DNA from: Roseobacter fucihabitans
GTDB lineage: Bacteria > Pseudomonadota > Alphaproteobacteria > Rhodobacterales > Rhodobacteraceae
Assembly (NCBI RefSeq): GCF_014337925.2
Contig: NZ_CP143424.1
Location: 62,001 to 126,000, forward strand
DNA: 64,000 bases
Reading direction: 5' to 3'
The position numbers and the translations under genes are program-made. Under the pieces are notes generated by a model that did no database searches, was not told the DNA's origin, and worked only from the letters and a program-made list of their open reading frames with translations. This document shows, piece by piece, positions 1 to 64,000 of the stretch; the stretch's first letter is position 1, and every line of letters starts with the position of its first letter.

Positions 1-54
1 ATGAGCTGGGCTTTGTGCCGCTCAGTGAAGGACTACCGGCTGACGCCGGTAGCA

Positions 55-453
55 TCATTTGGAGGAATGTAATTCCAGATACTGCGTGATGATGTCGTCG
101 GTGACATTGCCGGAGGTGGTTGAGAAGTATCCCCGGGCCCAGAACCGCCTCCCCCAGTAGCGCTTCTTCAACTCCGGGAACTCCATCTGTATCCGTCGCG
201 ACGAGCGGCCTTTGATGCGCTGCATGACTTTGGACAGGGAGAGCTTTGGTGGGCTCGACAGGAACATATGGACATGGTCGCGACCCAGCACGCCTTTCAC
301 AATATGGACGCCCATTTCAGCACAGGTTTGCATGATAATCTCTCGGATACGCTCCCGCATCGGCCCTTGCAAAACCTTGTAGCGATATTTTGTGGCCCAC
401 ACGACGTGAAACCTGTGGTAAAATCGCGTGTGAGCGGATTTCGAATAACGCAT
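55..453 (-). CDS. tnpA: IS200/IS605-family transposase TnpA
   Basis: Single-strand DNA transposase of the HUH (Y1) type, which cuts and rejoins hairpin-marked ends. The HUH pair is visible in DHVHMFLS (about residue 60) and the candidate catalytic tyrosine in ITQYLELH near the C terminus. The length of about 132 aa is normal for the family. I chose the ATG at 453 (MRYSKSAHTRF) because the longer frame to 501 only adds translated hairpin sequence, and the purine-rich AGAGAGAAG just upstream can serve as ribosome binding site. That site lies inside a long inverted repeat, so translation may be repressed. The gene appears intact. Confidence 0.9.
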   Translation of the reverse strand: MRYSKSAHTRFYHRFHVVWATKYRYKVLQGPMRERIREIIMQTCAEMGVHIVKGVLGRDHVHMFLSSPPKLSLSKVMQRIKGRSSRRIQMEFPELKKRYWGRRFWARGYFSTTSGNVTDDIITQYLELHSSK

Positions 454-519
454 GATCTTCTCTCTTGAATTTTGAAACCACACCGCCTCAGCGGGTTTCA
501 AAATTCAAGAGAGAAGATC
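454..519. promoter_or_regulatory. Perfect 26-bp inverted repeat over the tnpA ribosome binding site
   Basis: The arms 454-479 and 494-519 are exact reverse complements separated by a 14-nt loop. The arm next to the ORF ends directly against the tnpA start codon and contains its purine-rich ribosome binding site. A transcript entering tnpA would fold this into a long stem. IS200 elements are known to hide their start region in such a structure, which lowers translation; that role here is inferred from position. Confidence 0.8.
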
Positions 520-582
520 AAAGACAGCTTCGCTGAAGCGGACCGGCTAGAAGCCGGTGGCTTAAATCCATTAGGTAGAAAG

Positions 583-1004
583 TCAATTCCGAGCCTTTGC
601 GGTATTAGCCTTGCGGGTTGAACTGGCGAGCAGACCATAGTGGCGGATGCGGTGGAACCGGTCTGGCAGCACGTGGATGAGAAAGCGCCGGATGGACTCG
701 GATGTGGAAAGGCGCATGACGCATCGGCGGTCACCGTTTTTGACGCGATAATCTTTCCATCGTAACGCGACGGTGTCGGCATTGGCGCTGACCAAGCGGC
801 TGTTTGAGATGGCGACGCGATGGGTATATCGGCTGAGATAGGCGAGCACGGCTTCGGGTCCGCCGAAGGGTGGTTTGGCATAGACCACCCAGTCTATTGT
901 GCGCAACGGGGCGAGATATGCGGCAAAGGCCTGCGGATCGGACAGCCCGAGCAGATCGCCGTAGAAGCTGAGTTCACCCGCACGGTGCAGAGCCAGCAAC
1001 CCCT
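583..1004 (-). pseudogene. IS91-family transposase, C-terminal fragment
   Basis: The minus-strand frame contains LAYLSRYTHRVAISNSRL and FHRIRHYGLLA, both typical of the C-terminal half of IS91-family rolling-circle transposases. The N-terminal zinc finger and HUH region are missing. The fragment is cut on its upstream side by the end of the IS21 element at about 1005; the first about 30 residues of the open frame (to 1098) are just translated IS21 terminus. On the other side it stops near the IS200-type element. It cannot be functional. Confidence 0.85.
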
Positions 1005-1180
1005 TGCGCATTCCGGGGTGATCCGGCCACCTGTTCCGATAGCATCCGGCCACCCGTACCGATTTAACCCGGCCACTCAAACCGGGGCATCCGGCCACCC
1101 CTGATTTGGGGATTTGGCGTCTGTTTTGAGGCAGTCTTTAACTGGCTACCTTGCCGTTCTTTTGAATGGGAGGTGGCACG

Positions 1181-1729
1181 ATGCAGAGATTGTCGATGCG
1201 CAAGATACGGGAAGCCCTGCGGCTTCGAGCAGATGGATTGTCAGGGCGTCAGGTCGCGCAGAGCCTGTCGTTGGGCCGTGCGACGGTGTCGGAGTATTTC
1301 CGGCGCGCGGACGTGGCCGGGTTGGCCTGGCCATTGCCCGATGATCTGTCAGATATTGATCTGGAGCAGCGCCTGTTTCCGCATCAACCTGGCGGGTCTG
1401 CGCGGGCGATCCCTCAACCTGATTGGTCCTACGTGCATGCGGAATTGCGGCGCAAGGGGGTGACACTGGCGTTGCTGTGGGAAGAGTATCGCGGCGTCTA
1501 TCCCGATGGCTACGGATACAGCCGATACTGCGAACTCTACACTCGGTGGGAAGGACGCTTGTCGCCGGTGATGCGTCAGCGGCACCCTGCGGGCGAGCGG
1601 CTGTTTGTTGATGACGCAGGACACACTGTCGATGTCATTTGCCCTGAGACGGGCGAAGTGCGCACTGCACAGATCTTTGTCGCAACCCTTGGGGCGTCGA
1701 ACCTCACTTATGTTGAGGCGACATGGACC
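1181..1729 (+). pseudogene. istA: istA transposase, N-terminal part (split by IS66)
   Basis: First part of an IS21-family DDE transposase. The ATG at 1181 follows GGGAGG at 1169-1174. Residues 1-45 form a helix-turn-helix (ALRLRADGLSGRQVAQSLSL), and the RNase H-like core starts with LFVDDAGHTVDV, which gives the first catalytic Asp. The frame runs to TWT at 1729, where IS66 begins; the ORF then continues for some residues into IS66 and stops at 1795. If IS66 and one 8-bp copy are removed, the frame joins exactly to the part starting at 4131. Confidence 0.9.
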
Positions 1730-1751
1730 GTAAGCGTCCGGTCTGACCGCC

Positions 1752-3251
1752 CTATGAGGCAGTTTTCCATGGCAGCAGGTCATCGACGCGGTTGATTTTG
1801 TAGTCTGGGATGCGTGCCAAGGTGTCGGCCAGCCAAGCCTGCGGATCGATGCGGTTCAGTTTGGCCGTTTCGATCAAGGTGTAGGCGATGGCGGCAGCGC
1901 GGCCGCCGGTTTGTGATCCAACGAACAGGTAGTTTTTGCGCCCGATTGCAACAGACCGCATGGCCCGTTCGGCGGTGTTGTTGTCCAACTCCAGGATGCC
2001 GTGGTCGAGATATGGCCGGAGCCGCGCCATGCGCGTCAGAGCGTAGCGGATCGCACCCGCAAGCGGCGATTTGCCAGAGATACTTGGGAGTTGGGTGTGT
2101 AGCCAGACTTCCAGATCATCGAAGATCGGTTTTGCATGCGCCTGTCGGAGACCGGCGCGTCGATCTGGTGGTGACCCGCGTGCCTCTTTCTCGACCGCGT
2201 AGAGCTGCGCGATGCGCTGGATGGCCTCATTGGCGATGGCAGAGCCTTGGGCGCGATGAACATCTACGAACTTGCGTCTGACATGCGCCATACAGGCGAC
2301 CTCGTGGATGTCGCCGGAACGATAGAGATCTTCGAACCCGGCATAGCCGTCCGCGTGCATCCAGCCCCGATATTTTGCGAGATGATCCTTGGGGTGCTGC
2401 CCTTTGCGATCCGGCGAGAACTGATACCAACTGGCGGGAGGGGCATCGCCGCCCCAGGGCCGTTCATCTCGACCGTAAGCCCACAAACGCGCTGTCGCTG
2501 TTTTGCCAGTGCCGGGGGCCAACATCTTTACCGGCGTGTCGTCTGCAAAGATAGCCTGTCCAGCCAACACATGCCGCCCGATGGCATCAGCCAGTGGTTC
2601 CAACAGAGCTGTGGATTTGCCAACCCAGTCGGCCAGCGTTGAACGGTCAATGTCGATCCCGTCGCGCTCGAAGATGCCGCTTTGGCGATACAGCGGCAGG
2701 TGGTCAGCGTATTTGTTGACCAGAACATGGGCCAGCAGGCCCGGGCCGGGACGGCCCCGTTCGATTGGGCGCGAAGGTAACGCTGCTTGTGTGAAGGCCT
2801 CACAGCCAGAACATGCAAAGCGTGGACGCACAATGCGGTTCACGATGAAGCGTCCAGGAACATACTCAAGCTCTTCGGTCACATCCTCGCCCAGACGGCG
2901 CAAGCCACCACCGCACTGAGCGCAATCATCATCACCGGTGGTCAGCTCAACTTCCATGCGCGGGATGTGATCGGGGATCGGGCGGCGTTTTGGTTTGTCT
3001 CTTGGCTCCTCATCGGGAAGGCGTAGCTTCACGGTCATCTTGGCAACCGCGATCTCGCTTGTTTCCAAGGCCAGTTGTAGTTGTTCAATGCTTTCTGATG
3101 ACGACCCAAAGCGGCATTGGCGTTGACCGGCCAATTGATGCCGCAACTTCTCGATCAAAACAGCCTGCGACCTCACCTCGGCCAGCAAAATCGCCGTGAA
3201 CTGCCTGAGTTCATCAGGGTCTTTCGGCAGTGATTTATCGACGTCCAGCAT
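1752..3251 (-). CDS. tnpC: IS66-family transposase TnpC
   Basis: DDE transposase of IS66, about 499 aa and full length. Seen in order: an N-terminal coiled-coil region (LLAEVRSQAVLIEKLRHQL), a zinc-finger-like segment with CAQCGGG and CSGCEAF, the catalytic core with IFADDTPVKML and the MHADGYAGF segment, and a C-terminal region with LELDNNTAERAMR that carries the catalytic Glu, followed by the family's C-terminal tail. The start at 3251 (MLDVDKSL) is preferred over the frame opening 21 bases upstream. It forms an operon with the two small genes upstream. No damage is visible. Confidence 0.93.
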   Translation of the reverse strand: MLDVDKSLPKDPDELRQFTAILLAEVRSQAVLIEKLRHQLAGQRQCRFGSSSESIEQLQLALETSEIAVAKMTVKLRLPDEEPRDKPKRRPIPDHIPRMEVELTTGDDDCAQCGGGLRRLGEDVTEELEYVPGRFIVNRIVRPRFACSGCEAFTQAALPSRPIERGRPGPGLLAHVLVNKYADHLPLYRQSGIFERDGIDIDRSTLADWVGKSTALLEPLADAIGRHVLAGQAIFADDTPVKMLAPGTGKTATARLWAYGRDERPWGGDAPPASWYQFSPDRKGQHPKDHLAKYRGWMHADGYAGFEDLYRSGDIHEVACMAHVRRKFVDVHRAQGSAIANEAIQRIAQLYAVEKEARGSPPDRRAGLRQAHAKPIFDDLEVWLHTQLPSISGKSPLAGAIRYALTRMARLRPYLDHGILELDNNTAERAMRSVAIGRKNYLFVGSQTGGRAAAIAYTLIETAKLNRIDPQAWLADTLARIPDYKINRVDDLLPWKTAS

Positions 3252-3300
3252 GGCCAGACTATAGCAAAACAACGATCCGGCGGGAATCCCACACGCGCAT

Positions 3301-3648
3301 TTATCCTGCCTTGAGCGGTGTCCAGCTGCGTTGTGGTAAACGCCAATCGATCCCTTCGAGCAGCATCGCCAACTGGGCCGCGGTCAGAGCGATCTTGCCC
3401 TCTTTCGCCGACGGCCAAACAAACCGACCTTTCTCCAGGCGCTTGCTGAACAGACATGCACCTTGCCCGTCCCACCAGATAATCTTGATCAGATCACCTC
3501 GCCGTCCACGAAAGACAAACAGATGCCCGGTAAACGGATCTTGCTTCAATGTCTGTTCAGCCTGCGCAGCCAACGTCGTGAACCCACGACGCATGTCGGT
3601 CACACCGGCAGCCAGCCAGACGCGCGTGTTCGCCGGGACAGGGATCAT
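3301..3648 (-). CDS. tnpB: IS66 accessory protein TnpB
   Basis: Small protein (115 aa) always found with IS66 transposases and needed for efficient transposition; its biochemical role is unsettled. Recognised by [34 protein letters not shown] and the C-terminal [10 protein letters not shown], all typical of the family. Its start overlaps the end of the upstream tnpA by four bases, suggesting coupled translation. The length is normal and the frame is intact. Confidence 0.93.
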
Positions 3649-4037
3649 GCAGAAAGACCTCGGATGAGCCGAGCCAATGCTTCGGGATCGTAGCTACCGA
3701 CAATCCTCAGCTGATGACCGCCCGCGATGTCGATCTCAATCGCGCTATGGCCGGATGTGGCATTTGCCGCAAGCGCGGGAACCGGTTCTTCAGCACCTGG
3801 CCGGTCAACAATCTCCACAGGCAGAAAACATGGCGCTTCACCAACCTCGTCTTCGATGATCTCCGGATCAGGTGCAAACTTGGGATCACGTAGCCATTTG
3901 TGGATCAGGTTGGTGTTCATCGCGTACCGCCGCGCGACCTGCGCTACCGATACCCCCGGCGCACATGTTTGCGCACAGATCGACACCTTCTCCTCATCAG
4001 ACCAAAACCGCTTCTTTTGACCCTTCTTACCCGCCAT
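3645..4037 (-). CDS. tnpA: IS66 accessory protein TnpA (DNA-binding)
   Basis: First gene of the IS66 operon, about 130 aa from the preferred ATG at 4037 ([11 protein letters not shown]). Residues 10-50 form a transposase-8-type helix-turn-helix with [12 protein letters not shown] and [19 protein letters not shown], so it is likely the DNA-binding accessory factor. The C-terminal half is poorly conserved in the family. A short palindrome (TCCACTA/TAGTGGA, 4054-4071) lies directly upstream, between the gene and the IS end, where promoter or operator sequences would be expected. Intact. Confidence 0.88.
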
Positions 4038-4130
4038 ATCTGCCCTCAAGATGTCCACTATCGTTAGTGGACACTATCAACCCACTCTATGAGGCGTCAG
4101 AGCAGCGTGGCCGCACGCTTACCATGGACC

Positions 4131-5111
4131 CAAAGCCTGCCAGACTGGATCAGCAGCCACGTCCGTGCTTTTGCCTTTTTGGGTGGTGTGCCTGCGCAGG
4201 TCGTCCCGGACAATCTGAAGGCTGCGGTGATCAAGGCCTGTTTCCATGATCCCGCGATCAATCGCACCTATGGGGATATGGCGGCGCATTACGATACCGC
4301 TGTCGTGCCTGCGCGGCCTCGCAAACCGAAGGACAAAGCGAAGGTCGAGGGTGCGGTGCTGTTGGCCGAGCGCTGGATACTGGCCCGCCTGCGCAACCAG
4401 ACGTTCTTCAGCTTGGATGAGCTAAACGCGGCGATCAGGCCCCTGCGCGATCAGTTGAACAATAAAGTCACCCGTCATCTTGGGGCCAGCCGTAGAGCCC
4501 TGTTCGAGACGCTCGATAAACCCGCGCTGAAGCCGTTGCCTGCTGAACCTTATATCTATGCGGAATGGAAGCTGCGACGGGCTGGGATTGACTACCACAT
4601 TGATGTCGACCGGCACTATTACTCGGTGCCACACCCGCTGATCAAACAGAAGCTCTGGGTGCGCGTCACTGCCCGCACCGTCGAAGTCTTCCATAATGGT
4701 CAACGGGTTGCGGCCCATGCCAGAACGTCGGGCAACCGCCAGCATTCCACCGTCCGCGATCACATGCCGCCCAATCACCGGTTCCGGTCGGATTGGTCGC
4801 CGGACGTTGTCCGCACCCGTGCCGCCCGGATCGGGCCGCATGTTGCGACCTTCGTGACGCTGCTAATGGAGAAGCGCCGCCACCCTGAACAGGCCTATCG
4901 TGCCTGCCTTGGCGTGCTCAAACTCGCGCGGAGCTTTGGCAATGATCGTCTGGATCGCGCCTGCGAACGCGCCCTTGAGATCAACGCCTACAGTTACTCA
5001 TCCCTGCATTCCATTCTGAAGAATGGTCTGGATCGTCAGCGCCGCCAGCCCGCCACGGACGGCCCCACGATCACACACAGCAATATCCGTGGCGCGGGAT
5101 ACTTCCATTGA
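4131..5111 (+). pseudogene. istA: istA transposase, C-terminal part
   Basis: Continuation of the split istA. After the second CATGGACC copy the frame reads [10 protein letters not shown], then [18 protein letters not shown] (second catalytic Asp) and [12 protein letters not shown] (catalytic Glu), then the C-terminal beta-barrel and basic tail typical of IstA ([26 protein letters not shown]). The open frame to the left (from 4089) is IS66 sequence. It stops at 5111, 12 bases before istB. By itself it lacks the DNA-binding domain and the first Asp. Confidence 0.9.
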
Positions 5112-5123
5112 AGAGGATAAAAT

Positions 5124-5925
5124 ATGCTCGACCATCCAACACTGGATCAACTCAGAACGCTCAGGCTCGACGGCATGGCAGAAGCCTTTGCCGAGATGCA
5201 GACACAAGACGGCACAGCCGACTTGACCCATGCCGCCCTTACGGCAGATTTGCTATGCAAATCGCCTATCGGGTAATAAATGGCTGGGCCTGCTGATCGA
5301 CACAGAGGCCACGAGCCGCGAGACCAAACGCTTTGAAAGCCGCATGCGCACCGCGCGCTTGCGCCATGTCGGTGCCGCCCCCGAGGACGTGGATTACAAA
5401 ACCCGTCGAGGTCTGGACAAAGCGCTCTTCCAAAACCTGCTCACGGGTAAATGGATCAAAGACAAAAGGAACCTGATGATCACAGGCCCCTGCGGTGTCG
5501 GTAAAACCTGGCTGGCCTGTGCGTTGGCGCAAGCGGCGTGCCGAGAAGGCGTCACTGTCCTCTACAAACGCGCGACGCGTCTGTTTGATGAACTCGAATT
5601 GGCCCATGGCGATGGCCGCTTTCCACGCGTCTTCAAAACGCTGACGAAGACCCAGTTGCTCATTCTCGATGACTGGGGGCCTGATCGCCTGAATGCCAGC
5701 CAACGGCGAGACCTGATGGAGATTGTCGAGGATCGTTACGGCAATGGCTCAACTCTGATCACCAGCCAACTGCCCATCAGCACATGGCATGATGTCATCG
5801 GCGAGCCCACATTCGCCGACGCCATCCTCGACCGTCTCGTACACAACGCCTACCGGATCGAACTTGAAGGCCAATCGTTCAGAAAGCAGGAGGTCAAATC
5901 GGGTGACGAAACGCCCGCCAACTGA
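5124..5925 (+). pseudogene. istB: istB helper ATPase, disrupted by a 43-bp palindromic repeat
   Basis: IstB is the AAA+ ATPase that partners IstA. The gene starts at ATG 5124 after AGAGGA and reads MLDHPTLDQLRTLRLDGMAEAF up to LTHA, then hits a foreign 43-bp palindrome (5236-5278) that shifts the frame and gives stops at 5274. The frame resumes with WLGLLIDTEATSRETKRF, the Walker A GPCGVGKTWLACAL, Walker B LLILDDWG and the usual C terminus (DAILDRLVHNAYRIEL). Removing the insert rejoins HA-E-WLGLL as in intact family members. So inactivation was by this small insertion. Confidence 0.9.
5236..5278 (-). repeat. Palindromic insertion repeat, copy 1 (in istB)
   Basis: This 43-bp insert reads, on the minus strand, TATTACCCGATAGGCG, then ATTTGCATAGCAAAT (a stem with loop), then CTGCCGTAAGGG. 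It matches the other copies in this window in layout: a CCCGGCA-like left block, a central ATTGC/GCAAT stem, and a CCGAGAGG-like right block (here diverged). The coding sequence on both sides joins cleanly if it is removed. Confidence 0.8.
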
Positions 5926-6032
5926 TAGCTAAAACCTCGAGCCTCAACACGGCGCGCCAAAGGTGGCCGGATGCCCCGGTTTAGGTGGCCGGATGTTGTC
6001 GGAATGACCGGCCGGATGCTCCGGAATGCGCA

Positions 6033-6527
6033 GACGGCCAACGCGCCTTGGAACGTTCTTGCTACTTGAGGGCATCACGCCCCAAGGCGCGGCACCAACT
6101 GGCCGACTTTTACTCCGCCCCAATGGCAGGGTTTTACGCCGCCGTTGACACACTGCACCCGGCATACGAGATCTCGACCCTCAGGAGTAAAGTGCAAGAC
6201 CAGCTTTGCCAATCTACGTTGGAGCCCGAAAAGGTACAGCGATTGCTGGGTTATGGGAAAAAGTGCTTGCAAAACACTATGCGATTAGACGACCCAATCC
6301 ACTATCGTTAGTGGACACTATCAACACACTCTATGGCCCGTCAGAGCAGCTAGGGCAGACGTGTCTTGCGACGGATGTTCTTAAAAAACCTTGTCGGCAG
6401 CATCTTTCGATGTCTGGAGTTTCTTCGTCATCTCTGTCTTCTGATCAATAAGATGAACCAGAATTCCTCCGTTACTCAAAGCGTCAAATCTATCCCAAAG
6501 GCGCTGATATAAGACAAATATAGGACC
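6033..6527. other. IS remnants without an intact gene
   Basis: No convincing gene lies here. 6298-6350 resembles 4054-4106 (the segment just inside the IS66 end upstream of its tnpA) over about 53 bases with only a few mismatches, so it is a relic of a related IS66 end. It includes the same TCCACTA/TAGTGGA palindrome. 6033-6297 can be read as an open frame (5985-6311), but that frame also runs through the IS21 terminus and I recognise no protein in it. I see nothing in 6351-6527. Confidence 0.6.
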
Positions 6528-8222
6528 TTATTCGTACTCCACCGGAGCGTAGAGCTCTTCAAAAGCAGCTGCAACGGCACTGGCAATCTCGGGATTACCC
6601 ACCCCCAGTCCGGCCATCGCCGTGCCCGGAGCGAAGACCTCTGGATCGGTCAAATAGGTTGTCAGGGATTGTGCATCCCACACCCCAGTTGTTCCGCGTA
6701 AGGACGTCGAATAGTTGGCAAAAGCAGTTGAAGCGATCCTGCGTCCGGCCACATTATGCAGCGATGGACCCGCTCCATGAACGTTTTCCTCGTAGGAATG
6801 GCATTCGTTGCATCCCGTCAGCACATCCCGCGCAGTTTCTGCCATATCTGCCGCCATGCCCTTTTCAGTCAGGCGTATAACCAGGTCCGTCAATGGATCG
6901 ACCCGTGGTTCGGTTTCCAGAATGACCACCTCTTCTGTATCAAGCCAGAGTGCGAGCTTCTTGGGCCCTACCTGCATCACATCCCGGATGCGCTGTCCGA
7001 TTGGGATCGTTTCAAGGAATACGATCTGATCATCCTTTATGCGGGCGCGGAACAGGGTTCTTTCGCGCAGGGACCCTATCAGCAGATCCCCGTCCCAAGT
7101 CTCGTGAAAACCCTCGACCAGTGCCAAGGAGGACACTGCCGCAGACGGCAGCCAAGCATAGACCGGCCCTCTGTATATTTCATGTCGACCCACGCGTCCT
7201 TCGGTCGGGGCGGGAATGCCACTGTAGAGCGTGCCGAGGTTTTCGAGCGGCCAGCCGTAATTTTCCTGATCAACAATCAGGTTCAGTTCATCCCCACCGC
7301 GCATTCCGTGTTCAGTGGTCCATAACCGCCCCTGAGAATCGAGGGCGACACCCTGAAGGTTTCGGTGTCCTTTAGAATAATGTCGCGACTGCCCCGTAGT
7401 TAGATTGATCTCGATGGTCTTGCCATAGTCGCTGTCATCGGACTGGATACCTGAATCGGGGCGGTAGAGCCCTTCGCGGTGATATTCCCCATTGCCTAGA
7501 TAAACAATATTGGGTTCCTTGAATGCCAGACGCCCCCCAGCCATATAGCCAACGAGCAACTCGCGCGTGTCGTTGAACTCCAGACAGGGGCTTGAGTCGT
7601 AGATGATCTCCCAGTCGCCAGCGGACGCGGTCAGATCGTAAATTGATGTCACGCTGCGTGGGATATCGAGCTTACTGATCCGGGACCGGTAGCATTCGTT
7701 TTCGACATCAATAAAGGTGTAAGAACTCAGAAAGCCGCGAAACGCGGGGCTGTCGATGAATTCCAAGTCGTTGTAGCGCACAGCGTAATCCTTGGCGATC
7801 TGATCGGGATATTTATCGGCTGCCAGTCGGATATAGGCCTCCAAACCGTTTTCAGGGACCGCCAGATCTGTCTTGATAAGTCCCTTCTCCTCGTCCAGCA
7901 CTAGAATGGTGCCGCGGCTGTGCTGCACGATGACATCGTCATTCCAGAGCGCCAAGGCACCACCGACCCGGAATTCCTGATCCGGCATCAGATATACTTT
8001 GCCCCGCAACGTCAGATATGTGGTCTCAATCCGCCCGACCATAACATGCGTTTCGGTCGGCAAACCCAAATCCCGGCGTCCCCTGGTGATGATGCGTTCT
8101 CCCAACCCAAAGATGGGTTCGATCTTTTCGCGATGTCCTAGATATCCAACGCCTAGGCTCCCTAGGCCAACACAGGCAACAACAAAAAGTAAAGTTACAA
8201 TCAGAACTAGGCGGCGTTTCAC
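6528..8222 (-). CDS. Membrane-anchored glucose/sorbosone dehydrogenase-like protein with C-terminal cytochrome c
   Basis: About 564 aa from the GTG at 8222, chosen because GGAG lies 7 bases upstream and it puts a signal anchor (RRLVLIVTLLFVVACVGLG) at the very N terminus; the frame also opens at a TTG at 8285. The middle resembles the beta-propeller sugar dehydrogenase family (GVALDSQGRLWTTEHGMRGGDELN, YGWP), which usually uses PQQ. Near the C terminus CNECHSYEE is a heme c site (CxxCH) with PGTAMAG as likely methionine ligand. It would oxidise a sugar or polymer end in the periplasm and pass electrons to the respiratory chain. The substrate is unknown. It stands alone beside polysaccharide genes. 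Confidence 0.75.
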   Translation of the reverse strand: MKRRLVLIVTLLFVVACVGLGSLGVGYLGHREKIEPIFGLGERIITRGRRDLGLPTETHVMVGRIETTYLTLRGKVYLMPDQEFRVGGALALWNDDVIVQHSRGTILVLDEEKGLIKTDLAVPENGLEAYIRLAADKYPDQIAKDYAVRYNDLEFIDSPAFRGFLSSYTFIDVENECYRSRISKLDIPRSVTSIYDLTASAGDWEIIYDSSPCLEFNDTRELLVGYMAGGRLAFKEPNIVYLGNGEYHREGLYRPDSGIQSDDSDYGKTIEINLTTGQSRHYSKGHRNLQGVALDSQGRLWTTEHGMRGGDELNLIVDQENYGWPLENLGTLYSGIPAPTEGRVGRHEIYRGPVYAWLPSAAVSSLALVEGFHETWDGDLLIGSLRERTLFRARIKDDQIVFLETIPIGQRIRDVMQVGPKKLALWLDTEEVVILETEPRVDPLTDLVIRLTEKGMAADMAETARDVLTGCNECHSYEENVHGAGPSLHNVAGRRIASTAFANYSTSLRGTTGVWDAQSLTTYLTDPEVFAPGTAMAGLGVGNPEIASAVAAAFEELYAPVEYE

Positions 8223-8369
8223 AAGAAAGCTCCAGTCTTTGAAAAAAGTCAGGCGGTGTATCTCTATACAACTTGGGTAAAGCAAGTGAAAAGATTCGGG
8301 GCCTTCGGGATGTAGGGCTGAGTGGAATTATATCCCGCTATAATGATATTCATCGTTTTCTAATAATTC

Positions 8370-9842
8370 TTACACTGCCAATCTATTATGGGAGCCTTGT
8401 GATGAGTATGCGTTATCCTCTCTGGCCGCTTGGGCTTTAGGCGGGAACCGGGTGTAGTGGTTTCGGTTCGGTGCCGTTTTTGCAGAAAAGACGGTGCCCC
8501 CTATCTGGGCGGCTACGTCGTATTGAACGAACCCTGCAAGCGCGCCAAAAATTAGCCAGCTTACCGGCGTCAGGGTCGAATTTGGGATCATGTAGATCAG
8601 GTTACCCATCCCGATTAGCCCCAGCGCAAGCGTTTCAGGCGGTATCGCCTTACGCCGCCTGACGATCGGCAGAAACAGGATTGGCAGTGTAAGTAATCCG
8701 AAAAGGCCGATGTATCCGATCCATCCGCTGCGCCCGATTGTCTGGATCCAACGCCCTTCCGAAATGGATATGTCCTGACCCAGTTCATTGAAGATACGGT
8801 CACGCTTATAGCCACCCCACCCGGTGAGCGGTTTGAGAAACGCCCGTTCCAGTAACGCGTCTTCGTTGTCTAATCGGTATTGGAGGGATCCCGCGCGGGC
8901 CGCAGAGACCGTTGCAGCTACTGATGTGATCTGTTTGATCGGGATGAAATTAGCCTGCCGTAGCCCTGGGTAAAACAAGATTATCAGCGCGACCGCGACG
9001 ACGACGCGCACCTGCATCCTGGTCCACAAGCCAAAGAAAACGGCCAGACTTAAAACGCCGATAGCGAAAGCCCCGAGATTACGGCTGATCATCAGGATAA
9101 AAAATAGCCAGAGCGCCGCCCAAAACCACTGAATCTTCTTTTCGGCCTTCCACAGGGCAGCTGCTGCAATAGTTGCGGTAAAAATGAAAAAGCCGACCCA
9201 CAGCCCGTGCTGCAGAAAAACCATGGGGCGGAATCCGTCCCGGATGTGCTGCGCAAAGGAGTGCTGGTAATAGCCGTAGACCCAGGCATGCAACTGTGGG
9301 CTGAGGCGAATTTCGATCAGCATCAAAAGCGTATATATAAGCCCCATGATCGTGATGACACGGAGCAAGGCGCGATGTGTTTCTGGCGTGGCGAGGTAGC
9401 GTCGAGCAAACAGAAAGGGCGTGATGTAGAGAGCGAACGCCGCTATAGCACTGATCACGTCCCAAGGGCGCAGGGCGGGCAGCAAAGTGGGTCCGAACCG
9501 CAGGGCTTCTTGGTTGTTTAACACTGATCCGACAATACTCAGCAGACTCAAGCTTAGGCAGAGCGTAAGCCCGAAGCGGAAACTGCGACTGGATAGCGTA
9601 GTCGGCGCCTGCGTCAGGGCGTCGGTGAATTTGTTCCAGTACAATGCGAGCGCGAGCATCAGACCAATGGTGATCGCACTGGTTTTGTTAATATCGGGAA
9701 GCCCCGGAAGATTGATAGCATATGCTTCGGGCAAGAACAGATAGGGTAACAGCACACCCCAGAGGAGCGCTGGCACGGCAGGCAGCGCCGCGAACAGCAT
9801 CGGTGCGACGATCAACCAGAGCAAGAGTGCAGCTGTTGCCAA
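8370..9842 (-). CDS. O-antigen ligase/polymerase-like membrane protein
   Basis: 490 aa with about ten to twelve hydrophobic segments spread over the whole length. A long periplasmic-type loop (about residues 290-350) contains NEDALLERAFLKPLTGWGGYKRDRIF, which resembles the region preceding the conserved loop of Wzy/WaaL/ExoQ-like proteins (compare ...PLTGWGWG...). Such proteins polymerise or ligate lipid-linked oligosaccharides at the outer face of the inner membrane. The apparent start is a TTG at 9842 with AGGA upstream, so the true start is uncertain. It is separated from its neighbours and probably has its own promoter. It could be a polymerase or a ligase. Confidence 0.7.
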   Translation of the reverse strand: MATAALLLWLIVAPMLFAALPAVPALLWGVLLPYLFLPEAYAINLPGLPDINKTSAITIGLMLALALYWNKFTDALTQAPTTLSSRSFRFGLTLCLSLSLLSIVGSVLNNQEALRFGPTLLPALRPWDVISAIAAFALYITPFLFARRYLATPETHRALLRVITIMGLIYTLLMLIEIRLSPQLHAWVYGYYQHSFAQHIRDGFRPMVFLQHGLWVGFFIFTATIAAAALWKAEKKIQWFWAALWLFFILMISRNLGAFAIGVLSLAVFFGLWTRMQVRVVVAVALIILFYPGLRQANFIPIKQITSVAATVSAARAGSLQYRLDNEDALLERAFLKPLTGWGGYKRDRIFNELGQDISISEGRWIQTIGRSGWIGYIGLFGLLTLPILFLPIVRRRKAIPPETLALGLIGMGNLIYMIPNSTLTPVSWLIFGALAGFVQYDVAAQIGGTVFSAKTAPNRNHYTRFPPKAQAAREDNAYSSQGSHNRLAV

Positions 9843-10204
9843 TTTGTCTAATCCTATTCAATGTCTTCCGGCCTCGCAGCCAACAGATCCCAGGCTCTTA
9901 TCATGTATTAATCAATGACCTGTTACAAACAGGCATCCTTACAGAGTCCATCCTCTGACAACACGCTCTGTCAATATTTATGAGAGCGAAGGCCTACCCA
10001 TCGCTACTCTATATGCCACTGGAAATGAAGCACGCACCAAAGCGCCGGGACGGCCCGCCCAAAAATGAGATGTCAGTCACATCAGCGGCTGAACCCCGAA
10101 AAACTAGAGAATTTTACTTTGTCTGACCTGAGCCACCTATGGGATTGGCGGCGTCAGGCGCGTAGGGGGCAGCTGATTCTTTCTAATTTGGACGGTGTGT
10201 TTCC
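9843..10204. other. Intergenic stretch
   Basis: I see no gene here. A plus-strand open frame starting at 10065 does not resemble a protein and reads across the istB relic in the wrong frame. The stretch may hold the promoter of the ligase-like gene, which would lie near 9850-9950 on the minus strand, but no clear motif can be picked by eye. Confidence 0.5.
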
Positions 10205-10393
10205 TTCGCCCTATTTGAAGAACCCGTTATGGCGTTTACTGGAACCAGACTCGATCACCATTGCCATATTCTCGAGATCGAAAACAACAGCTATCGCTTC
10301 CAAGCCAACTCTGAGGTTGCAAACAATACAGAAGGCGACACCAGCATTGAGCACATCATGGCGAACAAGCCTCAATGGCTCAACAGATGAACT
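10205..10393 (+). pseudogene. istB-like ATPase, C-terminal relic
   Basis: The frame beginning FALFEEPVMAF and reading TRLDHHCHILEIENNSYRF matches the C terminus of IS21 helper ATPases (compare the LLDRLTHHCHILE-type ending). Only about 60 residues remain, and the Walker motifs are absent. It differs from the istB at 5.1-5.9 kb, so it is a relic of a second IS21-type element. Confidence 0.6.
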
Positions 10394-10556
10394 CTCATTT
10401 AAATTCAACATACTATTAAAATATCTTGATCACGGTGCTCTAAAAATCCGTGTTTGTGCCATAATTTTTACTGCCTTTTCTATTTAGAATATCATATTGA
10501 CCAATTGTTTAGCGTGTTGGACTTTGAAACGACCCAAAAAGGATGATCTAAAAAAG

Positions 10557-11204
10557 ATGAAATTACAATATTTAGTCCATGAAGCCGCTACCACTCTAAG
10601 GGCCCTTTTTTCGGCAGCAAGTAGGCGTGCCAGGCAAAAACAGTTCATCCACAAAATGGATATCATGGGCGGCGAACGCATCATTGATCTGGGCGGCACA
10701 CCTCATTTCTGGAGAAACTTTCCCCATAAAGTACATGTCACGGTCGTAAACTTACCCGGTTCCTTTGACCCTTCACAGGCGGATGGGTTAGATAATGTGG
10801 TATGTTTGGCTGGTAATGCCTGTAACATGTCCAATTTCGAGGACAAATCCTTTGATATCTGCTTTAGTAACAGCGTTATCGAACATGTCGGCGGCCCGCC
10901 CAACGAACGTGCTTTTGCCGGTGAGGCGAGGCGCTTATCTGAGCGCTATTGGGTGCAAACGCCCTCGATCTGGTTCCCGGTTGAAGCTCACACATACGTC
11001 CCATTTTGGTGGTTTCTTCCAGCGCCGGTCAAGCGTTTTTTGCGCAACCGCTGGTCTCGGATTCTACCAGAATGGAACGAGATGATCGAAGGCACTACAG
11101 TTATTCTGTATAAGGATTTCGCTCGGATGTTCCCAGACGCAGAAATCTGGACCGAACGCTTCTTGCTGCTGCCCAAATCTTATGTGGCATTTCGCAAACA
11201 ATAG
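10557..11204 (+). CDS. Class I SAM-dependent methyltransferase
   Basis: About 215 aa from ATG 10557 (a TTG at 10497 gives a longer form). The SAM fold is seen in GGERIIDLGGTPHFW (motif I, with DLGG for the usual D-G-G), VTVVNL, the acidic loop NMSNFEDKSFDICFSNSVIEHV (motif with D-x-x-F/SNSVIEH typical of methyltransferase type 11), and a C-terminal part rich in aromatic residues. It may methylate a sugar or lipid carrier intermediate. The base composition is richer in A/T than the neighbouring polysaccharide genes, and it is flanked by transposon relics on both sides, which suggests separate acquisition. Confidence 0.75.
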   Translation: MKLQYLVHEAATTLRALFSAASRRARQKQFIHKMDIMGGERIIDLGGTPHFWRNFPHKVHVTVVNLPGSFDPSQADGLDNVVCLAGNACNMSNFEDKSFDICFSNSVIEHVGGPPNERAFAGEARRLSERYWVQTPSIWFPVEAHTYVPFWWFLPAPVKRFLRNRWSRILPEWNEMIEGTTVILYKDFARMFPDAEIWTERFLLLPKSYVAFRKQ

Positions 11205-11543
11205 ATGGGTTCACAAACGAAGTACCAATTCTGTATCAAAACAGGGTATTGTATGAGTTTATCAATGGGGAGCACCTACTAACATCTTAGCCGTTTTTGT
11301 TCTCTAATCTGTCAATACGCTTTCTCACTTTGGGGGCTATTTAACGTCTGAGGTTGCCTTGGCTCTCTTAGAACTCACTGCCTCATGATAGGGTTGGCTG
11401 GGTGTGGATTGGCAAGGTTGAAACCGCGATCAGATCGATAATCTGCTCTGTCGCTACAAAATCGGTGCCGTGATCCGCGCCATCACTCGAGCGTCTTCCC
11501 GTGTGGGAACTGTGAATTAGGAATCCTCGTTGTTGTTGTTTTT
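11205..11543. other. Intergenic stretch, no gene seen
   Basis: About 340 bases between the methyltransferase and the IS5 fragment. No open frame with recognisable protein sequence, RNA gene or terminator with a clear stem and T-run was found. It is probably decayed mobile-element sequence. Confidence 0.5.
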
Positions 11544-11832
11544 CTAGGTTCAGGTCCTATTAATTGCCTTGATGCTGAGTTGTTGTCATGATTCACGAAC
11601 CCCAATGATTTGGGAGACAGATGAGCAATCTTTATTGGCTGACAGAAGCGCAGATGGTACGACTTCGCCCATTCCTTCCAAGGAGCCGAGGTCGACAGCG
11701 CGTTGATGAACGGCGCCTCCTGAGCGGGATTATCTTCATCAATCGCAATGGTTACGTTGGTGTGATGCACCCGCAGACTATGGCCCACCCAAGACCTTGT
11801 ACAACCGCTGGAAGCGATGGAGCGATATGGGT
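11544..11832 (+). repeat. IS5-family left end fragment (copy A of 289-bp direct repeat)
   Basis: Identical by eye to 27707-27995. It starts CTAGGTTCAGGTCC, holds the 5' end of an IS5-type (IS427-like) transposase gene from ATG 11621 (MSNLYWLTEAQMVRLRPF, LLSGIIFINRNG), and stops at GATATGGGT. After RNRNG-type sequence the frame is lost by what looks like one missing base near 11755; the other frame reads DAPADYGP and YNRWKRWSDMG as expected. Here the element is cut and joined to an IS110 end. Confidence 0.85.
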
Positions 11833-11913
11833 AAGCGATGGGGGTGGACGCCCCCGGCGGCATCGAAGGTGCCGAGGTAGTGGGTGTTGAAACCCTCTAC
11901 GAGGAGAGCGTCC

Positions 11914-12617
11914 ATGAACGAGGTTAGCATTATCGGCCTGGATCTGGCCAAGAACATACTTCAGGCGCATGGTGCCGGAGCCGATGGATTGGTTGTGTTC
12001 TGGCGCAAGTTGTCACGTGCTGAGCTGTTAAAATTTCTGAGCGAGCTGCCGCCACGCTTGGTGGCAATGAAGGCCTGTGCGAGTGCCCATCACTGGGGGC
12101 GGGCGATCGGCGATCTCGGTCACACAGCCAGGTTGATCCCGTCTGCCCACGTCAAACCTTTTGTGAAGCGTCAAAAGAATGACATGGCCGATGCAGAGGC
12201 GATTGCCGAGGCCGCGTCCCGTCCGACCATGTATTACCCGGCAAGCGATGCATGCATCGCCGAGAGGGCGGTTTGTTGCAGTGAAGAGCGAGGAACAGCA
12301 GGCAGGGGCAATGGCTTATCGCACTCGCGATCTTTTGGTTCGGCAGCGCACCCAGACGATCGACGCCCCACGAGCGCGTTTGGCCGAACAGGGAATTGTT
12401 GCGCCCGTCGGTCCTGCCCATGTCAGCCGCCTTGCCGCGGTTGTCGATGGCGACGATGGCGCGTTGCCTGCGGCGGTGCAGGATCTGGCGCGACTGCTCT
12501 TGGACCAGATCGCAGGTTTGAGCAAGAAGGTCGCGGAATTGGATGCTGATTTACCTAGGCGTGCAAGCACAGACGATACTGCACGAAGGCTGACCACCCT
12601 TCCAGGCATCGGTCCGA
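11914..12617 (+). pseudogene. IS110-family transposase, N-terminal and middle part, disrupted
   Basis: DEDD-type recombinase of IS110. It starts at ATG 11914 after GAGGAG, reads MNEVSIIGLDLAKNILQAHG (first catalytic Asp) and KNDMADAEAIAEAA, then is broken at 12231 by a 37-bp palindromic repeat. The rest continues in another frame from 12269 (RFVAVKSEEQQAGAMAYRTR) to LTTLPGIGPMV, where an IS3 element is inserted at 12618. The C-terminal Ser-containing domain does not directly follow the IS3 element; a related C-terminal fragment begins at 14071. Confidence 0.88.
12232..12268 (+). repeat. Palindromic insertion repeat, copy 2 (in IS110)
   Basis: A 37-bp insert between the codons for M and R of the IS110 motif RPT-M-RFVAV. 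It reads TATTACCCGGCAA, then GCGATGCATGCATCGC (a perfect palindrome), then CGAGAGGG. Its removal restores the IS110 frame exactly. The left and right blocks match the other copies, while the central stem sequence differs but is compensated. Confidence 0.85.
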
Positions 12618-12689
12618 TGGTAATCCCCCCTAAAATTAGTGGTGTTCAAAAGTAGAATTTTCTCGGCAAGATATCTGAGGAGATTTACG

Positions 12690-12997
12690 ATGAAGAACGG
12701 ACGATATAGCGACGCGCAGATTATGGCGGTGTTGAAGCAGGCAGAGGGCGGTGTGCCGGTTTCTGAGCTGTGCCGCGCGCATGGCATGAGCAGCGCCAGT
12801 TTCTATAAATGGCGGGCCAGGTTTGGCGGTATGCATTGCACGGCAGGGTATCGCGTAGCGATGTCCCGAGAGTGGATGCGTCGATGATATCCGAGATGAA
12901 GGATATGGCCGAAGAGAACCGCCGTCTGAAGCGCATGTACGCAGAGATGAGCATGCAGAACGACTTGCTGAAGGAGGCGCTTGGAAAAAAGCGCTGA
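12690..12997 (+). pseudogene. IS3 orfA, disrupted
   Basis: Helix-turn-helix protein of an IS3 element (transposase-8 type). It starts at ATG 12690 after AGGAG and reads MKNGRYSDAQIMAVLKQAEGG, ELCRAHGMSSASFYKWRARFGGM. It is interrupted at 12834-12874 by a 41-bp palindrome that shifts the frame; the rest follows in another frame as DASMISEMKDMAEENRRLKRMYAEM up to KEALGKKR. This second part is the leucine-zipper-like coiled coil by which OrfA and OrfAB pair. Confidence 0.88.
12834..12874 (+). repeat. Palindromic insertion repeat, copy 3 (in IS3 orfA)
   Basis: A 41-bp insert between GGM and DASM of orfA. It reads CATTGCACGGCAGGG, then TATCGCGTAGCGATG (stem-loop), then TCCCGAGAGTG. The length is not a multiple of three, so it breaks the frame. 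Confidence 0.88.
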
Positions 12998-13004
12998 GGC
13001 CGTC

Positions 13005-13047
13005 CACTGCCCGGCAGGGTATTGCGCAGCAATGTCCCGAGAGGGTC
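13005..13047 (+). repeat. Palindromic insertion repeat, copy 4 (orfA/orfB junction)
   Basis: A 40-bp core, CACTGCCCGGCAGGG then TATTGCGCAGCAATG then TCCCGAGAGG, followed by GTC that duplicates the GTC just before it (13002-13004). This is the one copy with a possible 3-bp target duplication. Removing 43 bases restores the expected sequence at the start of orfB (LRPSKAREMAMKAV). It is the best-preserved copy and a good reference for the family. Confidence 0.88.
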
Positions 13048-13202
13048 GAAGGCGAGAGATGGCCATGAAGGCAGTCGCGCATCACGGCGTCAGTATCGCG
13101 CTCGCGTGCCGTGCGTTCGAGATCAGCGAGACCTGCTACAGATACAGTCCCGAACTGAGTGACGAGAACGAAGAGATCGCGGATTGGTTTGAACGCTTGA
13201 CC

Positions 13203-13238
13203 ATTGCCTGACAGGGCATTGCGAATGCCCGAGAGGGG
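13203..13238 (+). repeat. Palindromic insertion repeat, copy 5 (in IS3 orfB)
   Basis: A 36-bp insert: ATTGCCTGACAGGGC, then ATTGCGAATGCCC, then GAGAGGGG. The length is a multiple of three, but the insert brings an in-frame TGA. It lies between the codons for T and A/N of the orfB motif ERLT-ANKRNWGFG. The central stem is shorter than in the other copies. Confidence 0.85.
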
Positions 13239-13326
13239 GCCAACAAACGGAACTGGGGCTTCGGGTTGTGCTTTTTTGTATCTGCGCAACGTTCAGGGCT
13301 ATGGGTGGAACCATAAGCGCGTCTAT

Positions 13327-13368
13327 CCCATTGGCTGACAGGCGATTGCACAGCAATCTGCCGAGAGG
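13327..13368 (+). repeat. Palindromic insertion repeat, copy 6 (in IS3 orfB)
   Basis: A 42-bp insert: CCCATTGGCTGACAGG, then CGATTGCACAGCAATCTG, then CCGAGAGG. It splits the orfB motif [14 protein letters not shown] and introduces an in-frame TGA. The ATTGC/GCAAT stem and CCGAGAGG end match the other copies closely. Confidence 0.87.
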
Positions 13369-14070
13369 CGGATCTACTGCGAGTTGGAGCTGAACCTGCG
13401 GATCAAACCTGAGAAACGCTTGAAGCGAGACAAACCAGAACCACTGGCGGTGCCTGAGCGGCCAAATGAGACATGGTCCATGGATTTTATGGCGGATCAG
13501 CTTGCGGATGGTCGGTCGATCAGGACGTTGAACGTTTTGGATGACTTTAATCGCGAAGGCCTGGCCATTGAGGTGGACTTCTCGCTGCCTGCAGAACGGG
13601 TCGTGCGCAGCTTGAACCAGATCATCGAATGGCGTGGTCAGCCGCAAGTAATTCGTGTCGATAATGGCCCCGAATATGTCAGCGGCAAGCTGATGCAATG
13701 GGCTGAGAAACGCAATGTTCGGCTGGAATACATCCAGCCCGGCAAGCCGCAGCAGAACGCTTATATCGAACGCTACAACCGCACCGTACGCGGCGAATGG
13801 CTGAGCCAATATATCTTTGAAACCATCGAGGAGGCACAAGAGCAAGCGACTGAATGGCTCTGGACTTACAACAACGAGCGACCCAACATGGGCATAGGTG
13901 GCATCACACCCGCCACGAAACTGAAAACAGCCGCCTGAATTCTACGGCTGAACCCCATTAAAAATGGGGGGGATTACCATCATAAGACGATTCTTCGTGC
14001 TAAAGCGATCCCGTCTGGAAGACGGGGGGGTTCAAACCAATGAGTGGATACTAAATTCTACGCCTAACAG

Positions 14071-14475
14071 GACGCTGAGGCAAAACGGCTCCAAACAATT
14101 CCAGGCATCGGCCCGCAAAGCGCGTTGGCGATCCAAGCCTTTTCTCCACTGGCAACGATTTTCCGAACTGGTCACAGTTTCGCAGCCTGGCTGGGTCTCG
14201 TGCCCCGTCAACATTCGACAGGAGGTAAGCAGAAGCTTGAGCGCATCACCAAGATGGGCCAACGAGATATACGACTACGACTGATCATTGGGGCGAGCTC
14301 CGTGATTGCCGCAACACAGAAGAAAGGGCGTTGCGATAATCAATGGCTTGCGAATGTGATATCTAGGAAACCGCGTCTTGTTGTCGCCGTAGCCCTTGCC
14401 AATCGAATGGCGCGCCAGCTTTGGGCCATGATGACGAAGGAAATGAATTACGAAATTCGGGGTGCCGCTGCATAA
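14071..14475 (+). pseudogene. IS110-family transposase, C-terminal fragment
   Basis: The frame DAEAKRLQTIPGIGP, FAAWLGLVPRQHSTGGKQKL, ITKMGQRDIR and VALANRMARQLWAMM is the C-terminal half of an IS110 transposase, including the region with the catalytic serine. It overlaps in content with the fragment ending at 12617 (both contain the PGIGP segment, with different flanking residues), so the two are not simply one gene split by the IS3 element; they derive from two related copies or a rearrangement. 14476-14730 has no gene and looks like the noncoding right end of this element. Confidence 0.85.
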
Positions 14476-14730
14476 GCGGCTCTACGGATACAGGCAGGAC
14501 TGAAAGGATGAAAGAACGGTACGGAGCACGGATCAAAGAGATCGACCGGGCCACCCAGAATTCTGTTACAGTTGAATTGAAACCGTCGTTAGGATTGGGA
14601 CCCAGACGCGCATCTCCATAAGGGCCGGCCGCGTGTCGCGACACATCAGAGGCCGGACACCAGCTTGCACCTGATCTTGCAGTCTAAAACGTTCGGGATT
14701 AATCAGTTAACGGGGGTGTCCACACCATCA

Positions 14731-16614
14731 CTATGGCACCGCGACGGCCTGCAATACTTCAAGTCTGCCCGTGTTGAGGACAACCTTGATGTCATAATCT
14801 TCGGCATCATCCTCAATTGTGTACTCCGGTGTTTCTCGGTTCCGGACGAACCACGCAGCCCCCGCTTCGGTCATGTCAGACAGTTTTGGATTAGCTTCCT
14901 GCATCAGCAACCTGCGCACTTGAATGTCCTCATCATCAAGAAAGACATGAACATTCCCGCCGGTTGGGTCGAACTGTGGCAGGCCACCATAAAGCGAATA
15001 TTTAACCGAGTTAGGATGTGGTACAACGACCAATTCACCATCTGCTATATTACGACGGATATGATGGATGGCACGCGCTTCGGCTTCTGTCAGAATCGGG
15101 GCTGTGGCCACATATCCCTTACGCACCCTTTTTGCATATGGGTTGCCTTCAAGTGAAGCAAAGAAGGCCAGGCTGAAGCTTAGCCCCGGGGCGATCAGAA
15201 TGAGTAAAAGCCCCCATGTTTTCAATCGCAGACGCGCGAAAAGCAGTTGCAACGCGACTACGGCGGCCAGTGCGAAGGCGATCTGTGCCACAGTTCCAAA
15301 TTTCACGATATCCCATGATTGTTCATATTTCAGGACATTGAGGATCAGGAAGCCGCCCCCAGCAAGTCCCGCCAGTATCAACCCACGCCGTTTGAGCAGA
15401 AAAAGCCCCCAGATCCCAAGCGGGAGCAACAGGCCAAAGGTCGCCACATTCCAAAGGATATTCTTCCAAAACCCACCGGCAATACCCTGATCGGCGACCA
15501 CAATGCTGTTTTGGCTGGTCTGTTTGAACAGCTCGCCGAAGCCGGAGATATAGGTAATGGAAAGAAAGGTCAGTGCGACCAGCAGAACGCCGGCAGACAG
15601 ACGTTCGCCCGCCCCGTCCCGCCGCCAAAAAAGTTCGATAACAAAGAAACCGAGGATGACACTGGAGAAAGTCAGCGCCACGGTTACATTGCTGATCGCC
15701 AGAGTGACAAAGAACAGGGCGAGGATGGGGAAGGCAGGGCGCAGGGCGACTTCGCGCTCCCCAAGCGGTAGAGCGATATGCAGCACCCCTAGACCAAGAG
15801 GCAGACCGATGGTCCAGGGGTGTTGAAAGAAATAGGATACTAAAGGCGGGTTTATATAGCTGTCATTGACGTGGAAAATCAGCGTGGCCTTGTGGGATAA
15901 CAGCGACGCCGACTCTGCGATCCAGGGAATACCTCCTGCGAAGGCCCCCACCGCGACCACCCACCAGGGCGCGGTCTCCCGTTTGAGCAAATGCGCGCTG
16001 AGTACGGCGAACAGCGTCAGACTGTAGGGCCACAGCGCAAGTGTCAGCAGATCCAGCGCGCGGTCGGCCGCCGTATGCGTTGCCGTCGCGACAAGGGCGG
16101 CCATGAGATTGACACCGTAGTGATAGGGTAGCTCAAAGGAGGAGGCCAAAGGGTTGCGCGGCGGGTAAAACCCATTGAGCATGTTGTTGATGATGGTCAG
16201 ATGCCCGAAAACATCAACCGCCTTGTCGTGAAAATCGAAACGGAAAATTGCAGGTAGGAGCAGAAATGTAGCGCCGATGATCATCCAGAGCACTCCGCGC
16301 CCCAGAACGATACGCCCCGTCAGACGAGCCAATGTCGTACCAAAGCGCAGGGCCGCACCGACGAGGATCAAACCAGCCGAGGCCCAGATCACCCCGCCAT
16401 AGAAATCTCCGACCACCAGCCCCACCAGATGATAAACAACAATGAGCAGAGCCGTGAAAATGGCCGGGAGCAGAACACCAAAGGGCAGTGCACTCAGCCG
16501 CAGGAGGCTGCGGCAGATCCACCATGTGAACGGTAGGGAGATCAGCAAGGCAAGCTGGGCTGTGCGCGCAATCGGATAGTCCATTGCGATGGCGACAATT
16601 TCAGGCGTGTTCAA
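14731..16614 (-). CDS. Large polytopic membrane protein, GT-C-like candidate
   Basis: 627 aa with about twelve to thirteen hydrophobic segments up to residue about 500, then a soluble C-terminal domain of about 125 aa (TEAEARAIHHIRRNIADGELVVVPHP...) likely outside the membrane. An early acidic loop, FRFDFHDKAVDVFGHL, followed by a second loop NGFYPPRNPLASSFELPYHYG, has the general layout of GT-C glycosyltransferases, which take sugars from carrier lipids at the periplasmic face. No family can be named with certainty. The start at 16614 is a TTG with AAGG upstream; ATG 16584 is an alternative. It forms a minus-strand run with the next membrane protein and the ABC transporter. Confidence 0.6.
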   Translation of the reverse strand: MNTPEIVAIAMDYPIARTAQLALLISLPFTWWICRSLLRLSALPFGVLLPAIFTALLIVVYHLVGLVVGDFYGGVIWASAGLILVGAALRFGTTLARLTGRIVLGRGVLWMIIGATFLLLPAIFRFDFHDKAVDVFGHLTIINNMLNGFYPPRNPLASSFELPYHYGVNLMAALVATATHTAADRALDLLTLALWPYSLTLFAVLSAHLLKRETAPWWVVAVGAFAGGIPWIAESASLLSHKATLIFHVNDSYINPPLVSYFFQHPWTIGLPLGLGVLHIALPLGEREVALRPAFPILALFFVTLAISNVTVALTFSSVILGFFVIELFWRRDGAGERLSAGVLLVALTFLSITYISGFGELFKQTSQNSIVVADQGIAGGFWKNILWNVATFGLLLPLGIWGLFLLKRRGLILAGLAGGGFLILNVLKYEQSWDIVKFGTVAQIAFALAAVVALQLLFARLRLKTWGLLLILIAPGLSFSLAFFASLEGNPYAKRVRKGYVATAPILTEAEARAIHHIRRNIADGELVVVPHPNSVKYSLYGGLPQFDPTGGNVHVFLDDEDIQVRRLLMQEANPKLSDMTEAGAAWFVRNRETPEYTIEDDAEDYDIKVVLNTGRLEVLQAVAVP

Positions 16615-16651
16615 CGGTATCGACCTTCGGTTTAGAGTAATTCATGATCGC

Positions 16652-18436
16652 TTAGCCCTGACAGGGAGCATAAAGCGCATAGCGTGGGCTTTGGACATCC
16701 GTGAGCGCCGTGCCTTCAAGGACCGCCTCTATGGCTGTGTATCTTGGTTCAGGTTGGGCATTCATTACGTCCCCGACGCTGGCGAAATTGACCTGTCGGT
16801 TAAGATGAATAGTGGGCAAATACCCTCTTCGGTCCAGCAAGATCGCCTCGAAACCGGCTGCACAGACGGCCTCGGCAAGATCAGCGGCAGGAGTTGCATC
16901 AAGGGCCTCAAGCTGTTGTCCCAGCTCGGAGTCTGGGCGCGCGCCATAGCTGAACAGCATTGTTTGCGTATGTAGATAGGGTACGAATTGCTCATACATT
17001 TGAATGCGTCCCACACTGCCGCCCTCCGGAAAGCGGCCATGCGGCAGTTGCAGGATACGAGTGCCCGGTGCGAGCGCGCCCTCAAGGGCGGCGAAATAGG
17101 CGCTATCGCTCTGATAAGCCTCTTTGATTTCGTCAAATTGGGGTCGCGATTGCTTGCCGGTAACATCCGCCAGTGCCACAATGGATACCAAGATCAGCAC
17201 CCCCCAGGCCAATTTGCGACGTGGCGCGCGGGCCCACCACTGGCTGGCGAGAAGGCCTACGGGGATCAGGGCGATGAACCCGATGAAAGGCGCAAAACGA
17301 TAGAGCGAGCGAAACACCATCAACCCCTGCAGCGCGAAGAAAAGCCCCAGCGAAGCGGCAGAGGCATAGAGCAGATAGGCCAGCATCAAGGCCCCCGGTA
17401 CGCGCAGGCGCGGGACCAGCGTATCAGCCAGCTTTCCCCAAAGCAGCAGGATCAGCCCCACCGTACCGATCAGCCCCAGTGAAACGGACTCATTGATATG
17501 TGCACTGGGATAGATGTCGTTGTACTGGCGCGACAGGTCCCGAAAAGTGCCGCTGAAATGGTCCCGGATCGGCAGGATCAGTTGTATCGGTTTCAGCCCC
17601 CAGAACTCTGCATGCTGCCAGAGACGTTCTGCCCCGACGCCGTTGCCGTTCAGAATTGCGTCCCATCCCAAGAACCCGATGACTGCGACCGGAAAAGCCA
17701 CCAGTAGGCTAATTAGGGTAATGCTTTTCCAATGCCGGTTCGCGCGCGCCTGTGACAGCCTGTAAAGCCCCGCAAAAAACAGCGTCATAGCGCCAAAAAA
17801 CCCATAATAGGGGTCGGTCGTCGCCGCCAGAAATCCTGCCAGTAGCCCCCACGGGACAACAAGTTTCGGATCTGAATCCAAACGCCCTTCCCCGATCCAG
17901 CAAGCCACCATCACCACCAGTGGGATCGCAAAGTAGAAGGACAGGGCAATATGCATCTGACCGGAGTATGTGTGAAATGGCAGCAGAGCATAAAGGATCG
18001 CAAGCGCCCCTGCGATAGCGGGTGCAATGCCCCTTTCGCGCAGGGCAATATTGGCAGTAAGCGCGATGGCAGGAAAGCCCATCAAGTAGAGCACATTCAA
18101 AGCTCCGCCCCAATCGGTAAAACGGGTAAAAAGCGCCAGTAGCGCATAAATCAGCGGCTGGAACAGCGGCACGGGGTAGTCGCGCGCCACAACCCCCGCT
18201 CCCCCGGCCAGCCGCGCAAGATCACCAGCCCCGGTGCCTTCATCAATGCCCTTGGCATAAGCAAAATAGAGATTGACGTCGAAGTTATGCCAGATGAAGA
18301 TCGAGCGATCCGTCAGGTAATGGAACGGGACGTTGAAATCCTGCATGCGAAAGACATCAAGCGCCAGCGCGGTTGCCAGGCAACTAAATGCAACCACGAT
18401 CAGGTAACTTCTGAGTACTGTCATGATGGGGCTCAT
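16652..18436 (-). CDS. Large polytopic membrane protein, GT-C-like candidate
   Basis: 594 aa with about twelve hydrophobic segments, an N-terminal loop with FNVPFHYLTDRSIFIWHNFDVNLYF and LAGGAGVVARDYPVPLFQP, and a soluble C-terminal domain after residue about 440 containing PGTRILQLPHGRFPEGGS. The architecture mirrors the downstream neighbour, which it precedes by 37 bases on the same strand, so the two were perhaps once related and act together. This layout fits membrane glycosyltransferases that modify a lipid-linked or exported glycan, but no catalytic motif is firm. Function unknown. Confidence 0.6.
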   Translation of the reverse strand: MSPIMTVLRSYLIVVAFSCLATALALDVFRMQDFNVPFHYLTDRSIFIWHNFDVNLYFAYAKGIDEGTGAGDLARLAGGAGVVARDYPVPLFQPLIYALLALFTRFTDWGGALNVLYLMGFPAIALTANIALRERGIAPAIAGALAILYALLPFHTYSGQMHIALSFYFAIPLVVMVACWIGEGRLDSDPKLVVPWGLLAGFLAATTDPYYGFFGAMTLFFAGLYRLSQARANRHWKSITLISLLVAFPVAVIGFLGWDAILNGNGVGAERLWQHAEFWGLKPIQLILPIRDHFSGTFRDLSRQYNDIYPSAHINESVSLGLIGTVGLILLLWGKLADTLVPRLRVPGALMLAYLLYASAASLGLFFALQGLMVFRSLYRFAPFIGFIALIPVGLLASQWWARAPRRKLAWGVLILVSIVALADVTGKQSRPQFDEIKEAYQSDSAYFAALEGALAPGTRILQLPHGRFPEGGSVGRIQMYEQFVPYLHTQTMLFSYGARPDSELGQQLEALDATPAADLAEAVCAAGFEAILLDRRGYLPTIHLNRQVNFASVGDVMNAQPEPRYTAIEAVLEGTALTDVQSPRYALYAPCQG

Positions 18437-18534
18437 TCCTCGTTGCCTTTTTGGAAACCCAGCTTGTGGGCCTTGGTTTTTACGTAGCGTTTTACGCCGC
18501 GATCTTGTGGGGTTGATCTATTCTTCAAGCACCA

Positions 18535-20313
18535 TCACGAAGCCGCATCGGGCTGGTTGTATTGCAAATCATAAAGGGTGCGGAAAACTCCGTCCAATTC
18601 CAACAGCTCAGCCAGCTTACCCTGTTCGATCACCTCTCCCTCCTTCAATACCAATATCTGATCCGCGCTGAGTACCGTGGAAAGCCGGTGCGCGATGACG
18701 ATGGTCGTGCGCCCCTCGCTGAGCCGGAGCAGCGCCTCCTTGACCAGATGTTCGGATTCCGAATCCAACGCACTGGTCGCCTCATCCATCAACAGGATCG
18801 CACTGTCACGCAGAATGGCGCGCGCGATCGCGATGCGCTGGCGTTGCCCGCCCGACAGGGCAAATCCATTCTCCCCGATGTCCGCATCATACCCTTGCGG
18901 CATCTTGGTAATGAATTCATGCGCATTGGCGGCTTTGGCGGCGGCAATGATCTCGGCCTCCGTGGCGGTCTCTTTCCCAAGAGTGATGTTGTGGCGCACC
19001 GTGCCCTCAAAGAGAAAAGTCTCCTGACCGACAAAGGCAATCTTGTCGCGCAGGGAGTCAAAACGCGCCGCGCGCAGATCGCAGCCGTCGATCTCAATGC
19101 TGCCACTGGTGGGGTCATAAAGGCGCAAGATCAGATTGATGATGGTCGATTTGCCCCCGCCCGACGGACCCACCAAAGCGGTCGTCTGCCCGGCCTTGAA
19201 TTCGATATCCAGGTGCTTCAGGATCGGTTTGTCTTGATCAGCACCATATTGAAAGCTTACGTCCTTGAAACGGACCGCCCCCGCACCACCAGGAAGCGGC
19301 ACAGCGTCCGAGACCTCCTTGATCGTGATCGGGGTGTCGAGCACCTGATACATCATACCCACGCCGATCATGCCGCTTTCGATACTGATCCGCATGCGCG
19401 CCAGCCGCTTTGCCGGTTCATAAGCCATCAACAGGGCGGTGACGAAAGACATCAACTCACCTGCCGTCGTGGTGCTTTCGCCAAAGATATTCACCGCGCT
19501 CAGCGCGACAACGGAGGCGATTGCAAAACCTGACAGTATTTCCATCAACGGGCTTGTGGCCGCAGACAGGCGCGCCATGGCGTTGCTGCGGTTTTCGACG
19601 GTCGAAACCGCCTGCCCCATCCGTTGGGACATGCGCTCTTCTAAGGCGAAGGCCTTGATCACGCGGATGCCGGCGGAGGTCTCCTGGATGATCTTGATAA
19701 TCTCCTTGGAGGAGGCGATCTGAGCCTCGACGATGCTGCCAACCCGGGAGAGGATTTTGCGAATGCCAATGATGGCGATGGGTCCAAAGATGATTGAAAA
19801 CAACGACAGCGTCGGCTGCTGGTAGAACATCACCACAATCAGACCGATAAGCGTCAACAGATCGCGCACGGCCCCCATCACGATCGTATCGATCACGCTT
19901 CGGGCGGATTGTGCCGACAGCGTCACCCGGTTCAGGATATCCGAGACGCCGCGCTCGCTGAAAAAGGCGATGCCATGTTGCAGGATGTTATCATAGAGCT
20001 TTTGTTGTTGTGCGGCAACGATACTGTTACCTGCGCGGCTCAGGAAAACGACCTGCACATAGGTTGCCACCCCCTTGACCGTAAAGATCAGCGCAACGGC
20101 GGCGGCGACGGTAAAAACCTTGAACCGATCCCCCGACTCCACCATCGTATCGATGATATCCGCCATGATCCAGGCCGTCAGTGCAGTTGTGATCGCAATG
20201 ACGATCATTGCGCAAATCGCCACCCCATAGCTGAATTTCTGCAAACCAAAGTTCTCGCGCAACAGGCGAACGAGCATTTTACGGTTCAAGTTGGCGGTAA
20301 AACTCTCAAACAT
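18535..20313 (-). CDS. ABC transporter, fused permease and ATPase (MsbA-like)
   Basis: 592 aa half-transporter. Residues 1-310 form the six-helix exporter domain (VSDILNRVTLSAQSARSVIDTIV is a typical segment); residues 345-580 form the ATPase with Walker A VGPSGGGKSTI, Q-loop VGQETFLFEGTV, signature LSGGQRQRIAIARA, Walker B AILLMDEATSALD and the H-loop AHRLST. It should work as a homodimer that flips a lipid-linked glycan or lipid. The location at the head of a minus-strand polysaccharide run, opposite a rhamnan-synthesis-like gene, suggests an exopolysaccharide precursor as cargo; the substrate is inferred only from context. Confidence 0.9.
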   Translation of the reverse strand: MFESFTANLNRKMLVRLLRENFGLQKFSYGVAICAMIVIAITTALTAWIMADIIDTMVESGDRFKVFTVAAAVALIFTVKGVATYVQVVFLSRAGNSIVAAQQQKLYDNILQHGIAFFSERGVSDILNRVTLSAQSARSVIDTIVMGAVRDLLTLIGLIVVMFYQQPTLSLFSIIFGPIAIIGIRKILSRVGSIVEAQIASSKEIIKIIQETSAGIRVIKAFALEERMSQRMGQAVSTVENRSNAMARLSAATSPLMEILSGFAIASVVALSAVNIFGESTTTAGELMSFVTALLMAYEPAKRLARMRISIESGMIGVGMMYQVLDTPITIKEVSDAVPLPGGAGAVRFKDVSFQYGADQDKPILKHLDIEFKAGQTTALVGPSGGGKSTIINLILRLYDPTSGSIEIDGCDLRAARFDSLRDKIAFVGQETFLFEGTVRHNITLGKETATEAEIIAAAKAANAHEFITKMPQGYDADIGENGFALSGGQRQRIAIARAILRDSAILLMDEATSALDSESEHLVKEALLRLSEGRTTIVIAHRLSTVLSADQILVLKEGEVIEQGKLAELLELDGVFRTLYDLQYNQPDAAS

Positions 20314-20525
20314 TTCAACACGCTTCTTTTCGGTTCGACCTCTGAGTACGGCCTATTCTGCCTCATGTCGAGATTGCATTTCCAATACTGTTTTCAAGCA
20401 AGTGGGGTGTATGGAATAGGCCCAGCGTGCCGTCGCCGAGGGTCTCGAACACGGGTGAAGTTTGATTGAACTACCCCGCTGGTCAGGGTATCGTCTCACA
20501 AAATTTAAGACGGGCATTTTCGGGT

Positions 20526-21653
20526 ATGATCAAAGGCTATAAGCTCAAGCGTGAATTGCTTCGTATTGCGCGCAAACCCAAACAGTTGAAAGATGACGCG
20601 CTGACCTTCCTGTTCGGCGCAAGGTACTATGATCGATTTCTGGCCGACCAGTGCCGCGTACAGGCAGGCGTGCAGGAGATGGGGCAGAATGTCGCCGTTT
20701 ATCTCATCTACCCCTCACGCGGGTTGAAACCATCGCATCTGAGGACATTGCGCTATCTTCACGCCAAAAACTACAGTGTGATCGTGGTCAGCAATCTGCC
20801 ACTTGAGGAGGCCGAGGTGCATCAGATCCTCCCCCTCAGCCATCGCTATATTCAACGCCCCAATTTCGGCTATGATTTCGGCGGTTACCGCGACGGGGTT
20901 CTGTCTGTTCTGTCCGGGCCTAAGCTGCCCGAGAGGTTGGTCTTGCTGAACGATTCTGCATGGTTCCCGATATCGGATGCCACGGATTGGCTCGATGATG
21001 TCGCACAGCTCGATGTGGATTTCGCCGCCGCTGCGTCCAATTACGGCGTGCCACGCCCGGACCCGGAAGATTTCCGCAATATGGTCTTTGACTATCGCAG
21101 CGATCATAAACGGTTTCACTATTGCTCCTTCGCCCTCGCCTTCGGATCCCGTATTCTCAGGGATCTCGATTTCAAGAAATTCTGGGAGCGCTTCCCCCTG
21201 AGTAATGAAAAAACAGCAACCGTACGACGCGGCGAGGTCGGGCTCACGGCCTGGGTCCTGCGCAAGGGGTACTTGCATGGTGCGACCTTTGACATGGCCT
21301 CACTGGAGCGGTGCCTGAACGGGCTGAGTGATGCGAGACTGCGCCAGGTCATCGAGCATCTGATCGTACCCGCAGATGCACGCATGAAAGAGACCCTGTC
21401 CAGAAGCCTCGCGGATCTGGAGGATCTGTCGCGCGAAGATCGCATCAAGCTGGTGCTCACCACCATCGCGCGCCAAGGGGTGAGCTATGCCACCGCCTAT
21501 TTCAACATGCTCGAACAAGGGTTTCCGTTTCTGAAGAAATCACCCGTTTGGCTGGATGAGCAGGCGCGCGAGCGCACGTTGAACATTCTCGACACCTTGG
21601 GAACGCCCGCGGCGATCGAGGCAAAGGCGGAGGCGCTGGAGATCAAGCCCTAA
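20526..21653 (+). CDS. RgpF-like rhamnan synthesis family glycosyltransferase
   Basis: About 375 aa from ATG 20526 (MIKGYKLKREL); the frame also opens at a TTG at 20466 but that adds unlikely sequence. It carries the hallmarks of the rhamnan synthesis F family: VAVYLIYPSRGLKPSHLRTLRYL, RPNFGYDFGGYRDGVL, RLVLLNDSAWFP, and FHYCSFALAFGSRIL. Members build rhamnose-rich cell-wall polymers, which fits the rml operon 3 kb away. It is divergent from the ABC exporter, with the shared promoter region between 20314 and 20525. Confidence 0.85.
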   Translation: MIKGYKLKRELLRIARKPKQLKDDALTFLFGARYYDRFLADQCRVQAGVQEMGQNVAVYLIYPSRGLKPSHLRTLRYLHAKNYSVIVVSNLPLEEAEVHQILPLSHRYIQRPNFGYDFGGYRDGVLSVLSGPKLPERLVLLNDSAWFPISDATDWLDDVAQLDVDFAAAASNYGVPRPDPEDFRNMVFDYRSDHKRFHYCSFALAFGSRILRDLDFKKFWERFPLSNEKTATVRRGEVGLTAWVLRKGYLHGATFDMASLERCLNGLSDARLRQVIEHLIVPADARMKETLSRSLADLEDLSREDRIKLVLTTIARQGVSYATAYFNMLEQGFPFLKKSPVWLDEQARERTLNILDTLGTPAAIEAKAEALEIKP

Positions 21654-21739
21654 AAATGCATCTGCATGCAGGTCCTTCGAGTATGCAGGCCAGATTGGAA
21701 ACCCGACGTTTCAGGTAATGTTTGGAAAGCCAGTGCAAA

Positions 21740-22609
21740 CTATTTCTCTTGCATCACAATCTGGCGCAGCCGGTTATCTTCCAGATCACAGTCCTTATCG
21801 ACACTCTCAAAGTAATCCCAATCTCTCGTATCGTCATGGATGGAATTCACAGCGTCACCCCGACGCATTTTTACTTTTTCAAAAAATTCGCGGCTTTGGA
21901 TTTGATAATGGTTCAATTGAAAGATCTCGTTTTCCGAAATTGTCTTCGATGAACAGGCATCTTTGATCTTGTGGATATGTAACTGCGAAAATGTCTTCAG
22001 GGCAGATGTTCTGCAAATCCATTTGGTCATTTGGTGGGGACCAAGTTGCGGATGCCGCATGACGAAAGATTTCCGTACACTTTCAGGCTGACGGTCCAAC
22101 CCGTTGCTGCCGAAAACGGACCAGTTGGTGTAAATTACATCTGTACCAATGAAATCAGACAGCCTGTCCGATATTTTCGATCCATCCTTGCAAAACCAGA
22201 ACTCATCGATGTCGGCCGTAAGCAACCATTCAAAATCCTGACGGATGTTGAAGCGCTCTATGACTTCCCAATAATGCTCCAACTGATGCCATTTTTTGGG
22301 TAGGTAGATATATTCTACACGCCCTCCCTCGACAAAGCTTTCGGCAATCTTTCTTGAGCCATCCGTACTGCCATTATCAATCAGAAAAATCTTTCCCGCG
22401 CCCTGATCAAGATGGTGGTCGATCCATTCCCGCAGGCCCGACTCTTCATTTTTCATGATCGCCAAAACAGCGAGGTTACCTTTGTAGGATTGTTTTTCTT
22501 TCAGCCGCTTCTTCTGCCTTAAAGCATCGTTTCTACGATTATTCCACTGCCTAAAGCGCTTCACGAAAGCACTGTTTTTCGAAAGCCAGTAGGTGAACGC
22601 CTTAGCCAT
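21740..22609 (-). CDS. Glycosyltransferase, GT2/GT92-like
   Basis: About 289 aa from ATG 22609 (MAKAFTYWLSK). After a basic, charged N-terminal linker the catalytic domain reads LAVLAIMKNEESGLREWIDHHLDQG, IFLIDNGSTDGSRKIAESF, LLTADIDEFWF (a D-x-D-E type metal/nucleotide site) and LNHYQIQSREFFEKVK. This is the layout of the glycosyltransferase 2-like/DUF23 group. No membrane segment is seen, so it is likely a cytoplasmic enzyme that extends the repeat unit. Its third-position and overall composition is lower in GC than pgm and rml next to it. Confidence 0.8.
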   Translation of the reverse strand: MAKAFTYWLSKNSAFVKRFRQWNNRRNDALRQKKRLKEKQSYKGNLAVLAIMKNEESGLREWIDHHLDQGAGKIFLIDNGSTDGSRKIAESFVEGGRVEYIYLPKKWHQLEHYWEVIERFNIRQDFEWLLTADIDEFWFCKDGSKISDRLSDFIGTDVIYTNWSVFGSNGLDRQPESVRKSFVMRHPQLGPHQMTKWICRTSALKTFSQLHIHKIKDACSSKTISENEIFQLNHYQIQSREFFEKVKMRRGDAVNSIHDDTRDWDYFESVDKDCDLEDNRLRQIVMQEK

Positions 22610-22711
22610 CTGCAAGTTACCTTTGCTTTATTTTATATTCTTCCTCTGCCTTCACATAGCAGCAGAGTTCAGTCACGTATCCAAGAGATATAGCCGGTGT
22701 CGTTCCGCGTT

Positions 22712-24082
22712 TCACAGGGTATCCCTGAGGGCACCGAGGGCCCTGGCCAGTAAGGTTTGCGCCACTACGGGGTCATTGGTCTCAATGTAGAGCCGCAATT
22801 CGGGGGCGTTTCCGGAGGGGCGGATGTGGATGACATCGCCGTCTGTTAGAGTCAGGCGCAGCCCGTCGGTCAAATCCATATTATGTTCTTGCTTGCCCAG
22901 ACCCGCCAGAAACGCAGCGCGGGTGACGGGGTCGTTCTGCCACTTGGCCAGCAGAGCGCGGCTCTTGTCCTGGTCTACGTTTTGCAAGCGGTCCGCGACT
23001 GTGACCACGGGGGGTTCCTGCGCCACGCGCGCGGCGATGCCCCTCCGCCCAGCGTATAGCGTCATGAGGATCGGCAGGGTGCAATCACGCGTCACCAGAG
23101 CGGGGATTGGGCCCGCCGGACCCGTCGCGTCAAACCCGAGCAGGAAGCCGCCATTGGCCTCATAGCCCACAACAGAGCCGCTGGCGGTTTCCATCGCGGC
23201 AATGACAAAAGGCGAGCCGATTTGCGTCAGCTTGACCTCTTTGAAGCTCTTTTGCGTCACCCCGCTGTTGGAGGAGATCGGCGTGGCGATCACCTCTGCG
23301 CCCAGAACCTGCGCCGTGATCTGACCCAGAATATCGCCCGGCACCACACGCCCGGTCTCATCCGCCAACAAAGGTCGGTCAGAATCCCCATCCGTGGAGA
23401 CCAGCGCGTTCAAGTCATGGGTTTTCACCCACTCGGCGATTTGCGCGCGGGTATCCGGGTCCACCGCTTCGGTATCCACGGGGATGAAATGCTCTGAGCG
23501 ACCGAGTTCGATCACCTCTGCCCCGAGCCCCGCAAGGATGCGCATCAGATCATCGCGCCCTACCGCGCTATGAGTGTAAACGCCGATGCGCTGGCCCTGA
23601 AGCGCGCGCGCCCCAAAAGCATCGACATAGCGCGCTACATAGCGGTCCGCGGCCAGGACGTCGGTTTCCAGCGCGCCCGGCACACCCGCGAAGGCGGGTG
23701 TCTCGTCGAGATGTGCCAGGATCGCGGCCTCATCCGCCTTGGTGATCTCGCCCGTTACCGTGTAGAATTTCAACCCGTTGCGATCGGCGGGAATGTGGCT
23801 GCCGGTGACCATCACCGCGCCTGCACCCGCCGCTTGAGCCGCCAGCGCCAGCGCGGGCGTGGGCAATGCACCGCAATCGATCACGCGGGTCCCGCGCGCG
23901 CGCGCCGCTGCGATCACATCACCTGCAATGCGTGGCGAGGAAGGGCGCAGATCGCGCCCGACACATAAGATACCCCCCGCATCGCAGGCCGCCAGAAACG
24001 CCTGCACATGGGCGGTGATCAACGCGGGCGTCATGCCCGTCACGAGCCCACGCAGCCCGCTTGTTCCGAATTTGACTGTCAT
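22712..24082 (-). CDS. Phosphomannomutase/phosphoglucosamine-mutase family protein
   Basis: 456 aa alpha-D-phosphohexomutase. All four active-site loops are visible: phosphoserine loop MVTGSHIPADRNG, metal loop STDGDSDRPLLAD, sugar-binding loop VVGYEANGGFLLG, and phosphate-binding RPSGNAPELRLYI. The enzyme interconverts hexose 6- and 1-phosphates. Being last in the rml operon, 27 bases after rmlA, it may feed glucose-1-phosphate to RmlA or mannose-1-phosphate to the GDP-mannose enzyme at 59.8 kb. The changed sugar-binding loop (EANGG) makes the exact substrate uncertain. Confidence 0.88.
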   Translation of the reverse strand: MTVKFGTSGLRGLVTGMTPALITAHVQAFLAACDAGGILCVGRDLRPSSPRIAGDVIAAARARGTRVIDCGALPTPALALAAQAAGAGAVMVTGSHIPADRNGLKFYTVTGEITKADEAAILAHLDETPAFAGVPGALETDVLAADRYVARYVDAFGARALQGQRIGVYTHSAVGRDDLMRILAGLGAEVIELGRSEHFIPVDTEAVDPDTRAQIAEWVKTHDLNALVSTDGDSDRPLLADETGRVVPGDILGQITAQVLGAEVIATPISSNSGVTQKSFKEVKLTQIGSPFVIAAMETASGSVVGYEANGGFLLGFDATGPAGPIPALVTRDCTLPILMTLYAGRRGIAARVAQEPPVVTVADRLQNVDQDKSRALLAKWQNDPVTRAAFLAGLGKQEHNMDLTDGLRLTLTDGDVIHIRPSGNAPELRLYIETNDPVVAQTLLARALGALRDTL

Positions 24083-24109
24083 GATCGATCCCCGGTTTGG
24101 CGGAAGGTT

Positions 24110-24976
24110 TCAGAGCTTGCTCAGATAGGTGCCGTAATCGTTCTTGGCGTATTTCTTGGCTTCGCCTGCGAGGTCCTCGCGTGAAATCCAGCCCAGTTCA
24201 AAGGCGATTTCCTCGGGGCAACCGATCTGCTGGCCCTGGCGTTTTTCGATGGTGCGCACGAAATTCCCCGCATCCAGAAGGCTGTCATGCGTGCCCGTAT
24301 CAAGCCAGGCATAGCCGCGCCCCATGCGTTGGACGCGCAGGGTTTTTTCAGCCAGATACATCTCCAGCAAGCTGGTGATCTCCACCTCACCGCGCGCAGA
24401 GGGCTTCACCGCGCGCGCTTTGGCGGGTGCGGTGCCATCGACAAAATAAAGTCCGGTGACCGCGTGGTTGGAGGGGGGGATTTCGGGTTTTTCGATGATC
24501 CCGCGCACCACGCCGGCCTCGTCGAAATCCACCACGCCGTAGCGTTCGGGATCGGCCACCTGATAGCCGAAAACCGTGGCCCCGTGGGGCTGTTCATCCG
24601 CTGCCGCCATCAATTTGGGTAGGGCGTGACCAAAGAATATGTTATCCCCCAGCACCAAGGCTGAAGGGGCCCCAGCCAGAAAATCCTCCGCCAGGATGAA
24701 GGCCTGCGCGAGGCCATCTGGCGAGGGTTGCACGATGTAGGTGAGGCTCACGCCCCATTGCGATCCATCCCCCAGCATGCGCTGGAATTGCGCCTGATCT
24801 TCGGGCGTGGTGATCATCGCGATCTCGCGAATACCGGCCAGCATCAGCACCGAGAGCGGATAATAGATCATCGGTTTGTCATAGATCGGCAGCAACTGCT
24901 TGGAGACGCCCAGCGTGATCGGATAGAGCCGCGTGCCCGAGCCACCCGCCAGAATGATGCCTTTGCGCTGTGTCAT
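24110..24976 (-). CDS. rmlA: Glucose-1-phosphate thymidylyltransferase
   Basis: First enzyme of dTDP-L-rhamnose synthesis: dTTP plus glucose-1-phosphate gives dTDP-glucose. 288 aa, the usual length. It has the nucleotide-binding signature [14 protein letters not shown] at the N terminus, then [28 protein letters not shown] (metal-binding Asp), [25 protein letters not shown] and [16 protein letters not shown]. It follows rmlD by 12 bases. All catalytic regions are present and it should be functional. Confidence 0.96.
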
Positions 24977-24988
24977 GGGATAGCTCCT

Positions 24989-25834
24989 TTAGGGGGTCAG
25001 ATCGGCCAGAACCTGCGCCAGGCCCGCGCGCCAATCGGGGCGTTCGATGCCGAAGGCGGATGTGGTTGTGGTACAGTTGAGCCGGGAATTCGCAGGGCGT
25101 TTGGCCGGGGTGGGATATTGGTCCGTGGTGATGTCGGTGACATCCACACTCAGATCGCTTTGCGCAAAGATTTCGCGTGCGAAATCGGCCCAGCTGACGT
25201 CCGGAGCCCCGCTGAAATGATAGGTGCCCGATTTTGAGGGGTCCGCGTGCAGCGCGCGCGCGATTTTCATGCAGGCGGCGGCAATATCGCGCGCCGGGGT
25301 CGGCCCGCCGATCTGATCCCCCACGATTGTAAGGGCGTCGCGTTCTGCCCCCAGCCGCCGCATGGTTCTCACGAAATTATTGCCATGCGCGGAAAACACC
25401 CAGGCCGTGCGCAGGATCGCATAGGTTCCACCGGCAGCCGCCACGCCTTTTTCTCCGCCCAGCTTGCTGGCCCCGTAAACGCCCAGAGGCCCGGTGGGCG
25501 CGTCCGGTTGCCAAGGTGCTGAGCCGGAGCCGTCAAAGACATAATCGGTCGAGATATGTACAAACGGGATGCCACGCGCCGCAGCGGCTGCGGCCATCGC
25601 CGTCGGGGCCATGGCGTTGACGATCATCGCCGTGTCGCGATTTTCCTCGGCCTTATCCACAGCCGTATAGGCGGCGGCATTGATCACCGCATCCGCGTCC
25701 GTAGCCGCAATCACCGCTTCGCAGGCACCGGGATCGGTGAGATCCGCATCCGCGCGCCCCAGACAGGTCACCCCGTCAAAGAGCGCCAGTTCCGTAGCGA
25801 CCTGCCCGGTTTGGCCAAAGACGAGAACATTCAT
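24989..25834 (-). CDS. rmlD: dTDP-4-dehydrorhamnose reductase
   Basis: Last step to dTDP-L-rhamnose: NAD(P)H reduction of the 4-keto sugar. About 281 aa from ATG 25834 ([16 protein letters not shown]), whose first bases overlap the rmlB stop (ATGA), so translation is probably coupled; the longer open frame to 25912 is rmlB sequence. It has the Rossmann motif [36 protein letters not shown] and the catalytic YGASKLGGE (YxxxK), all standard for RmlD. Confidence 0.96.
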
Positions 25835-26874
25835 GCCTTGACGCCCAACCGTGCGCCCACGCCGTCGCGATCTTGTAACGCGCGCCACCAGGCCTCGTTG
25901 TCCAGATACCACTGCACGGTTTTGCGCAGGCCTTCCTCGACGGTAACGGACGGACGCCAGCCCAGTTCTTCGCGCATCCGTGTGGGGTCAATCGCATAGC
26001 GCGCATCATGGCCGGGTCGGTCGGTCACGAAACGGATCTGATCGCTGTAGGAGCCTGCCGGTTTGGGGCGCAATTCATCCAGGATTGCGCAGAGCGTTTG
26101 CACCAGTTCCAGGTTCGTGCGCTCGTTTTCGCCGCCAATGTTATAGCTGCGCCCGAGCTTGCCCCGTTGCAATACAGTCAGCAGCGCATCGGCGTGATCC
26201 TCGACATAGAGCCAGTCGCGCACATTGGAGCCATCGCCGTAAATCGGCAGGTCTTTCCCGGCCAGCGCGTTCAGGATCACCACCGGGATCAGCTTTTCGG
26301 GGAAGTGATAGGGGCCGTAATTATTGGAACAATTCGTCATCACGATGGGTAACCCGTAGGTCTCCCCCCAGGCGCGCACCAGATGATCGCTGGCCGCTTT
26401 GGAGGCGGAATAGGGGCTGCGCGGATCATAGGGCGTGGTTTCGGTGAACTGCCCGGTTGGCCCCAGCGAGCCGAAGACCTCATCGGTGGAGATATGATGG
26501 AAACGGAAGCCCTCGGGCTTGCCCTGCGTAGCCCAATAGGCGCGCGCGGCTTCCAGCAGGTGATAGGTGCCGGTGATGTTCGTCTCGATAAAATCGCCGG
26601 GCCCGTCGATGGAGCGGTCCACATGGGATTCCGCGGCCAGATGCATTACGGCGTCGGGCTTATGTGTGGCAAACACCCGGTCGAGTGCTGCGCGGTCACG
26701 GATGTCGGCCTGCTCGAAAGCATAGGCGGGATGATCCGCCACGCTCGCCACATTATCGAGACAGGCGGCATAGGTCAGCGCGTCGAGATTCACGACGCTG
26801 TAACCTCGCGCAATCGCCTGGCGCACGACGGCGGACCCGATGAAGCCCGCACCCCCCGTAACCAGAAGCTTCAT
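25831..26874 (-). CDS. rmlB: dTDP-glucose 4,6-dehydratase
   Basis: Second step: dTDP-glucose to the 4-keto-6-deoxy sugar. About 347 aa from ATG 26874 ([16 protein letters not shown]), just after the rmlC stop at 26879; the open frame further upstream is rmlC sequence. Seen are the NAD motif [36 protein letters not shown], and the catalytic [15 protein letters not shown]. The TDEVFG motif with its Asp-Glu pair is specific for 4,6-dehydratases. It has the usual length and appears intact. Confidence 0.97.
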
Positions 26875-26878
26875 GGAC

Positions 26879-27442
26879 TTATCCTTCATAGGTAAACGGG
26901 CTGTTGAAATTCGCAAGACCCGGTGCCGCGGCGTCTTTTTCGGACAAAACAGGCTCTAAATCGTCCAATTCCCAATCGATCCCGATCTGTGGGCAATCAA
27001 AACGTATCGCCCCATCACAGTCCGGCGCGTAGTAATCAGAGCATTTATAGATGATTTCGGTCTCCGGCACACGTGTCGCAAAGCCGTGCAGGAAACCGGT
27101 GGGCACCAGAATCTGGCGGCCATTCTCAAAGCTCAACTCGGCACCCACCCATTGGCCATAGGTCGGCGAGCCGCGCCGGATATCGACCACCACATCGAAA
27201 AACGCGCCGCGCCCGCAGCGCACCAGTTTCGCCTGCGCATGGGGGGGGGATTGGAAATGCAACCCGCGCACGGTGCCCGCCTGCATGGAGAGCGAATGAT
27301 TATCCTGCACCCAAGCGTAATCGAGCCCCTGTTCGGCCATCGCCCGCGCGCTCCAGCTTTCGCTGAAAAACCCGCGCGCATCGCCAAACCGCCGCGGCGT
27401 CAGGATAAAAACACCCGCCAGTTTCGTCTTCTCAATCTGCAA
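26879..27442 (-). CDS. rmlC: dTDP-4-dehydrorhamnose 3,5-epimerase
   Basis: Third step of the pathway. 187 aa cupin. Typical segments: [27 protein letters not shown] (with the catalytic His), [51 protein letters not shown] (with the catalytic Tyr region) and IGIDW. It is the first gene of the minus-strand operon rmlC-rmlB-rmlD-rmlA-mutase. The promoter should lie in 27443-27706, between the gene and the IS5 fragment; I can pick no clear -35/-10 pair there. Confidence 0.96.
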
Positions 27443-27706
27443 CTCTTCATCCTCACCGTGATCGCGCCTTCAATACACCGGGGCCCGATCAGATTAAACA
27501 TGTATCCGCATATCCTTCCGGCACCGGATGGCATGGTGGCGCAAAACAATGTTCCAAAGTTTAAGATTCCTACACAATCGGCAAAGAGCACACGCGCAGG
27601 CACCCGGCGGAACCACTCCGCATACTCTCAGGGGGTCGGATGGGGAATCGTTGCACGACAGGGCGTCATCTGCTCCGCCTTACCCGTATCATTTTTCGAG
27701 ATCTGC

Positions 27707-27995
27707 CTAGGTTCAGGTCCTATTAATTGCCTTGATGCTGAGTTGTTGTCATGATTCACGAACCCCAATGATTTGGGAGACAGATGAGCAATCTTTATTG
27801 GCTGACAGAAGCGCAGATGGTACGACTTCGCCCATTCCTTCCAAGGAGCCGAGGTCGACAGCGCGTTGATGAACGGCGCCTCCTGAGCGGGATTATCTTC
27901 ATCAATCGCAATGGTTACGTTGGTGTGATGCACCCGCAGACTATGGCCCACCCAAGACCTTGTACAACCGCTGGAAGCGATGGAGCGATATGGGT
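27707..27995 (+). repeat. IS5-family left end fragment (copy B of 289-bp direct repeat)
   Basis: Identical by eye to 11544-11832, in the same orientation and with the same frame-breaking lesion. Here the sequence continues into more of the IS5 element (to about 28438), so copy B is the longer one and copy A was cut. The two copies enclose 14.7-27.4 kb, the rhamnose and exporter module. Confidence 0.9.
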
Positions 27996-28056
27996 GTATT
28001 CGCTCGGATAATGACAGGGCTCGCGGCGGAGGCACCCGACAATAAAACCATCTCAA

Positions 28057-28096
28057 TCCCCTCTCAGCGATGAAAGCATCGCCTGCCGGGCAATGG
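28057..28096 (-). repeat. Palindromic insertion repeat, copy 7 (in IS5, at a deletion point)
   Basis: On the plus strand it reads TCCCCTCTCA, then GCGATGAAAGCATCGC (stem GCGATG/CATCGC), then CTGCCGGGCAATGG. That is the reverse complement layout of the other copies (CCGGCA block, stem, GAGAGG block). The expected IS5 coding sequence between about KTISI and SDYTG is missing at this place, so a deletion seems to have ended at or inside the palindrome. Confidence 0.78.
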
Positions 28097-28280
28097 TACA
28101 GCGATTACACCGGTGCGGCGGCTTTGCTGAGCGGTTTAGCGGATGCGGAATGGTTACTCGCCGACCGGGGTTATGATGCAGCTTGGTTCCGAGAAGCCTT
28201 GTCAGACAGGGGCACAAGGCCCTGCGTCCCAGGGCGTAAGTCACGCAAGAAGGTCGTTAGATACGACAAATGCCGCAACC

Positions 28281-28322
28281 GCCCCTCTCGTGACATTGCT
28301 TTACAATGCACTGCCGGGCAAC
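28281..28322 (-). repeat. Palindromic insertion repeat, copy 8 (in IS5)
   Basis: A 42-bp insert reading GCCCCTCTCGTGAC, then ATTGCTTTACAAT, then GCACTGCCGGGCAAC on the plus strand, the reverse orientation of copies 2-6. It splits the IS5 C-terminal motif RNR-IENLFGMLKD (here RNR/LRTCLACSK after frame loss). The CTCTCG and TGCCGGGCA blocks agree with the family. Confidence 0.85.
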
Positions 28323-28545
28323 GGTTGAGAACTTGTTTGGCATGCTCAAAGACTAGCGGCGCATTGCAACCCGATATGACCGATGTCCGGAGTTGTTCCT
28401 CTCAGCAATAGCGCTCGCAGCAACCGTATTGTTCTGGTTATGAGATGCTGTAACGGGGCCTACGCCACGCTCTACCATTGCTATTTGTCAGACCTGCGCT
28501 GCGCTGTCGCTATTTCCGTATTGAAACTGCATGGAGGATTACGGA

Positions 28546-28776
28546 ATGAGACACTTTATTGGATTGGATGTATTGCTAGCGAAGACTGCAATCTGCGTGG
28601 TGAGCGAACACGGCAAGATCATCAAAGAGGCTGAGACAGCCAGCGAGCCCGAGATGTTGGTGCGCTGGTTGGGCAATCTGGACGGAAGTGTTGCCGTGGT
28701 TAGCCTAGAGGCTGGCCCGTTATCGCAATGGTTGCACCGTGGTTTGACAGAGGCTGGCTGGTCTTGCCACGTTTTA
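28546..28776 (+). pseudogene. IS110-family transposase, N-terminal part (split by IS3)
   Basis: It starts at ATG 28546 after GGAGGA and reads MRHFIGLDVLLAKTAICVV with the first catalytic Asp, then VRWLGNL, VVSLEAGPLSQWLHRGL with the Glu of the DEDD set. It stops where the IS3 element begins. The remaining part continues from 29972. This IS110 type differs from the one at 11.9 kb. Confidence 0.87.
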
Positions 28777-28821
28777 GTTCCGGTCTCTTTCGAGCAATGT
28801 TTGCTATGAAGGAGATAGAGA

Positions 28822-29097
28822 ATGGCACCGAGATACACAGACGAGTTTCGTCTTGATGCAGTACGCATCGCAACGACCAGTGGGCTGACACGACCGCAAG
28901 CGGCAGCGGATTTAGGAGTTGGGCTTTCGACGTTGAACAAGTGGGTTCAAAAGCATCAGCATGACAACCTGATGTCGGGTCCTCACGAGGATGTCGAGAA
29001 AGAGAACGAACGCCTTCGCAAGGAAGTTCGGTTGCTTCGCGAGGAGAGGGAAGTGTTAAAAAAAGCGGCAATCTTCTTTGCAGGCCAAAGTCGGTGA
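28822..29097 (+). CDS. IS3-family transposase OrfA
   Basis: 91 aa DNA-binding subunit. Residues 1-50 are a helix-turn-helix (YTDEFRLDAVRIATTSGLTRPQAAADLGV followed by STLNKWVQKH), then a coiled coil (VEKENERLRKEVRLLREEREVLKKAAIFF). The ATG at 28822 follows AAGGAGA. The end overlaps orfB by GTGA at 29094-29097; the AAAAAAG run near 29057 could be the slippery site for the -1 frameshift that IS3 elements use to make the fusion transposase. Confidence 0.92.
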   Translation: MAPRYTDEFRLDAVRIATTSGLTRPQAAADLGVGLSTLNKWVQKHQHDNLMSGPHEDVEKENERLRKEVRLLREEREVLKKAAIFFAGQSR

Positions 29098-29951
29098 GGT
29101 TCGCCTTTATCGACGCCTGGAAAGAAGAATGGCCTGTCGAATTTCTTTGCCGCGTCATGCAGGTTACGTCGCGAGGATTTCGCGCGTGGCGAAGCCGCCC
29201 GATGAGCCAGCGACAGCGCGACGATATGGTGATCCTGGCGCATATCCGCGAACAGCACCGCTTAAGCCTGCAAAGCTATGGCGGGCCTCGCATGACCGAA
29301 GAACTGCAAGAACTGGGTCTGCAAGTTGGGCACCGGCGCGTGGGCCGCTTAATGCGGGAGAATAGCATCAAAATCATCAGGACCCAGAAATACAAGGTTA
29401 CGACCGACAGCAATCATGCGTTTAACATCGCCCCTAACTTGCTGGGCCAGGACTTCTTTGCAGATGGTCCAAACCAAAAGTGGGCCGATGACATTTCCTA
29501 CATCTGGACCAGTGAGGGCTGGTTGTATCTGGCAGTGATCCTTGATTTGTATTCCCGTCGTGTCATCGGTTGGGCGGTTAGCAATCGTATGAAGCGGGAT
29601 CTGGCGATCCGAGCATTGGATATGGCTGTGGCACTGCGGCAACCGCCGAAGGGCTGCATGCATCATACGGATCGCGGGTCGCAATATTGTTCAGGCGACT
29701 ATCAGAAACGGCTGTCTAAACACGGCTTCCAAGTTTCGATGAGCGGTAAGGGAAACTGCTACGACAATTCCATGGTTGAAACGTTCTTCAAATCACTCAA
29801 GGCAGAGCTGATTTGGCGCAACCGCTGGGAAACCAGGCGTAAAGCCGAAGGGGCGATTTTCCAGTATATCAATGGGTTCTACAATCCACGACGGCGGCAC
29901 TCGTCATTAGGTGGCAAAAGCCCCTTGGCCTTCGAACGAAAGGCTGCCTAA
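29094..29951 (+). CDS. IS3-family transposase OrfB
   Basis: 285 aa integrase. An HTH_21-type region (HIREQHRLSLQSYGGPRMTEELQELG, VGRLMRENSI) precedes the DDE core: WADDISYIWTSEGWLYLAVILDLYSRRVIGW (Asp), MHHTDRGSQYCS (Asp) and YDNSMVETFFKSLKAEL (Glu), ending with FYNPRRRHSSLGGKSP. All three catalytic residues are present. It may be made as its own protein from GTG 29094 or as a frameshift fusion with OrfA. Confidence 0.93.
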   Translation: MRFAFIDAWKEEWPVEFLCRVMQVTSRGFRAWRSRPMSQRQRDDMVILAHIREQHRLSLQSYGGPRMTEELQELGLQVGHRRVGRLMRENSIKIIRTQKYKVTTDSNHAFNIAPNLLGQDFFADGPNQKWADDISYIWTSEGWLYLAVILDLYSRRVIGWAVSNRMKRDLAIRALDMAVALRQPPKGCMHHTDRGSQYCSGDYQKRLSKHGFQVSMSGKGNCYDNSMVETFFKSLKAELIWRNRWETRRKAEGAIFQYINGFYNPRRRHSSLGGKSPLAFERKAA

Positions 29952-29971
29952 ATGAGTTGAGAGACCGGAAC

Positions 29972-30760
29972 GCAACCGCGACAAGACCAGCCTTGGATGC
30001 CGTGCTTATGGAAACCCGCCTGGTGAAGAGTGCTCTGAAGGCTATGCCGATTAAGACGGAGCGGCGGGATGCTGAGGGCATCGCGCGTCTACTGCACCTT
30101 GGCTGGTTCCGACCGGTGCATTGTAAATCGATATCTGCTCAAGAAACCCGGGCTGTTCTCGGTGTCCGAAAAGCCATTCAGCAGAACATGATCGCGCTGG
30201 AGATGTCACTGAGAGGGTTGCTGCGGAACTTTGGCTTAAAGGTCGGCGCGATCTCTCATGGCAGGTTCGAAATACGCATTCGAGAGTTGGCAGATGGGAG
30301 CCCTATGTTGGAAGCTGGAACCATACCGATGCTGCGTGCCAGAGCTTCCCTGCGGCAGGAACTTGCAATGCTGGAGAAGCAGGTGCGCCAACTTGCACAG
30401 TCAGATCCGGTTTGCCGCCGCCTGATGACGATGCCAGGCATTGGGCCAGTTGTTGCGCTAACCTTCCGCGCAGCCGTTGATGATCCGGCACGCTTCCGAT
30501 CTTCAAGGAGAATTGGCCCCTGGGTTGGTTTGACGCCGTCGCGCAACCAATCCGGTGAGCGAGATGTATCTGGTGGCATTACCAAGGCTGGCAATGTCAA
30601 CCTGAGGCAGGCATTGTGTCAAGCTGCAACCGTTATGGTGAATCGTGGTCGGTCGACTTGGCTGAGAACTTGGGGATCGCAGCTCGCCCAACGCCGTGGC
30701 CGCAAAACTGGGATGGTCGCGCTTGCGCGCCGTATCGCAGTCATACTCCACCGGATTTGA
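29972..30760 (+). pseudogene. IS110-family transposase, C-terminal part
   Basis: Continuation of the gene that starts at 28546: VLMETRLVKSALKAMPIKTERRDAEGIARLL (third and fourth catalytic Asp), HLGWFRPVHCKSISAQETRAVLGVRKA, RRLMTMPGIGPVVALTFRAA, then the C-terminal serine domain with RIGPWVGLTPSRNQSGERDVSGGITKAGNVNLRQALCQA. It stops near 30760. Without its first part it is inactive. Confidence 0.88.
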
Positions 30761-31336
30761 ATCGATGGTACAGAATTCCAATCGGATGCCGCGCCTATAG
30801 TTGCCTGATCGAACGATATTCCAACCGTTACCTGCTTGAACGCAGGCTTTCGAGGTCCCGCAGGGACATGGTTCCGATGATGCCGTGGTCAGGACTGTCG
30901 CTGACGCTCTTCAAGCACGCCTATGAGATGGGCACATCGGAATTACATCGAACCAGCATCATGTTGGCAGTCGCTGCACTGACCACGAACCGAAGCATGT
31001 ACCCAAAGGACCTCAATCGAAAGCTATGACAGAAACTGGGAGCGGCCAGAGGCCAAAACGACCCGCTTTGGCGGATCAAATCGCTTGCAAGAAATGGCTT
31101 GACTGAACAGCCCTCGTTACCGAAGTCCTGAGCCTAGAATAATGGGGTTTACAGCCAAGGCATACGGCACGGCTGATCCCTTCAAAACCAATATCACAAG
31201 ATCCGGAATCGTAGCTTTCAGCCTGCAAAGACCCTCATGCACACGACCCCGCCCCGCGCGGTTTACGGCTGGCCAATGTGCGCAAACCATGTGAGGATAA
31301 GTCCATCATCAAACACAATATTCTGGCCCCTCCCCC
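30761..31336. other. Stretch without a recognised gene
   Basis: About 575 bases between the IS110 relic and the capsule-type gene. 30761-31100 reads as an open frame on the plus strand (to 31029), but the product is not recognised and it is probably the noncoding right end of the IS110 element. 31100-31336 likely holds the promoter for the long plus-strand polysaccharide run starting at 31337. No terminator or RNA gene is seen. Confidence 0.5.
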
Positions 31337-33148
31337 ATGACCATGACCCAACCCGAGTTCCTGATCGAGGTCCCTGTTGAATGGATGACCAGCGCGATTG
31401 CTTCCGAGGCGACATTGACGACGGCCTGCTTCACGCAGCTTGTCCAGGCCGCGCAGGCGCTGGAGGCGCGGGTGGAAACCACGCCGGCGCAAATGTATTC
31501 GGATGCGGCACCGCGCCTGCCCGCGCCGGGACAGGTCTGTATTTCCTATCATTCCCATGGCGTTGAGGAAAACGTCTGGCGGGTCAAGGAAAGCTATCTG
31601 CCGGGGTATTTCACCTTTGACCGCTTTGGGTATTCGGGCTTTTCAGAGCTTGCCAAATATCCCGACCGCTTTGCGCAGGATATCGCCGCTTTCGACCTGA
31701 CAGAAGCGCGCGCCAAGGTAGCCGCCTGCAAAGCTGCCTTTTTGGATGCAAACCGCTCGAAATACGCACAACCCGAAAGCCAAGCTGCCAAGCTGCCCGA
31801 GGGTTTCGTGTTCTTCCCGCTTCAGACGGTCCATGATGCCGTGGCCCAATTTGCCCATATCCGTCAGGTGGATGCGATTTCCTATCTGGCGCGCGCCAGT
31901 GCCGCGGCAGGGGTTGCGCTGGTCATCAAGCGCCATCCCTATTGCCAGGATACCGGGATCACAGGCGCGTTGGAAAATGTCACACAAACCTATCCGAATG
32001 TGACCCTGGTCGACGCGCCAATCGGGGAGTTGATCAGCAAAGCCCAGGCCGTGGTTGGTGCCAATTCAGGCGTGCTGTTTGAGGCTCTGATCGCAGGCAA
32101 GCCGGTCTTCAGTTTCGCCGACAGCGATTTTGCGCAGGCGACACAACAGATTACCGATCCTAGCGACCTGAAAGCGGCGTTCGAACCCTATAGTGGTCCG
32201 GATTCTAATCATATCCTGCGCTTTCTGGGGTGGTATCTGAGCAGCTATTGTTTTGAGCTGGACATGGGTAACGCACTGCAACGCAAGCTGCGGGACTGTC
32301 TGGACAGCGTAGCGCAAAAATCTGGTGCGGCCTTCGTTAGCGTTTCTGAGCGGACGAAAGCCAAACAGGTTTTTGCTGATCAGGAGCGGGGACGGCGCAA
32401 TCAGCTGTCCTTTATGATGGTGCGCAATGCCTATCGTCAGTCGGCACGGGCTACGGGACGGTTTTGGGCCTTGCTCAGACCCTTCGTGACGATCGCATCA
32501 GTTTTGCGACACGGGAAACGGGGTCGTATTTTAGGTCGTATTTGGTGGCTTTTGCCCAAAAATCGGCGCGGTGAACTGGACCCGGCATATTACGAACGGT
32601 TGCACGCTGAAGAAATTTCTTATCAAACCAATAATTGGTTGGTGGAATATCTACCGCACCTGTCCCGCTTGAATGTAAATGCTGTGCTGGAAGTCGGCTG
32701 TGGCAACGGCAAATTCCTGCGCGCGGCAGCTGAAAAATTCCCGCGCGTTCTCGGCGCGGATTGGGTCCAAACCGAAACTCTGCCGCTGGAGTTGGAAAAC
32801 GTCAGCTTCACCAAGGTGAACCTGATGCAGGAAAAACTGCCCGCTGCCGATGCCGTTTGCTCGGCGGATGTATTGGAACACATGCCACGCGAGAAGATCG
32901 AACAGGTCATCGACACGCTGGCGCAGGCCGGACCCAAACAGTTTCACGTGATTGCCTGCTATGACGATGGGCACAGCCATTTATCGGTGTTTGATCCCGG
33001 CACATGGCTCGCGCTGTTTCGCAGGCGGGTGCCGGACGTTGAAATCGTCGATTTGCAACCGCGCTTTGGAGATCCGGAACGGCTCGTTTGTGTGATTTCT
33101 AACCTCAAGATCGGCACTGCCTGGCAACCGCCCGAAGGCAACGCATAA
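31337..33148 (+). CDS. Capsule-synthesis-like (KpsC/KpsS type) glycosyltransferase fused to a methyltransferase
   Basis: 603 aa, two domains. Residues about 150-330 resemble the capsular polysaccharide synthesis family that adds Kdo: GFVFFPLQTVHDAVAQ, VIKRHPYCQDTG, LVDAPIGELISKAQAVVGANSGVLFEALIAGKPVFSF. Residues about 430-595 are a SAM-dependent methyltransferase: AVLEVGCGNGKFLRAAAE (motif I), VLGADWVQ, LPAADAVCSADVLEHMPRE. It may add a sugar and methylate it, or cap the chain. Both domains look complete. It leads the cluster of plus-strand genes; the next starts 53 bases on. Confidence 0.8.
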   Translation: MTMTQPEFLIEVPVEWMTSAIASEATLTTACFTQLVQAAQALEARVETTPAQMYSDAAPRLPAPGQVCISYHSHGVEENVWRVKESYLPGYFTFDRFGYSGFSELAKYPDRFAQDIAAFDLTEARAKVAACKAAFLDANRSKYAQPESQAAKLPEGFVFFPLQTVHDAVAQFAHIRQVDAISYLARASAAAGVALVIKRHPYCQDTGITGALENVTQTYPNVTLVDAPIGELISKAQAVVGANSGVLFEALIAGKPVFSFADSDFAQATQQITDPSDLKAAFEPYSGPDSNHILRFLGWYLSSYCFELDMGNALQRKLRDCLDSVAQKSGAAFVSVSERTKAKQVFADQERGRRNQLSFMMVRNAYRQSARATGRFWALLRPFVTIASVLRHGKRGRILGRIWWLLPKNRRGELDPAYYERLHAEEISYQTNNWLVEYLPHLSRLNVNAVLEVGCGNGKFLRAAAEKFPRVLGADWVQTETLPLELENVSFTKVNLMQEKLPAADAVCSADVLEHMPREKIEQVIDTLAQAGPKQFHVIACYDDGHSHLSVFDPGTWLALFRRRVPDVEIVDLQPRFGDPERLVCVISNLKIGTAWQPPEGNA

Positions 33149-33200
33149 GCGATGGCGAAGACCTGTCGGCGCTGAACGCCGTTACGGATAAGGTGGACCT

Positions 33201-35204
33201 ATGACACAAGACGCCCCTGATCGAACCCTGAAAACGCTTGGTTTCAGACTTGCGGACCTGACACGCCTGTTTACAGGATGCAGGGTGGTCAGCCTGGATG
33301 TGTTTGATACCGTATTGTCGCGGCGCACCCCGGACCCGGCGGATGTCTTTGCCTGGATGGAAACGGCACAGGCTCTGCCCGGGTTCGCCGCCGCGCGGGT
33401 TGGCGCGGAAAAGGCCGCGCGCAAGAAATTCGCCAAGCGCGGCAGCGAGGTCAGCCTTGCAGAAATCTATGCTGCTTTTGACGGGAAACTGGATCTGCCC
33501 GCCGACATCGCGGATCTGGAATTGACAGCTGAAAAACTCTTCCTCTATCCCAACCCCGATATCCTCGAGGTGATCGCAGAGGCACGCAAAAGCGGTCTGC
33601 GCGTGATCGCCATCAGCGACATGTATCTGTCGGGTGCACAGATCGAGGACTTGCTGGCCACGCATGGCATCGTGCTGGACAAGGTCTATGCCTCCAGCGA
33701 TTTTCGCGACCAAAACATGGGTAAATACAACCAGCGCCTGTTTGATCATGTGATCGGAGAGGAAAATATTGATGCCGCATGCGTGCTGCACATCGGGGAC
33801 AACCAGACGTCCGATATCACCCATGCGCTGGCGGCTGGAATGCGAGCGGTGAAGGTTGATGTCATCCATGATTACGCACAGGGGGCGGATGCGAACCTGC
33901 GCGCGCTGAGCCCCGCCACACAAACGCATGCGACCCGTATGATTATGGGTCAGATCGCCCATGATGTAGCACAGCACAACGCCCCAATCCCACCTCTTGA
34001 GGCCTTTGGATATACTTACGGCGGGCCACTGGTGCTAGGGTTCGTGCAGTTTCTGCTCCAACGCGCGCGTCAGGACGGGGTGGACCGGCTGGTCTTGCTG
34101 GAACGCGACGGCAGTATTGTCGCAGAAGCCTTAAAGGCCCTGGCCGAGGATGTGGATGTGGAATTCCGCCTTGTGCCCGCTTCGCGGCGCATGACCATGT
34201 TTCCCTGCCTCGCGGTGGGTGAAAGGGATCTCGCGCTCAAGCTCTTTGTACAAAAAAGCCTCACGGCGCAGGAATTCTTCGATACGCTGTCTTTGGAGCT
34301 TCCCGCAGAGCTTCATGGCAAGGGGGACACGACGGCTTCACCCGCTGCGTTCATGGACACCTATGAGGCGGTCCTGATGGCACAGGCGCAGGCCGAAAAG
34401 GCGGCGCTATTGCAGGAATTCTCAGAGGAACGCGCCTTGATTGCAAATGGGGGCAAGATCGCTTGGATCGATGTCGGCTGGACACTCAGTTCCATCGCAG
34501 CCCTCAATAAGCTGCTCGAACAGGACAGCGCATGTTATTGCATCGGTACCCATGAAGATGTCGCGAGGGGCGTCTCCTTTGCCGGGTATCTGTTCGAGAG
34601 CGGCACCCCGAAACCGGTATCAGAGGCCATCATGGCATGCCGCGAGTTGGTCGAATTGATATTTTCGGCCCCGAGCCTGTCCACAAATTATCTGATGATG
34701 AAAGGCGATAGGGTGGTACGCAATACCAAGCCTGCAAGTGCGGCAGAGACTCTACGCAACGTCTTCATTGAGGATGTCTGGCGCGGGACGCTGCGCTTTA
34801 TCACGCAAACATGGCCGCTAATCTCTGGACTGGATTCCGAAGCCTTGCAGGCCCATAACCGTGAGGCCCTGCGCCGTCTGTCCCGGATGCCTTCCAAAGA
34901 GCAGCACGGCGCATTGGAACGCATCCCGCATGATCGTAACGCAGGCAAGGCAGAGTGGGGAACGATCGGGCAACACTGGACCCTGACACAGAACGTGGAT
35001 GGCGCAGATCTGGGCCAGCACCGGTTCCTCTATGACCGTTTGCGTACCGACCTGCAGGACGCACGCAGGCGGCCCTTGCAGCAATTACGCAACCTGTTGA
35101 CTTTCAAGCTGCTGAAGCGCCTGTCGCGCAGTACGCCTCCCCTGTCCAAAAGCCGCGCCGAACGTTTCGCGCGCTCAGCTGCTAAACGCGACCCGATGCG
35201 ATAA
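33201..35204 (+). CDS. HAD-superfamily hydrolase-like protein, large
   Basis: 667 aa. An N-terminal HAD domain of about 200 residues shows motif I LDVFDTVLSRR, motif II VIAISDMYLSGAQIE and the metal-binding end VLHIGDNQTSDITHA. The following 450 residues (RLVLLERDGSIVAEAL, KIAWIDVGWTLSSIAALNKLL) resemble the C-terminal part seen in large HAD-type proteins of polysaccharide clusters, whose role is unclear. It could be a sugar-phosphate phosphatase coupled to another step. It lies in a tight same-strand run, with ATG 33201 after GGTGG. Confidence 0.75.
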   Translation: MTQDAPDRTLKTLGFRLADLTRLFTGCRVVSLDVFDTVLSRRTPDPADVFAWMETAQALPGFAAARVGAEKAARKKFAKRGSEVSLAEIYAAFDGKLDLPADIADLELTAEKLFLYPNPDILEVIAEARKSGLRVIAISDMYLSGAQIEDLLATHGIVLDKVYASSDFRDQNMGKYNQRLFDHVIGEENIDAACVLHIGDNQTSDITHALAAGMRAVKVDVIHDYAQGADANLRALSPATQTHATRMIMGQIAHDVAQHNAPIPPLEAFGYTYGGPLVLGFVQFLLQRARQDGVDRLVLLERDGSIVAEALKALAEDVDVEFRLVPASRRMTMFPCLAVGERDLALKLFVQKSLTAQEFFDTLSLELPAELHGKGDTTASPAAFMDTYEAVLMAQAQAEKAALLQEFSEERALIANGGKIAWIDVGWTLSSIAALNKLLEQDSACYCIGTHEDVARGVSFAGYLFESGTPKPVSEAIMACRELVELIFSAPSLSTNYLMMKGDRVVRNTKPASAAETLRNVFIEDVWRGTLRFITQTWPLISGLDSEALQAHNREALRRLSRMPSKEQHGALERIPHDRNAGKAEWGTIGQHWTLTQNVDGADLGQHRFLYDRLRTDLQDARRRPLQQLRNLLTFKLLKRLSRSTPPLSKSRAERFARSAAKRDPMR

Positions 35205-35321
35205 GCCGGCGCTGGCAACGCTCCCTTGACCCGCATTGCCGCGCAATTTACCTACAACCAAGGATTGGGTGGCGACGATTAGGCGGGGATCAAAACAGAG
35301 CCCATGTTTCAGGAGTCTTTT

Positions 35322-36284
35322 GTGAAAATCAACGACGCAATTATTGGCAACACTGGATTTGTGGGCGGCAATCTGCTGCGCCAGCACGGGTTTTCAGCGA
35401 CCTATAACAGCACAACAATTGACCAGTCAGCGGGGACATCCGTGGACACGTTGGTCTGCGCCGCCGCTCCCGGTTCCATGGTGGAGGCCAATGCCGACCC
35501 CGACCGGGACGCCGCGCGGATCAATGCCCTGTGCCGATCGCTGTCACAGATCAACGCAAAGCGTTTTGTGCTGATCTCCTCCATCGCGGTATTCTTGGAT
35601 TTTGCCGGGCAGGATGACGAGGGCTCAACCGCGTATCAGACAAAACTGGCCTATGGACGCAACCGACGGCAACTGGAGGTCTTTTGTCAGGCGCATTTTA
35701 CGGACTGTCTGATCCTGCGCCTGCCCGCGCTTTATGGGTCGGGCCTGAAGAAGAATTTCCTGTTTGATCTCCTCAATCCTGCGCCCACGCTGCTGAACAC
35801 GGATAAGATGCAGCACCTGTCGGATGCGCTGCCCGGCTCCGAGGCGGAGCAGATCCGACAGTTTTATACTCTTGATACCGAATCCGGGTTTTATCGCATT
35901 GACCGCACAGCCTTTAACACCAGCGCACATCGGGCCGGGATGGAGACCGCCCTTGCCGCTTGTGACACGACGGCGCTCCAATTCACCCACAAGGATACGC
36001 GGTTTCAGTATTACGGGCTGGACCGGTTGTGGGCCGATATCAACAGAGCCTTCGAAGCCGGGCTGGGCCTGCTCAATCTGGCCACCGAGCCGCTCTGTGC
36101 TGCCGATATTTACCGCGCGGTAACGGGAGATGAGATGCCGAATACACAGGCCCGCCTGCACCGCGAAGACATGCAGACCCGGCATGCAGGTCTCTGGGGA
36201 CAATCTGGTCCCTATATAGAGCCCTCTCGCGACGTCTTGCGCCGCGTGACGGATTTCTATGCCCGTGAAAAAGCCGCCCTATGA
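35322..36284 (+). CDS. NAD-dependent epimerase/dehydratase-like protein
   Basis: About 320 aa from the GTG at 35322, chosen because AGGAG ends 6 bases upstream and it puts the Rossmann motif IIGNTGFVGGNLL at the N terminus, as in the family; an ATG at 35304 overlaps that site. RFVLISSIAVF and AYGRNRRQLEVF follow. The usual catalytic YxxxK reads YGRNR here, that is YxxxR, so it may be a non-canonical or inactive reductase. Its stop overlaps the start of the next gene (ATGA), so they are likely co-translated. The sugar product is unknown. Confidence 0.72.
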   Translation: MKINDAIIGNTGFVGGNLLRQHGFSATYNSTTIDQSAGTSVDTLVCAAAPGSMVEANADPDRDAARINALCRSLSQINAKRFVLISSIAVFLDFAGQDDEGSTAYQTKLAYGRNRRQLEVFCQAHFTDCLILRLPALYGSGLKKNFLFDLLNPAPTLLNTDKMQHLSDALPGSEAEQIRQFYTLDTESGFYRIDRTAFNTSAHRAGMETALAACDTTALQFTHKDTRFQYYGLDRLWADINRAFEAGLGLLNLATEPLCAADIYRAVTGDEMPNTQARLHREDMQTRHAGLWGQSGPYIEPSRDVLRRVTDFYAREKAAL

Positions 36285-37129
36285 TTTTCGCCGCCTCCAA
36301 TATTGCCTGGCCGCCCGCACAACGTCTGGAAGCCTATGGTGCCCTGCATGCGGGCGGGTGTGTCGGCCTTGAGATCGCACCGGGATTGTTTTTCTGGGAC
36401 ACGCAAACGCCCTTTCGCCCCGAACGGCAGGTAATACAAACCGCGCTGGCCGAGGTGGATGACGCAGGGCTGAAGCTGGTCTCCATGCAATCCTTGCTCT
36501 TTGGAGTGGAGGGGGCCGCGCTGTTTGGCCCACAAGAGGCACACGAACGGTTCGAAGCCGGTATGGCGGCGGCGATTGATTTGGCCGCAGAGGTTGGCAT
36601 TCCAAATCTCGTGGTCGGCTCCCCGAAACAGCGGATCATTCCTGACACGATGCCGCAGAAGGACGCAGAGGCGCGCGCGCAAGAGGTGTTTCACCGCCTT
36701 GGTGACCGCGCTGCCGCCGCCGGGACGATCCTGGCAATGGAAACAAACCCGGAAGTTTACGGCACGAATTTCCTCACGCATACACCACAGACCCTGGCAT
36801 TTGTGCGACAGCTTGCGCACCCTGCGGTGCAAGTGAACCTGGATGTCGGAGCGATGATGATCAACGGTGAATTTGATACTAGCCGAGACGCCATCCGCGC
36901 GACAGCCCCCCAACTGTCGCATGTGCACATCAGCGCGCCTGCGCTGGACCCTGCTCCGGATGATATCGTGAACACGTCGGAAATCTTACAACTTTTGCGC
37001 GGTATCCGATATGAAAGATCCGTATCTATAGAGATGCGAACGCCCCCTACCGATCCAATTTCAAATTTAGAAAATTGCATTTCAAAACTCAATAAAGCCA
37101 TAAAAATGACCTCGCATGATGACGTCTGA
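36281..37129 (+). CDS. Sugar phosphate isomerase/epimerase-like TIM barrel
   Basis: 282 aa of the AP-endonuclease-2/xylose-isomerase-like fold. Pieces: MIFAASNIAWPP (first strand), VGLEIAPGLFF, LVVGSPKQRIIPD, TILAMETNPEVYGTNFL, QVNLDVGAMMINGE, LSHVHISAPALDPA and VSIEMRTPP, giving a set of Glu, Asp, His and Glu residues that can bind a divalent metal. It likely isomerises a small sugar acid or ketose made for the polysaccharide. It is coupled to the preceding epimerase by a 4-base overlap. Confidence 0.72.
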   Translation: MIFAASNIAWPPAQRLEAYGALHAGGCVGLEIAPGLFFWDTQTPFRPERQVIQTALAEVDDAGLKLVSMQSLLFGVEGAALFGPQEAHERFEAGMAAAIDLAAEVGIPNLVVGSPKQRIIPDTMPQKDAEARAQEVFHRLGDRAAAAGTILAMETNPEVYGTNFLTHTPQTLAFVRQLAHPAVQVNLDVGAMMINGEFDTSRDAIRATAPQLSHVHISAPALDPAPDDIVNTSEILQLLRGIRYERSVSIEMRTPPTDPISNLENCISKLNKAIKMTSHDDV

Positions 37130-38129
37130 CACAACACCCAATCCCCCGCAACGGCGCGGAGACCTCCTTGTCTCCGTCTGCTTTGTCAGCGACAGGCCAG
37201 GTGATATCTCCTTGGAAGCCCTGCGCCAGAGCGAACAGATGCTCAAGGCGCAGTTCCGCTACTGGGAGATCCTGATCATCATCGAGGCCACCGATACCAC
37301 CGCCTATGATCGTCTGTTTGCGCATGTGGAAAATATCCGCCTGTTACGGGTCCGGGCGCGGCTCTCGAGCTATCGCGCGCGTGTGCTGGCCGCGATGGAG
37401 GCCATTGGCGATGTCGTGCTGATCACCACGCCCGATGATGCGGGGGCGGTGGATCTGTTCGGGATGATACTCTCCGCACATGAACAGGCCAGTATCATTG
37501 TTGCGCGTCGCCAGACCGCGTCCTTCATCGATCCCGTGCTGCGCGCCATCGGCAAGACAGGCGGATTTCGGGTGAGCACGCGCAATTTGCAAACAATCGC
37601 CTTTCCCCGCCCCTTGCTGAGTGTCCTGCTGAACCATCCGGACCGCGAAATCGCCCTGCGCTTCCCGCCGCGCGATGTGGCGATCCCGGTCCTCTTTGAG
37701 GATGTGCGCGCGCCCATCAACGGCCGGGGAATCCGCCACTTTGGCAAACGTCTTCAGCTTCTGCAAAAGCTCTCGGTGGCCATTGCCCCGCGCGTCCTCA
37801 ACAGCATCGCGCTGATCTCAGGGCTGGTGATCCTGTCCGGTCTGATCTTTGCGATTTATGCCATAAGCGTTTGGCTGGTGCTGGAAGATGTACAACCTGG
37901 ATGGCTAACAATTTCGTTGATGTTATCTTTTACTGCAATCTTTCTCGGGCTGTCAGTGTTCGGAATTTCCATTGGGTTACAAAAGGTTATCAATATGCTG
38001 TCCCCGCACCGCGATGATGGCATCATAGATGAACAAAGCAGCGTAGATTTGTTCAGTGAAGTGATGACAGAGTTGAACATCGAAAATACGGCATCCGATG
38101 CCCCCCTCAATTCCAGCAAGACACCCTGA
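37116..38129 (+). CDS. Glycosyltransferase-like membrane protein (GT2-type with two C-terminal helices)
   Basis: 337 aa. The N-terminal 200 residues have the secondary-structure order of a GT2 domain (DLLVSVCFVSDRPGD, ILIIIEATDTTAYDRLF, VLITTPDDAGAVDLFGM), but the common DxD is replaced by TPDDAG. Two hydrophobic helices follow at about 230-260 and 272-300, as in carrier-lipid transferases of the DPM1/GtrB type. It overlaps the preceding gene by 14 bases. It might act on a carrier lipid, or be a degenerate partner of the true transferase at 39717. Confidence 0.6.
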   Translation: MMTSDTTPNPPQRRGDLLVSVCFVSDRPGDISLEALRQSEQMLKAQFRYWEILIIIEATDTTAYDRLFAHVENIRLLRVRARLSSYRARVLAAMEAIGDVVLITTPDDAGAVDLFGMILSAHEQASIIVARRQTASFIDPVLRAIGKTGGFRVSTRNLQTIAFPRPLLSVLLNHPDREIALRFPPRDVAIPVLFEDVRAPINGRGIRHFGKRLQLLQKLSVAIAPRVLNSIALISGLVILSGLIFAIYAISVWLVLEDVQPGWLTISLMLSFTAIFLGLSVFGISIGLQKVINMLSPHRDDGIIDEQSSVDLFSEVMTELNIENTASDAPLNSSKTP

Positions 38130-39274
38130 TGGGCGCGCAAGATGAGGCCGATATTGTCATCGTGGGAGGTGGTTTCTTTGGCTGTTGCCTGGCGCTTTTT
38201 CTGCGTTCTGTGGTGGCGCGGGTCGTGGTGATCGAGGCCGCCCCTGACATCATGAGCCGCGCCAGTCGCGTCAATCAAGCCCGTGTGCACACGGGCTATC
38301 ACTATCCACGAAATATGCTGACAGCGGTAAAATCTATGGTCCTGCACAAACGCTTTATGCGCGACTTTCCTGAGGCCATTATAACAGATCTGTGCAGCCT
38401 CTATGCGGTCGCCCATCGCAACTCCAAGGTCTCTGAGCAGCGGTTTTTTCGTATGTTTCACGAGATTGGGGCCGATATCACCCCCGCCTCCCCCGGGGAT
38501 CAGGCGCTGTTTGATCCCAATCAGGTGGCAGGCGTCTATGAATGTAGCGAATACGCCTTTGATTATGCCATCCTGCAACGCCAGTTGATGTCACGCATGG
38601 ATGCACTGGGGATGGATCTGCGGCTCAACACCACAGTGCAGAACGTATCCGAAGAGTCGCAAACCTGCGTCGTGACCCTGTCGGACGGGCGCGAGATCCG
38701 CGCGGGTACCGTGTTCAACGTGACCTATGCGCACGTCAATCAGGTCCTCTGCGAAGACGCCTTCATGTCTGTGCCGCTCAAACATGAGATCGCTGAAATC
38801 GTATTGGTCGAGCCCCCCGAAGAGCTCACCGGCAAGGCCGTCACCCTGATGGACGGACCGTTCTTTTCCATGCTGCCCTACCCGGCCAGAGACCTCTATT
38901 CGTTGACGCACGTGCGATATACGCCGCATCTGAACTGGCGCGAGACCCCGGGCACCCCGCCCCCCTATGATATCCTGAAAAACTATGATGGTGACAGTAA
39001 AGCACCCCTTATGATCGCGGATGCCAAGCGATACATGCCCTGCCTTGCCGGGCTGAAGGTCAAAGACACCCTGTTTGATGTGAAAACGGTTCTGGTCAAG
39101 AACGAGCGCGATGACGGGCGCCCCATTCTGTTTCACCGCGCGCAGGGCGACAGTCGGGTAATTTCCGTATTGGGTGGCAAGATCGACAATATCTATGATC
39201 TGTTTGAACTGGTCCGCACGACCGATCCCTGCTGGGCAGAGGCGGACGCGCGTCATGTCATTGGCTCCCCATGA
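38129..39274 (+). CDS. FAD-dependent oxidoreductase (DAO family)
   Basis: 381 aa. The N-terminal dinucleotide-binding motif DIVIVGGGFFGCCLALFLRS and ARVVVIEAAPDIMSRASRVNQARVHTGYHYPR match flavin enzymes of the D-amino-acid oxidase superfamily. It starts inside the stop of the preceding gene (TGATGG), so it is probably translated with it. The substrate is unknown; in such clusters these enzymes may oxidise a sugar alcohol or a nucleotide-sugar. No membrane segment or signal peptide is visible, so the enzyme is cytoplasmic. Confidence 0.78.
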   Translation: MGAQDEADIVIVGGGFFGCCLALFLRSVVARVVVIEAAPDIMSRASRVNQARVHTGYHYPRNMLTAVKSMVLHKRFMRDFPEAIITDLCSLYAVAHRNSKVSEQRFFRMFHEIGADITPASPGDQALFDPNQVAGVYECSEYAFDYAILQRQLMSRMDALGMDLRLNTTVQNVSEESQTCVVTLSDGREIRAGTVFNVTYAHVNQVLCEDAFMSVPLKHEIAEIVLVEPPEELTGKAVTLMDGPFFSMLPYPARDLYSLTHVRYTPHLNWRETPGTPPPYDILKNYDGDSKAPLMIADAKRYMPCLAGLKVKDTLFDVKTVLVKNERDDGRPILFHRAQGDSRVISVLGGKIDNIYDLFELVRTTDPCWAEADARHVIGSP

Positions 39275-39669
39275 CGGGGAACGGGAGGGGGGAGTTGATC
39301 CGTTTTTTCGCGGTGGCCTGCGCAGGGTTGTGCATTGATATCGGGCTGGCCTGGAGCCTGGCCGTCTGGGGTGGGGTTGGCCTGACGCTGGCGGCTGCTC
39401 TGGGGTTCATAGCTGGGGCTGTGTGCAATTATCTGCTACATGAATTCTGGACTTTCAGAGCTGCCAGCCGGTCGGTGTCACCCAGACGTATGGGACTTTA
39501 TGCGCTCACGACGGGTGCCACCTTGCTCATCCGCTTGACCGCGGTTACCGCCCTGTCACGGCTGTTTCCGGCCGAGGGAAACGTGGCGCTGATCCTGCTT
39601 TTGGCCACGGGGGTGTCTTTCGCCTTCAATTTTGCAGCGAGCAAGTTCATAGTATTCAATCGCAGATAA
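39271..39669 (+). CDS. GtrA-family membrane protein
   Basis: 132 aa with four hydrophobic segments. The family features FFAVACAGLCIDIGLAWSL, GFIAGAVCNYLLHEFWTFR and FAFNFAASKFIVFNRR are typical of GtrA proteins, which are thought to flip polyprenyl-phosphate-linked sugars across the inner membrane. It overlaps the oxidoreductase by 4 bases. Directly downstream is a GtrB-like GT2, the usual partner, so this pair is likely a carrier-lipid sugar-transfer module. Confidence 0.88.
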   Translation: MTGNGRGELIRFFAVACAGLCIDIGLAWSLAVWGGVGLTLAAALGFIAGAVCNYLLHEFWTFRAASRSVSPRRMGLYALTTGATLLIRLTAVTALSRLFPAEGNVALILLLATGVSFAFNFAASKFIVFNRR

Positions 39670-39716
39670 GCCCCCAACCCGCCAATGACCCTAGATGCAA
39701 GGTAAATGAGTTCCAG

Positions 39717-40523
39717 ATGATACCCCATATCGCAGAAATCGACGATGCTACCTGGCAGGTCCCCGCATTTGTGGAGCATGTTCTTGCGCCGCGCGCCGCA
39801 GATTATGCGTTGGTCATCCCCGTCATCAACGAGGGCAGCCGCATTCAGGAGCAACTGTCGCGCATTCAGGCCGCCGGATTATCGGTCGATGTGATCGTCG
39901 CGGATGGTGGCTCTACGGATGGTTCGCTGGAGCCGGACTTTCTGAAACAGGTCGGGGTGCGTGCCCTGCTGGTCAAGACAGGACCCGGCAAGCTCTCGGC
40001 ACAGTTGCGCACGGCCTATGCCTGGTGTCTACGGCAGGGATATGCGGGTATCATCACGATTGACGGCAATGGTAAAGACAGCGTCGACACCGTGACCCGC
40101 TTTGTCGAGCACCTGAAACAGGGGGCCGATTATGTTCAGGGCTCGCGCTATGCGCCCGGCGGCGGAGCCGAAAACACACCGCTGGAACGCACCATTGGCA
40201 ACCGGCTGATCCATGCTCCGCTGCTGAGCCTTTCAGGGCGGCGCTGGCTCAGTGACACCACCAACGGCTTTCGCGGTTATTCGGCGCGCTATCTGCTGCA
40301 CCCAGGCGTGCAGCCCTTTCGCGATGTGTTCATGCAATACGAGCTGTTGTTCTATCTCACTGTGCGCGCGGGGCAATTGGGCCTGAACGTGGTGGAGCAA
40401 GGCGTGCGGCGCAGCTATCCCAAGGACCAGCCCACACCCACGAAGATATCCGGCTGGCGCGGCAAGCGTGATCTCCTGGGGCAGACAATCAAGGCGGCGG
40501 CCGGGAAGTACCATCCCAAATGA
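39717..40523 (+). CDS. GT2 glycosyltransferase (GtrB/dolichyl-phosphate-sugar synthase type)
   Basis: 268 aa. YALVIPVINEGSRIQEQL, DVIVADGGSTDGSL, GIITIDGNGKDSVDTV and DYVQGSRYAPGGGAENTPLERTIGN are typical of dolichyl/undecaprenyl-phosphate sugar synthases. It probably loads a sugar from a nucleotide donor onto undecaprenyl phosphate in the cytoplasm, for GtrA to flip and the next membrane proteins to use. It begins 47 bases after gtrA and ends in a 4-base overlap with the next gene. Confidence 0.83.
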   Translation: MIPHIAEIDDATWQVPAFVEHVLAPRAADYALVIPVINEGSRIQEQLSRIQAAGLSVDVIVADGGSTDGSLEPDFLKQVGVRALLVKTGPGKLSAQLRTAYAWCLRQGYAGIITIDGNGKDSVDTVTRFVEHLKQGADYVQGSRYAPGGGAENTPLERTIGNRLIHAPLLSLSGRRWLSDTTNGFRGYSARYLLHPGVQPFRDVFMQYELLFYLTVRAGQLGLNVVEQGVRRSYPKDQPTPTKISGWRGKRDLLGQTIKAAAGKYHPK

Positions 40524-42169
40524 TGCGCCCACCCGGGGCGTTCCTGCGCGCATGCACGGATTTTTCCCGCCCCGAACATATCTCGCTCCCCCGCCTGCTG
40601 GGCAGCCTCGTTTTGCTCATGGTTTTATGTTTCCTGCTCTCCCCAGTTACCGGGCGCGGGCTCTGGATTGATGAAACCATGGCCATGGCGAATTATCCGC
40701 TGGCTTCTGTGGGTGCGGGGTTTGCCCCCCTGCCGTTCTATGCCCAGGCCGCGCCCGGGGTTTACAGCCTATTTTTGTCAGCTCTCGCAAACTGGCCCCC
40801 CGAAACCATACGGCTGATCCAGATCGGGGTGGTTCTGGGGCTGATCCTCACCGCCTGCCTGCTGGTGCGCGCGCCTTGGATCGTCACGTTTTGTGTACTT
40901 CTTCTGGGACTGCAACAGGGTGAATTCATCCGCTATGCTTCCGAGCTGAAATATTACGGTCTGGAAACGGCCTCTGTCTTTGCCTGCACCACCTGGCTGA
41001 TCGCCAGACCCCTGTCACGCCCCTTTCAGGCGGTTGATGCTCTGGGCCTTTTAGCACTGGCCTCCTGTGGCAACGTAGCGCTGCTGTATGCGGTGATCTG
41101 TCTTTTCGTGGTGATCGGGCTATGCTGGTCGTTGCATGGCATGCGCACGCGGGAGGTCCCCTGGATCGGACTGACGCTGCTGGGCTGCGTTGTCCTTTAC
41201 GGCCTGGCGCTGCGTGGCGTGGCAGTTCAGGTCCATAATTACCCCCAAGCTTATCAGAATAGAGGCTGGACAGACCTCACATTCGCCGCCTCTGTGATGA
41301 CCGCACCACTCAGCAAAGCAAGCCTCGCGCTCTTTTTGGTGCTAGCGGTGGCGGGGGGGCTTCTGCGCAACCATATGCACATGGCGCGCTGGTTGCTGGC
41401 ATCGGTTCTGCTGCTCATGTCTCTCGCTGTACTGATCTGGCTGGGGACATATCCTGCGTCCCATATCCGCTATTTTATTGCGCTTTACGGGGTTTTCTTG
41501 GCCTTTCCCCTTGCCGCAATGCTGGACGCGGAGCACGGAGAGGCGACGCTGCGCAATGTCGGTGCGGCAGGTCTTGTCGCCCTTGTCCTTCTGGGAAGCG
41601 CTCAACAGAGCCTTTCCACACTCAAGGATGTATGGCGCGACCCGCATCTGTTCGAGCAGGATGACAATCTGGCGCTGGTGACATGGCTGAACGATCAACC
41701 TGCCACGGATGTTGTTCTATGGCATGGCGCACAGCCGACCATTGCCTATTATACGCGCCATATGCCGGGGCTGGGCAAACACCGCTACCTCTATGAGCTG
41801 AATAGCATGACAGGCAAGGTGGCCCCTGAGCTTTTTGACGCAGCCTTTCGCAATCAGGATTACCAACAGGTCTCAGCCCGCGTAGAGCGTGCGATCGCCC
41901 TCCCCGGTGCCTGGTCGAGATTTGTCTCTGTCTATTCGATATACGGGGATTTCTCGGGACCCGCTGAGGCAATGCTGAAAAATGCACCCCAAAACGCCCC
42001 CTTCCTGATTGCCGCCTCGCGGATGCATGGAGAAATCACCCGGGACAGCACGGACACCCGCACTTCCGGCCTACTGAAGGCCCTTGACCAAACGGGATGC
42101 GACTGGCTGGTGGCGCTAAGCGCGCGCAAGGTCTTTGTTCTCAGGGCATCATGCCGGGCACAGGAATGA
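40520..42169 (+). CDS. GT-C-type membrane glycosyltransferase candidate
   Basis: 549 aa with about ten hydrophobic segments through residue 350 and a soluble tail. The first periplasmic loop has GRGLWIDETMAMANYPLASVG, an acidic motif (IDE) like those that bind the metal and lipid-phosphate sugar in the GT-C (ArnT/PMT) group. It starts ATGATG overlapping the stop of the GT2 gene. Given the GtrA/GtrB pair ahead, it is a good candidate for the periplasmic transferase that uses their lipid-linked sugar. The acceptor is unknown. Confidence 0.68.
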   Translation: MMRPPGAFLRACTDFSRPEHISLPRLLGSLVLLMVLCFLLSPVTGRGLWIDETMAMANYPLASVGAGFAPLPFYAQAAPGVYSLFLSALANWPPETIRLIQIGVVLGLILTACLLVRAPWIVTFCVLLLGLQQGEFIRYASELKYYGLETASVFACTTWLIARPLSRPFQAVDALGLLALASCGNVALLYAVICLFVVIGLCWSLHGMRTREVPWIGLTLLGCVVLYGLALRGVAVQVHNYPQAYQNRGWTDLTFAASVMTAPLSKASLALFLVLAVAGGLLRNHMHMARWLLASVLLLMSLAVLIWLGTYPASHIRYFIALYGVFLAFPLAAMLDAEHGEATLRNVGAAGLVALVLLGSAQQSLSTLKDVWRDPHLFEQDDNLALVTWLNDQPATDVVLWHGAQPTIAYYTRHMPGLGKHRYLYELNSMTGKVAPELFDAAFRNQDYQQVSARVERAIALPGAWSRFVSVYSIYGDFSGPAEAMLKNAPQNAPFLIAASRMHGEITRDSTDTRTSGLLKALDQTGCDWLVALSARKVFVLRASCRAQE

Positions 42170-42275
42170 GCAAAACACCTTAAGGGGTTGTCCCGTCTAG
42201 GCCTATCCTTATAACGCGCGGAACACCTAACGGGCCAAGCTTTGTGATCCCGCACGACATTTGAACGAGACACTG

Positions 42276-44276
42276 ATGAACAAACCCCCTCCTTCCTATT
42301 ACCTGTGTCTTGCCATCATCGCCACATCATTGCTCACGATCCTCTATGCGAGCCTGAAACAGGCCGTCTGGATTCCCACCTTTCATATGGACGGTGCCTA
42401 TCAGACCGCTAGTGGGCTGTTCCGATTGCAATCGGGACAGATGCCTGGACGGGATTTCTTTCCCTACCTCGGGATCGGACCCGTATTTGCGGTCTTCCCC
42501 GCTTTCCTCGCCTTTGGCGGCGATCTTGCAGCGGCCATTATGGCGGCCAAATTCACCACTATGAGCCTGGGCTGGTTTGCCGCCTCGGTGATATGGAAAT
42601 TGTTTTTCTCCGCGCAGGGAAAAATACAATGCTTAGTCGGGGGTGTGGTCGCCCTGACGCTGGTCATGACCTTGGACAAGTCGATCGCCTGGTTTTACGA
42701 TGCAGCTTTCCTGATGGAACCGGGAAATTCACTGCGTCCAATCCGCAGCATCGCACCTTACTGCATGGTCGTTTTGATGTTCGTGCTGTGCCGCTCCATG
42801 TTGCGACCCATCCTGCGTGATTGCCTGGCAGGCCTGTGTATCGGGGTTCTCATCCTTTGGTCCAATGACTTTGCGATCCCAACCGTCTTCACCTTCGGGA
42901 GTTTTTACGCGCTCTTCATCCTGCTGCGTCCGGGTCAGGCCAATCGCTTGATATCGCTGTCCCGCTTTGCCACAGTCGTCATCCTGTCCGCGGCCCTCAT
43001 TCTGACATTAGCAACGGCGGGGTATCCGTTAAAAATTCTGGCGTTCAATTTCAGGGATGTCGCACCGGATCAATGGTGGTATTTCGGCACCTACCGCGAG
43101 GTTTCGCGGATCTTTGAACCGGGCGATATTCTCAAACTCTTTTCCATCTATCACTGGGAACGCTTTGGACTCAGTCTCGGGGTCCTCGCCTGCGTTTTCG
43201 TCCTAGCCATGGCCACAAAGAAATTCGAACATCTGCTGTTGCTCGGTCTCGGCACCGCGATGTTCCTAGGCGGGCTTCTGCCTTCGGTCGGGGGGTTTCT
43301 ATCGAACTACTTCAAGGCCTTCAATTCCTGGGCCGCGCTCACCTTCATGGTGGCTCTACTCAAAGGTGTCATATGGGCTTTCAAACACCTGCAAAAGCGC
43401 CAGCCGGCGGTATCTCTACCTACCCAGACCGCAACGCTGGTTCTGCTGAGCATGTTCTTGCTAACTGAGGCCTATAAGGAGTTCAGCGAATATCGAGACC
43501 TCCTGACAGAGGCCAGAACGACTCCGGGTGCCTTTCGCGACCCTGTACTCGGTGGTTATCTGACCAAAGACTGGAAGACCTATGTCAATTATGCGCGCGC
43601 GCATTCGGATCAGATTGCCATCGAGGAGTACTGGAGCATCTGGAGCGCCCTGAACGGGCAGTTCGCAGACTGGCCCGTGGATGCCGCCATTCACGCGCTC
43701 GGTCGTGTCCGCCAGAATGCCGTCAGCGCCCTAGACAAAGCGGATGTTATCATCACAACCCACTACAATCTCAGCCCGGGCTGGCAACCCTGGAGCGTCA
43801 GCCAGAACTACTGGCTGTATCAAATCCTGTTTCGAAACTGGTATGTCGCCCTTGAATCCCCTTTGACGGTCGTGTGGCGACGTTTGCCACAGCCTCGCGC
43901 ATTTGAGCCTACGTCCTGCGTGATCTCACCCGATGGACGATCCTTTACGTTGCCGGAGGCGGACGTCGGGCTTTATCATCTTCAACTCAACTATGATGTC
44001 TCTGGCACGGGGCGGCGTCTGGCCTTCATTGAGAATAACATCAGCTACGGACCCGGATCCTATGGCTATGTCTCCGTGCCGCCAGATGGCGGAGCCGTCT
44101 CATTACCGGTCCGAATTCCTCTGGATGGACGTGGGCGGGCGCTGCAAACGCGCACGCTGGGCGGGCTGGATGTCGCAATCACCCTCACAACCTGTGATGC
44201 AGCACGTATTCCATTCGCCGATGAATCCGTCATCAGACATGATTTCGCATTGGGCCCCTGGCAACGCGCCCGGTAA
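42276..44276 (+). CDS. Large membrane protein, GT-C-like candidate
   Basis: About 666 aa from ATG 42276 (MNKPPPSYYLCLAII); a TTG 15 bases upstream is an alternative. About ten membrane segments, an early loop [34 protein letters not shown] with an acidic pair and the pattern G-R-D-F often seen in GT-C-like proteins, and a C-terminal soluble region of about 220 residues rich in Tyr, Trp and beta-strand-like sequence. It may act as a second periplasmic transferase. 106 bases separate it from its predecessor, so it may have its own promoter. Confidence 0.6.
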   Translation: MNKPPPSYYLCLAIIATSLLTILYASLKQAVWIPTFHMDGAYQTASGLFRLQSGQMPGRDFFPYLGIGPVFAVFPAFLAFGGDLAAAIMAAKFTTMSLGWFAASVIWKLFFSAQGKIQCLVGGVVALTLVMTLDKSIAWFYDAAFLMEPGNSLRPIRSIAPYCMVVLMFVLCRSMLRPILRDCLAGLCIGVLILWSNDFAIPTVFTFGSFYALFILLRPGQANRLISLSRFATVVILSAALILTLATAGYPLKILAFNFRDVAPDQWWYFGTYREVSRIFEPGDILKLFSIYHWERFGLSLGVLACVFVLAMATKKFEHLLLLGLGTAMFLGGLLPSVGGFLSNYFKAFNSWAALTFMVALLKGVIWAFKHLQKRQPAVSLPTQTATLVLLSMFLLTEAYKEFSEYRDLLTEARTTPGAFRDPVLGGYLTKDWKTYVNYARAHSDQIAIEEYWSIWSALNGQFADWPVDAAIHALGRVRQNAVSALDKADVIITTHYNLSPGWQPWSVSQNYWLYQILFRNWYVALESPLTVVWRRLPQPRAFEPTSCVISPDGRSFTLPEADVGLYHLQLNYDVSGTGRRLAFIENNISYGPGSYGYVSVPPDGGAVSLPVRIPLDGRGRALQTRTLGGLDVAITLTTCDAARIPFADESVIRHDFALGPWQRAR

Positions 44277-44353
44277 AGGTCACGGGCACCCTACCGAGAC
44301 ACAGACCAAGCCAATGGGCCTTTACGGTCTGACTGAACAGATAGAGTTGCGGC

Positions 44354-45133
44354 CTAACCCAGCTCTTTTTGAGGTTTTTTGAAAAGCCAGAATAATTGGC
44401 AAGACCAAGGGCTTTGGAAAGAGGGATATGTCCCCCAATAAGCGACCTTATTGATGAGCACCTTGAGAGGGGAATAAGCTCCGGATCCAAAGTGCTTGAC
44501 CGTATAATCCGTATTTACATTAGTCAGGTTTTTCAAAACCAGATACATCGGCCAGCCCCATTGTATCGTTTGTTCGGAGACCAGACCCGCCTGTGTCCCC
44601 CACCGCCGCAGATCATCAGGTTTAGGGTGATAAATATGGCCAATGAGGCGCTCTGTCTGAAAGATCTTTCCCGTTGGACAGGAGATAAAGAGATAGCCGC
44701 CCGGTTTGACAAGATCCGCCAGGTTTTTCAGAGCAGTTTCTGCATCATCCAGATGCTCTATGACTTCACAGCAGGTCACCAAATCAAATTGCCGATCCAT
44801 CTTTTGCTCGGTTATATCAAAGACCTTGAAATCGGCCCAAGGCATTTCATCTCCCAGGCTTTCCACCGTTGCGGCGGCAATATCAGCACCAACCCAGTCA
44901 ACTTCCGTATGCCCCTGTTCGGTGAACAGGTCACGCATCAACAGTATCAGGTCACCTGTACCACATCCCACGTCAAGCACGCTGCCGGGCCTGAGGTGTT
45001 GAAGCACCTTTTGCGAATTACGCCGACGATGCCGGGCTCCTGGATTATGGATGATGAAATCGCTCAGACGGTCCCATTGGGAATCGTACTCCGTCCCGCT
45101 CAATGCGCGATAATCTTGTTGTCCGTCCATCAT
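44354..45133 (-). CDS. Class I SAM-dependent methyltransferase
   Basis: 259 aa. RPGSVLDVGCGTGDLILLM (motif I), DWVGADIAAATVE, FKVFDITEQKMDRQFDLVTCCEVIEHLDDAE (motifs II/III of methyltransferase type 11/12) and LADLVKPGGYLFISCPTG are all clear. It is likely to methylate a sugar intermediate or lipid. On the minus strand it follows the flippase-like gene by 72 bases, so the two form a small operon in opposite direction to the neighbouring runs. RBS AAGGA lies before the ATG at 45133. Confidence 0.85.
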   Translation of the reverse strand: MMDGQQDYRALSGTEYDSQWDRLSDFIIHNPGARHRRRNSQKVLQHLRPGSVLDVGCGTGDLILLMRDLFTEQGHTEVDWVGADIAAATVESLGDEMPWADFKVFDITEQKMDRQFDLVTCCEVIEHLDDAETALKNLADLVKPGGYLFISCPTGKIFQTERLIGHIYHPKPDDLRRWGTQAGLVSEQTIQWGWPMYLVLKNLTNVNTDYTVKHFGSGAYSPLKVLINKVAYWGTYPSFQSPWSCQLFWLFKKPQKELG

Positions 45134-45205
45134 TATGTCCTTGTCACAAAATCCATTCGCTCGGTGTCCATCCTGGTCGATATATGACGTATCTGCAGAT
45201 GTAAT

Positions 45206-46180
45206 TCAATGTAACGGCTCAACTGAAGACACCTCTTGTCCGAGTTTTCTTTTGACCGCCGCAAAGAGCAGCTCTACACCGCCAGTGATGGCGACAAGGG
45301 CTGCTGAAACAACCAGAATGCCGCCAAAGGCGATGGAGCAGAAAACAGCTGTATCCGCAGAAATTACCAGCAGGCCCAAAGCGAGGGTCATCGCTGCTTC
45401 GCGCACGCCCCAACCCCCAATTGAAATGGGTATGGCCGATACCAGAAGCGCCGATAATGCCATGCCTGCAAAGGTGATTGGATCAGAAACAGATGTCCCG
45501 ATCGACTCTACAAGCGCATATAAGGCCAGCGCAGAAAGGGTGTGAATAGCAAGGCTGGCGATGACAACTTTGAGCCCTTCCGGACCGATGACAGCCTCCC
45601 GCATGCTGATGCTGATCTTATGAATTGCATTGATCAGGCGTGACTTACTCTGCGTCAGCCCCCCCACAACCACCAGAGTACCTCCCAATAAAATACCGCC
45701 CACTGCGACCGCTAGGACCGGCCAGGTCATCGGATTATTCAGAAAGATACCGGGAGAAAACGTGACGGAGATCAAAATGACGACGGCTAGCCCGACAAGG
45801 CCAATGGCACGGTCTACCAGAATGCCCCGAATGATAATGCCAGCTCGTTCCCGCTTGGTCAGCCCAAGACTGCGCACCAGATCCCCGCCCACTGTCGCTG
45901 GCAGGACTAGGCTGGCCAGAAGACCAAGTCCGCTCCAGTAGCGATAAAGCCCGCCCGGGTGAGCGCCTGCCCCAATGGACTGGCTTACAAGACGCCAGCG
46001 CCATGCCGCGATAAGCTGCTGCAAGACCAGTGACATCAGGGCTGCCAGTAGCAAACTTATGTCGGCCTTGGTAAAATTTTGTCGGACGGCCGAGAAATCA
46101 ACAAATCGCCAGATCGCAAAAACAAGACCCATGGAGATGGCAATTTGTATCGCAGAGAATACGAGTTTTTTGATCTCCAT
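45206..46180 (-). CDS. Flippase-like membrane protein (LPG-synthase/UPF0104 type)
   Basis: 324 aa with about eight hydrophobic segments. It has the pattern of the lysylphosphatidylglycerol-synthase transmembrane family without its catalytic domain: VLQQLIAAWRWRLVSQSIG, YWSGLGLLASLVLPATVGGDLVRSLGLTKRERAGIIIRGILVDRAIGLVGLAV and ISIGGWGVREAAM. Such proteins may flip lipid-linked or aminoacylated lipids. It is the first gene of a two-gene minus-strand unit divergent from the epimerase at 46421, with the promoters in 46181-46399. Confidence 0.8.
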   Translation of the reverse strand: MEIKKLVFSAIQIAISMGLVFAIWRFVDFSAVRQNFTKADISLLLAALMSLVLQQLIAAWRWRLVSQSIGAGAHPGGLYRYWSGLGLLASLVLPATVGGDLVRSLGLTKRERAGIIIRGILVDRAIGLVGLAVVILISVTFSPGIFLNNPMTWPVLAVAVGGILLGGTLVVVGGLTQSKSRLINAIHKISISMREAVIGPEGLKVVIASLAIHTLSALALYALVESIGTSVSDPITFAGMALSALLVSAIPISIGGWGVREAAMTLALGLLVISADTAVFCSIAFGGILVVSAALVAITGGVELLFAAVKRKLGQEVSSVEPLH

Positions 46181-46420
46181 GCGCAGCCCTCAGCAATCCA
46201 TGTAGCTGGGTTCAGTTCTCGAACCATCGCTCAGCTTGCACCCCCTGCTTTATATTACGCCGACCATAACTCTGCAAGTTGCATGGCCAACCTATCCTGC
46301 ATACGACCTTGCAATACACCGCATTTTTCGGTTCACACTCTTATCGTTTGCGAACATAAGGTTTTGCAACTCTGGATTATTGACACCGCGCTGCTGTGAG
46401 TGGGCAAAGGAAGTATGGAC

Positions 46421-47374
46421 ATGGACACCGCACCACAATTTGAAAAATGCACGATCACAGGCGCTGCGGGTTTTATAGGTGCCCATCTTGCACGCGCCCT
46501 TATCACACAAGGAGCGCAGGCTGTATCCGGTATCGACAATCTGCTTTATGGTGACTGGGCCAATCTGGGTAGCTTTTCGGATAAGGTAGAGACCACCACC
46601 TCTGACATCGCCCTGATGGACGAAGAGCAGATGGCACGTGCCTTGGGTGGGACCGACACTCTTTTTCACTTTGCAGCCCAAAAACTGAACAACCTGACAT
46701 CAGAAGCGGACCTACTGGCCAGCAATGTGGTGGCAACAGAACGCCTTGCTCGGGTGGCAGCACGCGTTGGTGTGCGCCGGATCATCTTTGCCTCTTCCCT
46801 TTATGCCTATGGGCGCCATTCGGGTACTGCAGTGAGCGAAACAGATGTGCCCGAACCCGGCACGCTTTACGGGGTCTCAAAGCTGACCGGAGAGGGCATT
46901 TTGCGCACCATGGCGCTCGGTGAGGGTATCGAAACCGTCTCGTTGCGGTTGTTTTTCGTCTTTGGACCGCGGCAATACGCAGGGACCGGATACCCATCGG
47001 TCATCGTGCGCAACTTTTCGCGAATGATGAAAGGCGAAGCGCCAACCATCCGCGGCAATGGAGATCAATCTCTAGATTATACCTATATCGATGATTTCGT
47101 GGACGCGATCCTGCGCGCGGCCTATGCCCCATGCAGTGGCCAGATCATCAACCTGGGTAGCGGCAAAAGCACATCAATCAACCGCCTCACGGCGATGATG
47201 CGTGAGGTCTGTGGATGCAGGCTTGATCCCCTGCATATCGAAGCAGACTGGACAGAAGGCACAGATCGGTTTGCAGATGTGTCCAAAGCCGAAAAGCTTT
47301 TGTCCTGGCGTGCCAGCACATCTCTTGAGGCGGGTCTTGAAAATACCTATCGTTGGCTGAAGGACAAATCATGA
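46421..47374 (+). CDS. NAD-dependent epimerase/dehydratase (nucleotide-sugar type)
   Basis: About 317 aa from ATG 46421; upstream ATG 46415 and GTG 46400 are in frame but AAGGAAG is best spaced for 46421. Extended SDR features: CTITGAAGFIGAHLARALI, FHFAAQKLNNL, IIFASSLYAYG, LYGVSKLTGEGILR (YxxxK) and LRLFFVFGPRQYAGTGYPSVI. It likely makes a nucleotide sugar by 4-epimerisation or 4,6-dehydration. Its stop overlaps the start of the fusion gene that follows by ATGA, suggesting that their steps are linked. Confidence 0.82.
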   Translation: MDTAPQFEKCTITGAAGFIGAHLARALITQGAQAVSGIDNLLYGDWANLGSFSDKVETTTSDIALMDEEQMARALGGTDTLFHFAAQKLNNLTSEADLLASNVVATERLARVAARVGVRRIIFASSLYAYGRHSGTAVSETDVPEPGTLYGVSKLTGEGILRTMALGEGIETVSLRLFFVFGPRQYAGTGYPSVIVRNFSRMMKGEAPTIRGNGDQSLDYTYIDDFVDAILRAAYAPCSGQIINLGSGKSTSINRLTAMMREVCGCRLDPLHIEADWTEGTDRFADVSKAEKLLSWRASTSLEAGLENTYRWLKDKS

Positions 47375-49587
47375 CATCCCCCATCACACTCAGCGTCATC
47401 GCCCCCTGTTACAACGAAGAAGACAACATCAACGCATTGGTACAGCGGGTACTGGCGGTCTTTGACAAGATAGGGGTCGCCGGCGAGCTGATTGCCGTCA
47501 ACGATTGCAGCACGGATGAAACGGGGCCGCTACTCGACAAAGCCGCCGAGCAGGATGCGCGGGTGCGCCCGCAGCATCATACTGTCAACGGGGGTATATT
47601 CAAAGGCTGGCACACCGGCCTGGAGGCCGCGCAGGGTCACTATGTCTGCCTGATCGATAGTGACCTGCAAAACCCGCCGGAAGAAATCGAACGCCTGTAC
47701 CGCAAGATCGAAGCGGACTCCGTTGATATCGCACAGGCCGTGCGCAGCTCAATCGGGCGTCTTAAAGACAATCGCTGGTTCTTGTCTCGCGGCCTCAATA
47801 CCACGCTGAATTTGTGCTTTGGTATGAAGGCACAAGACAATAAATCCGGCTTTCTCATCGCACCGCGCGACGTGCTGAAAGATGTGCTGGATTACAAATA
47901 TATCTACCGCTACCCACATACCTTCGTAAGGGTCTCCGCAGAGCATAAGTCATATACAGTGCGCGAAGTGGAAACCCTGTTCATGGATCGCGTGGGTGGT
48001 CAGTCCTTTTTGGGTAACTTCCCATGGCGCGTCATCGGCGCTGTTTCGATCGATATGATCAAGGCTTTCAAAGAATTTGGGTTCTTTACAAAGGAAAACG
48101 ATCTGTCCCGCTTTGTGAAGGACAAGGAGCTTTTGGCGCAGCCGGAAAAATCATCCCCCTTCTCACGCTTCGTGCGAGAGCTCTATTTTCTGACGTTTCC
48201 GCTCCACACATGGATGATCAGCCGACGCGTACGCGCGCTTTATTTTGCGCTGCGCAAAAGCCAGTATCTCAAGCGGGAAGATCTTGATGCCTACCGCCTC
48301 ATGAAACTCCAGCGCATTGTCAGACATGCCTATGGACAGGTTCCCTACTACCGACGCCGGATGCAGGAAATGGGTGTTCGCCCATCTGATATCCAAAGCC
48401 TTGAAGATATTGCCAAACTGCCTTTGCTGTCCAAAGACGATGTACGCCAGAACCTGCACTTTGATATGTTCGCCGACAATCATCAAAAGCGCGAAATGCT
48501 GCGCGTGTCGACCAGTGGATCAACGGGGGCCCCGTTTGTCATCTATGCCGATAAAAAGCAGCTGGAATTGCGTGCAGCAACAACATTGCGAGCGATGGAG
48601 TGGGCAGGGTGGTCTTTTGGCGACCGTCAGGCGCGCCTGTGGCACCAGACGATTGGTATGACTTGGCAGCAGGCGTTCAAGGAAAAACTGAACACTCTGC
48701 TGATGCGGCGCATTTTTATTCCTGCCTATGAGTTGCGCGATCAGAACATCCGTAATTTTGTTGAACGTATCCGCAAGCACAATCCCGTTTTGGTTGACGG
48801 ATATGCGGAGTCCTTCAATTTCTTGGCCCAGTTTGGCAAGGAAAACAAAATCGAGGGCTTTAAGCCAAAAGCGATTATGACATCCGCGCAAATCATGCCC
48901 CCGCAGACACGTGCGATCATTGAAAAACAATTTGGTGCTCAGGTCTTTGACAAATATGGGAGCCGTGAATTTTCTGGTATCGCCTATGAAGACAGTGGCC
49001 ATGACGGGCACGTCGTTTGCGCGGAAAGCTATATAGTTGAAATTCTCAAAGATGGCGTTCCTGCCAAACCGGGGGAAGTTGGCGAGATTGTTGTCACAGA
49101 TCTCAACAACGCTCATATGCCAGTCCTGCGCTATCGTATCGGTGATCTGGCTGAAAAAATTGACGATAGTGGGCGCAGTGCATCGGGACGGGATTTTCCG
49201 CGGATCGGCCGTATCGAAGGGCGTACGCAGGCCATCGTGGTATGCCCGAACGGTACATGGCTTCCGGGTACGTTTTTTGCACATTACTTCAAGGATTTTG
49301 ATCAGGTTGTCGCACAGTATCAGGTGGTTCAGGACGCCCCGGAACGGCTGGTAATCAAAGTCGTTCCGGGTTTGAACTACTCAGAGAAGATGATCAAAAC
49401 CGTTGTCGACGGTTTAAAAGAGTTCACGGGTCCTCTTATGGAAATCACAGAAGAGCTCGTGGATGAAATACCGCTTGGCAGGACGGGGAAACGTACTGGT
49501 GTGGTGTCAACACTAGGGCGCGATTTCCAGTCCATTACCGAACGGATCCGCAAGATGGACTCCAAACAGCAGGCGGAGGAAAAGTAA
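47371..49587 (+). CDS. Fusion of GT2 glycosyltransferase and PaaK-like adenylate-forming enzyme
   Basis: 738 aa from the ATG that overlaps the preceding stop. Residues 1-250 are a GT2 domain: ITLSVIAPCYNEEDNINAL, AVNDCSTDETG, YVCLIDSDLQNPPEEIERL (DxD) and NKSGFLIA. Residues about 310-735 are an adenylate-forming enzyme of the phenylacetate-CoA ligase type: RVSTSGSTGAPFVIY (nucleotide P-loop), VDGYAESFNFLAQ, DKYGSREFSGIAYE, LRYRIGDLAE and FPRIGRIEGRTQ, with a C-terminal domain ending SITERIRKM. Similar single-domain proteins occur in capsule clusters (CapK type). The fused form is unusual, and might transfer both a sugar and an acyl group. No transmembrane segment is visible in the linker. Confidence 0.82.
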   Translation: MTSPITLSVIAPCYNEEDNINALVQRVLAVFDKIGVAGELIAVNDCSTDETGPLLDKAAEQDARVRPQHHTVNGGIFKGWHTGLEAAQGHYVCLIDSDLQNPPEEIERLYRKIEADSVDIAQAVRSSIGRLKDNRWFLSRGLNTTLNLCFGMKAQDNKSGFLIAPRDVLKDVLDYKYIYRYPHTFVRVSAEHKSYTVREVETLFMDRVGGQSFLGNFPWRVIGAVSIDMIKAFKEFGFFTKENDLSRFVKDKELLAQPEKSSPFSRFVRELYFLTFPLHTWMISRRVRALYFALRKSQYLKREDLDAYRLMKLQRIVRHAYGQVPYYRRRMQEMGVRPSDIQSLEDIAKLPLLSKDDVRQNLHFDMFADNHQKREMLRVSTSGSTGAPFVIYADKKQLELRAATTLRAMEWAGWSFGDRQARLWHQTIGMTWQQAFKEKLNTLLMRRIFIPAYELRDQNIRNFVERIRKHNPVLVDGYAESFNFLAQFGKENKIEGFKPKAIMTSAQIMPPQTRAIIEKQFGAQVFDKYGSREFSGIAYEDSGHDGHVVCAESYIVEILKDGVPAKPGEVGEIVVTDLNNAHMPVLRYRIGDLAEKIDDSGRSASGRDFPRIGRIEGRTQAIVVCPNGTWLPGTFFAHYFKDFDQVVAQYQVVQDAPERLVIKVVPGLNYSEKMIKTVVDGLKEFTGPLMEITEELVDEIPLGRTGKRTGVVSTLGRDFQSITERIRKMDSKQQAEEK

Positions 49588-49626
49588 CCTCTTTTCGTCA
49601 AACTAAGCGCAATAGCCGAGAGCGCG

Positions 49627-51546
49627 TCACGGCGTGACTGTGATGCGCAGGGTTCCCATCTCTGTGCGCCATGTATCCGAGACCGTAAACCGCAGATCAA
49701 TGCCGCCGGTGAATGCTTCGGGGGGCGTATATTGCCAGCCTGTATCGCTGCGTTCCAGCCTGCCCACTGCGGGACCCTCAATGATTGCGTGGATCACGCC
49801 CTCCTGCGGGGCGTTGAAAACCAGCGGCAGGGTCACGGGCTGACCGGCTTGCGCATCCAGCGTCATATCCACGACAACCCCATCACCCGGCCCGTCAAAA
49901 GCCCCCTGTGAGAGGGTATAAAACGAGCCTGCATAGACGTCCTTGAGGCCATAGCTGCGTACCATATAGCGTGCACCCGCCACCGGATCCGGGTCCAAAA
50001 AGCGCAGCGCCTCTTGCGCCACACCCCCATCCAGCGGCTTGAACCCTGTGCCATCCGGGTCAGCGCGCCAGAGGCGGTAGCCCAGCGTGTCCACGTCAGA
50101 CGAGGCCTCCCAGGAGACCTCCACCCCCTGCGCCGTCGCTCGCGTCACAACGCGTGCGGGCGGGGCGAGCATAAAGGCGCGCAGCGTCGGATCGCCCAGA
50201 AGGTTCACCCAGATCGGATTACGCCAGAGGTAATTGCCGGTGGGATAATAATCCATGCTCTCGCGGTAGGGGGCGGCGGCCACACCGTTGTTCACCGTGC
50301 GCCGGTGCACCTCGCCAATCGTGCCGCCCAACGCCATAGGGTGCAACCACCAGGTGGGGCGGCCCCCCCAGCCCACGGCCACCGGATACCAGGGCTGCGC
50401 CAGCAGCGCCGTCAGTGCGTTATGACCGCGTTCGATCTTTTGCTTGTGGCTGCCAAAATTGATCGTGAACACCGCTTTATTTACATAATCTTGATTATAT
50501 ATATTACCTTTGTGATGACCGAAATCCACACCCCAAAGCCAGGGTTCACGCTCGCCCACATCATGATGCCCCCCCGCCTCCACGCCCGCCGCACCAACGA
50601 TATTACGCAGGCCATATTGTTCGCCGACAAGGTGATCGCTCTGGCCATAAGCGCCGCGCAGATCGCCCAGAAGCCCCATCCGCCAATGATGGTTCTTATC
50701 AAAATAAGCCCGGAGCAGTGCCACTTCCTGCGTCTTATCCCCGCCGCTGACAGGGGAAAAATCAATGCGCCCCACCTGCATCTCGATGGCGTCGCTGGGC
50801 AGGGTATCTTCAAGCAAAAACCCCTCCGGACTAGCGCGCCACTGCCCGTCCATCTCCGCGTAAAACAGATCACTTGCATGGGGGATCGCCTCATGCCCAT
50901 CCGGGGCCACCCGCCCGCTCATCGGGATCGGCACATGACCGACCAGAACGACCGTATGCTGCCCGAAGGGATCCGCGAGATACTGCGCATGCAGCCAATT
51001 CTTGACCGAAAGCGCGGCTTGCAGGTTCGCCACGGGCTGTTTGATATCCCCGCGCGGGGCCAGAAACCCGCGCACCTGCCAGCCATCCCCCGTCAAATCC
51101 CGACCAAAGCGATCCAGATGCGCGGTAATATCCCCCGCGATGCTTTGGTCGATCACCAGATGGACCGTGCCGCGCGTCTCTATGGCGGGGATTTCGACCC
51201 CCGCCGTCCAATAGCCAACATCGACGATATCACGCGCCGTGCGCATGACGCGGTATTCATAGGCCATGCCCGGTTTTATGGTGTCATCGGTGAAGCGCAT
51301 CACCGGCCCCTGCGCGGGGGCAAGCGCCTGCCAGCTATCCCCGCCGGTTTCCCCCAACAGGCGACGCTCGATGATGACGCTACCGACACGCGGCGGGTTC
51401 GCGTCAAACCAGCTCAATTCCACCGCCTGGCCATTAACCGCGATGCTGCCGTCCAGAGCGAGATGTTTTTCTACCGAGTTCTGGGCCAGCGCGACGGGGG
51501 CTATGAGCAGCACATACAAAAATGCAGGGAAGATTTTACACATCAT
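49627..51546 (-). CDS. Secreted protein with Fn3-like domains, possible gingipain-like core
   Basis: 639 aa with a signal peptide (FPAFLYVLLIAPVALA), a Fn3-like region (residues 30-110), a middle of about 270 residues and a second Fn3-like region near 465-560 (VVTRATAQGVEVSWEASSDVDTLGYRLWRAD), then a beta-sandwich-like end. The middle has TVVLVGHVPIP, ASDLFYAEMDG and EMQVGRIDFSP, an order that recalls C25 (gingipain-type) cysteine peptidases, but the place where a catalytic Cys is expected reads VFTINFGSH, so activity is doubtful. It lies between the second cluster and the PAPS synthase. Function unknown; it may act at the cell surface. Confidence 0.55.
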   Translation of the reverse strand: MMCKIFPAFLYVLLIAPVALAQNSVEKHLALDGSIAVNGQAVELSWFDANPPRVGSVIIERRLLGETGGDSWQALAPAQGPVMRFTDDTIKPGMAYEYRVMRTARDIVDVGYWTAGVEIPAIETRGTVHLVIDQSIAGDITAHLDRFGRDLTGDGWQVRGFLAPRGDIKQPVANLQAALSVKNWLHAQYLADPFGQHTVVLVGHVPIPMSGRVAPDGHEAIPHASDLFYAEMDGQWRASPEGFLLEDTLPSDAIEMQVGRIDFSPVSGGDKTQEVALLRAYFDKNHHWRMGLLGDLRGAYGQSDHLVGEQYGLRNIVGAAGVEAGGHHDVGEREPWLWGVDFGHHKGNIYNQDYVNKAVFTINFGSHKQKIERGHNALTALLAQPWYPVAVGWGGRPTWWLHPMALGGTIGEVHRRTVNNGVAAAPYRESMDYYPTGNYLWRNPIWVNLLGDPTLRAFMLAPPARVVTRATAQGVEVSWEASSDVDTLGYRLWRADPDGTGFKPLDGGVAQEALRFLDPDPVAGARYMVRSYGLKDVYAGSFYTLSQGAFDGPGDGVVVDMTLDAQAGQPVTLPLVFNAPQEGVIHAIIEGPAVGRLERSDTGWQYTPPEAFTGGIDLRFTVSDTWRTEMGTLRITVTP

Positions 51547-51587
51547 CCCCGCACCTTAGAAAGAACAGATGGCCTGCGCTAGCTTAT

Positions 51588-53312
51588 TCAGAACCCGCCG
51601 CGTGCGGAAATCAGCCCCATAGACTCCAGCTTCAACAACACCTGATGGGCGCAATTATCCACATCCACATTTTCCGTCTCAACCCGCAATTCGGGGCTTT
51701 CGGGCACATCATAGGGGTCCGAAATCCCGGTGAATTCCTTGATCTTGCCTTCACGCGCGAGCTTATAAAGCCCCTTGCGGTCACGCTTTTCACATTCCTC
51801 AATCGAGGTCGCCACATGCACCTCAACGAAGGCCCCAAAAGCCTCGACATCCTCGCGCACGGCCCGGCGCGTGGTGGCATAGGGCGCAATCGGCGCGCAG
51901 ATGGCGATGCCGCCGTTCTTGGAAATCTCAGAGGCCACATAGCCGATGCGGCGGATGTTGAGATCGCGGTGCTCCTTGGAAAACCCAAGCTCGGAGGAGA
52001 GGTTTTTACGCACGATATCGCCATCCAAAAGCGTCACCGGACGCCCACCCATTTCCATGAGTTTAACCATTAAAGCATTTGCGATGGTGGATTTTCCCGA
52101 CCCGGAAAACCCGGTGAAAAATACGGTGAACCCTTGCTGGTTGCGCGGCGGACGGGTGCGGCGCAGCTCAGAAACCACTTCGGGGAAGGAAAACCACTCG
52201 GGGATTTCCAGACCCTCTTGCAAACGGCGGCGCAATTCGGTGCCCGAAATATTCAGGATGGTCACATCATCCTTATCCTTGATCTCATCCATCGGCTCAT
52301 ATTGAGCGCGCTCCTGCACCCAGACCATATGTTTGAAATCAACCATTTCGATGCCCATTTCCTCCTGATGCGTGCGGAACATGTCCTGCGCATCATAAGG
52401 GCCATAAAAATCATCGCCTGCGGAATTCTTGCCCGGACCCGCGTGATCGCGCCCCACGATGAAATGGGTGCAGCCGTGGTTTTTGCGGATCAAACCGTGC
52501 CAGACCGCCTCACGCGGGCCCGCCATGCGCATCGCCAGGTTCAGCAAGGACATCGAGGTCGTCGCCGCCGGGTATTTATCCAGCACCGCCTCATAACAGC
52601 GCACGCGGGTGAAGTGATCCACATCCCCCGGTTTGGTCATGCCCACAACGGGATGGATCAGCAGGTTGGCCTGGGCCTCACGCGCCGCACGAAAGGTCAG
52701 CTCCTGATGCGCGCGGTGCAGCGGGTTGCGGGTCTGAAACGCCACGACCTTGCGCCAGCCGACTTTGCGGAAATAGGCACGCAATTCATTGGGCGTGTCG
52801 CGGCGCGCGCGGAAATCATAATGCACGGGTTGCTGAATGCCGGTCACCGGACCGCCGAGGTAAATTTTGCCCGCATGGTTGTGCAGGTAATTCACCGCCG
52901 GATGGGCGCTGTCATCGGCACCAAATACTTTTTCGGCCTCGCGCGCCTTATTGGGCTCCCAACGGTCGGTGACGGTCATGGTGGCAAGGATCACGCCTTC
53001 CTGATCGCGCAGGGCGATATCCTGCCCGATTTCGAGGGTCTCGGCGAATTTTTCATTCACATCCAGGTTGATCGGGATCGGCCAGAGCGCGCCATCTGTG
53101 GTGCGCATGTTCTCGACAACACCGTCATAATCGGCCTCGCTGAGGAACCCTTTGAGCGGGTTGAAACCGCCATTCATGAGCAGTTCCAGATCACAGATCT
53201 GGCGCGGTGTGAGATCCCAGCTGATCAGATTGCCCGCTTCGGCTTTTAATTTCTGCGCGGACTCGTATGAGACATAGAGTTCAGGGATCGGAGCGAGGTT
53301 CAAAGCGTTCAT
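51588..53312 (-). CDS. Bifunctional sulfate adenylyltransferase/adenylylsulfate kinase (PAPS synthase)
   Basis: About 574 aa from ATG 53312 (MNALNLAPIPELYVS), with AGGA 6 bases upstream; the longer open frame begins 18 bases earlier. The N-terminal sulfurylase domain (about 1-385) has QTRNPLHRAHQELTF (with the HxxH nucleotide site) and VGRDHAGPGKNS; the C-terminal kinase domain (about 395-570) has the P-loop FTGFSGSGKSTIANAL and DGDIVRKNLSSELGFSKEHRD. It turns sulfate and ATP into PAPS, the donor for sulfotransferases or sulfite making. The order (sulfurylase first) is the bacterial one. Placement in a polysaccharide region suggests sulfation of the polymer, though no sulfotransferase is seen here. 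Confidence 0.93.
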   Translation of the reverse strand: MNALNLAPIPELYVSYESAQKLKAEAGNLISWDLTPRQICDLELLMNGGFNPLKGFLSEADYDGVVENMRTTDGALWPIPINLDVNEKFAETLEIGQDIALRDQEGVILATMTVTDRWEPNKAREAEKVFGADDSAHPAVNYLHNHAGKIYLGGPVTGIQQPVHYDFRARRDTPNELRAYFRKVGWRKVVAFQTRNPLHRAHQELTFRAAREAQANLLIHPVVGMTKPGDVDHFTRVRCYEAVLDKYPAATTSMSLLNLAMRMAGPREAVWHGLIRKNHGCTHFIVGRDHAGPGKNSAGDDFYGPYDAQDMFRTHQEEMGIEMVDFKHMVWVQERAQYEPMDEIKDKDDVTILNISGTELRRRLQEGLEIPEWFSFPEVVSELRRTRPPRNQQGFTVFFTGFSGSGKSTIANALMVKLMEMGGRPVTLLDGDIVRKNLSSELGFSKEHRDLNIRRIGYVASEISKNGGIAICAPIAPYATTRRAVREDVEAFGAFVEVHVATSIEECEKRDRKGLYKLAREGKIKEFTGISDPYDVPESPELRVETENVDVDNCAHQVLLKLESMGLISARGGF

Positions 53313-53482
53313 GAAAATTCCTAGGGTCACACGGGTGTTGCTGCGGATGCATAATGGGGTCTCGGGGTCTTTAAGGCGGCGCCCCTGCGCAGTTCAAGTG
53401 TTTTCGTGTGATATAATGAATGACACAGGCCCGCCTGCGCAATCCCGCCTATCCCAGCGGCATCTACCCTGTCCTACGCCAT

Positions 53483-53515
53483 AAAAAAACACCCGCCGGT
53501 TGGGGCGGGTGTTTT
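53483..53515 (-). terminator. Intrinsic terminator after the VPLPA-CTERM gene
   Basis: The 12-bp stem AAAACACCCGCC (53486-53497) and GGCGGGTGTTTT (53504-53515) is perfect with a 6-nt loop. On the minus strand the stem runs into a run of T residues (complement of AAAAAAA at 53483-53489). It lies about 30 bases after the stop of the minus-strand gene at 53544. Confidence 0.88.
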
Positions 53516-53543
53516 CCATAAATCGTCAGATGTGAAAGACGCC

Positions 53544-54275
53544 TCAGGCGGCTTTGGTGTTCTTTTTGCGGCGCGCCAGATAGGCAAACCCACCCAAGGC
53601 CGTCAGGATCAGCGGCACACCTGCGGGCAGAGGTACGGCGGAGACAGCGGAGATGTTGGAGAATTCAAACGTTTGTCCGGATGATCCGAACAGGAGCCCA
53701 TCAAAATATTCATCACCAGACGCTGTGATTGTGATATAAGCCGCGCCATTGCCACTCACCAAATTACCGGCAACGCCAGCAGCTGCACCAAGAACATCCT
53801 CGCCATTGAACGTCTTGAAGACGGTTCCGTCCCGCGTCAATGAAAGAGTGTTTTGGTTGCCATCAGGAGACCCCCACAAAAAGCTAACCGATTTGGTCAA
53901 TCCGTCGAATGAAAACTCTGCTGGCGTACCGACCGTTGGAAGGCCTGCATATACATCCGAGCCACCAGGACGGCTGGCGTTACCGTCGTTGCCCACGGCC
54001 CAGAACGACGTCACATTGTCATGTCCGCTGCTTCTCCAGCTGGTCGAGAACGGCGAAATATAAGCCCTTTTCTTGAAGCCATCATTCGTTTCCAACGGTG
54101 CAAAATCCCACGATCCGACCCCGGTCAAATCAACCGATTTTGTACGATCAACAGCACCGACAGTGGTTCCGCTTCCGATTGCAGCCTCGTTGACGGCCGT
54201 CACGGATAAGGTGGCTGCCGAGGCAAAAGCCGGCATCGCGATAATGGCTGCGGAGAAAAGCAGTCGTTTCAACAT
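53544..54275 (-). CDS. VPLPA-CTERM sorting-domain secreted protein
   Basis: About 243 aa from ATG 54275 (MLKRLLFSAAIIAMPAFASAATLSV), chosen because it begins right at a signal peptide; the open frame goes further upstream without similarity. The C terminus has the sorting signal AVPLPAGVPLILTALGGFAYLARRKK: a VPLPA motif, a hydrophobic helix and a basic tail. Such proteins are exported by Sec, then cut and handled by a dedicated exosortase, in this window the XrtD-like enzyme at 58 kb. The body is a Gly/Ser/Thr-rich beta-type domain of unknown role. Followed by a strong terminator. Confidence 0.9.
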   Translation of the reverse strand: MLKRLLFSAAIIAMPAFASAATLSVTAVNEAAIGSGTTVGAVDRTKSVDLTGVGSWDFAPLETNDGFKKRAYISPFSTSWRSSGHDNVTSFWAVGNDGNASRPGGSDVYAGLPTVGTPAEFSFDGLTKSVSFLWGSPDGNQNTLSLTRDGTVFKTFNGEDVLGAAAGVAGNLVSGNGAAYITITASGDEYFDGLLFGSSGQTFEFSNISAVSAVPLPAGVPLILTALGGFAYLARRKKNTKAA

Positions 54276-54448
54276 AAAATCATTCCCTGTTTCAACATGT
54301 GTACTGGGTAAAAGGTCAGAAACACTGCCCCCATCCACACGGATAATTAGTATTCTGTAGGATTTTATACAAGTGCTCTGAAAGGAAATTGGTTAATGAT
54401 TTCAATCAGGGCGGGTATAATCATCTGCGCCAAAAGCGCACACCCCTC

Positions 54449-55450
54449 TCACACCTTATAATAGCTGCGATACCACTCCACAAAATGTTGCAGCCCCACA
54501 CGCACATCCGTGGCCGGGCGCGCGCCTGTGAGTGTTTGCAGCAAAGCGGTATCCGCCCAGGTGGCGGGCACATCACCGGGTTGCGCGTCCAAAAACACCT
54601 TTTCCGCCTCCTGCCCGCAGGCGGCCTCGATCGCGGCGATGTAATCCATCAGTTTCACCGGTGCGCCATTGCCGATATTCACCACGCGGAACGGTGCCAC
54701 GGGTGACATGCTGTCGCCTGCAACAGGCGCTGCGGGGTCCGGCACAGCCCCCCCCAGCGCGACAATCCCCGTCACCAGATCGTCGATATAGGTGAAATCG
54801 CGTTGCTGGTTGCCGTGGTTATAGACCTCGATAGGTTCCCCGTTCAGGATCGCGCGTGTGAACTTGAAATGCGCCATATCCGGGCGCCCCCAGGGACCAT
54901 AGACGGTGAAAAACCGGAACATCGTAATCGGCAGCCCGTAAAGATGCGCATAGGAATGGCCCATCGCCTCGGTCGCCTTTTTGGTGGCGGCGTAAAAGGA
55001 CATCTGCGTGTCGACCTTATGCGTCTCTAAATAGGGCATTTCGGTATTGGCGCCGTAGACCGAGGAGGTCGAGGCCAGCATCGTATGGGCAGGAGGAAAG
55101 GCGCGCGCGGCCTCCAGAAGTTCCGCCGTGCCCACCAGATTGGCCTGCACATAAGAGGCGGGATTGTCGATGGAATGGCGCACGCCTGCTTGTGCGGCCA
55201 GGTGGATCACCAGATCGGGCTTGTGCGTCTCAAACAGCCCGCGCAACAGCCCCGGCGTTTCCAGACGGCCGGTGATCGCAACAAAGTTCTGCATCTGCTC
55301 AAGCATCTCGTGACGGCGGATCTTGAGCCTGACGTCATAATAATCGCTCATCGCGTCCAACCCGATCACACGCCAGCCTGCCTTGAGCAGCGCGCGCGCG
55401 GTGAAATATCCGATGAACCCGGCTGATCCGGTGATGAATGCTGTTTTCAT
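54449..55450 (-). CDS. NAD-dependent epimerase (UDP-glucuronate 4-epimerase-like)
   Basis: 333 aa. TAFITGSAGFIGYFTARALL, VIGLDAMSDYYDVRLK, DLVIHLAAQAGVRHSIDNPASYVQANLVG, MLASTSSVYG, YAATKKATEAMGHSYAHLYG (YxxxK), FRFFTVYGPWGRPDMAHFKF and GNQQRDFTYIDDLV are characteristic of UDP-glucuronate/galacturonate 4-epimerases of capsule clusters. With the UDP-GlcNAc dehydrogenase nearby it would supply uronic-type sugars. It is divergent from the WecB-type transferase at 55697; the region between holds short tandem repeats. Confidence 0.88.
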   Translation of the reverse strand: MKTAFITGSAGFIGYFTARALLKAGWRVIGLDAMSDYYDVRLKIRRHEMLEQMQNFVAITGRLETPGLLRGLFETHKPDLVIHLAAQAGVRHSIDNPASYVQANLVGTAELLEAARAFPPAHTMLASTSSVYGANTEMPYLETHKVDTQMSFYAATKKATEAMGHSYAHLYGLPITMFRFFTVYGPWGRPDMAHFKFTRAILNGEPIEVYNHGNQQRDFTYIDDLVTGIVALGGAVPDPAAPVAGDSMSPVAPFRVVNIGNGAPVKLMDYIAAIEAACGQEAEKVFLDAQPGDVPATWADTALLQTLTGARPATDVRVGLQHFVEWYRSYYKV

Positions 55451-55480
55451 GATGCCCCTCGTGATGCACGGTATGAGTGT

Positions 55481-55540
55481 CGTGATGTCTTTGGCAGCGC
55501 GCGTGATAGGTATCGTGATGCCTCTGGCAGCGCGCGTGAT
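55481..55540. repeat. Two-copy 33-bp tandem repeat
   Basis: CGTGATGTCTTTGGCAGCGC at 55481 is repeated as CGTGATGCCTCTGGCAGCGC at 55514, each followed by GCGTGAT, a period of 33 bases with a few changes. Weaker partial copies (CGTGATGC at 55460, TGTGATGG at 55548) flank it. It lies in the divergent promoter region between the epimerase and the transferase gene. Confidence 0.75.
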
Positions 55541-55696
55541 AATTATTGTGATGGCGCAAAACCGCGCTGATCAAAAGTCGAAAATCACGCCCCGCCCATC
55601 CGGGCTTGGCATCGTGCACCCCATCATGGATATAAAAGCGCAGGAAAGCGTCCCGCCTTGATGGTTTGGAAAGAAGGCTGGGATAGAGGGGATGGC

Positions 55697-56470
55697 ATGA
55701 TGATCTGGAGCAAAGAGGAAGCCGGTGCGGCTGGGGTTGTGGTGACGGTCGCGGATCGCGCTGCCCTGCTGGCCGATCTGCGCGCGCGGTTTGAGACGGG
55801 GGTGGGGTTTTCCGTGGCCACGCTGAACCTTGATCATGTGGTCAAGCTCAAGCGCGATGCGCAGTTTCGCGCGGCTTACCTCCGCCAGACCCATGTGACG
55901 GCGGATGGCAATCCCATCGTGTGGTTTTGCCGCCTTGCGGGGCAAGGCGATGTGGCCTTGATCCCCGGCTCCGAACTGATCGACCCGGTAGCGGATCTGG
56001 CGGCGGAAGCGGATGTGGATGTCGCGCTTTTTGGCGCGGATGATACCTCGCTCGCCAAGGCCGCCGACGCGCTGGAGGCGCGCCACCCCGGTTTGCGGAT
56101 CGTGTCGTGCCAATCCCCGCCAATGGGGTTTGATCCTGACAGTCCGCTGGCGGATGAAGCCATCAAGGCGATCGGGGAGAGCGGCGCGCGGCTGGTGTTT
56201 CTCGCGCTCGGTGCCCCGAAACAGGAACGCTTTGCCGCCCGCGCCCAGGAAAGGCTGCCACAGGTGGGGTTTCTCTCCATCGGTGCCGGGCTCGACTTCA
56301 TCTCGGGCGCACAGAAACGCGCGCCAAAATGGGTGCGTGCGATTGCATCCGAATGGATCTGGCGGATGCTCTCCAACCCCCGCCGCCTGGCCGCGCGCTA
56401 CGGCACCTGCATCCTCGCCCTGCCCGGCCTGACCCTGCGGGCGCTCGCCGCGCGGCGCAAAGCGCCTTGA
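55697..56470 (+). CDS. WecB/TagA/CpsF-family glycosyltransferase
   Basis: About 258 aa from ATG 55697, with GAGGGG upstream; the open frame begins at 55658. Family features: FSVATLNLDHVVKLKRDAQFRAAYLRQTHVTADGNPIVW, LIPGSELIDPVADL, VALFGADDTSLAKAADAL, ALGAPKQERFAARAQERLP and FLSIGAGLDFISGAQKRAPKWVRAIASEWIWRML. These enzymes (GT26) add N-acetylmannosamine or a related sugar to an undecaprenyl-linked acceptor, an early step. A UDP-GlcNAc dehydrogenase follows on the opposite strand. Confidence 0.9.
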   Translation: MMIWSKEEAGAAGVVVTVADRAALLADLRARFETGVGFSVATLNLDHVVKLKRDAQFRAAYLRQTHVTADGNPIVWFCRLAGQGDVALIPGSELIDPVADLAAEADVDVALFGADDTSLAKAADALEARHPGLRIVSCQSPPMGFDPDSPLADEAIKAIGESGARLVFLALGAPKQERFAARAQERLPQVGFLSIGAGLDFISGAQKRAPKWVRAIASEWIWRMLSNPRRLAARYGTCILALPGLTLRALAARRKAP

Positions 56471-56502
56471 TCAGAGCCAAAGCGACATATTAGAGCAGCA
56501 TT

Positions 56503-57828
56503 TTAAGCCTTGGTCACGCGATCCATCGGCAGGTCCCGGCTGGCGATGGCGTTGCGGGTGTCGACCACCGGGCAGCCTAAGGCCAGCAGAGCGCCGTAAT
56601 CTATCGCGTCGTGGTCAGTGGCGATCAGCACCGCGTCCACCCCTGCCCCGGCGATGTCCTGGGGCGCAATCGCGCGGCGGGCATGGAACTGGCCGTATTC
56701 GCGCATCACCGGCAGTTCCGGCACATGCGGGTCGAGGAACACGACCTCGGCCCCTGCCTCCTCCAGCAATTGCATCAACCGCATGGCGGGGCTTTCGCGC
56801 ATGTCAGAAACGTTTTTCTTATAGGCCACCCCGACCAATAGAATTTTCGCATGCGAAACTCCCTTGCCTGTCGCGCGGTCCAGCACCTCGCGCAGACGGT
56901 CCACCACATGGCGCGGCATGGCGGTGTTGATCTCGCCGGCCAACTCAATGAACCGCGTCGGCACATCAAAGGCGCGCGCGCGCCAGGTGAGGTAGAAAGG
57001 ATCGATGGGGATGCAATGCCCGCCAAGGCCGGGGCCGGGATAAAACGGCATATAACCAAAGGGTTTGGTCGCTGCGCCCGCAATCACATCCCAGACGTCG
57101 ATGCCCATGGGCTCGTAGATCAGCTTGAGTTCATTCACGAGGGCGATATTGACCGCGCGAAAGATGTTTTCGGTGATCTTCACCGCTTCGGCTGTGCCTG
57201 TATCAGGCACACGCACGACGGTCTCGATGACGGCGGCGTAAAACGCCTCCATCAGATCCCCCGCTTCTTGCCCGTCCCCCGCGACAATCTTGGGGATGGT
57301 CTGGGTGCGGTAAGTGGCATTGCCGGGGTCCTCGCGTTCGGGCGAGAAGCCTGCATAAAAATCCACGCCGTTCTTGAGGCCGGAAGTTTCCAGGATCGGG
57401 ATCAACACCTCGCGCGTCGTGCCGGGCCATGTGGTGGATTCCAGCGCGACCAAGGTGCCCGGCGTCATATGCGCGGCGATGGTGCGGGCGGTATTTTCCA
57501 CGAATGACAAATCCGGCTCGCGCTGGCGTGTCAGCGGCGTGGGCACGCAGATCACCACGATATCCATCTCCGAGAGCCCCGCAAAATCCGTGCTGGCGTT
57601 GAAGCGCGCGGCGACCTCTGCCAGATCCGCATCCGTGACCGCCTCGATGTAACTCTCCCCGGCACTCAGGCGCTCCGCCTTACTGTCGTCCACATCAAAG
57701 CCCGTGACGGGGAAGCCTGCGCGCGCAATCGTCACGGCCAGCGGCAACCCGACATAGCCCAGACCGATGACCCCCACACGGGCGGTCCGGTCAGCGATTT
57801 TTATACTCAGGCTCACGGGGGGCTCCAT
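56503..57828 (-). CDS. UDP-N-acetylglucosamine/UDP-sugar 6-dehydrogenase (WbpA/TviB type)
   Basis: 441 aa nucleotide-sugar dehydrogenase that oxidises C6 to a uronic acid. The Rossmann motif ARVGVIGLGYVGLPLAVTI, VICVPTPLT, LESTTWPGTTREVL, FSPEREDPGNATYRTQTIPKIV, the catalytic GPGLGGHCIPIDPFYL with its Cys, and DTRNAIA match the UDP-GlcNAc branch better than UDP-glucose dehydrogenase. The gene contains TTTCGCATGCGAAA (56845-56858), identical to the palindromes near parA/parB, encoding SHAK. No lesion. Its product could feed the UDP-glucuronate-type epimerase. Confidence 0.9.
   Translation of the reverse strand: MEPPVSLSIKIADRTARVGVIGLGYVGLPLAVTIARAGFPVTGFDVDDSKAERLSAGESYIEAVTDADLAEVAARFNASTDFAGLSEMDIVVICVPTPLTRQREPDLSFVENTARTIAAHMTPGTLVALESTTWPGTTREVLIPILETSGLKNGVDFYAGFSPEREDPGNATYRTQTIPKIVAGDGQEAGDLMEAFYAAVIETVVRVPDTGTAEAVKITENIFRAVNIALVNELKLIYEPMGIDVWDVIAGAATKPFGYMPFYPGPGLGGHCIPIDPFYLTWRARAFDVPTRFIELAGEINTAMPRHVVDRLREVLDRATGKGVSHAKILLVGVAYKKNVSDMRESPAMRLMQLLEEAGAEVVFLDPHVPELPVMREYGQFHARRAIAPQDIAGAGVDAVLIATDHDAIDYGALLALGCPVVDTRNAIASRDLPMDRVTKA
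56845..56858. promoter_or_regulatory. parS-like palindrome inside the dehydrogenase gene
   Basis: TTTCGCATGCGAAA, identical to the copies at 62350 and 63463. It is inside a conserved coding gene, about 5.5 kb from the partition genes. A given 14-mer is expected about 0.0002 times per 64 kb by chance, so it is likely a real binding site for the ParB-type protein. Confidence 0.7.
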
Positions 57829-57910
57829 TGAGGGGATCTATCCTGAACCGCCCAAGGCCCAAACGCCTCAAACAGCCGTCGCGTTCATCGCTGAAAACAG
57901 GCCAGAGGTC

Positions 57911-57948
57911 CAGAGGGGCTGCCCGGCATCTCCCGAGCAGCCCCTCTG
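57911..57948. terminator. Stem-loop between convergent-order genes
   Basis: A perfect 12-bp stem CAGAGGGGCTGC (57911-57922) and GCAGCCCCTCTG (57937-57948) with a 14-nt loop, 29 bases after the stop of the exosortase gene (minus strand). No T-run follows on either strand, so it may be a rho-independent terminator of weak type or a protein-binding or processing hairpin. Confidence 0.55.
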
Positions 57949-57976
57949 ATAAATTGTCCCTATCGCACAGTCGCGC

Positions 57977-59581
57977 TCAGCTCTCCGGTATAAACCGTCC
58001 CAGCGGGGCCTGCATCTCCTGCAAGACCTCGCGCAGGCGCGCTTCGGCGACCGCGTCACCTTCACGCGGGTCCATAACGGTGGTCAGGCGGATCAGCGCG
58101 CCATCGGTGCGCCCGCTGGTGATGCCATCTACCATCAACCAGAATTTCGCGGCGAAGTCCCAGGCGATCCGGCGTTCCTTTTGCTGAAACCAGTAATAGA
58201 CCATCATGCGCGTTTCACCCTTTTGGATGATGGCGCGGTTGATCTTGAAGGGGGTATCGCTGTTCATCGCTTCGGTGATGTCACTGCGCTCCAGCCAGGC
58301 GATTTCCCAACCCGCGCCGGGCAGGCAGATCTCGGGGCTGTGCACGCCGCCATTACTCTGATCATCGTACCAGGCCATGAAGAGCCCAACCGAATGGGGA
58401 TCACCCGCCTTGAGCAATGTCACCTGATGGTAGTCATCTGCCCCCAGTGAGGCCTCAACCCCCGGTGCCAACATCTGGCGCGGGCCTTCCTGGCGCCACT
58501 CGCCCAAATTGCGCGGGAACAGCGTGAAGCTGTCACGCTCGGGTGCGAGGCTGCCACGGTCCGGCACCGCCTGCAGCGCCAGAACACCCGCCAGCATCAG
58601 CGCAGAGACCGTGATCAGCGCCTTGGAGGGCTGCACGAATTGCAACCGCGCCAGCTGCGTGCCAAGGCCCGAAGTGTCCAGATCGAGTGCATCCACCAAT
58701 GTCGGGCGCTCGGGGTGCAGGAACAGCATCAACCAGGCCAGACCAAAGAGGATCAGGATACAGGCCAGGAAAATCACCCAGCCTTCAAAGAAATGCGTGA
58801 ACCCATCAAGCCATTCCACGCCGTAATATTGCACGATGATGCCCGCGACCGCGATGCGCACCGAATTCATGAAAATCGCGATCGGCACGGCGGCCAGCAG
58901 CAGGAAGACCTTATGCCAGTTCGGGCCCTTATAGAGCGTGGCGAAGATATAGGAGAAACTCATGATCGGGAACATATAGCGCAGCCCCGAACAGGCCTCG
59001 GCCACATGTAATTTCAGGATGCCGAGATCGATGATGTTACCGTCCAGAAACACCGGCACATCAAACATGCGCAGGAACCAGACACCCAGTTCAGAGGAGA
59101 CGAATTGCAGATAAGTCGTTGTTTTATAATAGATCACACCGGGCAGCGGCAGCATATAGACCAGATGCACGACACCGGGCCAGAAATGTTTACCCGTGTC
59201 CCAGCCCCAGCTGATCAGCAACACGCCCCCGACCCAGAGGATCAACGCATAGGCCACGATATCGCCAATGCCCGCCATGATCCCCAAAGCCGCCATCACC
59301 AGCGACAGCGTCACCAGCGCCACACCGGGCCAGCGGTTGCGATAGACATCCGGGTTGATCGGGTAAAGTGTCAGCTGTTTGAGAAACAGGAAGGCGGAGA
59401 GCACCGGGATCAGAGGCCCGTGGCTGTATTCGGGCAATTGCCAGGCTTCCAGCAGCGCGTTGATACCATCGGCGAAAAACACGCCCGCCCCGATGATGGC
59501 CACAAGCAGCCAGAACACGCCCCAATTGAGGAAAGCGGCAACACCGCCCCGCATCTGGGTCTGAAAATCAGAAGCCGACAT
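57977..59581 (-). CDS. Exosortase XrtD-like, fused to EpsI domain
   Basis: About 534 aa from ATG 59581 (MSASDFQTQM). The first 310 residues have about eight membrane helices and the exosortase catalytic set: Cys in VAEACSGLRYMFPIMSF, Arg in MNSVRIAVAG and His in LDGFTHFFEGWVIF. The C-terminal part is an EpsI domain (FMAWYDDQSNGGVHSPEICLPGAGWEI). Enzymes of this fusion type process VPLPA-CTERM proteins, and two such substrates (53544 and 61603) flank it here. They cleave the sorting signal at the outer face of the inner membrane, typically in exopolysaccharide-producing bacteria. Confidence 0.93.
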   Translation of the reverse strand: MSASDFQTQMRGGVAAFLNWGVFWLLVAIIGAGVFFADGINALLEAWQLPEYSHGPLIPVLSAFLFLKQLTLYPINPDVYRNRWPGVALVTLSLVMAALGIMAGIGDIVAYALILWVGGVLLISWGWDTGKHFWPGVVHLVYMLPLPGVIYYKTTTYLQFVSSELGVWFLRMFDVPVFLDGNIIDLGILKLHVAEACSGLRYMFPIMSFSYIFATLYKGPNWHKVFLLLAAVPIAIFMNSVRIAVAGIIVQYYGVEWLDGFTHFFEGWVIFLACILILFGLAWLMLFLHPERPTLVDALDLDTSGLGTQLARLQFVQPSKALITVSALMLAGVLALQAVPDRGSLAPERDSFTLFPRNLGEWRQEGPRQMLAPGVEASLGADDYHQVTLLKAGDPHSVGLFMAWYDDQSNGGVHSPEICLPGAGWEIAWLERSDITEAMNSDTPFKINRAIIQKGETRMMVYYWFQQKERRIAWDFAAKFWLMVDGITSGRTDGALIRLTTVMDPREGDAVAEARLREVLQEMQAPLGRFIPES

Positions 59582-59820
59582 CAAAATACTCCACTCGAAA
59601 CAATGATCACCACGCAATGACATCGCAATGGCAGGTTTTACGCTTCATTTCCACCATATCATGCAAGGTCTGACGAAAATATGATGATGATCGGAAATCC
59701 TTAAGGAATGCCGCCTAAACCCGATCTGGTGATGTTGCCACATTCCGGGTGGGCCAAGCCGCTTGAACCGGAGCGGGAAACCTGAAAAGCATTTGCCAGT
59801 CCTGAGCGAGGAGATTTGCA
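59582..59820. promoter_or_regulatory. Divergent promoter region between exosortase and GDP-mannose genes
   Basis: This 239-base region separates two divergent genes, so it must hold both promoters. GAGTGGAG lies before the exosortase ATG, and GAGGAG before the TTG start at 59821. I could pick out no sigma-54 or other defined promoter motif by eye. Confidence 0.5.
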
Positions 59821-61242
59821 TTGACCCTGATCACCCCTGTCCTGTTATGCGGCGGCTCCGGCACAAGGCTCTGGCCGCTGTCGCGCAAATCCTACCCCAA
59901 ACAATTCGCGGCCCTTCTGGGGGATGAAACCCTGTTTCAGGCCTCGGCACGGCGCCTGAATGGTCCACAATATGGCGCGCCTGTAGTGGTAACGGCGTCT
60001 GATTTCCGCTTCATCGTGACCGAACAATTGCACAGCGTCGGCATTGATCCCGGCGCCATCCTGATCGAGCCGACCGGGCGCAATACCGCCCCCGCCGTTC
60101 TCGCCGCCGCGCTTCATGTCGCCCAGAGCGATCCCGATGGCTTGATGCTGGTGGCGCCGTCCGATCATGTGATCCCGGATGTTGCCGCCTTTGGTGCGGC
60201 GGTCGCGGCAGGTGTGGCAGCGGCTGAGGCGGGGCAATTGGTAACCTTCGGTATCACGCCCACCCACGCGGAAACGGGGTATGGCTATCTGGAACTGGTG
60301 GGCACGCGCGAGGGCACCGCCCCTGCCCCGCTGAAACGCTTTGTGGAAAAGCCCGACGCCGCGCGCGCGGAAATCATGTTCAAGGATCCGCATTTCATGT
60401 GGAACGCGGGCATCTTCCTGTTCCGTGCGCGCGACATTATCGCCGCCTTCAAAACCCACGCACAGGCTTTGTTAGAGCCTGTATCGAGCGCCTACACCAA
60501 GGCGCAGGCCGATCTGGGGTTTTTGCGCCTGGACCCAGAGCATTGGGCTTTGGCCGAGGATATTTCTATCGATTATGCGGTCATGGAAAAGGCGGATAAC
60601 CTCTCTGTGGTCCCCTTTTCTGCGGGTTGGTCTGATCTGGGCGGCTGGGACGCGGTCTGGGCGGAAACCGGACCGGACGGCGACGGGGTTGCGACCTCGG
60701 ACAATGCCACAGCGATTGAATGCCGCGACACGCTTCTGCGCTCAGAAAGCGCGGGGCTTGAGGTCGTGGGCATTGGCCTTGAAAACACCATCGTCGTGGC
60801 CATGCCCGATGCGGTGCTGGTGGCCGATAAATCGCGCGCGCAGGATGTGAAACTGGCCGTCGCAGCGCTTAAGGCTAAATCCGCCCTGCAAGCCGAAGCT
60901 TTCCCCAAGGATCACCGCCCCTGGGGTTGGTTCGAGAGCCTCGTGATCGGGCAGCGGTTTCAGGTCAAGCGCATCCATGTGCACCCCGGCGCCGCGCTGT
61001 CGCTGCAAAGCCACCATCACCGCTCCGAACATTGGATCGTGGTAGAAGGCACCGCCAAGGTGACCGTGGATGAGACTGTGAAACTCATCAGCGAAAACCA
61101 ATCCGTCTACATCCCGCTGGGCGCCGTGCACCGCATGGAAAACCCCGGCAAAGTGCCCATGGTATTGATCGAAGTGCAGACCGGCAGCTACCTCGGTGAA
61201 GATGACATCATCCGCTATGAGGATGTCTACGCGCGCGAGTGA
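59821..61242 (+). CDS. Mannose-1-phosphate guanylyltransferase/mannose-6-phosphate isomerase
   Basis: 473 aa, bifunctional type (ManC/AlgA/CpsB). The start is a TTG at 59821 following GAGGAG. N-terminal pyrophosphorylase: PVLLCGGSGTRLWPLSRKSYPKQF, LIEPTGRNTAPAVLAAALH, LVAPSDHVI and RFVEKPDAARAE; C-terminal cupin isomerase (about 340-470): QRFQVKRIHVHPGAALSLQSHHHRSEHWIVVEG (metal-binding His). It supplies GDP-mannose from mannose-6-phosphate and GTP, perhaps with the mutase at 22.7 kb. It appears intact. Confidence 0.95.
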   Translation: MTLITPVLLCGGSGTRLWPLSRKSYPKQFAALLGDETLFQASARRLNGPQYGAPVVVTASDFRFIVTEQLHSVGIDPGAILIEPTGRNTAPAVLAAALHVAQSDPDGLMLVAPSDHVIPDVAAFGAAVAAGVAAAEAGQLVTFGITPTHAETGYGYLELVGTREGTAPAPLKRFVEKPDAARAEIMFKDPHFMWNAGIFLFRARDIIAAFKTHAQALLEPVSSAYTKAQADLGFLRLDPEHWALAEDISIDYAVMEKADNLSVVPFSAGWSDLGGWDAVWAETGPDGDGVATSDNATAIECRDTLLRSESAGLEVVGIGLENTIVVAMPDAVLVADKSRAQDVKLAVAALKAKSALQAEAFPKDHRPWGWFESLVIGQRFQVKRIHVHPGAALSLQSHHHRSEHWIVVEGTAKVTVDETVKLISENQSVYIPLGAVHRMENPGKVPMVLIEVQTGSYLGEDDIIRYEDVYARE

Positions 61243-61602
61243 GGGGCGGCCGCGCGCCCCGTCTATCGTTCGAATCATAGCGATGTGACAGGGGGAGCAC
61301 CCACACACCTGTCACAGAACGATTATTTGCAGGCAGCCGCAGATTGCAAAATGCTTATTTATTAACAAAAGGTTAAAATAAACCACCTATACGGTGCAAT
61401 TTAGTGTCAAAAATACGCATAAAATGTTAAACTGAGCTTATCGTTCAGCGGTGACACGCTGTTTTTGAGATGCGAATAATACAGATATACGTAACTGTAT
61501 AAACTCTTTTATATCAACGACTTAAACTTTCTCGATTGAACTTTTAGATAAAAATACAGCTAAATATATCTGTTTATTTTCAATACCTTAGGGAAATTAA
61601 AT
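61243..61602. promoter_or_regulatory. AT-rich leader upstream of the second VPLPA-CTERM gene
   Basis: 360 bases with no gene. It begins with a GC-rich stem (near 61246-61262), then an inverted repeat TGTGACAGG (61284-61292) and CCTGTCACA (61308-61316) with a 15-nt loop, which could be an operator or terminator. From 61340 to 61602 the sequence is very A/T-rich, unlike the rest of the window, and likely holds the promoter and a long leader of the gene at 61603. Confidence 0.55.
61284..61316. promoter_or_regulatory. 9-bp inverted repeat, possible operator
   Basis: TGTGACAGG and CCTGTCACA flank a 15-nt spacer in the leader of the VPLPA-CTERM gene. The half-site TGTGA is the CRP/FNR-family core, so regulation by a CRP-type factor is possible, though the spacing is larger than for a classical CRP site. 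A weak transcription terminator of the GDP-mannose gene is an alternative. Confidence 0.4.
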
Positions 61603-62220
61603 ATGAAAAAATCAATTCTTACGGCTGCTTCAGCCATGGCAATTCTGGCGGCAGGTACGGCCTCCGCCATTACCTATAACATCACAGACACTGTCAGCAT
61701 TCCAAGCGGTGGGATCGGTAATCCGTTTGTTACGGATTACGAAGCGGCCTTTGGTGCCGGCAACGTCGGTTTCGGCCTGGTCCAATCCGCCGACGCGAGT
61801 GCTTTGGATACATCTGTCGGCTTCAGCTATGCATTCTCTTCCAGCAGATTCGAAAATCTGTTCACTTTTGGGTCAAACTCCATCGACGAAGCGGGGAATA
61901 CTGCATTCATCTACACCGACGGTGTCGCAACCTTCACCGGCACTGATATGGAATTCACGGTCGTAACCGGCAGCGGTTCCCCTCCGCCGGCCGATGCCGC
62001 TCTGGGGGATATCGGTTTTGGCATTTTCTATGACCTCACTGAAACCAATAATACGGTGTTCCTCGCGTTTGCGGATCGTGCCTCAGAAGGCGACTCCGAT
62101 TACAGCGATCACGTGATCCAGACAAGCGGTACGGTTAATGTCGTCCCCCTTCCCGCCGCCGCATGGATGCTGCTGGCGGGTATCGGCGGTCTTGTTTCGA
62201 TGCGTCGTCGCAAGTCCTGA
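61603..62220 (+). CDS. VPLPA-CTERM sorting-domain secreted protein
   Basis: 205 aa. The N-terminal signal peptide KKSILTAASAMAILAAGTASA is followed by a beta-rich domain of about 150 residues (TDTVSIPSGGIGNPFV, SDHVIQTSGTVNV) with no recognised family. The C terminus has VPLPAAAWMLLAGIGGLVSMRRRKS: a VPLPA motif, a hydrophobic helix and an Arg-rich tail. It is an expected substrate of the exosortase at 57977. It is followed by a clear terminator at 62246-62271 and is probably transcribed alone. It may be a surface or matrix protein that helps hold exopolysaccharide. Confidence 0.9.
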   Translation: MKKSILTAASAMAILAAGTASAITYNITDTVSIPSGGIGNPFVTDYEAAFGAGNVGFGLVQSADASALDTSVGFSYAFSSSRFENLFTFGSNSIDEAGNTAFIYTDGVATFTGTDMEFTVVTGSGSPPPADAALGDIGFGIFYDLTETNNTVFLAFADRASEGDSDYSDHVIQTSGTVNVVPLPAAAWMLLAGIGGLVSMRRRKS

Positions 62221-62245
62221 TTGATATCCCCTCTGACGTAACACC

Positions 62246-62271
62246 AAAGGGCACCTCATCAGGTGCCCTTT
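62246..62271 (+). terminator. Intrinsic terminator after the VPLPA-CTERM gene
   Basis: An 11-bp stem AAAGGGCACCT (62246-62256) and AGGTGCCCTTT (62261-62271) with a 4-nt loop, continuing into TT. It follows the stop of the gene at 62220 by 25 bases. Confidence 0.88.
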
Positions 62272-62349
62272 TCATATGGTAGAAGCACCCAATCTGCACG
62301 CTTGTGCCTCACCGCCCGTCAAATCCGTTTTAGCACAGCAACGTCACAG

Positions 62350-62363
62350 TTTCGCATGCGAAA
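62350..62363. promoter_or_regulatory. parS-like palindrome downstream of parB
   Basis: TTTCGCATGCGAAA just beyond the parB stop (which lies at 62372). Together with the identical site at 63463 it flanks parB, as is typical for a centromere-like site of a ParAB system. Confidence 0.82.
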
Positions 62364-62371
62364 GTCATGCC

Positions 62372-63349
62372 TTAGGAACGGCGCGCCAGCCAGTCGCGCA
62401 AATCCGCCAACAAGGCGGCATCCACATTTCGGCCAGACAGGGTGATCCGTCCCTTTGACGCCTTCAGCGTCACGCCAGGGGCCGCTTGTTCTGTCGGCAC
62501 CGCTACGGACTTTGCCGGGGCCTTCAGGCAAGCATCCAATACGCGGCGTTCGGCTGTGGTATCCTGTGGGTCAGCCTTGCGCAGGGCTTCCAGCAGGCGG
62601 TGACGAAAGCGGATATCGCCTTGCAGGGCCGCCACCAGTGCCAGCCCGACTTTCTCCGGGATCGCTGCGGGAAAGCGCAGCTCCGCATCCAGCTGCTCCA
62701 CCAGATGTGTGAAGCCCATGATCTTGGAACGCTTGGGCGCGCGCGCGGCAGAAAACAGGCTCTGTACAGCCGTATGCGTGTCTGGAAAAACGCCGGTGGC
62801 GGCGGCCTGAACGGCAATGCGGGCGCGTTCGTAGAAGCTCAGATCAGCGCGAATCTCGTTTTCCTCCACCATGGCCAGATAGGCGTCGGAAACATCCTCA
62901 GGCGTGCGCAGGAAGGCCTTGATGGTCTCAAAACGCGCCTCGCCGGTTTCCTTGAGCAATGCCTGCAACGCGGTCAGGCGGCGCCAACCGGAAATCAGCC
63001 CATAGCGGCCCTGCCCCAGGTCAAGCACCTCAATCGGAGTCTGTTGTCCACGCGCGCGCAGGCTGTCTTTGAGCACGTCCATTTCATCCACGTCCATCGC
63101 CACGCGATCGCGCACCAGATGCGTGGCATCCACAGCCTCCAGCGGGAGAGACAGTACCATGCGCCCCTCGCTGCGCGCGCGCTGCAACTCATCCGCGACC
63201 TCCTCAAAGGCCGCGCGTTCCGCAGCATCCCCCGTCACATCGGCAATGGGCGCGCGCCGCGTGCCATGCCCGACCCAACCCAAAGCAGCCTTAGTTTCCA
63301 GCGGGGCGTCGGTGATCACGGCGGGACTAAGACGTTTACGTTTGGCCAT
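62372..63349 (-). CDS. parB: ParB/RepB-family plasmid partition protein
   Basis: 325 aa. ParB N-terminal nuclease-like domain: LPLEAVDATHLVRDR, LKDSLRARGQQTPIEVLDLGQGRYGLISGWRRLTALQALL (the conserved SGWRRLTA box), then the DNA-binding part with MVEENEIRADLSFYERARIAVQAAATGV (the EN-R-DLS-E core of the family) and a helix-turn-helix near 180-230. It binds parS-like sites to partition the plasmid at division. It lies directly after parA on the minus strand, with a palindrome at each side. The N-terminal 30 residues are variable in the family. Confidence 0.92.
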   Translation of the reverse strand: MAKRKRLSPAVITDAPLETKAALGWVGHGTRRAPIADVTGDAAERAAFEEVADELQRARSEGRMVLSLPLEAVDATHLVRDRVAMDVDEMDVLKDSLRARGQQTPIEVLDLGQGRYGLISGWRRLTALQALLKETGEARFETIKAFLRTPEDVSDAYLAMVEENEIRADLSFYERARIAVQAAATGVFPDTHTAVQSLFSAARAPKRSKIMGFTHLVEQLDAELRFPAAIPEKVGLALVAALQGDIRFRHRLLEALRKADPQDTTAERRVLDACLKAPAKSVAVPTEQAAPGVTLKASKGRITLSGRNVDAALLADLRDWLARRS

Positions 63350-63462
63350 CGGGTTTCCTTTTGTGATGATGTCCGCAGGGTAGGGCAGGGGTCATTACAT
63401 TCGGGTTTTCATAGCGAACGTAGGCTCTAATATGCAGTTTAGAGACAGATATTAGCGATGAA

Positions 63463-63476
63463 TTTCGCATGCGAAA
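63463..63476. promoter_or_regulatory. parS-like palindrome between parA and parB
   Basis: TTTCGCATGCGAAA, 3 bases past the parA stop (63479 is the end of that gene) and 113 bases ahead of parB. It is a likely ParB-binding site that could also control the operon. Confidence 0.85.
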
Positions 63477-63478
63477 CT

Positions 63479-64000
63479 CTACTGCGCCGCTGTTTCGGAT
63501 GCGGTTTGTGCGAGTTCATCGCGCCGCCAGATGCCGTATAGCAACCGCTTGAACGCCGCATAGGTTTCATCGAACGTAGCGCGACCCCTCGCATAGGTGT
63601 CGCGGTTGAAATCGCGGTAATCGGCCTCATAGATCCCGTTGACGCTCTCCCCGGCCTGGCCGATCAGGGCGGTGAAGTCCTGACGGAAGGGCGAGAGGGT
63701 GCGCCCCATATAGCTCTGCATCAGGCTCGCCATTTCGCTTTGCTGCGCGGCATCAAAGCGGGTGATCACGGTTTGCACCGCGTCCCATTCAAACGCCAAT
63801 TCCTCGCGCCCTAAAGCACGGGCGGCCATGTTTTCGCCTTCCTCAATCGAGGAAAACGTCGCGTGCAGCATGTCGAAAAACCGCCCAGTGCTGTCAAATT
63901 CCACAAAAGATGCGCCCACCGGCACCAGCAAGATATCCGCCGCCGACAACCCGTTGATCGTGAGGTAGCCGAGGGCAGGGGGGGTATCGAGAAAAATCAG
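63479..64000 (-). CDS. parA: ParA-type ATPase, C-terminal part (continues beyond the window)
   Basis: Partial: the gene enters from the right edge on the minus strand and ends at 63479. The visible end of the ATPase domain reads LIFLDTPPALGYLTING (the Asp-Thr-Pro-Pro of the deviant Walker B-like region), SAADILLVPVGASFVEFDSTGRFF and an acidic C-terminal helix region. It drives segregation of the replicon with ParB. The N-terminal part with the Walker A motif is outside the window. The origin and replication initiator are probably also beyond the right edge. Confidence 0.88.
   Translation of the reverse strand: MIFLDTPPALGYLTINGLSAADILLVPVGASFVEFDSTGRFFDMLHATFSSIEEGENMAARALGREELAFEWDAVQTVITRFDAAQQSEMASLMQSYMGRTLSPFRQDFTALIGQAGESVNGIYEADYRDFNRDTYARGRATFDETYAAFKRLLYGIWRRDELAQTASETAAQ

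Follow-up and report, generated by a model that had tools for sequence, protein, structure and literature searches.

A probable family of very small mobile hairpin elements concentrated in transposase genes of Roseobacter fucihabitans and related bacteria

The window analysed here, a stretch of 64,000 bases from Roseobacter fucihabitans, carries short imperfect palindromes inside transposase genes, which raises the question of whether these are ordinary parts of the insertion sequences (IS) or one family of mobile DNA that has entered them and, in the latter case, why it is found there. All 64,000 bases were searched in an unfiltered cmsearch run with the covariance model R1, built from 19 sequences. 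Eight matches were returned with E values from 2e-15 to 9.3e-5, the next best match having E = 0.21. These are the same eight copies as in the original prediction, with coordinates that are identical or differ by a few bases. Three of them (13005, 13329 and 28283) are among the 19 sequences of the model and therefore match by construction; the other five are independent. The copies and their mapped hosts are as follows.

5236..5278, minus strand: hairpin element of 43 bp, antisense in istB, with a degenerate right block; cmsearch E = 7.4e-6
12232..12268, plus strand: hairpin element of 37 bp, TATTACC variant, sense in an IS110 transposase; E = 9.3e-5
12619..13985, plus strand: IS3-family host with four copies, from alignment to the named plasmid IS3 copies
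12834..12874, plus strand: hairpin element of 41 bp, sense in IS3 orfA; E = 4.7e-11; 41-bp insertion relative to L049/L057
13005..13045, plus strand: hairpin element of 41 bp, sense, just past an A6G run where IS3 orfA and orfB meet; E = 2e-15 (in model); 41-bp insertion
13202..13237, plus strand: hairpin element of 36 bp, sense in IS3 orfB; E = 3.1e-7; 36-bp insertion
13329..13369, plus strand: hairpin element of 41 bp, sense in IS3 orfB; E = 9.3e-13 (in model); 42-bp gap relative to empty homologues
27600..28500, plus strand: IS5-type host region with two copies, ends unmapped, from alignment to relatives
28059..28095, minus strand: hairpin element of 37 bp, antisense in an IS5-type transposase; E = 1.7e-6; about 146-206 bp of the IS lost here
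28283..28323, minus strand: hairpin element of 41 bp, antisense in the IS5-type transposase that also holds copy 28059; E = 1.7e-13 (in model)

The unit has the layout CAYTGCC-CGGCA-hairpin-GAGAGG-G and a total length of 36-45 bp, which is mostly not a multiple of three. Its left end comprises seven nucleotides, CAYTGCC or TATTACC, followed by CGGCA; the core is a short stem, perfect or once bulged, with a small loop, after which come GAGAGG and, usually, G. CGGCA or a near variant stands directly 5' of the stem in the 40 aligned elements. The ends are near-invariant and the letters of the stem drift with compensatory changes. Both sides are changed in seven of nine pairs and none of 500 shuffles was as good, which bears out the shared blocks and the pairing-preserving stem that had been proposed. 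By inspection, the left end CAYTGCCCGGCA and the right end GAGAGGG contain no inverted copies of one another; the palindrome is internal and the terminal inverted repeats of MITEs are absent from these ends. The 231 unique sites analysed, a chosen subset of the listed places in which those of R. fucihabitans are over-represented, hold 174 different hairpins. Identical hairpins recur at unrelated sites and in several genera: GGCGATTGCAAAGCAATCTGCC is listed 11 times and GTGCATGTTTACATGCAC nine times, in several IS families, four of the nine being near-duplicate flanks of one IS. Homologous IS also carry unrelated stems at one identical base position. A search of eight element-holding loci against Rfam 15 gave no above-threshold match on the element; RNase P was matched in the neighbouring stretch of one locus, and in L413 the element was covered by an isrB match that stayed below its gathering score. 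Judged by these features, the elements probably constitute one family of very small, non-coding and non-autonomous mobile DNA.

The elements are not components of the IS in which they lie, since empty sites exist, and the possibility that they are ordinary parts of these IS, raised with the original prediction, is thereby excluded. Relative to the intact IS3 of Sulfitobacter plasmids, three copies in the IS3 of the window add exactly their own 41, 41 and 36 bp, and at the fourth the gap is 42 bp, i.e. the element plus one base. For the IS110 copy the test was the joining of the flanks, which extends the frame from 221 to 244 residues. The IS5 copy at 28283 fits a near-precise insertion in a gappy alignment, and the one at 28059 coincides with the loss listed above relative to its relatives. 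No element-free homologue of the istB copy is present among the collected loci, and its joined flanks give just 61 residues. Every copy had been thought to break a transposase frame that its removal would restore in seven cases; this is borne out in part, with exact insertion demonstrated for three copies and likely for another two or three, short of the seven. Precise insertion is seen at the empty sites of IS3, IS66 and IS1182-type copies that are 68-79% identical to the occupied ones, and an IS3 pair at 93.4% identity displays a single 41-bp gap at the element. The empty sites show no target duplication. Among 195 thinned sites, the flanks match over 4-9 bp at none, over 3 bp at one and over 2 bp at nine, and the 3-bp duplication once suspected at one copy does not characterise the family. 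The aligned loci show an element that evidently inserts precisely and without target duplication.

The preferred target is RHC^G, with RHC before the insertion at 112 of the 195 thinned sites (control mean 20.8) and G after it at 144 (control mean 54.9). By eye, the GGCA of the 5' block shows no simple complementarity to the target RHC of the kind expected from an IS200/IS605-like mechanism. Relative to the transposase the elements point either way at random, with 90 sense and 107 antisense copies, the strands of the library entries being taken from Pfam, annotation or our own reading. In related IS3 elements, separate insertions lie a dozen or so bases from each other and face opposite ways.

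In most cases the insertions break the transposase frame. An attractive first reading was that the element is skipped in translation or spliced from the RNA, so that the transposase still works. The precision of insertion, the Shine-Dalgarno-like GAGAGG, the multiple copies of IS with elements and one IS1182-type element, in which the joined flanks yield an intact 464-residue frame, would all suit such a process. Random orientation, however, argues against translational bypass or splicing, and in the majority of the 22 host regions tested, other lesions persist after the flanks are joined; a multi-copy IS3 with five elements, for example, lacks 121 bp of its relative L053. On these two grounds the reading fell, and we regard it as scarcely credible. 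Element insertions explain some of the frame-broken IS in this bacterial group, and they also appear capable of initiating deletions by which an IS is reduced to a MITE-like derivative.

The concentration of the element in transposases of many unrelated IS families is strong, not absolute. Each of the 56 strict unique fetched sites of the R. fucihabitans genome is located inside an IS gene or next to one (52 by tblastx, three in an IS630-like IS with weak Pfam support and one beside istB). A further 37 model matches in this genome comprise 28 with transposase, seven that share the IS630-like flanks, one beside istB and one degenerate match (L384) that stays without host assignment. Transposase flanks are present at 95 of 106 sites in other genomes of the family and at 42 of 51 in the genome collection; on viral contigs they are present at merely six of 15. 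Across all samples, the flanks of 197 of the 231 unique sites show transposase homology by tblastx against a library partly built from element-holding loci. Among the remaining 34, Pfam matches or similarity subsequently gave an assignment for four R. fucihabitans sites and several others, and the rest are non-transposase or unplaced. The Pfam families of the hosts include rve, DDE_Tnp_1, IS66, Mutator, IstB, IS1595, IS240 and DDE_3. In the window, all eight copies fall in transposase-like stretches totalling 7,984 of the 64,000 bases; this share is a minimum, obtained with a library that includes the window's own hosts, and for these reasons no exact chance figure is attached to the enrichment.

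The claim that the palindromes occur only inside transposases is thus upheld for the strict sites of R. fucihabitans and nearly so for the other family genomes. Confinement is not absolute because copies also exist between genes and in phage genes (a C5 DNA methyltransferase). Intergenic copies are found notably in genome G108, and three of three sites in G072 lie outside recognised transposases. The motif CATCTTGCNAAATAAACTC, located upstream of intergenic copies, has 34 matches in G108; it was rejected as a general partner of the element, with no match in the six other genomes searched. Short GGCGGC-type matches (L094, L282) are possibly no more than terminators. Survival alone hardly explains why the R. 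fucihabitans genome has no intergenic copies, and strict targeting hardly explains those of G108.

The strict pattern has 99 matches in the R. fucihabitans genome and its control none; model matches at E <= 0.1 number at least 149, a lower bound from the scoring of 150 of 3,327 candidates. The same pattern occurs in 61 of 198 family genomes, with control matches in three, and in at least four of the 61 (G014, G051, G085 and G134) a hairpin-less match is the only one. The element is present in about 57 to 61 of the 198 genera sampled from one bacterial family. In the class sample, 11 of the 16 positive genomes look hairpin-less by eye. The element occurs in many marine and related bacteria.

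No mobilising enzyme was found when Y1_Tnp and RVT_1 were tracked over the 198 family genomes. The strict pattern is present in ten of 19 genomes with Y1_Tnp and 51 of 179 without, and in 22 of 54 with RVT_1 and 39 of 144 without, both weak excesses in counts that include a few chance pattern matches. A Y1 transposase was rejected as the mover on account of this weak excess, and a reverse transcriptase on account of a weak association that possibly reflects mere mobile-DNA load. The notion that the elements are REPs and owe their movement to a TnpA-REP (RAYT) transposase draws on their size, hairpin and dispersed copies, on the intergenic copies in G108 and on the Y1_Tnp excess. It is nevertheless very unlikely, given that no GTAG motif stands beside the stem, that the copies lie mostly within IS genes, that Y1_Tnp is absent from 51 of the 61 pattern-bearing genomes and that one element directly adjoins a Y1 gene at its truncated end.

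We consider it likely, on comparative sequence grounds, that the element is a very small non-autonomous mobile element that is mobilised in trans and lives mainly in mobile DNA. An enzyme supplied in trans would recognise the constant ends together with the fold that the stem adopts, perhaps in single-stranded DNA with cleavage and joining of the HUH type, and would copy or move the element. The constant ends, the drifting but paired stem and the lack of target duplication place a strong constraint on such an enzyme. Persistence would be mainly owing to the dispensability of IS and phage DNA, with IS transposition amplifying the element and the element travelling between genera; a true preference for mobile DNA may add to this.

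How much of the concentration is owing to preference is the point on which the remaining explanations differ. Pure survival and hitchhiking, in which insertion is blind, copies elsewhere are lost and those in IS are kept, amplified and moved between genera, has close to an even chance of being correct. Most tested host IS remain broken once their flanks are joined, element-bearing IS occur in identical multiple copies (for example, three full ones at 100%), the same hairpins appear in several genera and G108 has intergenic copies, all of which agree with blind insertion. None of the 56 strict sites is plainly intergenic, however, though intergenic DNA should tolerate many, and up to five elements are present within a single IS of 1.3-1.4 kb. 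These last two observations would be natural if a host or hyperparasite system placed hairpins preferentially into transposase and mobile DNA and so silenced it, as would the location of all eight window copies, the separate and oppositely oriented nearby insertions in related IS3 elements and the fact that phage genes are struck too. Such directed insertion is unlikely, with the intergenic copies in G108 and others against it, together with an rve IS whose 19 copies have the same score, an open 328-residue frame and no model match inside; no enzyme or guide is known for it, and the majority of the tested hosts carry other lesions as well. An insertion-based defence, in which a system of the Roseobacter group (or of a hyperparasite) would write hairpins into transposases and invading mobile DNA at RHC^G and break them singly, is distinctly unlikely. 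Its hairpin would be renewed or swapped with the ends and fold kept, a provision suggested by homologous IS in which unrelated stems occupy one identical base position.

The element favoured above, small, non-autonomous and mobilised in trans, was at first likened to MITEs and REPs. The likeness extends to its dispersed copies, its hairpin, its precise insertion and the recurrence of the same hairpin at unrelated sites; it fails for the terminal inverted repeats and target duplication of MITEs and for the GTAG motif, extragenic location and linked Y1 gene of REPs. MITEs are short non-autonomous mobile DNA with terminal inverted repeats and target-site duplication, neither of which the element has. 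Rickettsia palindromic elements are palindromic repeats inside protein-coding genes of alphaproteobacteria that are longer, in frame and tolerated, whereas the present elements measure 36-45 bp, are mostly not a multiple of three and lie in IS. The SDR4-SDR6 repeats of Nostoc and its relatives, which Elhai and colleagues are said to have described in 2008, reportedly are 21-27 nt long, share a hairpin with compensatory changes, have been recently mobile and often lie in other mobile DNA, reportedly with no concentration in transposase genes. The present element differs from them in sequence, phylum, unit size (36-45 bp) and target (RHC^G). SDRs are mentioned in a section of PMC3116915.

REPs and REPINs are described in parts of PMC8266576, PMC3116915 and PMC12306157 as short palindromic units in many copies, with TnpA-REP processing a folded single strand, and the element resembles REPs in being a short palindromic unit in many copies. 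PMC8266576 defines REPs by a GTAG-type motif 5' of the palindrome, and REPs are mostly extragenic and tied to a Y1 TnpA-REP; the element, in contrast, lacks GTAG, is mostly not extragenic and is not tied to a Y1 gene. The rule given there for IS200/IS605-type elements is that a guide 5' of the hairpin is complementary to the cleavage site, and the element is similar to these in its insertion without target duplication by a preferred left target and in the hairpin inside it. Bypass elements (T4 gene 60, Magnusiomyces byp) are short insertions that break a reading frame, according to a portion of PMC5009743; orientation is random here and most tested hosts are otherwise broken. A narrow-term search of the openly accessible literature found no description of this hairpin family, and the main text of the REP survey PMC12306157 contains no mention of transposase, Rhodobacter or Roseobacter.

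The yeast mitochondrial GC42 is portrayed in part of PMC4478555 as a 42-nt palindromic mobile element with constrained structure, horizontal transfer and an unsettled mechanism, and the present element is likewise short, palindromic and mobile. The same part describes GC42 as mitochondrial, with AG target nucleotides, a putative target duplication, a conserved stem sequence and no transposase preference, whereas the element is concentrated in transposase genes. With the SDRs and GC42 it shares a length below about 50 nt, the same sequence at unrelated sites and a hairpin kept by constraint or compensatory change, and few mobile elements so far described would be smaller. Its transposase-centred distribution is the reverse of the usual extragenic habit of REPs, and makes testable whether transposons are targeted or are just where such parasites survive.

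All eight copies of the hairpin element in the original prediction were recovered by a covariance model of the 41-nt class (E values of 2e-15 to 9e-5, the next match having E = 0.21); the model was built from 19 sequences, three of them window copies, and the window was searched unfiltered. The element is 36–45 bp in total and consists, in order, of CAYTGCC (or TATTACC), CGGCA, a stem with a small loop, GAGAGG and usually a further G. Its ends are almost constant, whereas the stem sequence is variable yet still pairs. Among the 19 aligned 41-nt elements, an unpaired T near the foot of the stem is invariant. Pairing is maintained in 97.7% of the alignment cells and seven of the nine stem pairs show changes on both sides; none of 500 shuffles was equally good and every slid control was far worse. 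The 231 unique sites (insertion places with flanks from the Roseobacter fucihabitans genome, other genomes of the family, a genome collection, viral contigs and plasmids) contain 174 distinct hairpins. The commonest three have 11, 9 and 8 listed sites spread over several IS families (four of the nine being near-duplicate flanks of one IS), and the two commonest are present both in R. fucihabitans and in other genomes.

The R. fucihabitans genome (4.85 Mb, six contigs) contains at least 149 model matches at E ≤ 0.1, with 150 of 3,327 candidates scored. The strict pattern TGCCCGGCAG-N14..24-GAGAGG occurs 99 times (control 0) and a looser pattern 144 times (control 11). The strict pattern was also found in 61 of 198 family genomes (one per genus), at least four of which (G014, G051, G085 and G134) lack the hairpin and are chance matches; single control matches occurred in three genomes. 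A class-wide sample of 289 genomes gave matches in 16, and a hairpin is visible by eye in five: R. fucihabitans, two of the same family and two from other families. The named hosts among the genome-collection matches listed are mainly Rhodobacterales, with Vreelandella, Cohaesibacter and one Rhodospirillales bacterium.

Clean insertions of 36–45 bp are evident in IS3, IS66 and IS1182-type elements when these are aligned with IS from named plasmids, and exact insertion is shown for three of the eight window copies. The cleanest case is an IS3 of Sulfitobacter pontiacus with one antisense element. Its empty relative comes from Sulfitobacter sp. W027; the two agree at 697 of 746 aligned bases, and the 41-bp element is the sole gap. 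RHC stands at the end of the left flank in 112 of 195 thinned sites (control mean 20.8) and G at the start of the right flank in 144 (control mean 54.9); no flank-to-flank match of 4 bp or more was found in these 195 sites. Among 229 sites, 19 homologous pairs have an element at the same place; the hairpin is identical in three and differs in 16, some by a few bases and several being wholly unrelated. Related IS3 elements carry two separate insertions (window 13005–13045 and L050:558–598, a comparison locus) at the orfA/orfB junction, both downstream of the AAAAAAG frameshift site; they lie about a dozen bases apart in opposite orientation. Window position 13272 in IS3 orfB is one extra base relative to four aligned related copies, a lesion separate from the hairpins.

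A tblastx comparison with transposases that were Pfam- or annotation-checked, or drawn from the IS of the window itself, places transposase sequence in the flanks of 197 of the 231 sites, and the orientation relative to the transposase is sense in 90 and antisense in 107.

Sites with transposase flanks (tblastx), by source
R. fucihabitans genome: 52/56
Other family genomes: 95/106
Genome collection: 42/51
Viral contigs: 6/15
Plasmids: 2/2
One further copy in the family genome G108: 0/1

Three of the four R. fucihabitans misses are in an IS630-like element, an assignment resting on HTH matches below curated cut-offs, and one adjoins istB. By Pfam domains there are at least eight host IS families in this genome (IS3, IS5/IS1182, IS66, IS256, IS21, IS110, IS1595 and IS630-like), the names being our reading of domains and sequence. 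Of 37 further model matches there, 28 have transposase matches, seven have IS630-like flanks, one is by istB and one (locus L384) has no assignment. All eight window copies lie within transposase-like stretches that sum to 7,984 of 64,000 bases, a lower bound obtained with a library that includes the window's own host IS. An RNase P RNA (RF00010; L016:167–589) is close to an element-bearing IS3.

Copies outside transposases were found elsewhere: intergenically in G108, in phage regions, near lepA, lpxB, SDR-type and ABC-transporter genes, and adjoining or within a truncated RelE-like reading frame (L325, about 1340–1620), which is among the few genes touched that do not encode a transposase. 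An intergenic motif specific to G108, CATCTTGCNAAATAAACTC, occurs at 34 places (24 read, L445–L468); several copies are followed by a hairpin element at a similar distance and others have none. Three related phages (viral contigs; L134, L176 and L199) each have an antisense element in a C5 DNA methyltransferase gene, at an identical site just after motif I; the three stems are different but still paired, and the frame is open through the element in two of the three.

When the flanks of 22 host regions were joined by script, one IS1182-type element gave a single 464-aa frame and the majority of the others still lacked a full-length frame. An IS3-type element with five hairpin elements has four nearly full copies, with 121 bp missing relative to its relative L053. 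An IS with four has three full copies at 100%, and no element-free copy at similar identity was found in R. fucihabitans. Element-bearing IS are thus still able to multiply, presumably in trans, and most of them are decaying. By contrast, an rve IS is present in 19 copies, all equal in score and each with an open 328-aa frame, and no model match falls inside them. The IS630-like element (contig C1; L376, L378, L379, L381, L382 and L392) also exists as multiple copies of a shortened form, and the junction in this form resembles a hybrid of two hairpin elements (L381 versus L023); recombination between them seems to have deleted the intervening DNA.

The concentration of hairpin elements in IS is real. 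The confinement to transposases originally proposed describes R. fucihabitans well, where nearly all copies are in or beside IS, but does not extend to the intergenic, phage and other-gene copies elsewhere. Blind insertion followed by loss of copies outside IS would have to have removed the intergenic copies of R. fucihabitans almost totally, yet up to five remain in one IS. Strict targeting of IS is contradicted by the G108 intergenic copies and by the untouched, apparently active IS. We incline towards a slow element that resides in mobile DNA and moves around with it, for which a real insertion preference is possible.

The hairpin element is a tiny unit with a conserved fold; its insertion is precise, randomly oriented and target-selective, and the unit recurs at unrelated sites. 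Translational bypass and splicing are rejected as general explanations because the orientation is random. Mobilization would be in trans, by an enzyme reading the constant ends and the folded stem; a single-strand HUH-type reaction would be compatible with the dependence on structure and with insertion that leaves no target duplication. No simple pairing with the target of the kind in the IS200/IS605 guide rule was seen by eye. The pattern occurs in 10 of 19 genomes with Y1_Tnp versus 51 of 179 without and in 22 of 54 with RVT_1 versus 39 of 144 without, a weak excess in both cases. At 73–420 on its minus strand (contig C2, 62073–62420), the window carries a stop-free gene for a Y1 (IS200-type) transposase; another Y1 copy (C1, 436639–436962; three copies) ends early where a hairpin element begins.

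The original likening to MITE/REP-like repeats holds for REPs in size and fold, whereas the REP motif, location and partner gene are not shared (PMC8266576, PMC3116915, PMC12306157). Unlike MITEs, the hairpin element has neither terminal repeats nor a target duplication. Our literature search found no published description of this family. Cyanobacterial SDRs are one of the two nearest in kind. Yeast GC42 is the other (PMC4478555).
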